Assembly (NCBI GenBank): GCA_947650365.1
Contig: CANTAL010000137.1
Location: 620,001 to 684,000 of the forward strand
Direction: 5' to 3'
Source of the DNA: Chamaelirium japonicum
Taxonomy: Eukaryota; Streptophyta; Magnoliopsida; Liliales; Melanthiaceae
DNA: 64,000 nucleotides
The notes below the pieces were generated by a model, which saw nothing but the letters and a program-made list of their open reading frames with translations, was not told the DNA's origin and did no database searches. A program made the translations under genes and the position numbers. Of this stretch, positions 1 through 64,000 are shown piece by piece; within the stretch, counting starts at the first letter, position 1, and each line of letters opens with the position of its first letter.

Positions 1-756
1 GATCCATTCTAATTCATTCGTACGATCGATTCTAATTCATTAATATGATCCATTCTAATTCATTCGTACGATCCATTCTAATTCATATGCACAAAGGTAT
101 CCATTCTAATCCATTTGTAGGATCCGTTCTAATCCATTCGTACGATCCATTCTAATTCATTCGTACGATCCATTCTAATTCATTCGCTCGAATGTATCCA
201 TTCTAATCCATTCGTACGATCCATTCTAATCCATTCATACGATCCATTCTAATTCATTCGCATGAATGTAACCATTCTAATTCATTCATTTGATCCATTC
301 TAATTCATTCGTACGATCCATTCTAATTCATTCGCACGATCCATTCTAATTCATTCATAGGATCCATTCTAATTCATTCGTACAATCCATTCTAACTCTT
401 TCACACGATCCATTCTAATTCATTCGTATGATCCATTCTAATTCATTCATACAATCCATTCTAATTCATTCGTACGATCCATTCTAATTCACTCATACGA
501 TCCATTCTAATACATTCATACGATCTATTCTAATTCATTTGCACGAATATATCCATTCTAATTCATTCGTACGATCCATTCTAATTCCTTCGTACGATCC
601 ATTCTAATTCATTCGTACGATCTATTCTAATTCATTCGTACGATCCATTCTAATTCATTCGTACGATCCATTCTAATTCCTTCGTACGATCCATTCTAAT
701 TCATTCGTACGATCCATTCTAATTCATTCGTACAATCTATTCTAATTCATTCGTAC
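1..756 (+). repeat. Forward block 1
   Basis: About 32 forward units, including 28-mers near 89, 185, 260 and 540 and the rare variant CATATGCACAAAGGTATCC at 84-102. The block ends in the palindrome CATTCGTACGAATG at about 748-761, where orientation flips. The same block recurs at 5792-6547 and 7113-7866. Confidence 0.93.
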
Positions 757-2810
757 GAATGGATACATTCGTGTGAATGAATTAGAATGGATCGTACGAA
801 TGAGTAAGAATGGATCGTACGAATGAAATAGAATGGATTGCACGAATGAATTAGAATGGATCGTACGAATGAATTAGAATGGATCGTGTGAGAGAATTAG
901 AATGGATTATATGAATGAATTAGAATGGATCATACGAATGAATTAGAATGGATCGTACGAAGGAATTAGAATGGATCGTACGAATGAATTAGAATGGATA
1001 GTACGAATGAATTAGAATAGATCGTACGAATGAATTAGAATGGATCGTACGAAGGTATTAGAATGGATCGTACGAATGAATTAGAATGGATCGTATGAAT
1101 GAATTAGAATGGATACATTCGTGTGAATGAATTAGAATGGATCGTATGAATGAATTAGAATAGATTTTGTGAATGAATTAGAACAGATCGTACGAATGAA
1201 TTAGAATGGATACATTCGTGCGAATGAATTAGAATGGATTGTATGAATGAATTAGAATGGATCCAATGAATGAATTAGAATGGATGGTACGAATGAATTA
1301 GAATGGATATATTCGTGCAAATGAATTAGAATGGATCGTATGAATGTATTAGAATGGATCGTATGAGTGAATTAGAATGGATCGTGCGAATGAATTAGAA
1401 TGGATTGTATGAATGAATTAGAATAGATCGTACGAATGAATTAGAATGGATCATACGAATTAATTAGAATGGATTATACGAATGAATTAGAATGGATCGT
1501 ACAAATGAATTAGAATTAGAATTGATATATTCGTGCGAATGAATTAGAATGGATACATTCGTACGAAAGAATTAGAATAGATCGTATGAATGAATTAGAA
1601 TGGATCCTATGAATGAATTAGAATGGATCGTGCGAATGAATTAGAATGGATCGTACGAATGAATTAGAATGGATACATTCGTGCGAATGAATTAGAATGG
1701 ATCGGACGAATGAATTAGAATGGATCGTACGAATGAATTAGAATGGATCAAATGAATGAATTAGAATGGTTACATTCATGCGAATGAATTAGAATGGATC
1801 GTATGAATGAATTACAATGGATCGTACGAATGAAATAGAATGGATCGTACGAATGAACTAGAATGGATACATTCGTGCGAATGAATTAGAATGGATCGGA
1901 CGAATGAATTAGAATGGATCGTACGAATGAATTAGAATGGATAGTACGAATGAATTAGAATAGCTCATACGAATGAATTAGAATGAATCGTATGAATGAA
2001 TTAGAATGGTTACATTCGTGCGAATGAATTAGAATAGATCGTACGAATGAATTAGAATGGATCGTACGAATAAATTAGAATGGATCGTGAGAATGAATTA
2101 GAATGGATCGTACGAATGAATTAGAATGGATCCACCGAATGAGTTAGAATAGATCATACGAATGAATTAGAATGGATTGTACGAATGAATTAGAATGGAA
2201 TGTGCGAATGAATTAGAATGGATCCTACGAATGAATTAGAATGGATCGTGTGAAAGAATTAGAATGGATTGTATGAATGAATTAGAATGGATATATTCGT
2301 GCAAATGAATTAGAATGGATCGTATGAATGTATTAGAATGGATCGTATGAGTGAATTAGAATGGATCATACGAATGAATTAGAATGGATTGTATGAATGA
2401 ATTAGAATGGATCGTACGAATGAATTAGAATGGATCGTATGAATGAATTAAAATGGATCGTACGAATGAATTAGAATGGATCAAATGAATGAATTAGAAT
2501 GGTTACATTCATCCGAATGAATTAGAATGGTTCGTACGAATGGATTAGAATGGATCGTACGAATAGATTAGATGGATCCTACGAATGGATTAGAATGGAT
2601 ACCTTTGTGCATATGAATTAGAATGGATCGTACGAATGAATTAGAATGGATCATATGAATGAATTAGAATAGATCGTGTGAAAAAATTAGAATGGATTGT
2701 ATGAATGAATTAGAATAGATCGTATGAATGAATCAGAATGGATCGTACGAATGAATTAGAATGGATCGTACGAATGAATTAGAATGGATCGTACGAAAGA
2801 ATTAGAATGA
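757..2810 (-). repeat. Reverse block 1
   Basis: About 2 kb of reverse units with many 28-mers (GGATACATTCGTGCG). It holds the marker variants TTTGTGAATG near 1157, GATCCACCGAATG near 2129 and GGATACCTTTGTGCATATG at 2597-2615. It ends at the junction AGAATGAATCCATTC around 2811. It is copied at 7867-9922. Confidence 0.93.
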
Positions 2811-4300
2811 ATCCATTCTAATTCTTTCACACGATCCATTCTAATTCTTTCGTACGTTCCATTCTAATTCATTAGTACGATCCATGCTAATTCATTCATT
2901 CGATCAATTCTAATTCATTAGCACGATCCATTCTAATTCATTCGCATGATCCATTCTAATTCATTCATAGGATCCATTCTAATTCATTCATACGATCTAT
3001 TCTAATTCTTTCGCACGAATATATCCATTCTAATTCGTTCGTACGATCCATTCTAATTCCTTCGTACGATCCATTCTAATTCATTCGTACAATCTATTCT
3101 ATTTCATTCGTACGATCCATTCTTACTCATTCGTACAATCCATTCTAATTCATTCGTCCGATCCATTCTAATTCATTCGTACGATCCATTCTAATTCATT
3201 CGCATGATTCATTCTAATTCATTCATAGGATCCATTCTAATTCATTCGTACGATCCTTTCTAATTCATTCGTACGATCCATCCTAATTCATTCATACGAT
3301 CTATTCTAATTCATTCATATAATCTATTCTAATTCTTTCACACGATCCATTCTAATTCATTCGTATGATCCATTCTAATTCATTCGTACGATCCATTCTA
3401 TTCTAGTTCATTCGTACGATCCATTCTAATTTATTCGTACGATCCATTCTTATTAATTCTTACTCATTCGTATGATCCATTCTAATTCATTCGGACGAAT
3501 TTATCCATTCTAATTTATTCGTACGATCCATTCTAATTCATTCGTACGATCCATTCTAATTCATTCGTAAGATCCATTCTAATTCATTCGTACGATCCAT
3601 TCTATTTCATTCGTACGATCTATTCTAATTCATTCGTACGATCCATTCTAATTCATTCATATGATCTATTCTAATTCATTCATTCGTACGATCCATTCTA
3701 ATACATTCGTACGATTCATGCTAATTCATTCGCACGATCCATTCTAATTCATTCGTACGATCCATTCTTATTCATTCATACGATCCATTCTAATTCTTTC
3801 ACACGATCCATTCTAATTCATTCGTACGATCCATTCTAATTCATTCGTACGATCTATTCTAATTCAATCGTACGATCCATTCTAATTCATTCGTACGATC
3901 CATTCTAATTCCTTCGTACGATCCATTCTAATTCATTCATACGATCTATTCTAATTCATTCGTACGATCCATTCTAATTCATTCGTACGATCCATTTTAA
4001 TTCATTCGTACAATCCATTCTTACTCATTCGTATGTTCCATTCTAATTCATTCGTACGATCCATTCTAATTCATTCGCACGAATGTATCCATTCCATTCG
4101 TACGATCCATTCATACGATATATTCTAATTCATTCATACAATCCATTCTAATTCTTTCACATGATCCATTCTATTTCATTCGTACGATCCATTCTAATTC
4201 ATTCGTACTATCCATTCTAATTCATTCGTACGATCCATTCTACGATCCATTCTAATTCATTCGTATATTCCATTGTAATTTATTAGCACGATCCATGCTA
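2811..4300 (+). repeat. Forward block 2
   Basis: Forward units. Near the start is the divergent module with TTAGTACGATCCATGC and CGATCAATTC (2868-2915). Near the end are TTAGCACGATCCATGC and the flip at about 4300. Copied at 9923-11520, where the copy is longer by about 107 bp. Confidence 0.92.
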
Positions 4301-4597
4301 ATGAATTAGAATGGATCGTACGAATGAATTAGAATGGATCGTGTGAAAGAATTAGAATGGATTGTATGAATGAATTAGAATGGATCGTATGAATGGATCG
4401 TACGAATGGAATGGATACATTCGTGCGAATGAATTAGAATGGATCGTACGAATGAATTAGAATGGATCATACGAATGAGTAAGAATGGATTTTACGAATG
4501 AATTAGAATGGATCGTACGAATGAATTAGAATGGATCGTACGAATAAATTAGAATGGATACATTCGTCCGAATGAATTAGAATGGATCATACGAATG
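4301..4597 (-). repeat. Reverse block 2
   Basis: About 13 reverse units, bounded on the left by ATGCTAATGAATTAG and on the right by the 10-bp palindrome GAATGCATTC. The same short block with the same two junctions occurs at 11521-11817. The left junction is also found at 42088. Confidence 0.92.
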
Positions 4598-5291
4598 CAT
4601 TCTAATTCCTTCGTACGATCCATTCTAATTCCTTCGTACGATCCATTCTATTTCATTCGTATGATCCATTCTAATTCCTTCGTACGATCCATTCTAATTC
4701 CTTCGTATCCATTCTAATTCACTCATACGATCCATTCTAATCCATTCGTACGATCCATTCTAATTCTTTCGCATGAATGTAACCATTCTAATTCATTCAT
4801 TTGATCCATTCTAATTCATTCGTACGATCCATTGTAATTCATTAATACAATCCATTTAGATTCATTCGCACAAATGTATCCATTCAAATTCATTCGTACG
4901 ATACAGTCTAATTCATTCGCACGAATATATCCAATCTAATTCTTTCGTACGATGCATTCTAATTCATTCGTACGATCCATTCTTATTCATTCGTACGATC
5001 CATTCTAATTCATTCGCACGAATGTATCCATTCTAATTCATTCGTACAATCCATTCTATTTCATTCGTATGATCCATTCTTACTCATTCGTATGATCCAT
5101 TCTAATTCATTCGTATGATCCATTCTAATTCATTCGTACGATCCATTCTAATTCATTCATACGATCCATTCTAATTCATTCGCACGATCCATTCTAATTC
5201 ATTCATACGATCCATTCTAATTCATTCCTACAATCCATTCTAATTCATTCGCCCGATCCATTCTAATTCATTCATACGATCCATTCTATTT

Positions 5292-5313
5292 GAATGGATC
5301 ATGCGATCCATTC
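5292..5313. repeat. Hairpin mini-inversion (loop ATGC)
   Basis: Arms GAATGGATC and GATCCATTC with loop ATGC. A 9- to 13-bp reverse fragment sits inside forward units. Further copies are at 5687-5708, 61251-61272 and 61347-61368. Confidence 0.95.
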
Positions 5314-5686
5314 GAATTCATTCGCACGATCCATTCTAATTCATTTATACGATCCATTCTAATTCATTCATACGATGCATTCTAATTCTTTCACACGATC
5401 CATTGTAATTCATTCGTACGATCCATTCTAATTCATTAATATGATCCATTCTAATTCATTCGTACGATCCATTCTTACTCATTCATATAATCCATTCTAA
5501 TTCATTCGTATGATCCATTCTAATTTATTCGTACGATCCATTCTAATTCATTCGTACGATCAATTCTAATTCATTCGCACGATCCATTCTAATTAATTCA
5601 TACGATCCATTCTAATTCATTCCTACAATCCATTCTAATTCATTCGCCCGATCCATTCTAATTCATTCATACGATCCATTCTATTC

Positions 5687-5708
5687 GAATGGATCATGCG
5701 ATCCATTC
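5687..5708. repeat. Hairpin mini-inversion (loop ATGC)
   Basis: Same 9-bp arms and ATGC loop as at 5292, in the second copy of the 395-bp tandem duplication. Confidence 0.95.
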
Positions 5709-5791
5709 GAATTCATTCGCACGATCCATTCTAATTCATTTATACGATCCATTCTAATTCATTCATACAATGCATTCTAATTCTTTCACAC

Positions 5792-6740
5792 GATCCATTC
5801 TAATTCGTTCGTACAATCCATTCTAATTCATTAATATGATCCATTCTAATTCATTCGTACGATCCATTCTAATTCATATGCACAAAGGTATCCATTCTAA
5901 TCCATTCGTAGGATCCATTCTAATCCATTCGTACGATCCATTCTAATTCATTCGTACGATCCATTCTAATTCATTCGCTCGAATGTATCCATTCTAATCC
6001 ATTCGTACGATCCATTCTAATCCATTCGTACGATCCATTCTAATTCATTCGCATGAATGTAACCATTCTAATTCATTCATTTGATCCATTCTAATTCATT
6101 CATACGATCCATTCTAATTCATTCGCACAATCCATTCTAATTCATTCATAGGATCCATTCTAATTCATTCGTACAATCCATTCTAATTCTTTCACACGAT
6201 CCATTCTAATTCATTCGTACGATCCATTCTAATTCATTCATACAATCCATTCTAATTCATTCGTACGATCCATTCTAATTCACTCAGACGATCCATTCTA
6301 ATACATTCATACGATCCATTCTAATTCATTTGCACGAATATATCCATTCTAATTCATTCGTACGATCCATTCTAATTCCTTCGTATGATCCATTCTAATT
6401 CATTCGTACGATCTATTCTAATTCATTCGTACGATCCATTCTAATTCATTCGTACGATCCATTCTAATTCCTTCGTACGATCCATTCTAATTCATTCGTA
6501 CGATCCATTCTAATTCATTCGTACAATCTATTCTAATTCATTCGTACGAATGGATACATTCGTATGAATGAATTAGAATGGATCGTACGAATGAGTAAGA
6601 ATGGATCGTACGAATGAAATAGAATGGATTGCACGAATGAATTAGAATGGATCGTACGAATGAATTAGAATGGATCGTGTGAAAGAATTAGAATGGATTG
6701 TATGAATGAATTAGAATGGATCGTACGAAGGAATTAGAAT
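5792..6740. repeat. Segmental duplication A, partial third copy
   Basis: Matches 1-950 at an offset of 5791 (checked at 41 and 751), including CATATGCACAAAGGTATCC and the flip at CATTCGTACGAATG. One unit is missing near 6718, and similarity then fades. Confidence 0.88.
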
Positions 6741-6960
6741 GGATCGTGCGAATGAATTAGAATGGATCGTACGAATGAATTAGAATAGATCGTACGAATG
6801 AATTAGAATGGATCGTACGAATGAATTAGAATGGATCGTGTGAAAGAATTAGAATGGATCGTACGAATGAATTAGAATGGATCGTGCGAATGAATTAGAA
6901 TGGATCGTACGAATGAATTAGAATGGATCGTGCTAATGAATTAGAATTGATCGAACGAAT
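6548..6960 (-). repeat. Reverse block 3
   Basis: About 18 reverse units. The first 190 bp copy 757-950, with one unit missing. The block ends with GTGCTAATGAATTAG, GATCGAACGAATTC and a flip at about 6960. Confidence 0.92.
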
Positions 6961-7866
6961 TCATTGTAATTCATTCAAACAATCCATTCTAATTCTTTCA
7001 CACGAACCATTCTAATTCATTCGTACGTTCCATTCTAATTCATTAGCACGATCCATGCTAATTCATTCTAATCCATTCTAATTCATTTGTATCCATTCTA
7101 ATCCATTCGCACGATCCATTCTAATTCATTCGTACGATCCATTCTAATTCATTAATATGATCCATTCTAATTCATTCGTACGATCCATTCTAATTCATAT
7201 GCACAAAGGTATCCATTCTAATCCATTCGTAGGATCCGTTCTAATCCATTCGTACGATCCATTCTAATTCATTCGTACGATCCATTCTAATTCATTCGCT
7301 CGAATGTATCCATTCTAATCCATTCGTATGATCCATTCTAATCCATTCATACGATCCATTCTAATTCATTCGCATGAATGTAACCATTCTAATTCATTCA
7401 TTTGATCCATTCTAATTCATTCGTACGATCCATTCTAATTCATTCGCACGATCCATTCTAATTCATTCATAGGATCCATTCTAATTCATTCGTACAATCC
7501 ATTCTAACTCTTTCACACGATCCATTCTAATTCATTCGTATGATCCATTCTAATTCATTCATACAATCCATTCTAATTCATTCGTACGATCCATTCTAAT
7601 TCACTCATACGATCCATTCTAATACATTCATACGATCTATTCTAATTCATTTGCACGAATATATCCATTCTAATTCATTCGTACGATCCATTCTAATTCC
7701 TTCGTACGATCCATTCTAATTCATTTGTACGATCTATTCTAATTCATTCGTACGATCCATTCTAATTCATTCGTACGATCCATTCTAATTCCTTCGTACG
7801 ATCCATTCTAATTCATTCGTACGATCCATTCTAATTCATTCGTACAATCTATTCTAATTCATTCGT
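6961..7866 (+). repeat. Forward block 4
   Basis: The first 150 bp are forward units with several unusual spacings (TTCATTCTAATCCATTC near 7051). From 7113 the block copies 1-756, including CATATGCACAAAGGTATCC at 7196. It ends in CATTCGTACGAATG. Confidence 0.92.
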
Positions 7867-9922
7867 ACGAATGGATACATTCGTGTGAATGAATTAGAAT
7901 GGATCGTACGAATGAGTAAGAATGGATCGTACGAATGAAATAGAATGGATTGCACGAATGAATTAGAATGGATCGTACAAATGAATTAGAATGGATCGTG
8001 TGAGAGAATTAGAATGGATTGTATGAATGAATTAGAATGGATCATACGAATGAATTAGAATGGATCGTACGAACGAATTAGAATGGATCGTACGAATGAA
8101 TTAGAATGGATAGTACGAATGAATTAGAATAGATCGTACGAATGAATTAGAATGGATCGTACGAAGGAATTAGAATGGATCGTACGAATGAATTAGAATG
8201 GATCGTATGAATGAATTAGAATGGATACATTCGTGTGAATGAATTAGAATGGATCGTATGAATGAATTAGAATAGATTTTGTGAATGAATTAGAACTGAT
8301 CGTACGAATGAATTAGAATGGATACATTCGTGCGAATGAATTAGAATGGATTGTATGAATGAATTAGAATGGATCCAATGAATGAATTAGAATGGATCGT
8401 ACGAATGAATTAGAATGGATATATTCGTGCAAATGAATTAGAATGGATCGTATGAATGTATTAGAATGGATCGTATGAGTGAATTAGAATGGATCGTGCG
8501 AATGAATTAGAATGGATTGTATGAATGAATTAGAATGGATCGTACGAATGAATTAGAATGGATCATACGAATTAATTAGAATGGATTATACGAATGAATT
8601 AGAATGGATCGTACAAATGAATTTGAATTAGAATGGATATATTCGTGCGAATGAATTAGAATGGATACATTCGTACGAAAGAATTAGAATAGATCGTATG
8701 AATGAATTAGAATGGATCCTATGAATGAATTAGAATGGATCGTGCGAATGAATTAGAATGGATCGTACGAATGAATTAGAATGGATACATTCGTGCGAAT
8801 GAATTAGAATGGATCGGACGAATGAATTAGAATGGATCGTACGAATGAATTAGAATGGATCAAATGAATGAATTAGAATGGTTACATTCATGCGAATGAA
8901 TTAGAATGGATCGTATGAATGAATTAGAATGGATCGTACGAATGAAATAGAATGGATCGTACGAATGAACTAGAATGGATACATTCGTGCGAATGAATTA
9001 GAATGGATCGGACGAATGAATTAGAATGGATCGTACGAATGAATTAGAATAGATCGTACGAATGAATTAGAATAGCTCATACGAATGAATTAGAATGAAT
9101 CGTATGAATGAATTAGAATGGTTACATTCGTGCGAATGAATTAGAATAGATCGTACGAATGAATTAGAATGGATCGTACGAATAAATTAGAATGGATCGT
9201 GAGAATGAATTAGAATGGATCGTACGAATGAATTAGAATGGATCCACCGAATGAGTTAGAATAGATCATACGAATGAATTAGAATGGATTGTACGAATGA
9301 ATTAGAATGGAATGTGCGAATGAATTAGAATGGATCCTACGAATGAATTAGAATGGATCGTGTGAAAGAATTAGAATGGATTGTATGAATGAATTAGAAT
9401 GGATATATTCGTGCAAATGAATTAGAATGGATCGTATGAATGTATTAGAATGGATCGTATGAGTGAATTAGAATGGATCATACGAATGAATTAGAATGGA
9501 TTGTATGAATGAATTAGAATGGATTGTACGAATGAATTAGAATGGATCGTATGAATGAATTAGAATGGATCGTACGAATGAATTAGAATGGATCAAATGA
9601 ATGAATTAGAATGGTTACATTCATCCGAATGAATTAGAATGGTTCGTACGAATGGATTAGAATGGATCGTACGAATAGATTAGAATGGATCCGACGAATG
9701 GATTAGAATGGATACCTTTGTGCATATGAATTAGAATGGATCGTACGAATGAATTAGAATGGATCATATGAATGAATTAGAATAGATCGTGTGAAAAAAT
9801 TAGAATGGATTGTATGAATGAATTAGAATAGATCGTATGAATGAATCAGAATGGATCGTACGAATGAATTAGAATGGATCGTACGAATGAATTAGAATGG
9901 ATCGTACGAAAGAATTAGAATG
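7867..9922 (-). repeat. Reverse block 4, copy of 757-2810
   Basis: Marker variants fall in the same order as in reverse block 1 at a constant offset of 7112 bp: TTTGTGAATG, GATCCACCGAATG near 9241, and GGATACCTTTGTGCATATG at 9710. The right-hand junction AGAATGAATCCATTC is also shared. Confidence 0.93.
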
Positions 9923-11520
9923 AATCCATTCTAATTCTTTCACACGATCCATTCTAATTCTTTCGTACGTTCCATTCTAATTCATTAGTACGATCCATGC
10001 TAATTCATTCGTTCGATCAATTCTAATTCATTAGCACGATCCATTCTAATTCATTCACATGATCCATTCTAATTCATTCATAGGATCCATTCTAATTCTT
10101 TCATACGATCTATTCTAATTCTTTCGCACGAATATATCCATTCTAATTCGTTCGTACGATCCATTCTAATTCCTTCGTACGATCCATTCTAATTCATTCG
10201 TACGATCTATTCTATTTCATTCGTACGATCCATTCTTACTCATTCGTACAATCCATTCTAATTCATTCGTCCGATCCATTCTAATTCATTCGCACGAATG
10301 TATCCATTCTAATTCATTCGTTCGATCAATTCTAATTCATTAGCACGATCCATTCTAATTCATTCGTACGATCCATTCTAATTCATTCGCACGATTCATT
10401 CTAATTCATTCATAGGATCCATTCTAATTCATTCGTACGATCCTTTCTAATTCATTCGTACGATCCATTCTAATTCATTCATACGATCTATTCTAATTCA
10501 TTCATACAATCCATTCTAATTCTTTCACACGATCCATTCTAATTCATTCGTATGATCCATTCTAATTCATTCGTACGATCCATTCTATTCTAGTTCATTC
10601 GTACGATCCATGCTAATTTATTCGTACGATCCATTCTTATTAATTCTTACTCATTCGTATGATCCATTCTAATTCATTCGGACGAATTTATCCATTCTAA
10701 TTTATTCGTACGATCCATTCTAATTCATTCGTACGATCCATTCTAATTCATTCGTAAGATCCATTCTAATTCATTCGTACGATCCATTCTATTTCATTCG
10801 TACGATCTATTCTAATTCATTCGTACGATCCATTCTAATTCATTCATATGATCTATTCTAATTCATTCATTCGTACGATCCATTCTAATACATTCGTACG
10901 ATTCATGCTAATTCATTCGCACGATCCATTCTAATTCATTCGTACGATCCATTCTTATTCATTCATACGATCCATTCTAATTCTTTCACACGATCCATTC
11001 TAATTCATTCGTACGATCCATTCTAATTCATTCGTACGATCTATTCTAATTCAATCGTACGATCCATTCTAATTCATTCGTACGATCCATTCTAATTCCT
11101 TCGTACGATCCATTCTAATTCATTCATACGATCTATTCTAATTCATTCGTACGATCCATTCTAATTCATTCGTACGATCCATTTTAATTCATTCGTACAA
11201 TCCATTCTTACTCATTCGTATGATCCATTCTAATTCATTCGTACGATCCATTCTAATTCATTCGCACGAATGTATCCATTCCATTCGTACGATCCATTCA
11301 TACGATATATTCTAATTCATTCATACAATCCATTCTAATTCTTTCACACGATCCATTCTATTTCATTCGTACGATCCATTCTAATTCATACGTACGATCC
11401 ATTCTAATTCATTCGTACGATCCATTCTAATTCATTCTAATTCATTCGTACGATCCATTCTACGATCCATTCTAATTCATTCGTATATTCCACTGTAATT
11501 TATTAGCACGATCCATGCTA
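9923..11520 (+). repeat. Forward block 5, copy of 2811-4300
   Basis: Copies forward block 2, with an extra stretch at about 10285-10380 (a 28-mer and 23-mers, with repeated TTAGCACGATCC) and an extra 33 bp near 11430. These raise the offset from 7113 to 7220. Confidence 0.92.
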
Positions 11521-11817
11521 ATGAATTAGAATGGATCGTACGAATGAATTAGAATGGATCGTGTGAAAGAATTAGAATGGATTGTATGAATGAATTAGAA
11601 TGGATCGTATGAATGGATCGTACGAATGGAATGGATACATTCGTGCGAATGAATTAGAATGGATCGTACGAATGAATTAGAATGGATCATACGAATGAGT
11701 AAGAATGGATTTTACGAATGAATTAGAATGGATCGTACGAATGAATTAGAATGGATCGTACGAATAAATTAGAAAGGATACATTCGTCCGAATGAATTAG
11801 AATGGATCATACGAATG
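11521..11817 (-). repeat. Reverse block 5, copy of 4301-4597
   Basis: Same length, same internal variants (GAATGGATCGTACGAATGG near 11611) and same GAATGCATTC right junction as reverse block 2. Confidence 0.92.
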
Positions 11818-13361
11818 CATTCTAATTCCTTCGTACGATCCATTCTAATTCCTTCGTAGGATCCATTCTATTTCATTCGTATGATCCATTCTAATTCCTT
11901 CGTACGATCCATTCTAATTCCTTCGTATCCATTCTAATTCACTCATACGATCCATTCTAATCCATTCGTACGATCCATTCTAATTCTTTTGCATGAATGT
12001 AACCATTCTAATTCATTCATTTGATCCATTCTAATTCATTCGTACGATCCATTGTAATTCATTAATACAATCCATTTAGATTCATTCGCACAAATGTATC
12101 CATTCAAATTCATTCGTACGATCCAGTCTAATTCATTCGCACGAATATATCCATTCTAATTCTTTCGTACGATGCATTCTAATTCATTCGTACGATCCAT
12201 TCTAATTCATTCGTACGATCCATTCTAATTCATTCGCACGAATGTATCCATTCTAATTCATTCGTACAATCCATTCTATTTCATTCGTATGATCCATTCT
12301 TACTCATTCGTATGATCCATTCGTATAATTCATTCATACGATCCATTCTAATCCATTCATACGATCCATTCTAATTCATTCATACAATCCATTCTAATTC
12401 TTTCGCACAAATGTATCCATTCTAATTCATTCGTATGATCCACCCTAATTCCTTCGTATGATCCATTCTAATTCATTCGCACGAATGTATCCATTCTAAT
12501 TCATTCGTACGATCCATTTGAATTCATTCATACGATCCATTCTAATTCCTAATACATTCTAATTCATTCGTATGATCAATTCGAATTCATTCGTACGATG
12601 CATTCTAATTCATTCGTACGATCCATTTTATTTCATTCGAACGATCCATTCTTACTCATTCGTACTATCCATTCTAATTCATTCGCACAAATGTATCCAT
12701 TCTAATTCATTCGTACGATCCATTCTAATTCATTCGCATGATCCATTCTAATTCATTCATACGATCCATTCTAATTCATTCGTACGATCCATTCTTACAC
12801 ATTCGTACAATCCATTCTAATTCATTTGCACGAATGTATCCATTCTAATTCATTCGTACGATCCATTCGAATTTATTCATACGATCCATTCTAATTCATT
12901 CATACGATCCATTCTAATTCATTCGCACGAATGTATCCATTCTAATTCATTTGTACGATCCATTCTAATTCATTCGCACAATCTATTCTAATTCATTCGT
13001 ACGATCTATTCTAATTCATTCACACGATCCATTCTAATTCATTTGTATGATCCATTCTAATTCATTCATACAATCCATTCTAATTCTTTTGGACGAATGT
13101 ATCCATTCTAATTCATTCGTACGATCCATTCTAATTCCTTCGTAAGATCCATTCTAATTCCTTTGTACGATCCATTCTAATTCATTCCCATGAATGTATC
13201 CATTCTAATTCATACGTACGATCCATTCTAATTCATTCATACGATCCAATCTAATTCATTTATATGATCCATTCTAATTCATTCGCACGAATGAATCCAT
13301 TCTAATTCATTTGTACGATCCATTCTAATTCATTCGCACAATCCATTCTAATTCCTTCGTA
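11818..13361 (+). repeat. Forward block 6
   Basis: Forward units that follow 4598-5100 closely up to about 12320 and then diverge. 28-mers are frequent between 12400 and 13320. It ends in TTCGTACGAA. Confidence 0.92.
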
Positions 13362-13902
13362 CGAATGAATTAGAATGGATCGTATGAATCAATTAGAATG
13401 GATCGTGCGAATGAATTAGAATAAATTCGCACGAATGAGTAAGAATGGATCGTACGAATGAAATAGAATGGATCGTATGAATGAATTAGAATGGATCGTG
13501 CGAATGAATTAGAATGGATCGTACGAATGAATTAGAATGGATCGTACGAATGAATTAGAATAGCTCGTACGAATGAATTAGAATAGATCGTGCGAACGAA
13601 CTAGGGTGGATCGTACGAATGGATAAGAATAGATCGTGTGAATGAATTAGAATGGATCGTACGAATGACTTAGAATGGATCGTCCGAAAGAATTAGAATG
13701 GATTGTATGATTGAATTAGAATGGATCGTATGAATGAATTAGAATGGATAGTGCGAATAAATTAGAATGGATCGTACGAATGAACTAGAATGGATACATT
13801 CATGCGAATGATTTAGAATGGATCATACGAATGAGTAAGAATGGATCGTACGAATGAAATAGAATAGATACATTCGTGCGAATGAATTAGAATGGATCGT
13901 GC
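13362..13902 (-). repeat. Reverse block 6
   Basis: About 23 reverse units, among them a diverged one with CTAGGGTGGATCG near 13600. It ends GATCGTGC and then changes to forward TAATTCATTC at about 13902. Confidence 0.9.
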
Positions 13903-14906
13903 TAATTCATTCATACGATCCATTATAATTCATTCGTAGGATCCATTCTAATTCATTCGCACAATCTATTATAATTCATTCGTACGATCCATTCTAATTC
14001 ATTCGCACGATCCATTCTAATTCATTTGCACGATCATTTCTAATTCATTCATACAATCCATTCTAATTCTTTCGCATGAATATATCCATTCTAATTCATT
14101 CGTACGATCCACCATAATTCCTTCACATGATCCATTCTAATTCATTCGTACGATCCATTCGAATTCATTAGCATGATCCATTCTAATTCATTCATACGAT
14201 CCATTCTAATTCATTCGTACGATCCATTCTAATTCATTCGCATGATCCATTCTAATTCATTCGCACAATCTATTCTAATTCATTCGCATGATCCATTCTA
14301 ATTCATTCATATGATCCATTCTAATTCATCCATACAATCCATTCTAAATCATACGATCCCTTCTAATTCATTCACACGATCCATTCTAATTCATTCATAC
14401 GATCCATTCTAAATCATTCGTACGATCCACTCTAATTCATTCGCACAATCCATTCTAATTCATTCATACGATCCATTCTAATTCATTCATACAATCCATT
14501 CTAATTCTTTCGCACGAATGTATCCATTCTAATTCATTCGTACGATCCACCCTAATTCCTTCGTATGATCCATTCTAATTCATTCGCATGAATGTATCCA
14601 TTCTAATTCATTCGTACGATCCATTCGAATTCATTCATACGATCCATTCTAGTTCATTTATACGATCCATTCTAATTCATTCGTATGATCCATTCTAATT
14701 CAATCGCACGAATGTATCCATTCTAATTCATTCGTACGAATCACCCTAATTCATTCGTATGATCCATTTTAATTCATTCGCATGATCCATTCTAATTCAT
14801 TCGTACGATCAATTCTAATTCATTCGCACGATCCATTCTAATTCATTCATACGATCCATTCTAATTCATTCATACAATCCATTCTAATTCTTTCGCACGA
14901 ATGTAT
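13903..14906 (+). repeat. Forward block 7
   Basis: Forward units rich in GCACGATCC and CATACGATCC forms. Two sub-repeats contain ACCCTAATTCCTTCGTATG (about 14548 and, in a variant form, 14730). It ends in a 28-mer start GAATGTATC, then CGTACGAATTAG. Confidence 0.9.
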
Positions 14907-15396
14907 CGTACGAATTAGAATGGATACATTCGTGCGAATGAATTAGAATGGATCGTACGAATGAGTAAGAATGGATCGTACGAATGAAATAGAATGGATC
15001 GTACGAATGAATTAGAATGGATCGTGCTAATTAATTAGTATGGATCATACGAATGAATTAGAAAAGATTGTGCAAATGAATTAGAATGGATCGTACGAAT
15101 GCATTAGAATGCATACATTCGTGCAAATGAATTAGAATGGATCGTATGAATGAATTAGAATGGATCGTATGAATGAATTAGAATGGATCGTATGAACGAA
15201 TTAGTATAGATCGTACGAATGAGTAAGAATGGATCGTACGAAGGAATTAGAATGGATCGTACGAATGAATTAGAATGGATCGTATGAATGAATTAGAATG
15301 GATCGTGCGAATGAATTAGAATTGATCGTACGAATGAATTAGAATGGATCGTATGAATAAATTAGAATGGATCGTGCGAATGAATTAGAATGGATA
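14907..15396 (-). repeat. Reverse block 7
   Basis: About 21 reverse units. The right junction is GGATACTCTAATTC at about 15393-15406, where a reverse 28-mer is cut short and joined inside a forward unit. Confidence 0.9.
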
Positions 15397-16771
15397 CTCT
15401 AATTCATTCATACGATCCATTCTAATTCATTCGCACGATCCATTCTAATTCATTCATACGATCCATTCTAATTCATTCGTACGATCTAATTCATTCGTAC
15501 GATCCATTCTAATTCATTTGCATGATTGTATCCATTCTAATTCATTCGTACGATCTATTCTAATTCATTCTTGCGATCCTTTCTAATTCATTCACATGAA
15601 TGTATCCATTTTAATTCAATCGTACAATCCATTCTAATTCTTTCACACAATCCATTCTAATTCATTCGTACGATCCATTCCAATTCATTCATACGATCCA
15701 TTCTAATTCATTCGCATGAATGTATCCATTCTAATTCATTCGTACGATCCATTCTAATTCATTCGTACAATCCATTCTATTCATTCGTATGATCCATTCT
15801 AATTCATTCGTAAGAATGTACCCATTCTAATTGATTCGTATGAACCATTCTAATTTATTCGCACGATCCATTCTAATTCATTCGTACGATCCATTCTAAT
15901 TTATTCTCACAAATGTATCCATTGTAATTCATTCGTACGATCCATTCTAATTTATTCGCAGGAATCATTTTAATTCATTCATACGATCCATTCAAATTCA
16001 TTCGTGCGATCGATTCTAATTCACTTGAACGATCCATTCTAATTCATTCGCAAGAATGTATCCATTCTAAATCATTCGTACGATCCCTTCTAATTTATTC
16101 ACACGATCCATTCAAATTCATTCATACGATCCATTCTAATACATTCGTGCGATCCATTCTAATCCATTCATACGATCTATTATAATTCATTCACGCGATC
16201 CATTCTAATTCATTCGCACGAATATATCCATTCTAATTCATTCCTACGATCCATTCTAACTCATTCGCACGATCAATTCTAATTCATTCGTACGATCCTT
16301 TCTAATTCATTCGTACGATCCATTCTAATTCATTTGCATGAATGTATCAATTCTAATTCATTCGTACGATCCATTCTAATTTATTCGCACGATACATTCT
16401 AATCGTACGATCTATTCTAATTCATTCGTACGATCCATTCTAATTCTTTTGTACAACCCATTCTAATTTATTAAAATGATCAATTCAAATTCATTCGCAA
16501 GAATGTATCCATTCTAATTCATTCGTCCGATCCATACTAATTCATTCGTACGATCCATTCTAATTCATTCGTACGATCCATTCTAATTCATTCGCACGAA
16601 TGTATCCATTCTAATTCATTCTTACAATCCATTCTAATTTATTCGCACGATCCGTTCTAATTCATTCGTACGATCCATTCTAATTCATTCGTACGATCCA
16701 TTCTAATTCATTCGCACGAATGTATCCATTCTAATTCATTCATACGAATGTATCCATTCTAATTCATTCGT
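15397..16771 (+). repeat. Forward block 8
   Basis: Forward units more diverged than in most blocks (TTATTCGCAGG, TTCACTTGAACG, ACAACCCATTC). Near the end are two exact neighbouring copies of a stretch of about 120 bp (around 16500-16740). It closes in the perfect palindrome at 16744-16799. Confidence 0.9.
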
Positions 16772-16799
16772 GCGAATGAATTAGAATGGATACATTCGT
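16744..16799. repeat. Near-perfect palindrome at a flip
   Basis: Two perfect 27-bp arms (16744-16770 and 16773-16799) around the 2-bp spacer TG. Each arm is almost a full 28-mer, so a 28-bp unit is mirrored onto itself. Confidence 0.95.
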
Positions 16800-19306
16800 G
16801 CAAATGAATTAGAATGGATACATTCGTCCGAATGAATTAGAATGGAACATACGAACGAATTAGAATGGATCGTACGAATGAATTAGAATGGATACATTCG
16901 TGCGAAGGAATTAGAATGGATCGTATGAATGAATTATAATGGAGTACGAATGTATCCATTCTAATTCATTCGTACGATATATTCTAATTCATTCGTACGA
17001 TCCATTCTAATTCATTAATATGATCCATTCTAATTCATTCGCACGATCTATTCTAGTTCATTCGTACGATCCATTCTAATTCATTTGTACGAATGAATCT
17101 GAATGAATTCAAATGGATCGTACGAATGAATTAGAATGGATACATTCGTGCGAATGTATTAGAATGGATCGTACGAATAAATTATAATGGATCGTATGAG
17201 TGAATTAGAATGGATACATTCGTACAAATGAATTAGAATGGATCGTACGAATGAATTAGAATAGATCGTACAAATTAATTAGAATGGATCATGCGAATGG
17301 ATTAGAATAGATCATACGAATGGATTAGAATGGGTCGTACGAATGAATTAGAATGGATCGTAAGAATGAATTAGAATGGATATATTCATGCGAATGAATT
17401 AGAATGGATCATACGAATAAATTAGAATGGATCGTATGAATGAATTAGAATGGATACATTCTGGCAAATGAATTAGAATGGATCGTACAAATGAATTAGA
17501 ATGGATACATTCGTACGAATGAATTAGAATGAATCGTACGGCCCATTCTAATTCATTCGTACAATCCATTCTAATTCATTCATACGATCCATTCTAATTC
17601 ATTCGTAGATCATACGAATGAATTAGAATCGATCGTACAAATGAATTAGAATGGATCGTATGAATGAATTAGAATGGATACATTCGTGCTAATCAATTAG
17701 AATAGATTGTATGAATGAATTAGAATAGATATATTCGTACGATCCATTCAAATTCATTCATACGATCCATTCAAATTCATTCGCACGAATGTATCAATCC
17801 ATTCTAATACATTCGTAAAAATGAATTATAATGGATCATACGAATGAATTAGAATGGATTGTACGAATAAATTAAAATGGATCGTATAATAGAACGAATC
17901 GTACGAATGAATTAGAATGGATCGTATGAATGAATTAGACTGGATCGTACGAATGAATTAGAATGGATATATTCGTGCGAATGAATTAGAATGGATCGTA
18001 CGAATGAATTAGAATGGACCGTCTGAATGAATTAGAATGGATACATTAGTGCAAATGAATTAGGGTGGATGGTACGAATGAATTAGAATGGATACATTCG
18101 TGCGAATGAAATAGAATGGCTTAGTACGAATGAATTAGAAAGGACCGTTCGAATGAATTAGAATGGATACATTCGTACGAATAAATTAGAATGGATACAT
18201 TCGTATGATCCATTCTAATTCATTCGTACGATCCATTCAAATTCATTCGTACGAATGTAACGATCCATTCTAATACATTCGTACAAATAAATTATATTGG
18301 ATCATACGAATGAATTAGAATGGATTGTACGAATAAATTAGAATGGATCGTATAATAGAATGGATCGTACGAATGAATTAGAATGGATACATTCGTGCGA
18401 ATGAATTAGAATGGATCGTATGAATGAAATAGACTGGATCGTATAAATGAATTGGAATGGATATATTCGTGCGAATGAATTAGAATGGATCGTATGAATG
18501 AATTAGAATGGATACTTTCGTGCGAATGAATTAGAATGGATCATATGAATGAATTAGAATAGATACATTCGTGCGAATGAATTAGAATGGATCGTACGAA
18601 TGACTTAGAATGGACCGTTCGAAAGAATTAGAATGGATACATTCATACGAATAAATTAGAATGGATACATTCGTATGATCCATTCTAATTTATTCGTACG
18701 ATCCATTCTAATTCATTCGTACGATCCATTCTAATTCATTCGCACGAATGTATCCATTCTAATTCATTAGTACGATCCGTTCTAATTCATTCGTATGATC
18801 CATTCTAATTCATTCGTACGATCTATTATAATTCATTCATACGATCCTTTCTAATTCATTCGTACGATCCATTCTAATTCATTCGTACGATCCATTCTAA
18901 TACATTCGTATGATCCATTCTAATTCATTCGTACGATCCATTCTAATTCATTCGTACGATCCGTGCGAATGAATTAGAATGGATCATACAAATTAATTAG
19001 AATGGACACATTCGTGCGAATGACTTAGAATGGATCGTATGAATGAATTAGAATGGATCGTACGAATGAATTAGAATGGATACATTCGTGCGAATGAATT
19101 AGAATGGATCGTATGAATGAATTAGAATGGATCGTACGAACGAATTAGAACGGATACATTCGTGCGAATGAATTTGAATGGATCGTACGAATGAACAAGA
19201 ATGGATCGTACGAATGAATTAGAATGGATACAATCATGCGAATGAATTAGAATGGATCGTACGAATGAATTAGAATGGATCGTATGAATGAATAAGAATG
19301 GATACA
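16772..19306. repeat. Rapid orientation-switching zone (12 short blocks)
   Basis: Orientation alternates in short blocks: - 16772-16943, + 16944-17089, - 17090-17540, + 17541-17607, - 17608-17734, + 17735-17817, - 17818-18202, + 18203-18284, - 18285-18674, + 18675-18962, - 18963-19306. Boundaries are good to about 10 bp. The blocks at 17735-18202 and 18203-18670 are a tandem duplication, so two of the inversions were copied together. Units here are more diverged, for example TATAATAGAACG at about 17885. Confidence 0.88.
17735..18670. repeat. Tandem duplication of about 466 bp containing an inversion junction
   Basis: The diverged string GTATAATAGAA occurs at 17884 and 18350, 466 bp apart. 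Both copies run: forward units, ACATTCGTA junction, reverse units, a GTATAATAGAA break, then reverse 28-mers. The second copy carries several substitutions relative to the first. Confidence 0.8.
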
Positions 19307-22300
19307 TCTAATTCATTAGTACAATCTATTCAAATTCATTCGTATGATCCATTCTAATTCATTCGTACGATCCATTCTAATTCATTCGCACGAATGTATC
19401 CATTCTAATTCTTTCGTACGATCCATTCTAATTCATTCGTACGACCCATTCTAATTCATTTGCATGAATGTATCTATTCTAATTCGTTCGTACGATGCAT
19501 TCTAATTCATTAGTACGATCCATTATAATTCATTCGTACGATCCATTCTAATTCATTCGCACGAACGAATGTAGCCATTCTATTTCATTCGTAAGATCCA
19601 TTCTAATTCATTCGTACGATCTATTCAAATTCATTCATTTGATACATTCCAATTCATTCGTATGAATGTATCCATCCTAATTCATCCGTACAATCCATTC
19701 TAATTCATTCGTACGTTCCATTCTATTTCATTTGTACGATCCATTCTTACTCATTCGTATAATCTATTCTAATTCATTCGGACGAATGTATCCATTCTAA
19801 TTTATTCGTACGATCCATTCTAATTCATTCGTACGATCCATTCTAATTCATTCGTCCGATCCATTCTAATTCATTCGCACGATCCATTCTTACTCATTGG
19901 TACAATCCATTCAAATCCATTCGTACGATCCATTCTAATTAATTCGTATGATCCATTCTAATTAATTCGTATGATCCATTCTAATTCATTCGTACGATCC
20001 ATTCTAATTCATTCATACAATCCAATCAAATTCATTCTGTACGATCCATTCTAATTCATTCGTACGATCCATTCTATTTCATTCGTACGATCCATTCTTA
20101 CTCATTGGTACGATCCATTCTAATTTATTCGCACGAATGTATCCATTCTAATTCATTCGCATGATCCATTCTAATTCATTCGCACGATCCATTCTAATTC
20201 ATTCGCATGAATGTATCCATTCTAATTCATTCATACAATCCATTCTAATTCATTCCGTACGATCCATTCTAATTCATTCGCTCGAATGTATCCAATCTAA
20301 TCCTTTCGTACGATCTATTCTAATCCATTCGTACGATCCATTCTAATTCATTCGCATGAATGTAACCATTCTAATTCATTCATTTGATCCATACTAATTC
20401 ATTCGTACGATCAATTCTAATTCATTAGCACGATCCATGCTAATTCATTCGTTCGATCAATTCGAATTCATTAGCACGATCCATTCTAATTCATTCGTAC
20501 GATCCATTCTAATTCATTCGCACGATCCATTCTAATTCATTCATAGGATCCATTCTAATTCATTCATACGATCTATTCAACTCTTTCGCACGAATGTATC
20601 CATTCTAATTCATTCGTACGAATCCATTCTAATTCATTCGTACAATCTATTCTATTTCATTCGTACGATCCATTCTAGTTCATTCGTACGATCCATTCTA
20701 ATTCATTCGTACGATCCATTCTAATTCATTCGTATGATCCATTCTAATTAATTCGTATGATCCATTCTAATTCATTCGTACGATCCATTCTAATTCATTC
20801 ATACAATCCATTCTAATTCATTCGCACGAATGTATCCATTCTAATTAATTCGTACGATCCATTCTAATTCATTCGTATGATCCATTCTTATTCATTCGCA
20901 CGATCCAGTCTAATGGATTCGCACGATCCATTCTAATTCATTCGCACGAATGTATCCATTCTAATTCATTCATACGATCCATTCTAATTCATTCGTACGA
21001 TCCATTCTAATTCATTCGTACGATCCATTCTAATTCATTCGTACGATCAGTTCTAATTCATTCACAAAATCTATTCTAATTCATTCATACGATCCATTCT
21101 AATTCATTCGCACGATCCATTCTAATTCATTCGTACGATCCATTCTAATTCTTTCACACGATCCATTCTAATTCATTCGTACGATCCATTCTAATTCATT
21201 CGCACGATCCATTCTAATTCATTCGTACGATCCATTCTATATCATTCATACGATCCATTCTAATTCATTCGTACGATCCATTCTAATTCATTCACACAAA
21301 TATATCCATTCTAATTCATTCGTACGATCCATTCTAATTCTTTCGCACGATCCATTCTAATTCATTCGTAGGATCCATTCTAATTCATTCGTACGATCCA
21401 TTCTTATTCATTCGTATGATCCATTCTAATTAATTCGTATAATCCATTCTAATTCATTCGTATGATCCATTCTAATTCATTCATACAATCCATTCTAATT
21501 CATTCGCACGAATCTATCCATTCTAATTAATTCGTACGATCCATTCTAATTCATTCGTATGATCTATTCTTATTCATTCGCACGATCCAGTCTAATTGAT
21601 TCGCACGATCCATTCTAATTCATTCGTACGATCCATTCTAATTCATTCGCACGATCCATTCTAATTCATTCGTACGATCCATTCTAATTCATTCATACGA
21701 TCCATTCTAATTCATTCGTACGATCCATTCTAATTCATTCATACGATCCATTCTAATTCATTCGTACGATCCATTCTAATTCATTCCCACGATCCATTCA
21801 TTCACACGATCCATTCTAATTCATTTGTATCCATTCTATTTCATTCGCACGATCCATACTAATTCATTTGCGCAATCTATTCTAATTCATTCGTACGATC
21901 CATTCTAATTCGTTCGTACGATCCATTCTAATTCATTCATACAATCCATTCTAATTTATTCACACGAATGTATCCATTCTAATTCATTTGCACGATCCAT
22001 TCTAATTCATTCCTATGATCTATTCTAATTCATTCGTACGATCCATTCTAACTCATTCTAATTCATTCGTACGATCCATTCTAATTCATTCGTATATTCC
22101 ATTCTAATTCATTAGCACGATCCATGCTAATGAATTAGAATGGATCGTACGATCCAATCTAATTCATTCATACGATCCATTCTTACTCATTCGTATGATC
22201 GATTCTAATTCAATCGTAAGAATCCATTCTAATTCATTCGTACGATCCATTCTAATTCCTTCGTACGATCCATTCTAATTCATTCGTACGATCCATTCTA

Positions 22301-22704
22301 ATTCATTCGTACGATCCATTCTAATTCCTTCGTACGATCAATTCTAATTCATTCGTAAGACCCATTCTAATTCATTCGCGCAATCTATTCTAATTCATTC
22401 GTACGATCCATTCTAATTCATTCGTACGATCCATTCTAATTCATTCATACAATCCATTCTAATTTATTCGCACGAATGTATCCATTCTAATTCATTCATA
22501 CGATCCATTCTAATTCATTAATATGATCCATTCTAATTCATTCGTACGATCCATTCTAATTCATTCGTAGGATCCATTGTAATTTATTCGTACAATCTAT
22601 TCTATTTCATTCATACGATCCATCGTTATTCATTCGTACGATCCATTCTAATTCATTCATATGATCCATTCTAATTCATTCGTACGATCCATTCTAATTC
22701 ATTC
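19307..22704 (+). repeat. Forward block 9 (long)
   Basis: About 3.4 kb of forward units, with one reverse unit at about 22128-22150 (ATGAATTAGAATGGATCG). Positions 19850-20170 resemble 58811-59110. Positions 20420-20610 hold the TTAGCACGATCCATGC module shared with 53.6, 60.4 and 62.3 kb. Positions 20660-20990 are tandemly repeated at about 21340-21670. It ends ATTCATATTCGTGC at 22704. Confidence 0.9.
20660..21670 (+). repeat. Tandem duplication of about 680 bp
   Basis: The rare variant CGATCCAGTCTAAT occurs at 20901 and 21583, 682 bp apart. Each copy is preceded by the same series: two GTATGATCC units, ATTAATTCG, a CATACAATCC unit and a 28-mer. Confidence 0.75.
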
Positions 22705-23018
22705 ATATTCGTGCAAATAAATTAGAATGGATCGTATGAATGAATTAGAATGGATCGTATGAGTGAATTAGAACGGATAGTACGAATGAAGTAGAATGGA
22801 TCGTATGAATGAATTAGAATGGATACATTCGTGCGAATGAATTAGAATGGATCGTACGAATGAATTAGAATGGATCGTACGAATGAATTAGAATGGATCG
22901 TACGAATGAATTAGAATGGATCTTATGAACGAATTAGAATGGATCGTACGAATGAATTAGAATGGATCGTACGAATGAATTAGAATATATCGTGCGAATG
23001 AATTCGAATGGATCGTAC
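22705..23018 (-). repeat. Reverse block, 22.7 kb
   Basis: About 13 reverse units, starting with a 28-mer piece (ATTCGTGCAAATAAATTAG) and ending GATCGTACTAATTCATTC, a relative of the GTACGAATTC junction seen at 28113. Confidence 0.9.
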
Positions 23019-23683
23019 TAATTCATTCTAATTCATTCATACAATCCATTCTAATTCTTTCACACGATCTATTCTAATTCATTCGTAGGATCCATTCTAA
23101 TTCATTCGTACAATCAATTCTATTACATTTGTACGATCCATTCTTACTCATTCGTATGATCCATTCTAATTCATTCGTACGATCCATTCTAATTCATTTG
23201 TACGATCCATTCTAATTTATTCGCACGAATGTATCCATTCTAATTCATTCGTACGATCCATTCTAATTCATTCGCACAATCTATTCTAATTCATTCATAC
23301 GATCCATTCTAATTCATTCGCACGAATGTATCCATTCTAATTCATTCATACGATCCATTCTACTTCATTCGTTCTATCCGTTCTAATTCACTCATACGAT
23401 CCATTCTAATTCATTCATACGATCCATTCTAATTCATTCTAATTCATTCGTACAATCTATTCTATTTCATTCGTACGATCCATTCTTACTCATTCGTATG
23501 ATCCATTCTAATTCATTCGGACGAATGCATCCATTCTAATTTATTCGTACGATCCATTCTAATTCATTCGTACGATCCATTCTTACTCATTCGTATGATC
23601 CATTCTAATTCCTTCGTACGATCCATTCTAATTCATTCGCACGATCCATTCTAATTCTTTCATACAATCCATTCTAATTCTTT
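23019..23683 (+). repeat. Forward block, 23.0 kb
   Basis: About 28 forward units with the CTATTTC-CTTACTC cassette near 23105 and 23460 and a CGGACGAATGCATCC 28-mer at about 23518. It ends CTTTCGTGCGAATG; the same ending is at 37572. Confidence 0.9.
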
Positions 23684-24450
23684 CGTGCGAATGAATTAGA
23701 ATGGATACCTTTGTGCATATGAATTAGAATGGATCGTACGAATGAATTAGAATGGATCATATTAATGAATTAGAATGGATCGTACGAATGAATTAGAATG
23801 GATACATTCGTGCGAATGAATTAGATTGGATCGTGCGAATCAATTAGACTGGATCGTGCGAATGAATAAGAATAAATCATACGAATGAATTAGAATGGAT
23901 CGTACAAATTAATTAGAATGGATACATTCGTGCGAATGATTTAGAATGGATTGTATGAATGAATTAGAATGGATCGTACGAATGAATTAGAATGGATCAT
24001 ACGAATTAATTAGGATGGATCATACGAATGAATTAGAATGGATCGTCCAAATGAATTAGAATGGATCGTACGAATGAATTAGAATGGATCGTACGAATGA
24101 ATTAGAATGGATCGTGCGAATGAATTAGAATAGATCGTACGAATGAATTAGAATGGATACATTTGTGCGAATGAATTAGAATGGATCGTACGAATGAATT
24201 AGAATGGATCGTATGAATGAATTAGAATGGATCGTACGAATGAATTAGAATGGATCGTGCGAATGAATTAGAATGGATCGTACAAATGAATTAGAATGGA
24301 TAGTGTGAAAGAATTAGAATGGATCGTACGAATGAATTAGAATGGATCATGCGAATGAATTAGAATGGATCGTATGAATGAATTAGAATATATTTTGTGA
24401 ATGAATTAGAACTGATCGTACGAATGAATTAGAATGGATCGTACGAATGA
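23450..24450. repeat. Segmental duplication C, copy 1
   Basis: Matches 37385-38310: CGGACGAATG 28-mer, CTTTCGTGCGAATG flip, GGATACCTTTGTGCATATG, ATATTAATG unit, CAATTAGACTGG unit, TTTGTGAATG unit. Offsets are 13933, then 13887, then 13864. This is close to the spacing of duplication B, so the two may be parts of one larger event. Confidence 0.82.
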
Positions 24451-25073
24451 ATTAGAATGGATACATTTGTGCAAATGAATTAGAATGGATCGTACGAATG
24501 AATTAGAATGGATCGTATGAATGAATTAGAATGGATACATTCGTGCGAATGAATTAGAATGGATCGTGCGAATCCATTAGAATGGATCGTACGAATGAAT
24601 TAGAATGGATCATACGAATTAATTAGAATGGATCATACGAATGAATTAGAATGGATCGTACGAATGAATTAGAATGGATCGTACAAATGAACTAGAATGG
24701 ATCGTACGAATGAAATAGAATAGATTGTATAAATGAATTAGAATGGATTTGTACGAATGAATTAGAATGGATACATTCGTGCGAATGAATTAGAATGGAT
24801 ACATTCGTGCGAAAGAATTAGAATAGATCGTATGAATAAATTAGTATGGATCATATGAATGAATTAGAATGGATCGTGCGAATGAATTAGAATGGATCGT
24901 ACTAATGAATTAGAATGGATCGTGCTAATGAATTAGAATTGATCGAACGAATGAATTAGAATGCATCGTACGAAAGAATTAGAATGGATATATTCGTGCG
25001 AATGAATTAGAATGGATCGTATGAATGAATTAGAATGAAATGTCCGAATGAATTAGAATGGATCATACGAATG
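23684..25073 (-). repeat. Reverse block, 23.7 kb
   Basis: Starts with GGATACCTTTGTGCATATG (23704) and contains TTTGTGAATG near 24394; both markers recur about 13.9 kb downstream. It ends in GAATGCATTC, the same junction as at 4597 and 11817. Confidence 0.91.
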
Positions 25074-26562
25074 CATTCTAATTCCTTCGTACGATCCATT
25101 CTATTTCATTCGTACGATCCATTCTATTTCATTCGTATGATCCATTCTAATTCCTTCGTACGATCCATTCTATTTCCTTCGTATCCATTCTAATTCACTC
25201 ATATGATCCATTCTAATCCATTCGTACGATCCATTCTAATTCATTCGCATGAATGTAACCATTTTAATTCATTCATTTGATCCATTCTAATTCATTCGTA
25301 CGATCCATTCTAATTCATTCGTACGATCCATTATAATTCATTCATACAATCCATTCTAATTCATTCGTACGATCCATTCTAATTCATTCGTATGATCGAT
25401 TCTAATTCATTCGCACTATCCATTCTAATTCATTCGTACGATCCAGTCTAATTCATTCGTATGATCCATTCATTCATACGATCCATTCTAATTCATTCGT
25501 ACGATCCATTCTAATTCATTCATACAATCCATTCTAATTCATTCGTACAATCCATTCTAATTCACTTATACTATCCATTCTAATACACTCATACGATCCA
25601 TTCTAATTCATTTGCACGAATATATCCATTCTAATTCATTCGTACGGTCCATTCTAATTCATTCGTACGATCCATTCTAATTCATTCATACAATCCACTC
25701 TAATTCTTTCACACGATCTATTATAATTCATTCGTAGGATCCATTCTAATTCATTCGTACAATCTATTCTATTTCATTCATACGATCCATTCTTACTCAT
25801 TCGTATGATCCATTCTAATTCATTCGGACGAATGTATCCATTCTAATTTATTCGTACGATCCATTCTAATTCATTCGTATGATCCATTCTAATTCATTCG
25901 TACGATCCATTCTTACTCATTAGTATTATCCATTCTAATTCATTCGTACGATCCATTCTAATTCATTCGTACGATCGATTCTAATTCATTCGCACTATCC
26001 ATTCTAATTCATTCGTACGATCCATTCTAATTCATTCGTATGATCCATTCTAATTTATTCGTTCAAATATATCCATTCTAATTCATTCGTAGGATCCATT
26101 CTAATTCATTCGCACGATCCATTCTAATTCATTCGCATGAATGTATCCATTCTAATTCATTTGCACCATCCATTCTAATTCATTCCTATGATCTATTCTA
26201 ATTCATTCGTACGATCCATTCTAATTAATTCTAATTCATTCGTACGATCCATTCTATGATCCATTCTAATTCATTCGTATATTCCATTCTAATTCATTAG
26301 CACGATCCATGCTAATAAATTAGAGTGGATCGTACGATCCAATCTAATTCATTCATACGATCCATTCTTACTCATTCGTATGATCCATTCTAATTCAATC
26401 GTACGATCCATTCTAATTCATTCGTACGATCCATTCTAATTCCTTCGTACGATCCAGTCTAATTCCTTTGTACGATCCATTCTAATTCATTCGTACGATC
26501 CATTCTAATTCATTCGTACGATCTATTCTAATTTATTCGTACGATCCATTCTAAATCATTCG
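25074..26562 (+). repeat. Forward block, 25.1 kb
   Basis: Forward units. The first 200 bp resemble 4598-4810. Near 26313-26338 there is a single reverse unit with AATAAATTAGAGTGG, homologous to the mini-inversions at 22128 and 55615. It ends in the 16-bp palindrome TCATTCGTACGAATGA. Confidence 0.9.
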
Positions 26563-26886
26563 TACGAATGAAGTAGAATGGATCGTATGAATGAATTAGA
26601 ATGGATACATTCGTGCGAATGAATTAGAATGGATCGTATGAATGAATTAGAATAGATTGTGCGAATGAATTAGAATGGATCGTACGAATGAATTAGAATG
26701 GATACATTCGTGCGAATAAATTAGAATGGATTGTATGAATAAATTAGAATGGATCGTACGAATGAATTAGAATGGATCGTACGAATGAATTAGAATAGAT
26801 TGCGCGAACGAATTAGAATGGATCGTGCGAATGAAATAGAATGGATACAAATGAATTAGAATGGATCATACGAATGAATTAGCATG
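26563..26886 (-). repeat. Reverse block, 26.6 kb
   Basis: About 14 reverse units. The right junction AGCATGACGATCC cuts both flanking units. Confidence 0.88.
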
Positions 26887-27056
26887 ACGATCCATTCGTA
26901 CTCATTCGTATGATCCATTCTAATTTATTCGCATGAATGTATCCATTCTAATTCATTCGTACGTCTAATTCATTCGTACGGTCCATTCTAATTCATTCGC
27001 ACAATCCATTCTATTTCATTCGTACGATCCATTCTTACTCATTCGTATGATCCATT
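26887..27056 (+). repeat. Forward block, 26.9 kb
   Basis: Seven forward units, one shortened (TCGTACGTCTAATTC near 26960), followed by the CTATTTC-CTTACTC cassette. It ends ATCCATTATGGATAC, where a forward and a reverse CCATT half meet. Confidence 0.88.
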
Positions 27057-28112
27057 ATGGATACATTCGTGCGAATGAATTAGAATGGATCATCCGAATG
27101 ATTAAGAATGGATCGTACGAATGAAATAGAATGGATTGTGCGAATGAATTAGAATGGATCGTACGAATGAATTAGAATGGATTGTATGAATGAATTAGAA
27201 TAGATCGTATGAATGAATTAGAATGGATCGTACAAATGAGTTAGAATGGATCGTACGAATAAATTAGAATGGATACATTCGTGCGAATGAATTAGAATGG
27301 ATACATTCGTGCGAAAGAATTAGAATAGATCGTATGAATGAATTAGAATAGAGCCTATGAATGAATTAGAATGGATCGTGCGAATGAATTAGAATGGATC
27401 ATACGAATGAATTAGAATGGATCGTGCTAATGAATTAGAATTGATCGAACGAATGAATTAGCATGGATCGTGCTAATGAATTAGAATGGATCGTACGAAT
27501 GGATTAGAATGGATCGTACGAATGGATTAGAATGGATCGTACGAATGAATTAGAATGGATACATTCGCGAATGAATTAGAATGGATCGTACGAATGAATT
27601 AGAATGGATCATGTGAAAGAATTAGAATGGATTGTATGAATGAATTAGAAAGGATCGTACGAATGAATTAGAATGGATCGTACGAATGAATTAGAATGGA
27701 TACATTCGTGCGAATGAATTAGAATTGATCGTACGAATGAATTAGAATGGATCGTGCGAATGAATTAGAATGGATCGTACGAATGAATTAGAATGGATAC
27801 ATTCGTGCGAATAAATTACAATGGATCGGACAAATGAATTAGAATGGATCGTACGAATGAATTAGAATGGATCGTACGAATAAATTAGAATGGATACATT
27901 CATCCGAATGAATTAGAATGGATCATACGATTGAGTAAGAATGGATCGTACGAATGAAATAGAATAGATTGTACGAATGAATTAGAATGGATCCTACGAA
28001 TGAATTAGAATGGATCGTGTGAAAGAATTAGAATGGATTGTATGAATGAATTAGAATGGATGGTATGAATGAATTTGAATGGATCGTGCGAATAAATTCG
28101 AATGGATCGTAC
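27057..28112 (-). repeat. Reverse block, 27.1 kb
   Basis: About 44 reverse units, including the GTGCTAATG / GATCGAACG / AGCATGG module at 27425-27490. The last 220 bp form a junction module shared with 53.3, 60.1 and 62.0 kb. It ends GTACGAATTCATTC. Confidence 0.9.
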
Positions 28113-28186
28113 GAATTCATTCTAATTCATTCATACAATCCATTCTAATTCTTTCTCACGATCTATTCTAATTCATTCGTAGGATC
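28113..28186 (+). repeat. Very short forward block
   Basis: Three forward units between GAATTCATTC and AGGATCGGACG. At the related sites 53530, 60331 and 62236 the forward part continues for kilobases, so this copy looks truncated by a later reverse insertion or recombination (inference). Confidence 0.87.
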
Positions 28187-29826
28187 GGACGAATGAATTT
28201 GAATGGATCGTACGAATGAATTAGAATGAATTAGAATGGATCGTACGAATGAATTAGAATGGATCGTACGAATGGATTAGAATGGATCGTACGAATGAAA
28301 TAGAATGGATCGTGTGAAAGAATTAGAATGGATTGTATGAATGAATTAGAATGGATCGTACGAATGGATTAGAATGGATACGTTAGTGCATATGAATTAG
28401 AATGGATCGTGCGAATGAATTAGAATATATCGTACGAATGAACTAGAATAGATACATTCGTGCGAATGAATTAGAATGGATCGTACGAATGAATTAGAAT
28501 GGATCGTACGAATGAATTAGAATGGATCTTACGAATGAATTAGAATGGATCGTATGAATGGTTTAGAATGGATACATTCGTGCGAATGAATTAGAATGGA
28601 TCGGACGAATGAATTAGAATGGATCGTACGAATGAATTAGAATGGATCAAATGAATGAATTAGAATGGTTACATTCATGCGAATGAATTAGAATGGATCG
28701 TACGAATGGATTAGAATGGATCGTACGAATGGATTAGAATGGATACATTCGTGCGAATGAATTAGAATGGATCATACGAATGAGTAAGAATGGATCGTAC
28801 GAATAAAATATAATGGATTGTACGAATGAATTAGAATGGATCGTTTGAATGAATTTGAATGGATCGTACGAATGAATTAGAATGGATCGTACGAATGAAT
28901 TAGAATGGATACATTCGTGCGAATGAATTAGAATGGATACATTCGTGCGAAAGAATTAGAATAGATCGTATGAATGAATTAGAATGGATCCTATGAATGA
29001 ATTAGAATGGATCGTGCGAATAAATTAGAATGGATCGTATGAATGAATTAGAATGGATCGTACGAATGAATTAGAATGGATCGTACGAATGAATTAGAAT
29101 GGATCATACGAATGAGTAAGAATGGATCGTACGAATGAAATAGAATGGATTGTACGAATGAATTAGAATGGATCATACGAATGAATTAGAATGGATCGTG
29201 TGAAAGAATTAGAATGGATTGTATGAATGAATTAGAATGGATCACATGAATGAATTAGAATGGATCGTGCGAATGAATTAGAATGGATCGTACGAATGAA
29301 TTAGAATGGATCGTACGAATGAATTAGAATGGATCATACGAATGATTAGAATGGATCATACGAATGAGTAAGAATGGATCGTACGAATGAAATAGAATGG
29401 ATTATACGAATGAATTAGAATGGATACATTCGTGCGAATGAATTAGAATGGATCGTACGAATGAATTAGAATGGATCGTACGAAGGAATTAGAATGGATC
29501 ATACGAATGAATTAGAATGCATCGTACGAAAGAATTAGAATAGATCATACGAATAAATTAGAATGGATCGTGGGAATGAATTAGAATGGATCATACGAAT
29601 GAATTAGAATGGATCCACCGAATGAGTTAGAATGGATCATACGAATGAATTAGAATAGATTGTACGAATGAATTAGAATGGATTGTGCGAATGAATTAGA
29701 ATGGATCGTATGAATGAACAAGAATGGATCGTACGAATGAATTAGAATGGATCGTGCGAATGAATTAGCATGAATCGTACGAATGTATTAGAATGGATCG
29801 TACGAATGAATTAGAATGAATCGTAC
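28187..29826 (-). repeat. Reverse block, 28.2 kb
   Basis: About 70 reverse units. From 28465 on it is the first copy of the 14-kb-spaced duplication. Compared with 42465-44142 it lacks about 268 bp after about 29540. It ends GAATCGTACGATCC. Confidence 0.92.
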
Positions 29827-30366
29827 GATCCATTCTAATTCATTCGTATGATCCATTCTAATTCATTCGCACGAATATATCCATTCTAATTCATTCATAC
29901 AATCTATTCTAATTCATTCATACAATCCATTCTAATTCTTTCACATGATCCATTCTAATTCATTTGTACGATCCATTCTAATTCATTCGTACGATCCATT
30001 GTAATTCATTCGTATGATCCATTCTAATTCATTCCTACGATCTATTCTAATTCATTCGCTCGAATATATCCATTCTAATTCATTCGTTCGATCCATTCTA
30101 ATTCATTCGCACGATCCATTCTAATTCATTCGTATGATCCATTCTAATCCATTCGTACGATCCATTCTAATTCATTCGTACGATCCATTCTAATTCATTC
30201 GTACGATCCATTCTAATTCATTCGCACGAATGTATCCATTCTAGTTCATTCGTACGATCCATTCTAATTCTTTCGTACGATCCATTCTAATTCATTCGCA
30301 CGATCCATTCTAATTCATTCATATGATCCATTCTAATTCATTCATACGATCCATTCTAATTCATTT
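29827..30366 (+). repeat. Forward block, 29.8 kb
   Basis: About 23 forward units, copied at 44143-44664. It ends ATTCATTTTAGAATGG; the copy ends ATTCATTCTAGAATGG, a 12-bp palindrome. Confidence 0.91.
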
Positions 30367-30621
30367 TAGAATGGATAAATTCATGCGAATGAATTAGAAT
30401 GGATCGTACGAATGAATTAGAATGGATCTTACGAATGAATTAGAATGGATCATACGAATGAATTAGAATGGATCGTACGAATGAATTAGAATGGATCAAA
30501 TGAAGGAATTAGAATGGATCGTACGAATGAATTGGAATGGATCGTACGAATGAATTAGAATGGATCGTACGAATGAACTAGAATGGATACATTCGTGCGA
30601 ATGAATTAGAATGGATCGTAC
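30367..30621 (-). repeat. Reverse block, 30.4 kb
   Basis: About 11 reverse units, copied at 44665-44986 where the block is longer. It ends GATCGTACGATTC. Confidence 0.9.
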
Positions 30622-31476
30622 GATTCATTCTAATTCATTCGTATGATCCATTCTAATACATTCGTACGATTCATGCTAATTCATTCGCACGATCCATTCT
30701 AATTCATTCGTATGATCCATTCTTATTCATTCATACGATCCATTCTAATTCATTCGCACAATCCATTCTAATTCATTCGTACAATACATTCTAATTCATT
30801 CGTATAATCCATTCTAACTCATTCGGTGGATCCATTCTAATTCATTCGTACGATCCATTCTAATTCATTCCCACGATCCATTCTAATTTATTCGTACGAT
30901 CCATTCTAATTCATTCGTACGATATATTCTAATTCATTCGCACGAATGTAACCATTCTAATTCATTCATACGATTCATTCTAATTCATTCGTATGAGCTA
31001 TTCTAGTTCATTCGTACGATCCATTCTAATTCATTCATACAGTGCATTGTAATTATTTCATACAATCCATTTAGATTCATTCGCACAAATGTATCCATTC
31101 AAATTCATTCGTATGATCCTGTCTAATTCATTCGTACGATCCATTCTAATTCATTCGCACGAATATATCCATTCTAATTCTTTCGTACGATGCATTCTAA
31201 TTCATTCGTACGATCTATTCTAATTCATTCATTTGATCCATTCTAATTCATTCGTAAGATCCATTCTAATTCATTCGTCCGATCCATTCTAATTCATTCG
31301 CACGAATGTATCCATTCTAATTCATTCGTACGATCCATTCTAATTCATTCGTAAGATCCATTCTAATTCATTCGTACGATCCATTCTAATTCAGTCGCAC
31401 GAATGTATACATTCTAGTTCATTCGTACGATCCATTCTAATTCATTCGTACGATCCATTCTAATTCATTCGTACGA
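30622..31476 (+). repeat. Forward block, 30.6 kb
   Basis: About 36 forward units with the unusual unit CATTCGGTGGATCC at about 30821, matched at 45186. It ends at the centre of the 42-bp palindrome at 31456-31497. Confidence 0.91.
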
Positions 31477-31497
31477 TCGTACGAATGAATTAGAATG
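31456..31497. repeat. 42-bp perfect palindrome at a flip
   Basis: Arms 31456-31476 and 31477-31497 meet in CGATCG with no spacer. Left arm reads out of a forward unit, right arm out of a reverse unit. Confidence 0.95.
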
Positions 31498-32827
31498 AAT
31501 TAGAATGGATCGTACGAATAAATTAGAATGGATCTTACGAATGAATTAGAATGGATCGTACGAATGAATTAGAATGGATACATTCGTGCGAATGAATTAG
31601 AATGGATCGGACGAATGAATTAGAATGGATCGTACGAATGAATTAGAATGGATCATATGAATTCATTAGAATGGTTAAATTCATGCGAATGAATTAGAAT
31701 GGATCATACGAATGGATTAGAATGGATCGTACGAATGGATTAGAATGGATACATTCGAGCGAATGAATTAGAATGGATCGTAGAATGAATTAGAATGGAT
31801 CGTACGAATGGATTAGAATGGATCCTACGAATGGATTAGAATGGATACCTTTGTGCATATGAATTAGAATGGATCGTATGAATGAATTAGAATGGATCGT
31901 AGAATGGATCGTACGAATGAATTAGAATGAATTAGAATGGATCGTACGAATGAATTAGAATGGATCGTGCAAATGAATTAGAATGAATGAATTAGAATGG
32001 ATCGTACAAATGAATTAGAATGAATGAATTAGAATGGATCGTGCAAATGAATTAGAATGAATGAATTAGAATGAATGAATTAGAATGGATCGTGCAAATG
32101 AATTAGAATGAATGAATTAGAATGGATCGTGCAAATGAATTAGAATGAATGAATTAGAATGGATCGTACGAATGAATGAATTAGAATGGATCGTGCAAAT
32201 GAATTAGAATGGATACATTCGTACGAATGAATTAGAATGGATCGTACGAATAAATTAGAATGGATCGTACGAATGAATTAGAATGGATCGTACGAATGAA
32301 TTAGAATGGATCATACGAATAAGTAAGAATGGATCGTACGAATGAAATAGAATGGATTGTACGAATGAATTAGAATGGATCGTACGAATGAATTAGAATG
32401 GATCGTGTGAAAGAATTAGAATGGATTGTATGAATGAATTAGAATGGATCATATGAATGAATTAGAATGGATCGTGCGAATGAATTCGAATGGATCGTAC
32501 GAATGAATTAGAATGGATCGTACGAATGATTTTGAATGGATACATTCGTGCGAATGAATTAGAATGGATACATTCGTCCGAAAGAGTTAGAATAGATCGT
32601 ATGAATGAATTAGAATGGATCCTATGAATGAATTAGATTGGATCAAGCGAATGAATTAGAATGGATCGTGCGAATGAATTAGAATGGATCGTGCTAATGA
32701 ATTAGAATTGATCGAACGAATGAATTAGCATGGATCGTGCTAATGAATTAGAATGGAATGTACGAATGAATTAGAATGGATCGTGTGAAAGAATTAGAAT
32801 GGATTGTATGAATGAATTAGAATAAAT
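31477..32827 (-). repeat. Reverse block with 37-bp sub-array
   Basis: Reverse units with GGATACCTTTGTGCATATG at 31843 and a local 37-bp higher-order array at 31962-32187. The GTGCTAATG / GATCGAACG module lies at 32692-32745. It ends AATTCGTACGATCC. Confidence 0.92.
31962..32210 (-). repeat. Local 37-bp higher-order array
   Basis: GGATCGTGC (or GTAC) starts recur at 31962, 31999, 32036, 32087, 32124, 32161 and 32188. Spacings are 37, 37, 51, 37, 37 and 27 bp. Each 37-mer is a 23-bp unit plus 14 bp (GAATGAATTAGAAT), a partial duplication of the unit. The 51-bp step carries one more 14-bp piece. The matching place in the second 14-kb copy (about 46320-46410) lacks this expansion, so it arose after that duplication. 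Confidence 0.92.
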
Positions 32828-33254
32828 TCGTACGATCCATTCGAATTCATTCGCACGATCCATTCTAATTAATTCATACGATCCATTCTAATTCATTCAT
32901 ACAATCCATTCTAATTCTTTCACACGATCCATTCTAATTCATTCGTAGGATCCATTCTAATTCATTCGTACAATCTATTCTATTTCATTCGTACGATCCA
33001 TTCTTACTCATTCGTATGATCCATTCTAATTCATTCGGACGAATGTATCCATTCTAATTTATTCGTACGATCCATTCTAATTCATTCGTACGATCAATTC
33101 TAATTCATTCGTACGATCCATTCTTACTCATTCGTAGGATCCATTCTAATTCATTCGTACGATCCATTCTAATTCATTCGTACGATCCATTCTAATTCAT
33201 TCGCACAATCTATTCTAATTCATTCATACGATCCATTCTAATTCATTCGTCCGA
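32828..33254 (+). repeat. Forward block, 32.8 kb
   Basis: About 18 forward units with the CTATTTC-CTTACTC cassette and a CGGACGAATG 28-mer. Copied at 47034-47460 and in part at 49472. It ends GTCCGATCGTACG, a one-mismatch palindrome. Confidence 0.91.
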
Positions 33255-35955
33255 TCGTACGAATGAATTAGAATGGATCGTACGGAATGAATTAGAATGG
33301 ATTGTATGAATGAATTAGAATAGATATATTCGTGCGAATGAATTAGAATGGATCATACGAATGAGTAAGAATGGATCGTACGAATGAAATAGAATGGATT
33401 GTACGAATGAATTAGAATAGATCGTACAAATGAATTAGAATGGATCGTACGAATGAATTTGAATGGATCATACGAATGAGTAAGAATGGATCGTACAAAT
33501 GAAATAGAATGGATTGTACGAATGAATTAGAATGGATCGTACGAATGAATTAGAATGGATCGTGTGAAAGAATTAGAATGCATTGTATGAATGAATTAGA
33601 ATGGATCGTATGAATGAATTAGAATGGATCGTGCGAATGAATTCGAATGGATCGCAAGATCCATTCGAATAGAATGGATCGTATGAATGAATTAGAATGG
33701 ATCGGGCGAATGAATTAGAATGGATTGTAGGAATGAATTAGAATGGATCGTATGAATGAATTAGAATGGATCGTATGAATGAATTAGAATGGATCGTGCG
33801 AATGAATTAGAATGGATCGTACGAATGAATTAGAATGGATCGTACGAATGAATTAGAATGGATCATACGAATGAATTAGAATGGATCATACGAATGAGTA
33901 AGAATGGATCGTACGAATGAAATAGAATGGATTGTACGAATGAATTAGAATGGATAAATTCGTGCGAATGAATTAGAATGGATCGTACGAATGAATTAGA
34001 ATGGATCGTACGAATGAATTAGAATGGATCTTACGAATGAATTAGAATGGATCGTACGAATGAATTAGAATGGATCGTACGAATGAATTAGAATGGATAC
34101 ATTCGTGCGAATGAATTCGAATGGATCGGACGAATGAATTATAATGGATCGTACGAATGAATTAGAATGGATCGTACGAATGAATTAGAATGGATCGTAC
34201 GAATAAATTAGAATGGATACATTCGTCCGAATGAATTAGAATGGATCATACGAATGAGTAAGAATGGATCGTACGAATGAAATAGAATAGATTGTACGAA
34301 TGAATTAGAATGGATTCGTACGAATGAATTAGAATGGATACATTCGTGCGAATGAATTAGAATGGATCGTACCAATGAGTAAGAATGGATCGTACGAATG
34401 AAATAGAATGGATTGTGCGAATGGATTAGAATGGATCGTACGAATGAATTAGAATGGATCGTACGAATGAATTAGAATGGATCCTATGAATGAATTAGAA
34501 TGGATCGTGCGAATGAATTAGAATGGATCGTACAAATGAATTAGAATGGATCGTGCTAATGAATTAGAATTGATCGAACGAATGAATTAGAATGGATACA
34601 TTCGTGCGAATGAATTAGAATGGATCAGACGAATGATATAGAATGGATCGTACGAATGAGTAAGAATGGATCGTACGAATGAATTAGAATGGATCGTATG
34701 AATGAATTAGAATAGATCGTACGAATGAATTAGAATGGATCGTGCTAATGAATTAGAATGGAATAAAATAGATTGTACGAATGAATTAGAATGGATTCGT
34801 ACGAATGAATTAGAATGGATACATTTGTGCGAATGAATTAGAATGGATCGTAAGAATGAATTAGAATGGATCATGTGAAAGAATTAGAATGGATTGTATG
34901 AATGAATTAGAATAGATCGTATGAATGAATTAGAATGTATCGTATGAGTGAATTAGAATGGATACGAAGGAATTAGAATGGATCGTACGAAGGAATTAGA
35001 ATGGATCATACGAATGAAAGAGAATGGATCGTACGAAGGAATTAGAATGGATCGTACGAAGGAATTTGAATGGATCGTACGAAGGAATTTGAATGGATCG
35101 TACGAATGAATTAGAATGGATATATTCGTGCAAATGAATTAGAATGGATCGTATGAATGAATTAGAATGGATGGTATGAGTGAATTAGAACGGATCGTAC
35201 GAATGAAATAGAATGAATTAGAATGAATTAGAATTGATCGTACGAATGAAATAGAATGGATTGTAGGAATGATTTAGAATGGATCGTACGAATGAATTAG
35301 AATGGATCGTACGAATGATTTAGAATGGATACATTCGTGCGAATGAATTAGAATGGATCATACGAATAAGTAAGAATGGATCGTACGAATGAAATAGAAT
35401 GGATTGTACGAATGAATTAGAATGGATTCGTACGAATGAATTAGAATGGATACATTCGTGCGAATGAATTAGAATGGATCATACCAATGAGTAAGAATGG
35501 ATCGTACGAATGAAATAGAATGGATTGTGCGAATGAATTAGAATGGATCGTACGAATGAATTAGAATGGATCGTACGAATGAATTAGAATGGATCATACG
35601 AATTAATTAGAATGGATCATACGAATGAATTAGAATGCATCGTACGAATGAATTAGAATGGATCGTACGAATGAAATAGAATGGATCGTACGAATGAATT
35701 AGAATGGATCATACGAATTAATTAGAATGGATCATACGAATGAATTAGAATGGATTGTACGAATGAATTAGAATGGATCGTACGAATAAATTAGAATGGA
35801 TCGTACGAATGAATTAGAATGGATACATTTGTGCGAATGAATTAGAATGGATCGTACGAATGGATTAGAATGGATCGTACGAATGGATTAGAATGGATAC
35901 ATTCGTGCGAATGAATTAGAATGGATTGTATGAATGAATTAGAATGGATCGTATG
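33255..35955 (-). repeat. Reverse block, 33.3 kb (long)
   Basis: About 2.7 kb of reverse units interrupted by one hairpin mini-inversion at 33645-33666. Up to about 34690 it is the first copy of the 14-kb duplication. A run of CGTACGAAGGAATT units at 34963-35100 suggests local homogenisation. It ends GATCGTATGATCC. Confidence 0.92.
33645..33666. repeat. Hairpin mini-inversion (loop GCAA)
   Basis: Arms GAATGGATC and GATCCATTC around GCAA, inside a reverse block. It is the complement-strand form of the ATGC element, with one loop change. Its partner in duplication B is 47851-47872 (loop GCAT). Confidence 0.95.
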
Positions 35956-37572
35956 ATCCATTCGAATTCATTCGCACGATCCATTCTAATTCATTCGTAC
36001 GATCCATTCTAATTCATTCATACGATCCATTCTAATTCATTCGTACGATCCATTCTAATTCATTCGTATATTCCATTCTAATTCATTCGTACGATCTATT
36101 CTATTTTATTCGTACGATCCATTCTTACTCATTCGTATGATCCATTCTAATTCATTCGGACGAATGTATCCATTCTAATTTATTCGTACGATCTATTCTA
36201 ATTCATTCGTACGATCCATTCTAATTCATTCGTACGATCCATTCTTACTCATTCATATGATCCATTCTAATTCATTCATATGATCCATTCTAATTCATTC
36301 GTACAATCCATTCTAATTCATTCGTATGATCCATTCTTATTTATTCGCACGATCCAGTCTAATGGATTCGTAGAATCCTTTCTAATCCATTCGTACGATC
36401 CATTCTAATTCATTCGTACGATCCATTCTAATTCATTCGCTCGAATGTATCCATTCTAATCCATTCGTACGATCCATTCTAATTCATTAGCATGATCCAT
36501 TCTAATTCTTTCACACGATCCATTCTAATTCATTCGTACGATCCATTCTAATTCATTCGCACAATCCATTCTATTTCATTCGTATGATCCATTCTTACTC
36601 ACTCGTATGATCCATTCTAATTCATTCGCACAAATGTATCCATTAGAATGGATCGTACGTACGATCCATTCTAATTCATTCGTATGATCCATTCTAATTC
36701 ATTTACACGAATGTATCCATTCTAGTTCATTCGTATGATCCATTCTAATTCATTCGTACGATCCATTCTAATTCATTCGCACGATCCATTCTAATTCATT
36801 CGTACGATCCATTCTAATTCATTCGCACGAATGTATCCATTCTAATTCATTCGTACATATGATCCATTCTAATTCATTCGCACGAATGTATCCATTCTAA
36901 TTCATTTGTATAATCCATTCTATTTCATTCGTACGATCCATTCTTACTCATTCGTATGATCCATTCTAATTCATTCGCACGAATGTATCCATTCTAATTC
37001 ATTCGTACGATCCATTCTAATTCATTCGCACGATCCATTCTAATTCATTCATACGATCCATTCTAATTCATTCATACAATCCATTCTAATTCTTTCACAC
37101 GATCCATTCTAATTCATTCGTAGGATCCATTCTAATTCATTCGTACAATCTATTTTATTTCATTCGTACGATCCATTCTTACTCATTCGTATGATCCATT
37201 CTAATTTATTCGTACGAATGTATCCATTCTAATTTATTCGTACAATCCATTCTAATTCATTCGTACGATCCATTCTAATTCATTCGTACGATCCATTCTA
37301 ATTCATTCGTCCGATCCATTCTAATTCATTCGCACGAATGTATCCATTCTAATTCATTCGTACGGTCCATTCTAATTCATTCGCACAATCCATTCTATTT
37401 CATTCGTACGATCCATTCTTACTCATTCGTATGATCCATTCTAATTCATTCGGACGAATGTATCCATTCTAATTTATTCGTACGATCCATTCTAATTCAT
37501 TCGTACAATCCATTCTAATTCATTCATACAATCCATTCTAATTCTTTCATACAATCCATTCTAATTCTTTCG
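35956..37572 (+). repeat. Forward block, 36.0 kb
   Basis: About 68 forward units. A short reverse piece at 36642-36658 forms half of a 34-bp perfect palindrome. The CTATTTC-CTTACTC cassette occurs at least four times. It ends CTTTCGTGCGAATG as at 23683. Confidence 0.91.
36642..36675. repeat. 34-bp perfect palindrome
   Basis: Arms 36642-36658 and 36659-36675 meet in GTACGTAC. A 17-bp reverse piece is wedged inside a forward block after ATGTATCC. Confidence 0.95.
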
Positions 37573-38310
37573 TGCGAATGAATTAGAATGGATACCTTTG
37601 TGCATATGAATTAGAATGGATCGTACGAATGAATTAGAATGGATCATATTAATGAATTAGAATGGATAGTACGAATGAATTAGAATGGATAAATTCGTAC
37701 GAATGAATTAGAATGGATCGTGCGAATCAATTAGACTGGATCGTACGAATGAATAAGAATAGATCAAACGAATGAATTAGAATGGATCGTACGAATTAAT
37801 TAGAATGGATACATTCGTGCGAATGAATTAGAATGGATTGTATGAATGAATTAGAATGGATCGTACGAATGAATTAGAATGGATCATACGAATTAATTAG
37901 AATGGATCATACGAATGAATTAGAATGGATCGTACGAATGAATTAGAATGGATCGTACGAATGAATTAGAATGGATCGTGCGAATGAATTAGAATGGATC
38001 GTACGAATGAATTTGAATGGATATATTTGTGCGAATGAATTAGAATGGATCGTACGAATGAATTAGAATGGATCGTATGAATGAATTAGAATGGATCTTA
38101 CGAATGAATTAGAATGGATCGTGCGAATGAATTGGAATGGATCATACGAATGAATTAGATTGGATCGTGTGAAAGAATTAGAATGGATCGTACGAATGAA
38201 TTAGTATGGATCGTGCGAATGAATTAGAATGGATCGTACGAATGAATTAGAATAGATTTTGTGAATGAATTAGAACTGATCGTACGAATGAATTAGAATG
38301 GATCGTACGA
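37385..38310. repeat. Segmental duplication C, copy 2
   Basis: Partner of 23450-24450; all listed markers fall in the same order. The stretch between C and B (24.5-28.4 kb against 38.3-42.4 kb) does not match, so any larger duplication has since been rearranged. Confidence 0.82.
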
Positions 38311-39947
38311 ATGAATTAGAATGGATACATTCGTGCGAATGAATTAGAATGGATCGTACGAATGAATTAGAATGGATCGTACGATTGAATTAGTATGGAT
38401 CGTACGAATGAATTTGAATGGATCGTACGAATGAATTAGAATGGATATATTCGTGCGAATGAATTAGAATGGATCGGACGAATGAATTAGAATGGATCGT
38501 ACGAATGAATTAGAATGTTTCGTATGAATGAATTAGAATGGATTGTACGAATAAATTAGAATGGATACATTCGTCCGAATGAATTAGAATGGATCATACG
38601 AATGAGTAAAAATGGATCGTACGAATGAAATAGAATAGATTGTACGAATGAATTAGAATGGATCCTACGAATGAATTAGAATGGATCGTGTGAAAGAATT
38701 AGAATGGATTGTACGAATGAATTAGAATGGATCGTACGAATGAATTAGAATGGATATATTTGTGCAAATGAATTATAATTGATCGTACGAATGAATTAGA
38801 ATGGATCGTGCGAATGAATTAGAATGGATCGTACGAATGAATTAGAATTGATACATTCGTGCGAATGAATTAGAATGGATCGTACAAATGAATTAAAATG
38901 GATCTTACGAATGAATTAGAATGGATCGTACGAATGAATTAGAATGGATCGGACGAATTAATTAGAATGGATACATTCGTGCGAATGAATTAGAATGGAT
39001 CGGACAAATGAATTAGAATGGATCGTACGAATGAATTAGAATGGATCGTACGAATGAATTAGAATGGATCGTACGAATAAATTAGAATGGATACATCCGT
39101 CCGAATGAATTAGAATGGATCATACGAATAAGTAAGAACGGATCGTACGAATGAAATAGAATGGATCGTACGAATGAACTGGAATGGATACATTCGTGCG
39201 AATGAATTAGAATGGATCGGACGAATGAATTAGAATGGATCGTACAAATGAATCAGAATGGATCGTACGAATGAATTAGAATGGATCGTATGAATGAATT
39301 AGAATGGATACATTCGTGCGAATGAATTAGAATTGATCGTACGAATGAATTAGATAGGATCGTGCGAATGAATTAGAATGGATCGTACGAATAAATTAGA
39401 ATGGATCGTACGAATGAACTAGAATGGATACATTTGTGCGAATAAATTAGAATGGATCGTACGAATCTATTAGAATGGATCGTACGAATGAATTAGAATG
39501 GATCTTACGAATGAATTAAAATGGATCGTATGAATGAATTAGAATGGATCGTACGAATGAATTAGAATGGATACATTCGTGCAAATGAATTAGAATGGAT
39601 CAGACGAATGAATTAGAATGGATCGTACGAATAAATTAGAATGGATCAAATGAATGAATTAGAATGGTTACATTCATGCGAATGAATTAGAATTGATCGT
39701 ACGAATGGATTAGAATGGATCGTACGAATGGATTAGAATGGATACATTCGAGCGAATGAATTAGAATGGATCGTACGAATGAATTTGAATGGATCGTACG
39801 AATGGATTAGAATGGATCCTACGAATGAATTAGAATGGATACCTTTGTGCATATGGATTAGAATGGATCATACGAATGAATTACAATGGATCATATTAAT
39901 GAATTAGAATGGATCGTACGAATGAATTAGAATGGATACATTCGTGC
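37573..39947 (-). repeat. Reverse block, 37.6 kb (long)
   Basis: About 100 reverse units. The first 700 bp copy 23684-24450. Markers are GGATACCTTTGTGCATATG near 37590, a variant of it at 39837, and TTTGTGAATG near 38258. It ends ATTCGTGCATGATCC. Confidence 0.92.
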
Positions 39948-40153
39948 ATGATCCATTCTAAGTCATTCGCACGAATGTATCCATTCTAATTCATTCGTAC
40001 GATCCATTCTAATTCATTAATATAATCCATTCTAATTCATTCGTACGATCCATTCTAATTCATTCGTACAATCTATTCTATTTCATTCGTACGATCTATT
40101 CTTACTCATTCGTACGATCCATTCTAATTCATTCACACGAATGTATCCATTCG
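39948..40153 (+). repeat. Forward block, 39.9 kb
   Basis: Nine forward units including a 28-mer. It ends TCCATTCGTACGAATGAATT, the same junction as at 50501. Confidence 0.9.
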
Positions 40154-41662
40154 TACGAATGAATTAGAATAGATTGTACGAATGAATTAGAATGGATCGT
40201 ACGAATGAATTAGAATAGATCGGACGAAGGAATTAGAATGGATCGTACGAATGAATTAGAATGGATCGTACAAATGAATTAGAATAGATCGTACGAATGA
40301 ATTAGAATGGAACGTGCGAATGAATTAGAATGGATATATTCGTGCAAATGAATTAGAATGGATCGTATGAATGTATTAGAATGGATCGTATGAGTGAATT
40401 AGAATGGATCGTACGAATGAATTAGAATGGATTGTATGAATGAATTAGAATGGATCGTACGAATGAATTAGAATGGATCGTGTGAAAGAATTAGAATGGA
40501 TTGTACGAATGAATTAGAATGAATCCTATGAATGAATTAGAATGGATCGTGCGAATGAATTAGAATGGATCGTACGAATGAATTAGAATGGATAGAATGA
40601 ATGAATTAGAATGGGTACATTCATGCGAATAAATTAGAATGGATCATACGAATGGATTAGAATGGATTATACGAATGGATTAGAATGGATACATTCGAGT
40701 GAATGAATTAGAATGGATCGTACGAATGAATTAGAATGGATCGTACGAATGGATTAGAATGGATCCTATGAATGGATTAGAATGGATACCTTTGTGCATA
40801 TGAATTAGAATGGATCGTACGAATGAATTAGAATGGATCATATTAATGAATTAGAATGGATCGTACGAATGAATTAGAATGGATCGTGTGAAAGAATTAG
40901 AATGCATTGTATGAATGAATTAGAATGGATCGTATGAATGAATTAGAATGGATCGTGCGAATGAATAAGAATGGATCGCATGATCCATTCAAATAGAATG
41001 GATCGTATGAATGAATTAGAATGGATCGGGCGAATGAATTAGAATGGATCGGGCGAATGAATTAGAATGGATCTTATGAATGAATTAGAATGGATCGTGC
41101 GAATGAATTAGAATGGATCGTACGAATGAATTAGAATGGATCGTACGAATGAATTAGAATGGATCTTACGAATGAATTAGAATAGATCATACGAATGAGT
41201 AAGAATGGATCGTACGAATGAAATAGAATGGATTGTACGAATGAATTATAATCGATACATTCGTGCGAATGAATTAGACTGGATCGTACGAATGAATTAG
41301 AATGGATCGTACGAATGAATTAGAATGCATCGTACGAAAAAATTAGAATGGATATATTCGTGCGAATGAATTAGAATGGATCGTATGAATGAATTAGACT
41401 GGATCGTACGAACGAATTTGAATGGATACATCTATGTGAATGAATCTAAATGGATTGTATGAATGAATTACAATGGATCGTACGAATGAATTAGATTGGA
41501 TCGTACGAATGAATTAGAATGGATCAAATGAATGAATTAGAATGGTTACATTCATGCGAATGAATTAGAATGGATCGTACGAATGGATTATAATGGATCG
41601 TATGAGTGAATTAGAATGGATACGAAGGAATTAGAATGGATCGTACGAAGGAATTAGAATGC
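40154..41662 (-). repeat. Reverse block, 40.2 kb
   Basis: About 64 reverse units with GGATACCTTTGTGCATATG at 40784 and a hairpin mini-inversion at 40969-40990. It ends GAATGCATTCGTATG. Confidence 0.91.
40969..40990. repeat. Hairpin mini-inversion (loop GCAT)
   Basis: Same arms, loop GCAT, in a reverse block; the exact complement of the element at 5292. Confidence 0.95.
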
Positions 41663-42087
41663 ATTCGTATGATCCATTCTAATTCATTCGGACGAATGTA
41701 TCCATTCTAATTTATTCGTACGATCCATTCTAATTCATTCGTACGATCCATTCTAATTCATTCGTACGATCCATTCTTACTCATTCATATGATCCATTCT
41801 AATTCATTCGTATGATCCATTCTAATTCATTCACACGAATATATCCATTCCATTCGTACGATCCATTCATACGATCCATTCTAATTCATTCATACAATCC
41901 ATTCTAATTCTTTCACACGATCCATTCTATTTCATTCGTACGATCCATTCTAATTCATTCATACGATCCATTCTAATTCATTCGTACGATCCATTCTAAT
42001 TCATTCTAATTCATTCGTACGATCCATTCTACGATCCATTCTAATTCATTCGTATATTCCATTCTAATTCATTAGCACGATCCATGC
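41663..42087 (+). repeat. Forward block, 41.7 kb
   Basis: About 18 forward units. The last 270 bp, with ATATCCATTCCATTCG, CCATTCTACGATCC and TTAGCACGATCCATGC, copy 4081-4300 and 11267-11520. It ends GCTAATGAATTAG. Confidence 0.91.
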
Positions 42088-44142
42088 TAATGAATTAGAA
42101 TGGATTGTACGAATGAATTAGAATGGATCGTGTGAAAGAATTAGAATGGATTGTATGAATGAATTAGAATGGATTGTATGAATGGATCATACGAATGGAA
42201 TGGATACATTCGTGCGAATGAATTAGAATGGATCATACGAATGAATTAGAATGGATCATACGAATGAGTAAGAATGGATCGTACGAATGAATTAGAATGG
42301 ATTGTATGAAAGAATTAGAATGGATCGTACGAATGAGTAAGAATGGATCGTACGAATGAATTAGAATGGATCATACGAATGAATTAGAATGGATCGTACG
42401 AATTAATTAGAATGGATCATAGGAATGAAATAGAATGGATCGTACGAAGGAATTAGAATGGATCGTACGAAGGAATTAGAATGGATCGTACGAATGAATT
42501 AGAATGGATCTTACGAATGAATTAGAATGGATCGTACGAATAAATTAGAATGGATCGTATGAATGGTTTAGAATGGATACATTCGTGCGAATGAATTAGA
42601 ATGGATCGGACGAATGAATTAGAATGGATCGTACGAATGAATTAGAATGGATCAAATGAATGAATTAGAATGGTTACATTCATGCGAATGAATTAGAATG
42701 GATCGTACGAATGGATTAGAATGGATCGTACGAATGGATTAGAATGGATACATTCGTGCGAATGAATTAGAATTGATCATACGAATGAGTAAGAATGGAT
42801 CGTACGAATGAAATAGAATGGATTGTACGAATGAATTAGAATGGATCGTGCGAATGAATTTGAATGGATCGTACGAATGAATTAGAATGGATCGTACGAA
42901 TGAATTAGAATGGATCGTACGAATGAATTAGAATGGATCGTAAGAATGAATTAGAATGGATACATTCGTGCGAATGAATTAGAATGGATACATTCGTGCG
43001 AAAGAATTAGAATAGATCGTATGAATGAATTAGAATGGATCCTATGAATGAATTAGAATGGATCGTGCGAATGAATTAGAATGGATCGTGCGAATGAATT
43101 AGAATGGATCGTACGAATGAATTAGAATGGATCGTACGAATGAATTAGAATGGATCGTACGAATGAATTAGAATGGATCATACGAATGAGTAAGAATGGA
43201 TCGTACGAATGAAATAGAATGGATTGTATGAATGAATTAGAATGGATCATACGAATGAATTAGAATGGATCGTGTGAAAGAATTAGAATGGATTGTATGA
43301 ATGAATTAGAATGGATCATATGAATGAATTAGAATGGATCGTGCGAATGAATTAGAATGGATCGTACGAATCATACGAATGGATCATACGAATGAATTAG
43401 AATGGATCATACGAATGAGTAAGAATGGATCGTACGAATGAAATAGAATGGATTGTACGAATGAAATAGAATGGATACATTCGTGCGAATGAATTAGAAT
43501 GGATCGTACGAATGAATTAGAATGGATCGTACGAATGAATTAGAATGGATCGTATGAATGAATTAGAATGCATCGTACGAAAGAATTAGAATGGATATAT
43601 TCATGCGAATGAATTAGAATGGATCGTACGAATGAATTAGACTGGATCGTACGAATGAATTTGAATGGATACATTTGTGCGAATGAATCTAAATGGATTG
43701 TATGAATGAATTACAATGGATCGTACGAATGAATTAGAATGGATCGTACGAATAAATTAGAATAGCTCATATGAATGAATTAGAATGAATCGTATGAATG
43801 AATTAGAATGGTTACATTCGTGCGAATGAATTAGAATAGATCGTACGAATGAATTAGAATGGATCGTATGAAAAAATTAGAATAGATCGTGGGAATGAAT
43901 TAGAATGGATGGTACGAATGAATTAGAATGGATCCACCGAATGAGTTAGAATGGATCATACGAATGAATTAGAATAGATTGTACGAATGAATTAGAATGG
44001 ATTGTGCGAATGAATTAGAATGGATCGTATGAATGAATAAGAATGGATCGTACGAATGAATTAGAATGGATCGTGCGAATGAATTAGCATGAATCGTACG
44101 AATGTATTAGAATGGATCGTACGAATGAATTAGAATGAATCG
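42088..44142 (-). repeat. Reverse block, 42.1 kb
   Basis: The first 120 bp copy 4301-4420. From 42470 it is the second copy of the 14-kb duplication. Positions about 43593-43870 are absent from the first copy but resemble 1830-2060, with TAGCTCATA and GGTTACATTCGTGCG. It ends GAATCGTACGATCC. Confidence 0.92.
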
Positions 44143-44664
44143 TACGATCCATTCTAATTCATTCGTACGATCCATTCTAATTCATTCGCACGAATATATC
44201 CATTCTAATTCATTCATACGATCTATTCTAATTCATTCATACAATCCATTCTAATTCTTTCACACTATCCATTCTAATTCATTCATACGATCCATTCTAA
44301 TTCATTCGTACGATCCATTGTAATTCATTCGTATGATCCATTCTAATTCATTCCTATGATCTATTCTAATTCATTCGCTCGAATATATCCATTCTAATTC
44401 ATTCGTTCGATCCATTCTAATTCATTCGCAAGATCCATTCTCATTCATTCGTATGATCCATTCTAATCCATTCGTACGATCCATTCTAATTCATTCGTAC
44501 GATCCATTCTAATTCATTCGCACGAATGTATCCATTCTAGTTCATTCGTACGATCCATTCTAATTCATTCGTACGATCCATTCTAATTCATTCGCACGAT
44601 CCATTCTAATTCATTCGTACGGACCATTCTAAATCATTCATACGATCCATTCTAATTCATTCTA
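44143..44664 (+). repeat. Forward block, 44.1 kb, copy of 29827-30366
   Basis: Unit-by-unit match to the block at 29827, slightly shorter. It ends in CATTCTAGAATG, a 12-bp palindrome. Confidence 0.91.
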
Positions 44665-44986
44665 GAATGGATACATTCGTGCGAATGAATTAGAATGGAT
44701 CGTACGAATGAATTAGAATGGATCCTACGAATGAATTAGAATGGATCTTACGAATGAATTAGAATTGATCGTACGAATGAATTAGAATGGATCGTACGAA
44801 TGAATTATAAAGGATCAAATGAAAGAATTAGAATGGATCGTACGAATGAATTAGAATGGATCATACGAATGAATTAGAATGGATCGTACGAATGAATTAG
44901 AATGGATCGTACGAATGAACTAGAATGGATACATTCGTGCGAATGAATTAGAATGGATCGTACGAATGAATTAGAATGGATCGTAC
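44665..44986 (-). repeat. Reverse block, 44.7 kb, copy of 30367-30621
   Basis: About 14 reverse units with the same ending GATCGTACGATTC as its partner. It is longer by about three units. Confidence 0.9.
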
Positions 44987-45886
44987 GATTCATTCTAATT
45001 CATTTGTACGATCCATTCTAATACATTCGTACGATTCATGCTAATTCATTCGCAAGATCCATTCTAATTCATTCGTACGATCCATTCTTATTCATTCATA
45101 CGATCCATTCTAATTCATTCGCACAATCCATTCTAATTCATTCGTACAATCCATTCTAATTCATTCGTATGATCCATTCTAACTCATTCGGTGGATCCAT
45201 TCTAATTCATTCGTACGATCCATTCTAATTCATTCCCACGATCCATTCTAATTTATTTGTACGATCCATTCTAATTCATTCGTACGATCTATTCTAATTC
45301 ATTCGCACGAATGTAACCATTCTAATTCATTCATACGATTCATTCTAATTCATTCGTATGAGCTATTCTAATTCATTCGTACGATCCATTCTAATTCATT
45401 CGTACGATCCATTGTAATTCATTTATACAATCCATTTAGATTTATTCGCACAAATGTATCCATTCAAATTCATTCGTACGATCCAGTCTAATTCATTCGT
45501 ACGATCCACTCTAATTCGTTCGTACGATGCATTCTAATTCATTCGTACGATCCATTCTAATTCATTCATTTGACCCATTCTAATTCATTCGTACGATCCA
45601 TTCTAATTCATTCGTCCGATCTATTCTAATTCATTCGCACGAATGTATCCATTCTAATTCATTCGTACGATCCATTCTAATTCATTCGTACGATCCATTC
45701 TAATTCATTCGTAAGATCCATCCTAATTCATTCATACGATCCATTCTAATTCATTCATACGATCCATTCTAACTCATTCGCACGAATGTATCTATTCTAG
45801 TTCATTCGTACGATCCATTCTAATTCATTCGTACGATCCATTCTAATTCATTCCGTACGATCCAATCTAATTCATTCGTATGATCG
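44987..45886 (+). repeat. Forward block, 45.0 kb, copy of 30622-31476
   Basis: Shares CATTCGGTGGATCC (45186) and the TTTGACCC / TTTGATCC unit with its partner. It ends GTATGATCGTACG, one mismatch away from the perfect palindrome at 31476. Confidence 0.91.
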
Positions 45887-47033
45887 TACGAATGAATTAG
45901 AATGAATTAGAATGGATCGTACGAATGAATTAGAATGGATCGTACGAATGAATTAGAATGGATCGGACGAATGAATTAGAATGGATACATTCGTGCGAAT
46001 GAATTAGAATGGATCGGACGATTGAATTAGAATGGATCGTACGAATGACTTAGAATGGATCATATGAATTCATTAGAATGGTTCCATTCATGCGAATGAA
46101 TTAGAATGGATCGTACGAATGGATTAGAATGGATCGTACGAATGGATTAGAATGGATACATTCGAGCGAATGAATTAGAATGGATCATACGAATGAATTA
46201 GAATGGATCGTACGAATGGATTAGAATGGATCCTACGAATGGATTAGAATGGATACCTTTGTGCATATGAATTAGAATGGATCGTATAAATGAATTAGAA
46301 TGGATCGTAGAATGGATCGTACGAATGAATGAGAATGAATTAGAATGGATCGTATGAATGAATTAGAATAGATCATAGGAATGAATTAGAATGGATCGTG
46401 CAAATGAATTAGAATGGATACATTTATACGAATGAATTAGAATGGATCGTACGAATGAATTAGAATGGATCGTACGAATGAATTAGAATAGATCATACGA
46501 ATGAATTAGAATGGATCATACGAATGAGTAAGAATGGATCGTACGAATGAAATAGAATGGATTGTACGAATGAATTAGAATGGATCGTACGAATGAATTA
46601 GAATGGATCATGTGAAAGAATTAGAATGGATTGTATGAATGAATTAGAATGGATCATATGAATGAATTAGAATGGATCATGCGAATGAATTTGAATGGAT
46701 CGTACGAATGAATTAGAATGGATCGTACGAATGAATTATAATGGATACATTCGTGCGAATGAATTAGAATGGATACATTCGTGCGAAAGAATTAGAATAG
46801 ATCGTATGAATGAATTAGAATGGATCCTATGAATGAATTAGAATGGATCGTGCGAATGAATTAGAATGGATCGTACGAATGAATTAGAATGGAGCGTGCT
46901 AATGAATTAGAATTGATCGAACGAATTAATTAGCAGGGATCGTGCTAATGAATTAGAATGGAACGTACGAATGAATTAGAATAGATCGTGTGAAAGAATT
47001 AGAATGGATTGTATGAAAGAATTAGAATGAATT
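45887..47033 (-). repeat. Reverse block, 45.9 kb, copy of 31477-32827
   Basis: Same variant order as its partner, with GGATACCTTTGTGCATATG at about 46250, but without the 37-bp sub-array. It carries the GTGCTAATG / GATCGAACG module at about 46890. It ends AATTCGTACGATCC. Confidence 0.91.
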
Positions 47034-47460
47034 CGTACGATCCATTCGAATTCAATTCGCACGATCCATTCTAATTCATTGATACGATCCATTCTAATTC
47101 ATTCATACAATCCATTCTAATTCTTTCACCCGATCCATTCTAATTCATTCGTAGGATCCAATCTAATTCATTTGTACAATCTATTCTATTTCATTCATAC
47201 GATCCATTCTTACTCATTCGTATGATCCATTCTAATTCATTCGGACGAATGTATCCATTCTAATTTATTCGAACGATCCATTCTAATTCATTCGTACGAT
47301 CCATTCTAATTCATTCGTACGATCCATTCTTACTCATTCGTATGATCCATTCTAATTCATTCGTACGATCCATTCTAATTCATTCGTATGATCCATTCTA
47401 ATTCATTCGCACAATCTATTCTAATTCATTCGTACGATCCATTCTAATTCATTCGTACGA
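47034..47460 (+). repeat. Forward block, 47.0 kb, copy of 32828-33254
   Basis: About 18 forward units with the same cassette and 28-mer as its partner. It ends at the centre of the 58-bp perfect palindrome 47432-47489. Confidence 0.91.
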
Positions 47461-47489
47461 TCGTACGAATGAATTAGAATGGATCGTAC
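47432..47489. repeat. 58-bp perfect palindrome at a flip
   Basis: Arms 47432-47460 and 47461-47489 meet in CGATCG with no spacer; the arms are longer than one repeat unit. The partner site at 33254 in copy 1 of duplication B has one mismatch near the centre. Confidence 0.95.
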
Positions 47490-47850
47490 AGAATGAAATA
47501 GAATGGATTGTATGAATGAATTAGAATGGATACATTCGTGCGAATGAATTAGAATGGATCATACGAATGAGTAAGAATGGATCGTACGAATGAAATAGAA
47601 TGGATTGTACGAATGAATTAAAATAGATCGTACAAATGAATTAGAATGGATCGTACGAATGAATTAGAATGGATCATACGAATGAGTAAGAATGGATCGT
47701 ACAAATGAAATAGAATGGATTGTACGAATGAATTAGAATGGATCGTACGAATGAATTAGAATGGATCGTGTGAAAGAATTAGAATGCATTGTATGAATGA
47801 ATTAGAATGGATTGTATGAATGAATTAGAATGGATCGTACGAATGAATTC

Positions 47851-47872
47851 GAATGGATCGCATGATCCATTC
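47851..47872. repeat. Hairpin mini-inversion (loop GCAT)
   Basis: Same arms and loop as at 40969; partner of 33645-33666 in the second copy of duplication B. Confidence 0.95.
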
Positions 47873-49154
47873 GAATAGAATGGATCGTATGAATGAATTA
47901 GAATTGATCGGGCGAATGAATTAGAATGGATTGTAGGAATGAATTAGAATGGATCGTATGAATGAATTGGAATGGATCGTATGAATGAATTAGAATGGAT
48001 CATGCGAATGAATTAGAATGGATCGTACGAATGAATTAGAATGGATCGTACGAATGAATTAGAATGGATCATACGAATGAATTAGAATGGATCATACGAA
48101 TGAGTAAGAATGGATCGTACGAATGAAATAGAATGGATGGTACGAATGAATTAGAATGGATCGTACGAATGAATTAGAAAGGATCGTATGAATGAATTAG
48201 AATGGATCTTACGAATGAATTAGAATGGATCATACGAATGAATTAGAATAGATCGTACGAATAAATTAGAATGGATACATTCGTGCGAATGAATTAGAAT
48301 GGATCGGACGAATGAATTAGAATGGATCGTACGAATGAATTAGAATGGATCGTACGAATGAATTAGAATGGATCATACGAATAAATTAGAATGGATACAT
48401 TCGTCCGAATGAATTAGAATGGATCGTACGAATGAGTAAGAATGGATCGTACGAATGAAATAGAATAGATTGTACGAATGAATTAGAATGGATTCGTACG
48501 AATGAATTAGAATGGATACATTCGTGCGAATGAATTAGAATGGATCGTACCAATGAGTAAGAATGGATCGTACGAATGAAATAGAATGGATTGTGTGAAT
48601 GAATTAGAATGGATCGTACGAATGAATTAGAATGGATCGTACGAATGAATTAGAATGGATCCTATGAATGAATTAGAATGGATCGTGCGAATGAATTAGA
48701 ATGGATCGTACGAATGAATTAGAATGGTTCGTGCTAATGAATTAGAATTGATCGAACGAATGAATTAGAATGGATACATTCGTGCGAATGAATTAGAATG
48801 AATCGGACGAATGAATTAGAATGGATCGTACGAATGAGTAAGAATGGATCGTACGAATGAAATTGAATAGATCGTACGAATGAATTAGAATGGATCGTAC
48901 GAAGGAATTAGAATGGATCGTACGAATGAATTAGAATGGATATATTCGTGCAAATGAATTAGAATGGATCGTATGAATATATTAGAATGGATCGTATGAG
49001 TGAATTAGAATGGATCGTACGAATGAATTAGAATGGATCGTATGAATGAATTAGAATGGATACATTCGTGTGAATGAATTAGAATGGATCGTATGAATGA
49101 ATTAGAATAGATTTTGTGAATGAATTAGAACTGATCGTACGAATGAATTAGAAT

Positions 49155-49238
49155 GGATACATTCGTACGAATGAATTAGAATGGATACATTCGTACGAAT
49201 GAATTAGAATGGATACATTCGTACGAATGAATTAGAAT
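49155..49238 (-). repeat. Run of three adjacent 28-bp variant units
   Basis: GGATACATTCGTACGAATG starts at 49155, 49183 and 49211, exactly 28 bp apart. Elsewhere 28-mers are usually separated by several 23-mers, so this looks like a local amplification of the variant. Confidence 0.9.
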
Positions 49239-49471
49239 TGATTGTATGAATCAATTAGAATGGATCCTATGAATGAATTAGAACGGATCGTGCGAATGAA
49301 TTAGAATGGATCGTACGAATGAATTAGAATGGATCGTGCTAATGAATTAGAATTGATCAAACGAATGAATTAGCATGGATCGTGCTAATGAATTAGAATG
49401 GAACGTACAAATGAATTAGAATGGATCGTGTGAAAGAATTAGAATGGATTGTATGAATGAATTAGAATGAA

Positions 49472-50501
49472 TTCGTACGATCCATTCGAATTCATTCGCA
49501 CGATCCATTCTAATTCATTCATACGATCTATTCTAATTCATTCATACAATCCATTCTAATTCTTTCACACGATCCATTCTAATTCATTCGTAGGATCCAT
49601 TCTAATTCATTCGTACAATCTATTCTATTTCATTCGTACGATCCATTCTTACTCATTCGTATGATCCATTCTAATTCATTCGGACGAATGTATCCATTCT
49701 AATTTATTCGTACAATCGATTCTAATTCATTCATACGAACCATTCTAATTCATTCGTACGATCCATTCTAATTCATTCGTCCGATCCATTCTAATTCATT
49801 CGCACGAATATATCCATTCTAATTCATTCGTACGATCCATTCAAATTCATTCGTACGATCCATTCTAATTCATTCGTAAGATCCATTCTAATTCATACGT
49901 ACGATCCATTCTAATTCATTCGTACGATCCATTCTAATTCATTCGCACGAATGTATCCATTCTAGTTCATTCGTACGATCCATTCTAATTCATTCATACA
50001 ATCCATTCTAATTCATTCGCATGAATGTATCCATTCTAATTCATTCGTACGATCAGTTCTAATTCATTCACAAAATCTATTCTAATTCATTCATACGATC
50101 CATTCTAATTCATTCACACGAATGTATCCATTTTATACGATCCATTCTAATTCATTTGCACGAATACATCCATTCTAATTCATTCGTACGATCCATTCTA
50201 ATTCCTTCGTACGATCCATTCTAATTCATTCGTACGATCTTTTCTAATTCATTCATACGATCCATTCTAATTCATTCGTACGATCCATTCTAATTCCTTC
50301 GTACGATCCATTCTAATTCATTCGTACGATCCATTCTAATTCATTCATACAATCCATTCTAATTCTTTCACACGATCCATTCTAATTCATTCGTACGATC
50401 CATTCTAATTCATTCGTGCAATCCATCCTATTTCATTCGTACGATCCGTTCTTACTCATTCATACGATCCATTCTAATTCATTCAAACGAATGTATCCAT
50501 T
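49472..50501 (+). repeat. Forward block, 49.5 kb
   Basis: The first 250 bp copy 32828-33070 and 47034-47280. Positions 50145-50340 resemble 535-735 (TTTGCACGAATACATCC, then CCTTCG units). It ends TCCATTCGTACGAATGAATT. Confidence 0.91.
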
Positions 50502-52791
50502 CGTACGAATGAATTAGAATAGATTGTACGAATGAATTAGAATGGATCGTACGAATGAATTAGAATGGATCGTACGAAGGAATTAGAATGGATCGTACGA
50601 ATGAGTTAGAATGGATCGTACGAATGAATTAGAATGGATACATTCGTGCGAATGAATTAGAATAAATTAGAATGAATTAGAATGGATCGTACGAATGAAT
50701 TAGAATGGATACATTTGTGCGAATGAATTAGAATAGATCGTACGAATGAATTAGAATGGATCGTATGAATGAATTAGAATGGATCGTACGAATGAATTAG
50801 AATGGATCATGCGAATGAATTAGAATGGATCGTACGAATGAATTAGAATGGATGGTGGGAAAGAATTAGAATGGATCGTACGAATGAATTAGAATGGATC
50901 GTGCGAATGAATTAGAATAGATCGTACGAATGAATTAGAATGGATACATTCGTGCGAATGAATTAGAATGGATCGTGCGAATGAATTAGAATGGATCGTA
51001 TGAATGAATTAGAATGGATCGTGCGAATGAATTCGAATGGATCGTACGAATGAATTAGAATGGATCGTACCAATGAGTAAGAATGGATCGTACGAATGAA
51101 TTTGAATTGATCGTATGAATGAATTAGAATGGATCGTACGAATAAATTAGAATGGATTGTGCGAATGAATTAGAATGGATCGTACGAATGAATTAGAATG
51201 GATCGTACGAATGAACTAAAATGGATACATTCGTGCGAATGAATTAGAATGGATCGTACGAATGAATTAGAATGGATACATTCGTGCGAATGAATTAGAA
51301 TGGATTGTGCGAATGAATAAGAACAGATCGTGCGAATGAATCAGAATGGATCGTACGAATGAATGAGAATGGATGTACGAATGAATTAGAATGGATTGTA
51401 CGAATGAATTAGAATGGATACATTCGTGCGAATGAATTAGAATGGATCGGACGAATGAATTAGAATGGATCGTACGAATGAATTAGAATGGATCAAATGA
51501 ATGAATTAGAATGGTTACATTCATGCGAATGAATTAGAATGGATCGTACGAATGGATTAGAATGGATCGTACGAATGGATTAGAATGGATACATTCGAGC
51601 GAATGAATTAGAATGGATCGTACGAAAGAATTAGAATGGATCGTACGAAAGAATTAGAATGGATCGTACGAATGGATTAGAATGGATCCTACGAATGGAT
51701 TAGAATGGATACCTTTGTGATCGGACGAATGAATTAGAATGGATCGTACGAATGAATTAGAATGGATCGTACGAATGAATTAGAATGGATTGTATGAATG
51801 AATTAGAATGGATCGTACGAAGGAATTAGAATGGATCGTACGAATGAATTAGAATGGATCGTACGAATGAACTAAAATGGATCGTACGAATGAACTAGAA
51901 TGGATCGTACGAATAAATTAGAATGGATACATTCGTCCGAATGAATTAGAATGGATCATACAAATGAGTAAGAATGGATCGTACGAATGAAATAGAATAG
52001 ATTGTACGAATGAATTAGAATGGATCCTACGAATGAATTACAATGGATCGTGCGAATGAATTAGAATGGATCGTGCAAATGAATTAGAATGGATACATTC
52101 GTCCGAATGAATTAGAATGGATCATACGAATGAGTAAGAATGGATCGTGCGAATGAATTAGAATGGATCGTACGAATAAATTAGAATGGATATATTCGTG
52201 CAAATAAATTAGAATGAATCGTATGAATGTATTAGAATGGATCGTATGAGTGAATTAGAATGGATCGTACGAATGAATTAGAATTGATCGTACGAATGAA
52301 TTAGAATGGATCATGTGAATGAATTAGAATGGATCGTACGAATGAATTAGAATGGATCATACGAATGAACTAGAATGGATACATTCGTGCGAAGAATTAT
52401 AATGGATCGTACGAATGAATTAGAATGGATCGTATGAATGAATTAGAATGGATCTTACGAATGAATTAGAATGGATCGTACGAATGAATTAGAATGGATC
52501 GTACGAATGAATTAGAATGGATATATTCGTGCGAATGAATTACAATGGATCGGACGAATGAATTAGAATGGATCGTACGAATGAATTAGAATGGATCAAA
52601 TGAATGAATTAGAATGGTTACATTCATACGAATGAATTAGAATGGATCGCACGAATGGATTAGAATGGATCGTACGAATGGATTAGAATATATGCATATG
52701 AATTAGAATGGATCGTACGAATGAATTAGAATGGATCATATTAATGAATTAGAATGGATCGTACGAATGAATTAGAATGGATACATTCATG
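50502..52791 (-). repeat. Reverse block, 50.5 kb (long)
   Basis: About 97 reverse units. GGATACCTTTGTGATCGG at 51707 is a truncated form of the CATATG marker, joined directly to another unit. It ends ATTCATGCACGATCC. Confidence 0.92.
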
Positions 52792-52957
52792 CACGATCCA
52801 TTCTAATTCATTCGCACGAATGTATCCATTCTAATTCATTCGTACGATCAATTCTAATTCATTAATATGATCCATTCTAATTTATTCGTACGATCCATTC
52901 TAATTCATATGCACAAAGGTATCCATTCTAATTCATTCGTACGATCCATTCTAATTC
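52792..52957 (+). repeat. Forward block, 52.8 kb
   Basis: Seven forward units including CATATGCACAAAGGTATCC at 52906. It ends TAATTCAGGATCG, an abrupt non-palindromic join. Confidence 0.9.
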
Positions 52958-53529
52958 AGGATCGTACGAATGAATTAGAATGGATACATTAGTGCGAATG
53001 AATTAGAATTGATCGTACGAATGAATATATTTGAACGAATGAATTAGAATAGATCATACGAATGAATTAGAATGGATACATTCGTGCGAATGAATTAGAA
53101 TGGATCGTATGAATGAATTAGAATGGATCGTACGAATGAATTAGAATGGATAGTGCGAATGAATTAGAATCGATCGTACAAATGAATTAGAATGGATCGT
53201 ACGAATGAATTAGAATGGATCATACGAATGAGTAAGAATGGATCGTACGAATGAATAAGAATGGATCGTACGAATGAATTAGAATGAATCGTACGAATAA
53301 ATTAGAATGGTTACATTCGTCCGAATGAATTAGAATGGATCATACGAATGAGTAAGAATGGATCGAACGAATGAAATAGAATAGATTGTACGAATGAATT
53401 AGAATGGATCCTACGAATGAATTAGAATGGATCGTGTGAAAGAATTAGAATGGATTGTATGAATGAATTAGAATGGATCGTATGAATGAATTAGAATGGA
53501 TCGTGCGAATGAATTCGAATGGATCGTAT
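52958..53529 (-). repeat. Reverse block, 53.0 kb
   Basis: About 24 reverse units, one cut (GAATGAATATATTTGAACG near 53030). The last 220 bp belong to the junction module shared with 27.9, 60.1 and 62.0 kb. It ends GTATGAATTCATTC. Confidence 0.91.
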
Positions 53530-54080
53530 GAATTCATTCTAATTCATTCATACAGTCCATTCTAATTCTTTCACACGATCCATTCTAATTCATTCGTACG
53601 TTCCATTCTAATTCATTATCACGATCCATGCTAATTCATTCGTTCGATCAATTCTAATTTATTAGCACGATCCTTTCTAATTCATTCGTACGATCCATTC
53701 TAATTCATTCGCACGATCCATTCTAATTCATTCATAGGATCCATTCTAATTCATTCATACGATCTATTCTAATTCTTTCGCACGAATGTATCCATTCTAA
53801 TTCATTCGCACGAATGTATCCATTCTAATTCATTCGTACGATCCATTCTAATTCATTCGTACGATCCATTCTAATTCATTCGTACAATCCATACTAATTC
53901 ATTCATACGATCTATTCTAATTCATTCATACAATCCATTCTAATTCTTTCACACGATCCATTCTAATTCATTCGTACGATCCATTTTAATTTATTCGCAC
54001 AATCCATTCTATTTCATTCGTATGATCCATTCTTACTCATTCGTATGATCCATTCTAATTCATTCGCACGAATGTATCCA
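53530..54080 (+). repeat. Forward block, 53.5 kb
   Basis: About 23 forward units beginning with the CATACAGTCC / TTTCACACG pair and the ATGC / CGATCAATTC module. The same order is found at 60331 and 62236. It ends GTATCCACAATGGATTATACG. Confidence 0.91.
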
Positions 54081-54251
54081 CAATGGATTATACGAATGAG
54101 TAAGAATGGATCGTACGAATGAAATAGAATGGATTGTGCGAATGAATTAGAATGGACCGTACGAATGAATTAGACGTACGAATGAATTAGAATGGATACA
54201 TTCGTGCGAATAAATTAGAATGGATCATATGAATGAGTAAGAATGGATCGT
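54081..54251 (-). repeat. Reverse block, 54.1 kb
   Basis: Seven reverse units, one shortened (TTAGACGTACGAATG near 54170). It ends GATCGTCATTCTAATTC. Confidence 0.9.
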
Positions 54252-57200
54252 CATTCTAATTCATTCGTATGATCCATTCTAATTCATTTGTATCCATTCT
54301 ATTTCATTCGCACGATCCATTCTAATTCATTCATGCAATCTATTCTAATTCATTCATACGATCTATTCAAATTCATTCGTACGATCCATTCTAATTCATT
54401 CATACAATCCATTCTAATTTATTCGCACGAATGTATCCATTCTAATTCATTCGTACGATCCATTCTAATTCATTCGCACAATCTATTCTAATTCAGTCAT
54501 ACGATCCATTCTAATTCATTCGCACGAATGTATCCATTCTAATTCATTCATACGATCCATTCTACTTCATTCGTACTATCCGTTCTAATTCACTCATACG
54601 ATCCATTCTAATTCATTCATACGATCCATTCTAATTCATTCGCAAGAATATATCCATTCTAATTCTTTCGTACGATGCATTCTAATTCATTCGTACGATC
54701 CATTCTAATTCATTCATTTGATCCATTCTAATTCATTCGTACGATCCATTCTAATTCATTCGTCCGATCCATTCTAATTCATTCGCATGAATGTATCCAT
54801 TCTAATTCATTCGTACGATCCATTCTAATTCATTCGCACGATCCATTCTAATTCATTCGTACGATCCATTCTAATTCATTCATACGATCTATTCTAATTC
54901 ATTCATACGATCCATTCTACTTTATTCGTACTATCCGTTCTAATTCACTCATATGATCCATTCTAATTCATTCATACGATCCATTCTAATTCATTCGCAC
55001 GAATATATCCATTCTAATTCTTTCGTACGATGCATTCTAATTCATTCGTACGATCCATTCTAATTCATTCGTACGATCCATTCTAATTCATTCGTACGAT
55101 CCATTCTAATTCATTCGTCCGATCCATTCTAATTCATTCGCAGGAATGTATCCATTCTAATTCATTCGTACGATCCATTCTAATTCATTCACACGATCCA
55201 TTCTAATTCATTCGCACGATCCATTCTAATTCATTCATACGATCTATTCTAATTCAATCTTACTCATTGGTACGATTCATTCTTACTCATTGGTACGATC
55301 CATTCTAATTCATTCATTCGCATAATTCATTCTATTTCATTCGTACGATTCATTCTTACTCATTGGTACGATCCATTCTATTTCATTCGCACGAATGTAT
55401 CCATTCTAATTCATTCGTACGAATCCATTCTAATTCATTCGTACAATCTATTCTATTTCATTCGTACGATCCATTCTAATCCATTCTAATTCATTCGTAC
55501 GATCCATTCTTACTCGTTCGTATGATCCATTCTAATTCATTCGTATGATCCATTCTACGATCCATTCTAATTCATTCGTACATTCCATTCTAATTCAATA
55601 GCACGATCCATGCTAATGAATTAGAATGGATCGTACGATCCAATCTAATTCATTCATACGATCCATTCTTACTCATTCGTATGATCTATTCTAATTCAAT
55701 CGTACGATCTATTCTAATTCATTCGTATGATCCATTCTAATTCCTTCGAACGATCCATTCTAATTCATTCGTATGATCCATTCTAATTCATTCGTACAAT
55801 CCATTCTAATTCATTAGTACGATCCATTCTAATTCATTCGCGCAATCTTTTCTAATTCATTCGTACGATCCATTCTAATTCATTCGTACGATCCATTCTA
55901 ATTAATTCATACAATCCATTCTAATTTATTCGCACGAATGTATCCATTCTAATTCATTCGTACGATCCATTCTAATTCATTAATATGATCCATTCTAATT
56001 CATTCGTACGATCCATTCTAATTCATTCGTAGGATCCATTCAAATTCATTCGTACAATCTATTCTATTTCATTCGTACGATCCATTCTTACTCATTCGTA
56101 TGATCCATTCTAATTCATTCGGACGAATGTATCCATTCTAATTTATTCGTATGATCCATTCTAATTCATTCGTACGATCTATTCTAATTCATTCGTACGA
56201 TCCATTCTTACTCATTCGTATGATCCATTCTAATTCATTCATACAATCCATTCTAATTCTTTCACATGATCCATTCTATTTCATTCATACGATCCATTCT
56301 AATTCATTCGCACAATCCATTCTATTTCATTCGTACGATCCATTCTTACTCATTGGTACGATCCATTCTAATTCATTCGCACGAATGTATCCATTCTAAT
56401 TTATTCGTACGAATCCATTCTAATTCATTCGTACAATCCATTCTATTTCATTCGTACGATCCATTCTTACTCATTCGTATGATCCATTCTAATTCATTCG
56501 CACGAATGTATCCATTCTAAATCATTCATACGATCCATTCTAATTCATTCATACGATCCATTCTAAATCATTCGTAATATCCATTCTATTTCATTCGTAC
56601 GATCAATTCTAATTCATTAGCACGATCCATTCTAATTCATTCGTACGATCCATTCAAATTCATTCGCACGATCCATTCTAATTCATTCGTATAATCCATT
56701 CTATTTCATTCGTACGATCTATTCTTACTCATTCGTATGATCCATTCTAATTCATTCGCACGAATGTATCCATTCTAATCCATTCGTACGATCCATTCTA
56801 ATCAATTTGTACGATCCATTCTAATTCATTCGCATGAATGTAACCATTCTAATTCATTCATTTGATCCATTCTAATTCATTCGTACGATCCATTCTAATT
56901 CATTCGTCCGATCCATTCTAATTCATTCGCACGAATGTATCCATTCTAAACCATTCATACGATCCATTCTAATTTATTCGTATGATCCATTCTAATTCAT
57001 TCGTAAGATCCATTCTAATTCATTCGTACGATCCATTCTAATTCATTCGTACGATCCATTCTAATTCATTCGCACGAATGTATCCATTCTAGTTCATTCG
57101 TACGATCCATTCTAATTCATTCGTACGATCCATTCTAATTCATTCGCAAGATCCATTCTAATTCATTCGTACGATCCATTCTAATTTATTCGCACGAATG

Positions 57201-58460
57201 TATCCATTCTAATTCATTCGTACATACGATCCATTCTAATTCATTCGCACGAATGTATCCATTCTAATTTATTTGTATAATCCATTCTATTTCATTCGTA
57301 CGATCCATTCTTACTCATTCGTATGATCCATTCTAATTCATTCGCACGAATGTATCCATTCTAATTCATTCGTACGATCCATTCTAATTCATTCGCACTA
57401 TCCATTCTAATTCATTCGTACGATCCATTCTAATTCATTCGTATGATCCATTCTAATTTATTCGTTCAAATATATCCATTCTAATTCATTCGTACGATCC
57501 ATTCTAATTCATTCGCACGATCCATTCTAATTCATTCGCACGAATGTATCCATTCTAATTCATTTGCACGATCCATTCTAATTCATTCCTATGATCTATT
57601 CTAATTTATTCGTACGATCCATTCTAATTCATTCGCTCGAATTTATCCATTCTAATTCATTCGTACGATCCATTCTAATTCGTTCATATGATCCATTCTA
57701 ATTCGTTCGTACGATCCATTCTAATTCATTCGTACGATCCATTCTAATTCGTTTGTACGATCCATTCTAATTCATTCGTATGATCCATTCTAATTCATTC
57801 CTACGATTTATTCTAATTCATTCGCTCGAATATATCCATTCTAATTCATTCGTTCGATCCATTCTAATTCATTCGCACGATCCATTCTAATTCATTCGTA
57901 TGATCCATTCTAATCCATTCGTAAGATCCATTCTAATTCATTCGTACGATCCATTCTAATTCATTTGTACGATCTATTCTAATTCATTCGCACGAATGTA
58001 TCCATTCTAGTTCATTCGTACGATCCATTCTAATTCATTCGTACGATCCATTCTAATTCATTCGCACGATCCATTCTAATTCATTCGTACGATCAATTCA
58101 AATTCATTCATACGATCCATTCTAATTCATTCGTACGATCCATTCTAATTCATTCATACAATCCATTCTAATTCATTCGTACGATCCATTCTAATTCACT
58201 CATACGATCCATTCTAATACATTCATACGATCCATTCTAATTCATTTGGACGAATATATCCATTCTAATTCATTCGTACGATCCATTCTAATTCCTTTGT
58301 ACGATCCATTCTAATTCATTCGTACGATCCATTCTAATTCATTCGTACGATCTATTCTAATTCATTCGTACGATCCATTCTAATTCAGTCGTACGATCCA
58401 TTCTAATTCATTCGTACGATCCATTCTAATTCATTCGTACAATCTATTCTAATTCATCCG
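54252..58460 (+). repeat. Forward block, 54.3 kb (longest, about 4.2 kb)
   Basis: About 178 forward units, broken only by one reverse unit at about 55615-55637. It contains a tandem duplication of about 355 bp (54540-55230), many CTATTTC-CTTACTC cassettes between 56070 and 57320, and a copy of 420-756 at its end. It ends CATCCGTACGAATGG. Confidence 0.92.
54540..55230 (+). repeat. Tandem duplication of about 355 bp
   Basis: The rare unit ACTATCCGTTCTAATTCAC occurs at 54575 and 54930. Each copy is followed by a CGCA(A/C)GAATATATCC 28-mer, then CTTTCGTACGATGC. A related unit is at about 23370. Confidence 0.82.
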
Positions 58461-58680
58461 TACGAATGGATACATTCGTGTGAATGAATTAGAATGGATC
58501 GTACGAATGAGTAAGAATGGATCGTACGAATGAAATAGAATGGATTGCACGAATGAATTAGAATGGATCGTACGAATGAATTAGAATGGATCGTGTGAAA
58601 GAATTAGAATGGATTGTTTGAATGAATTAGAATGGATCGTACGAAGGAATTAGAATGGATACATTTGTGCGAATGGATCC
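58130..58680. repeat. Segmental duplication A, distant fragment
   Basis: Matches about 423-950 at an offset of 57707 (checked at 491 and 753): TTCACTCATACG, ATACATTCATACG, a TTTGGACGAATATATCC 28-mer, then the flip and the GATTGCACG unit. Confidence 0.85.
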
Positions 58681-58774
58681 TACGAATGAATTAGAATGGA
58701 TCGTATGAAAGACTAGAATGGATTCTATGAATGAATTAGAATGGATCGTGCGAATGAATTCGAATGGATCGTAC
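58461..58774 (-). repeat. Reverse block, 58.5 kb
   Basis: About 13 reverse units. The first 170 bp copy 757-930. One unit is shortened (GAAAGACTAGAATGG near 58707). It ends GTACGAATTCATTC. Confidence 0.91.
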
Positions 58775-60119
58775 GAATTCATTCTAATTCATACGATCCA
58801 TTCTAATTCATTCGTCCGATCCATTCTAATTCATTCGCACGATCCATTCTTACTCATTGGTATGATCCATTCTAATCCATTCGTACGATCCATTCTAATT
58901 CATTCGTATGATCCATTCTAATTAATTCGTATGATCCATTCTAATTCATTCGTACGATCCATTTTAATTCATTCATACAATCCATTCTAATTCATTCCGT
59001 ACGATCCATTCTAATTCATTCGTACGATCCATTCTATTTCATTCGTACGATCCATTCTTACTCATTGGTACGATCCATTCTAATTCATTCGCATGAATGT
59101 ATCCATTCTAATTCATTCGTACGAATCCATTCTAATTCATTCGCACGATCCATTCTAATTCATTCGCACAATCTAATCTATTTCATTTGTACGATCCATT
59201 CTTACTCATTCGTATGATCCATTCTAATTCATTCGGACGAATGTATCCATTCTAATTTATTCGTACGATCCATTCTAATTCATTCGTACGATCCATTCTA
59301 ATTCATTCGTACGATCCATTCTAATTCATTCGTATGATCCATTCTAATTAATTCGTATGATCCATTCTAATTCATTCGTACGATCCATTCTAATTCATTC
59401 ATACAATCCATTCTAATTCATTCGCACGAATGTATCCATTCTAATTAATTCGTACGATCCATTCTAATTCATTCATACAATCAATTCTAATTTATTCCGT
59501 ACGATCCATTCTAATTCATTCGCTCGAACGTATCCATTCTAATCCATTCGTACGATCCATTCTAATCCATTCGTACGATCCATTCTATTTCATTCGTACG
59601 ATCCATTCTATTCCATTCGTACGATCCATTCTAATTCATTCGTATGATCCATTCTAATCCATTCACACAATCCATTCTATTTCATTCGTACGATCCATTC
59701 TTACTCATTCGTACGATCCATTCTAATTCATTCGCACGATCCATTCTAATTCCTTTGTACGATCCATTCTAATTCATTCATACAATCCATTCTAATTCTT
59801 TCACACGATCCATTCTAATTCTTTCACACGATCCATTCTAATTCATTCGTACGATCCATTCTAATTCATTCGTGCAATCCATTCTATTTCATTCGTACGA
59901 TCCATTCTAATTCATTCGCACGAATGTATCCATTCTAATTCATTCGTACGAATCCATTCTAATTCATTCGCACGATCCATTCTAATTCAATCGCACAATC
60001 TATTCTATTTCATTCGTACGATCCATTCTTACTCATTGGTATGATCCATTCTAATTCATTCGGACGAATGTATCCATTCTAATTTTTTCGTACGATCCAT
60101 TCTAATTCATTCGTACGAT
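58775..60119 (+). repeat. Forward block, 58.8 kb
   Basis: About 57 forward units. Positions 58811-59110 match 19850-20170 at an offset of about 38960 (CTTACTCATTGG marker). Positions 59330-59460 match 20730-20860. It ends GTACGATCCGAATG. Confidence 0.91.
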
Positions 60120-60330
60120 CCGAATGAATTAGAATGGATCATACGAATGAGTAAGAATGGATCGTACGAATGAAATAGAATAGATTGTACGAATGAATTA
60201 GAATGGATCCTACGAATGAATTAGAATGGATCGTGTGAAAGATTTATAATGGATTGTATGAATGAATTAGAATGGATCGTATGAATGAATTAGAATGGAT
60301 CGTGCGAATGAATTCGAATGGATCGTACGA
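60120..60330 (-). repeat. Reverse block, 60.1 kb
   Basis: Nine reverse units, all belonging to the junction module also found at 53.3 and 62.0 kb. It ends GTACGAATTCATTC. Confidence 0.91.
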
Positions 60331-61250
60331 ATTCATTCTAATTCATTCATACAATCCATTCCAATTCTTTCACACGATCCATTCTAATTCATTCGTACGT
60401 TCCATTCTAATTCATTAGCACGATCCATGCTAATTCATTCGTTCGATCAATTCTAATTCATTACCACGATCCATTCTAATTCATTCGTACGATCCATTCT
60501 AATTCATTCGCACGATCCATTCTAATTCATTCATAGGATCCATTCTAATTCATTCATACGATCTATTCTAATTCTTTCACACGAATGTATCCATTCTAAT
60601 TCATTCGCACGAATGTATCCATTCTAATTCATTCGTACGATCCATTCGAATTAATTCGCACGATTCATTCTAATTCATTCATATGATCCCTTCTAATTCA
60701 TTCATACAATCCATTCTAATTCTTTCACACGATCCATTCTAATTCATTCGTACGATCCATTCTAATTCATTCGTACAATCCATTCTATTTCATTCGTACG
60801 ATCCATTCTTACTCATTCGTATGATCCATTCGAATTCATTCGTATGATCCATTCTACTTCATTCGTACGATCCATTATAATTCATTCGTACGATCCATTC
60901 TAATTCATTCATACAATCCATTCTAATTCTTTCACACGATCCATTCTAATTCATTCGTAGGATCCATTCTAATTCATTCGTACAATCTATTCTATTTCAT
61001 TCGTACGATCCATTCTTACTCATTCGTATGATCCATTCTAATTCATTCGTATGATCTATTCTAATTCATTCGTAGGATCCATTCTAATTCATTCGTACGA
61101 TCCATTCTAATTCATTCGCACAATCCATTCTAATTCATTCAAACGATCAATTCTAATTCATTCATACGATCCATTCTAATTCATTCCTACAATCCATTCT
61201 AATTCATTCGCCCGATCCATTCTAATTCATTCATACGATCCATTCTATTC

Positions 61251-61272
61251 GAATGGATCATGCGATCCATTC
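61251..61272. repeat. Hairpin mini-inversion (loop ATGC)
   Basis: Same 9-bp arms and ATGC loop as at 5292; first of two copies 96 bp apart (second at 61347-61368). Confidence 0.95.
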
Positions 61273-61346
61273 GAATTCATTCGCACAATCCATTCTATTT
61301 CATTCGTACGATCCATTCTAATTCATTCATACGATCCATTCTATTC

Positions 61347-61368
61347 GAATGGATCATGCGATCCATTC
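61347..61368. repeat. Hairpin mini-inversion (loop ATGC)
   Basis: Second copy in the 96-bp tandem duplication, identical in arms and loop to the one at 61251. Confidence 0.95.
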
Positions 61369-61668
61369 GAATTCATTCGCACAATCCATTCTATTTCATT
61401 CATACGATCCATTCTAATTTATTCGTACAATCCATTCTATTTCATTTGTACGATCCATTCTTACTCATTCGTATGATCCATTCTAATTCATTCGTACGAT
61501 CCATTCTAATTCATTTGTACGATCCATTCGAATTCATTCGTACAATCCATTCTATTTCATTCGTACGATCCATTCTTACTCATTCGTATGATCCATTCTA
61601 ATTCATTCGCAGGAATGTATCCATTCTAATTCATTCATACAATCCATTCTAATTCATTTCGTACGATT

Positions 61669-61710
61669 CATTCTAATTCATTCGTACGATCGTACGAATG
61701 AATTAGAATG
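61669..61710. repeat. 42-bp perfect palindrome at a flip
   Basis: Arms 61669-61689 and 61690-61710 meet in CGATCG, the same centre as at 31476 and 47460 although this site lies outside duplication B. Confidence 0.95.
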
Positions 61711-62235
61711 GATCGTACGAATGAATTAGAATAGATTGTGCGAATGAATTAGAATGGATCGTACGAATGAATTAGAATGGATCGTACGAATGAATAAGAA
61801 TGGATCATACGAATGAGTAAGAATGGATCGTACGAATGAATTAGAATGGATCGTACGAATGAATTAGAATGGATTGTACGAATGAATTAGAATGGATACA
61901 TTCGTGCGAATGAATTAGAATGGATCGGATGAATGAATTAGAATGGATCGTACGAATGAATTAGAATGGATCGTACGATTGAATTAGAATGGATTGTACG
62001 AATAAATTAGAATGGATACATTCGTCCGAATGAATTAGAATGGATCATACGAATGAGTAAGAATGGATCATACGAATGAAATAGAATAGATTGTACGAAT
62101 GAATTAGAATGGATCCTACGAATGAATTAGAATGGATCGTGTGAAAGAATTAGAATGGATTGTATGAATGAATTAGAATAGATCGTATGAATGAATTAGA
62201 ATGGATCGTGCGAATGAATTCGAATGGATCGTACG
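61690..62235 (-). repeat. Reverse block, 61.7 kb
   Basis: About 23 reverse units. The final 220 bp are the junction module, 1906 bp downstream of the copy ending at 60330. It ends GTACGAATTCATTC. Confidence 0.91.
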
Positions 62236-63370
62236 AATTCATTCTAATTCATTCATACAATCCATTCTAATTCTTTCACACGATCCATTCTAATTCATTC
62301 GTACGTTCCATTCTAATTCATTAGCACGAACCATCCTAATTCATTCGTTCGATCAATTCTAATTCATTAGCACGATCCATTCTAATTCATTCGTACGATC
62401 CATTCTAATTCATTCGCACGATCCATTCTAATTCATTCATAGGATCCATTCTAATTCATTCATATGATCTATTCTAATTCCTTCGCACGAATGTATCCGT
62501 TCTAATTCATTCGCACGAATATATCCATTCAAATTCATTCGTACGATCCATTCTAATTCATTCGTACGATCCATTCAAATTTATTCATACGATCTATTCT
62601 AATTCATTCATACAATCCATTCTAATTCTTTCACACGATCCATTCTAATTCATTCGTACGATCCATTCTAATTCATTCGCACAATCTATTCTAATTCATT
62701 CGTACGATCCATTCTAATTCTTTCACAAGATCCATTCTAATTCATTCGTACGATCCATTCTAATTCATTTTTACAATCCATTCTATTTCATTCGTACGAT
62801 TCATTCTTACTCATTCGTATGATCCATTCTAATTCATTCGCACGAATGTATCCATTCTAATTCATTCGTACGATCCATTCTAATTCATTCGTACGATCCA
62901 TTCTAATTCATTCAGACGATCCATTCTAATTCATTCATACAATCCATTCTAATTCATTCGCACGATCCATTCGAATTCATTCGCATGATCCATTCTAATT
63001 CATTCATACGATCCATTCTAATTCATTCGCACAATCCATTCGAATTCTTTCGCACGATCCATTCTAATTCATTCGCACGAATGTATCCATTCTAATTCAT
63101 TCGTATGATCCATTCTAATTCATTCGTACAATCCATTCTTATTCCTTCGTACGATCCATTCTAATTCATTAATTAATTCTTACGATCCATTCTAATTCAT
63201 TCGCACAATCTATTCTAATTCATTCATACGATCCATTCTAATTCATTCGTACGATCCATTCTAATTCATTCATACGATCCAGTCTAATTCATTCGCACGA
63301 ATATATCTATTCTAATTCATTCGTACGATCCATTCTAATTCATTCGTACAATCCATCCTATTTCATTCGT
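62236..63370 (+). repeat. Forward block, 62.2 kb
   Basis: About 48 forward units, one disrupted (TTCATTAATTAATTCTTACG near 63164). It ends in the 18-bp palindrome TTCATTCGTACGAATGAA. Confidence 0.91.
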
Positions 63371-63783
63371 ACGAATGAATTAGAATGGATATATTCGTGC
63401 AAATGAATTAGAATGGATCATACGAATGAGTAAGAATGCATCGTATGAATGAAATAGAATGGATCGTATGAAGGAATTAGAATGGATCATACGAATGAAT
63501 TAGAATGGATCGTATGAACGAATTAGAATGGATCGTGTGAAAGAATTAGAATGGATTGAATTAGAATAGATCGTACGAATGAGTAAGAATGGATCGTACG
63601 AATGAAATAGAATGGATTATACGAATGAATTAGAATGGATCGTACGAATGAATTAGAATGGATTGTGTGAAAGAATTAGAATGGATTGTATGAATGAATT
63701 AGAATGGATCCTATGAATGAATTAGAATGGATCGTACGAATGTAATAGAATGGATCGTACGTATAAATTAGAATGGATACATT
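63371..63783 (-). repeat. Reverse block, 63.4 kb
   Basis: About 17 reverse units, one deleted in the middle (GGATTGAATTAGAATAG near 63553). It ends GGATACATTCCAATTC. Confidence 0.9.
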
Positions 63784-64000
63784 CCAATTCATTCATACAA
63801 TCTATTCTAATTCATTCGTATGATCCATTCTAATTCATTCGTACAATCCATTCTATTTCATTCGTACGATCCATTCTTACTCATTCGTATGATCCATTCT
63901 AATTCATTCGCACGAATGTATCCATTCTAATTCATTCGTACGATCCATTCTAATTCATTCATACAATCCATTCTAATTCTTTCACACGATCTATTCTAAT
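63784..64000 (+). repeat. Forward block at right edge
   Basis: Nine forward units with the CTATTTC-CTTACTC cassette. The array runs off the window end in mid-unit, so the satellite is longer than 64 kb; at position 1 it likewise starts inside the array. Confidence 0.92.

Follow-up and report, generated by a model that had tools for sequence, protein, structure and literature searches.

Most strand switches examined in a Chio satellite array of Chionographis japonica derive by copying from a limited number of older joints

The 64-kb stretch of DNA analysed here (hereafter the window) is an array of Chio1/Chio2, the CENH3-binding satellite of the Chionographis japonica holocentromere, and its many strand switches are not ~70 independent inversions. 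Most of those examined reproduce older joints, limited in number, and they were mostly copied together with larger blocks. The satellite and its alternating orientation are already known; what is added here are joint lineages showing that the switches were mostly copied rather than newly made. The main features are listed in Table 1.

Table 1. Features of the window, with positions counted from its first base
Feature	Positions	Strand	Details
Chio1/Chio2 satellite array	1..64000		23-bp unit GAATGAATTAGAATGGATCGTAC and 28-bp variant; 71 blocks separated by 70 orientation changes
Higher-order copy carrying its own strand switches	1..4067	+	second copy 7113-11208, 96.0%, shift 7112
27.75-kb tandem duplication, portion inside the window	1..26112	+	99.4%, shift 26,693; partner copy C149:591,701-619,432
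Switch, joint lineage 1	741..780		42 of 296 joints, 10 places
Switch, joint lineage 4	2790..2830		14 of 296 joints; C149, C7, C8
298-bp block between joint lineages 7 and 3	4300..4597	+	one of 10 sampled blocks of like kind and length class
Switch, joint lineage 0	6940..6980		commonest lineage, 51 of 296 joints
GATC-centred palindromic switch, lineage 6	33233..33273		imperfect form at this site
Block with two switches, one at its edge	46498..47462		inverted copy at 53103-54066, 95.9%

The window belongs to an 841-kb unplaced contig of an assembly made from PacBio HiFi reads with hifiasm. A two-orientation Viterbi model with the unit GAATGAATTAGAATGGATCGTAC reads all 64 kb at 92.1% identity; a variant that permits non-repeat sequence again gives 70 switches and excludes 74 bases in seven short stretches. 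Spacings of the anchor TTAGAATGG are 23 bp in 1,054 cases and 28 bp in 226, so that units are mostly 23 bp. The satellite is split 48:52 between the strands, and the 64-kb window holds neither an open reading frame of at least 150 aa nor an Rfam match at the gathering threshold.

Identification of the repeat as Chio1/Chio2 follows from agreement of the assembly with the published C. japonica assembly and from the 23/28-bp unit lengths; the letters of the Chio1 consensus are published as a figure. The species, named Chamaelirium japonicum in NCBI, is a holocentric monocot (Liliales, Melanthiaceae). Organelle genes, a standard-code COX1 and a matK reading frame, also indicate a plant; a first placement of matK in Asparagales, pointing to Anoectochilus, was rejected. 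Sequences C1-C12 total 1,090,673,439 bases, with C8 at 81,106,678, and the published scaffolds number 12 (1,090.73 Mb, N50 81.11 Mb, 2n = 24; PMC10264360). The whole assembly has 1,518,659,071 bases in 3,253 contigs; the published primary assembly before scaffolding had 1,526,137,861 in 3,786 (PMC10264360). Chio monomers are 23 bp (dominant) and 28 bp (minor), a 5-bp length difference (PMC10264360), which is the pattern of the window spacings. The 9-mer TTCGTACGA, present in the 23-bp Chio monomer and common to Chama (PMC12722358), also occurs in the unit of the window. CENH3 binding and the centromere role of Chio are taken from published work: CENH3 ChIP enrichment on Chio is 11-fold, each chromosome has 7-11 evenly spaced megabase-sized Chio units, and CENH3 chromatin sits on ~100 megabase-scale arrays that jointly act as line-like holocentromeres (PMC10264360). 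A literature search for the letters of the unit gave a single hit, a purine-sensing paper judged from its listing to be unrelated.

Frequent strand switching of the satellite in the assembly is confirmed. The first-pass annotation had recognized a satellite with a 23-bp unit and had given its flip density, both correctly, and its count of about 68 flips agrees with the 70 of the model, which become 68 without one doubtful block (36634-36657; 24 bp, 83% identity to the unit). The 69 internal blocks have a median length of 547 bp and a mean of 912 bp, within a range of 24 to 4,214 bp, and the next shortest above 24 bp is 67 bp; the annotated range of 70 bp to 4.2 kb was a fair description. To control the orientation calls, pieces of real repeat were joined once in each of 600 simulations, and every simulation gave exactly one call. 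On bases 1-10,000, TRF breaks the array at four of the eight flips and runs across the other four, which flank two short blocks. An inverted-repeat search of the window listed no inverted pair of at least 1,500 bp.

Switching is not peculiar to the window. Across 24 records, the window included, 298 flips were observed in 268,966 bp of satellite. Arrays fetched from elsewhere in this genome show 1.1 switches per kb on average, and the density is similar across the fetched arrays, 0.6-1.8 per kb in every record holding more than 5 kb of satellite. Exact two-unit matches genome-wide number 65,354 forward and 65,796 reverse. Loci outside C149 were chosen for matching positions 1-600 of the window, which biases order sharing near that segment upward; the genome-wide exact counts are free of this bias. 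The published mixture of forward and reverse arrays is found in the window, in the other records and in the genome-wide counts. Mixed, ‘frequently alternating’ Chio orientation is in print (PMC10264360, PMC12722358), in two reports that come from one group and assembly and are not independent checks. Among the matches listed, C1, C2 and C3 each carry the satellite at numerous distinct sites, and of 20 chromosome samples of 200 bp taken at random, one was satellite. Its abundance is estimated at ~193 Mb (95% interval 163-220). This is ~13% of the assembly, lower than the published 16.11% of the genome (PMC10264360).

The evidence for copying comes from the joints themselves. Clustering of 296 joints (two of the 298 lay too close to a record end) gives 41 lineages, or 60 or 70 under stricter cut-offs; the number varies with the cut-off, a loose one may merge independent joints in some lineages, and 5% to 50% of pairs of background non-junction 120-mers reach a score of 85. 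Lineages present on at least two chromosomes or contigs comprise 252 of the 296 joints. The 70 joints of the window fall into 28 lineages, and 54 of them belong to lineages also seen outside its contig. The annotation had considered inversion as prominent as tandem duplication, a view that these numbers contradict. Recurrence extends to flanking variants and to the order of joints, and independent events would not give joint types that recur with shared flanks. Larger blocks carry the joints along: two C5 loci 82 Mb apart (84.85 Mb and 3.32 Mb) have 8,331 bp in common at 97.7% with 12 joints inside, and C8 and the window have 8,420 bp in common at 95.7% with six. Some copies of exact joints lie at a fixed local spacing, for example 39,912 bp twice on C9. 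One 35-mer form of lineage 0 has 13,010 exact copies in the genome.

This recurrence also bears on whether the flips could stem from assembly or sequencing. Chimeric joins or missed-adapter fold-back reads could create false inverted copies, satellite assembly is error-prone, and seven of the 15 readable contig starts examined (two reading N were excluded) lie in satellite, a sign that the assembly tends to break there. Such an artefact is nevertheless very improbable: fold-back reads would leave arms that are nearly identical, a state seen at few joints; in most of the forms counted, one and the same joint is present in hundreds to thousands of copies; flip density is similar between records; and the reads are HiFi.

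How the joints arose is a separate matter. According to the first-pass annotation, the palindromic pieces of the unit (GATC, CGTACG and AATT) would start fold-back or template switching almost anywhere, giving frequent independent inversions. Perfect palindromes do exist: of the six axes on which a perfect snap-back is possible, four were counted as exact 44-mers, with 3,221 for GATC, 635 and 401 for GTAC and 26 for AATT, numbers that are very uneven and depend also on how often flanking units keep the consensus. At the joints, perfect palindrome length is not enriched over random joins (p = 0.30), and the score for imperfect palindromes shows a weak excess (p = 0.045). When the arms must adjoin the joint, 7 of 156 joints exceed the 95th percentile of mismatched-arm controls (7.8 expected) and 2 of 156 the 99th (1.6 expected), and none of 38 joints tested from the window exceeds the controls. 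This test is weighted most, since the arms of a true fold-back have to begin at the joint itself and since its control set is the largest (9,298 pairs). A global arm score places 0 of 187 joints above the 99th percentile. Local scores without adjacency show an excess above the control 99th percentile, at 7 of 121 joints with 400-bp arms (~1.2 expected) and 3 of 47 with 800-bp arms (~0.5 expected). Joints whose blocks were shorter than the arm length were excluded from these arm tests.

Preserved arms occur at some joints. In lineage 34 (L021:8689) the arms agree at 98.9% over 272 bp beside the joint and at 91.6% over 1,067 bp; at L056:3635 they agree at 94.8% over 1,219 bp with a 46-bp offset, and at L022:4330 at 95.6% over 409 bp with a 19-bp offset. 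Fold-back at lineage 34 is convincing, and the looser arm tests show an excess, but the annotated fold-back almost anywhere found for the most part no support. As a positive control, simulated fold-backs with 5% divergence per arm score 375-459, and the control 99th percentile is 419; owing to this overlap, power is weak and fold-backs of some age can escape the test. In general the joints do not derive from recent fold-back, though the test is weak for old events. Since joint types recur with shared flanks, frequent independent inversion started by the unit is unlikely to explain the array. Microhomology at the joints averages 1.56 bp over the 41 lineages versus 0.67 bp in 600 simulated joins (one-sided p = 0.0017). 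Block-phase tests give a mild excess for inversion in place (24 versus 16.5 expected) and none for an inserted inverted segment (24 versus 23.2 expected); no single act of inversion was caught in these tests of the sampled blocks.

Comparison with known systems places these joints in context. The published Chio1/Chio2 (PMC10264360) likewise combines 12 chromosomes, 23-/28-bp monomers, high abundance, higher-order repeats, a forward/reverse mixture and dyad symmetries in the unit. The object itself does not differ, and joint lineages and a per-kb flip rate do not appear in the available part of that paper. Chama of Chamaelirium luteum, from the sister genus, is also centromeric and shares a 9-bp motif with the Chio monomer, but it has a 60-bp unit, consistently oriented arrays, long higher-order structure and macro-monocentromeres (PMC12722358). 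TmSat1/TmSat2 of the beetle Tribolium madens resemble Chio in forming megabase satellite regions whose orientation changes at a small number of highly conserved inversion sites, present in thousands of copies. Their units are composed of a ~110-bp element, their several-kb subarrays are mostly paired and TmSat1 has two predominant inversion types (PMC13081366), whereas in Chio the unit is 23 bp long, mean block length is 0.9 kb and joint lineages number in the dozens. Switching inside arrays was not found in the available part of a study of satellite arrays in nanopore reads (PMC7004042).

In Tribolium, macro-dyad symmetry aiding centromere chromatin has been proposed, and selection could likewise keep conserved inversion sites in Chio. 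Joint sequences are conserved across Chio chromosomes, the arrays bind CENH3 (PMC10264360), and the Tribolium sites, 98-99% conserved, lie within putative (peri)centromeric arrays (PMC13081366). Of the macro-dyad traits, Chio has the conserved joints; arm similarity is not above controls when adjacency is required, a test weak for old fold-backs. Selection of this kind is improbable, as copying alone accounts for the conservation, block lengths are widely scattered (CV 0.92), joint arms are not symmetric as a rule, and the Chama arrays of the sister species are consistently oriented yet centromeric (PMC12722358).

The preferred reading, held with high confidence, is that rare microhomology joins in the Chio satellite were followed by block amplification and exchange between centromere units. 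The mixed orientation would go back to a limited number of inversion joints, probably formed when array stretches of opposite orientation underwent microhomology-mediated end joining or template switching. Amplification of kilobase blocks would then have multiplied these joints, and exchange between arrays of the same and of different chromosomes may have carried them further, by gene conversion, circular DNA or unequal exchange.

The joint lineages correct the impression of a satellite that inverts anew every kilobase. We lean, with some reserve, towards regarding the joints as heritable tracers, a limited number of ancestral composite blocks having moved with their joints among the ~100 centromere units of all chromosomes. 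Joints common to distant units mark transfer more sharply than the unit sequence by itself. The authors of the C. japonica genome themselves raise the question of how a holocentromere is made by the spread of centromere satellites along chromosomes. If the tracer reading is true, assembly-wide joint lineages would reconstruct the spread of the holocentromere, with transfer within chromosomes separated from transfer between them.

The window, C149:620,001-684,000, is satellite from end to end. A two-orientation Viterbi reading matches the 23-bp unit GAATGAATTAGAATGGATCGTAC at 92.1% identity and switches orientation 70 times (flips) in 64 kb, the two orientations taking up 48.4% and 51.6% of bases; a variant permitting non-repeat sequence again gives 70 changes and leaves 74 bases outside the model. 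The strand-switching satellite described in the first-pass annotation is thus borne out. In a control for the joint calls, each of 600 simulated joins gave exactly one joint (600/600). TRF, run on the first 10 kb, breaks the array at four of eight flips and runs through two short inverted blocks. The 69 internal blocks between flips span 24-4,214 bp (median 547, mean 912, CV 0.92), a spread close to that expected for random breakpoints. Units are spaced by 23 bp (n = 1,054) or 28 bp (n = 226), and the 28-bp variant may be viewed as the 23-bp unit with part of it micro-inverted.

The assembly comprises 1.519 Gb in 3,253 contigs. Sizes of C1-C12 go from 137 to 70 Mb and C13 has 3.9 Mb; this drop defines 12 chromosome scaffolds, totalling 1,090,673,439 bases, with C8 at 81,106,678. 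For Chionographis japonica (2n = 24), Kuo et al. 2023 (PMC10264360) describe an assembly from HiFi and Hi-C data with 12 scaffolds, 1,090.73 Mb and an N50 of 81.11 Mb, and a most-abundant repeat with monomers of 23 bp (Chio1) and 28 bp (Chio2), enriched 11-fold in CENH3 ChIP. Chio2 is described as carrying one dyad symmetry more than Chio1 (PMC10264360). The 9-mer TTCGTACGA, common to the units of Chio and of Chama, the 60-bp satellite of Chamaelirium luteum (PMC12722358), is present in the 23-bp unit of the window. From assembly figures, monomer lengths and the shared 9-mer, rather than from consensus letters, we assign the window to the Chio satellite and therefore to centromere sequence. 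A COX1 in the standard code and a matK reading frame mark the genome as that of a plant. Among the matches listed, 59 full-length COX1 matches of equal score lie on separate small unplaced contigs (e.g. C514, C537, C551 and C573); many redundant organelle contigs are therefore kept in the assembly.

Flips are frequent throughout the sampled satellite. In 24 records (the window plus the 20 loci L009-L028 and also L054-L056), 268,966 bp of satellite carry 298 flips, or 1.1 per kb; the rate lies between 0.6 and 1.8 per kb in every record having >5 kb of satellite, and one record, L025, has none of it. Thirteen loci (L009-L014, L020-L024, L027 and L028) were picked for their match to positions 1-600 of the window, the others by position on C149, the window's contig. 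Across the genome, exact matches to a 49-mer of the unit number 65,354 in forward and 65,796 in reverse orientation. Calibrated on the fetched satellite, these counts give ~193 Mb (bootstrap interval 163-220), ~13% of the assembly and somewhat under the published 16.11% (PMC10264360). Satellite was found in one of 20 random chromosome spots of 200 bp, few yet compatible with the estimate, and at seven of 15 readable contig starts, on contigs picked by number rather than randomly.

Most of these flips are not separate events. Alignment of 120 bp around each of 296 joints, on both strands, groups them into 41 lineages of alike joints at a looser cut-off and 60 or 70 at stricter ones (6, 15 and 24 singletons, respectively). 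At the looser cut-off, the three biggest lineages hold 51, 42 and 18 joints, 252 of the 296 joints belong to lineages shared by two or more chromosomes or contigs, and the window's 70 flips reduce to 28 lineages, with 54 flips in lineages also found outside C149. Private flanking variants travel with recurring joints, and joint order is common to different loci. Two C5 sites 82 Mb apart share a block of 8,331 bp (97.7%, 12 joints), C8 and the window one of 8,420 bp (95.7%, six joints), and C58 and C2 one of 7,790 bp (96.2%, nine joints, inverted); choosing loci by their match to window 1-600 favours sharing, but the common runs extend far past 600 bp. Half of the window's flips (35/70) lie in segments of at least 800 bp repeated at ≥95% within 114 kb, including a 27.75-kb tandem duplication (99.4%) and a higher-order copy at a 7,112-bp shift. 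A non-palindromic 35-bp joint has 6,491 + 6,519 exact genome copies.

Coordinates of individual features in the window and in comparison loci (L, fetched loci; C, contigs)
Feature	Locus position	Contig position	Description
Satellite border	L012:7048	C2:19,178,047	Abrupt, to unrelated sequence; GC-rich tandem array (unit ~43 bp, eye count) starts ~550 bp past border
Satellite border	L026:8170	C149:308,170	Abrupt, to unrelated sequence
Satellite border	L056:6491	C149:756,491	Abrupt, to unrelated sequence
Long asymmetric palindrome	L056:3635	C149:753,635	Arms 1,219 bp at 94.8%; 46-bp offset at joint
Recurring flip pair	L054	C149:831,256-841,255	Three 188-bp inverted blocks, each between joint lineages 2 and 8; satellite with the pair extends to contig end
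28-bp variant	Window 758-790 (example)		Throughout window; internal 14-bp inverted repeats, CATTCGTGCGAATG-like

That the flips are artefacts of missed-adapter or chimeric fold-back reads is very improbable: such reads would give near-identical arms at every flip, whereas few joints show them. Moreover, of the five joint forms counted genome-wide, four have between 401 and 13,010 copies each and the other has 26, among the matches listed on chromosomes and, in one full list, also on loose contigs.

Genuine fold-back at GATC, CGTACG or AATT, suggested in the first-pass annotation, is improbable as the general source of the flips, though some joints would stem from it. Lineage 34 is a convincing case, the palindrome of L056 is among the few clear fold-back-like places, and a few joints still carry long arms offset by 19-46 bp, the trace expected of a hairpin. 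A looser local arm test gives an excess over the 99th percentile (7/121 with 400-bp arms, 3/47 with 800-bp arms). However, when arms must match within 60 bp of the joint, comparison with 9,298 mismatched arm pairs puts 7/156 joints above the 95th percentile and 2/156 above the 99th, about chance, with none of 38 window joints exceeding the controls; by global arm score, 0/187 joints pass the 99th percentile. Set against 4,000 random joins, perfect palindromes at joints show no gain in length (p = 0.30), and imperfect ones show a weak one (p = 0.045). Counts of perfect snap-back 44-mers genome-wide are very uneven (GATC -+ 3,221, GTAC +- 635, GTAC -+ 401 and AATT +- 26); they cover four of six possible axes and also vary with consensus retention in flanking units. 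Old fold-backs may escape detection, because simulated arms diverged by 5% each score 375-459, straddling the 99th percentile of 419.

Microhomology at joints averages 1.56 bp (41 lineages) against 0.67 bp in 600 simulations (p = 0.0017), an excess that grows under stricter clustering. In block-phase tests, in-place inversion is mildly over-represented, and insertion of an inverted segment is not.

Both the satellite and its mixture of forward and reverse arrays (PMC10264360) are already known, the follow-up of the Kuo group, citing the 2023 work, calling the orientation of Chio arrays frequently alternating (PMC12722358). In the passages of PMC10264360 and PMC12722358 covered here, no analysis of joint lineages was found, and 'junction' has no occurrences in either main text. 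Chama arrays of the sister species Chamaelirium luteum keep one consistent orientation (PMC12722358). The closest parallel found is Tribolium madens, whose megabase satellites have inversion sites of a few highly conserved types, verified by the study's authors on raw HiFi reads, and a mostly symmetric pairwise arrangement (PMC13081366); in Chio, by contrast, the unit is tiny, blocks are short and the joint repertoire is larger. To explain the spread of Chio, Kuo et al. (PMC10264360) put forward interlocus gene conversion, inversions having a single breakpoint inside an array, circular DNA or microhomology-mediated gene conversion. As the best reading of the joints, we infer that oppositely oriented stretches of this centromere satellite would have been joined illegitimately with the help of microhomology, some by fold-back, and that block amplification and exchange would then have multiplied the joints.
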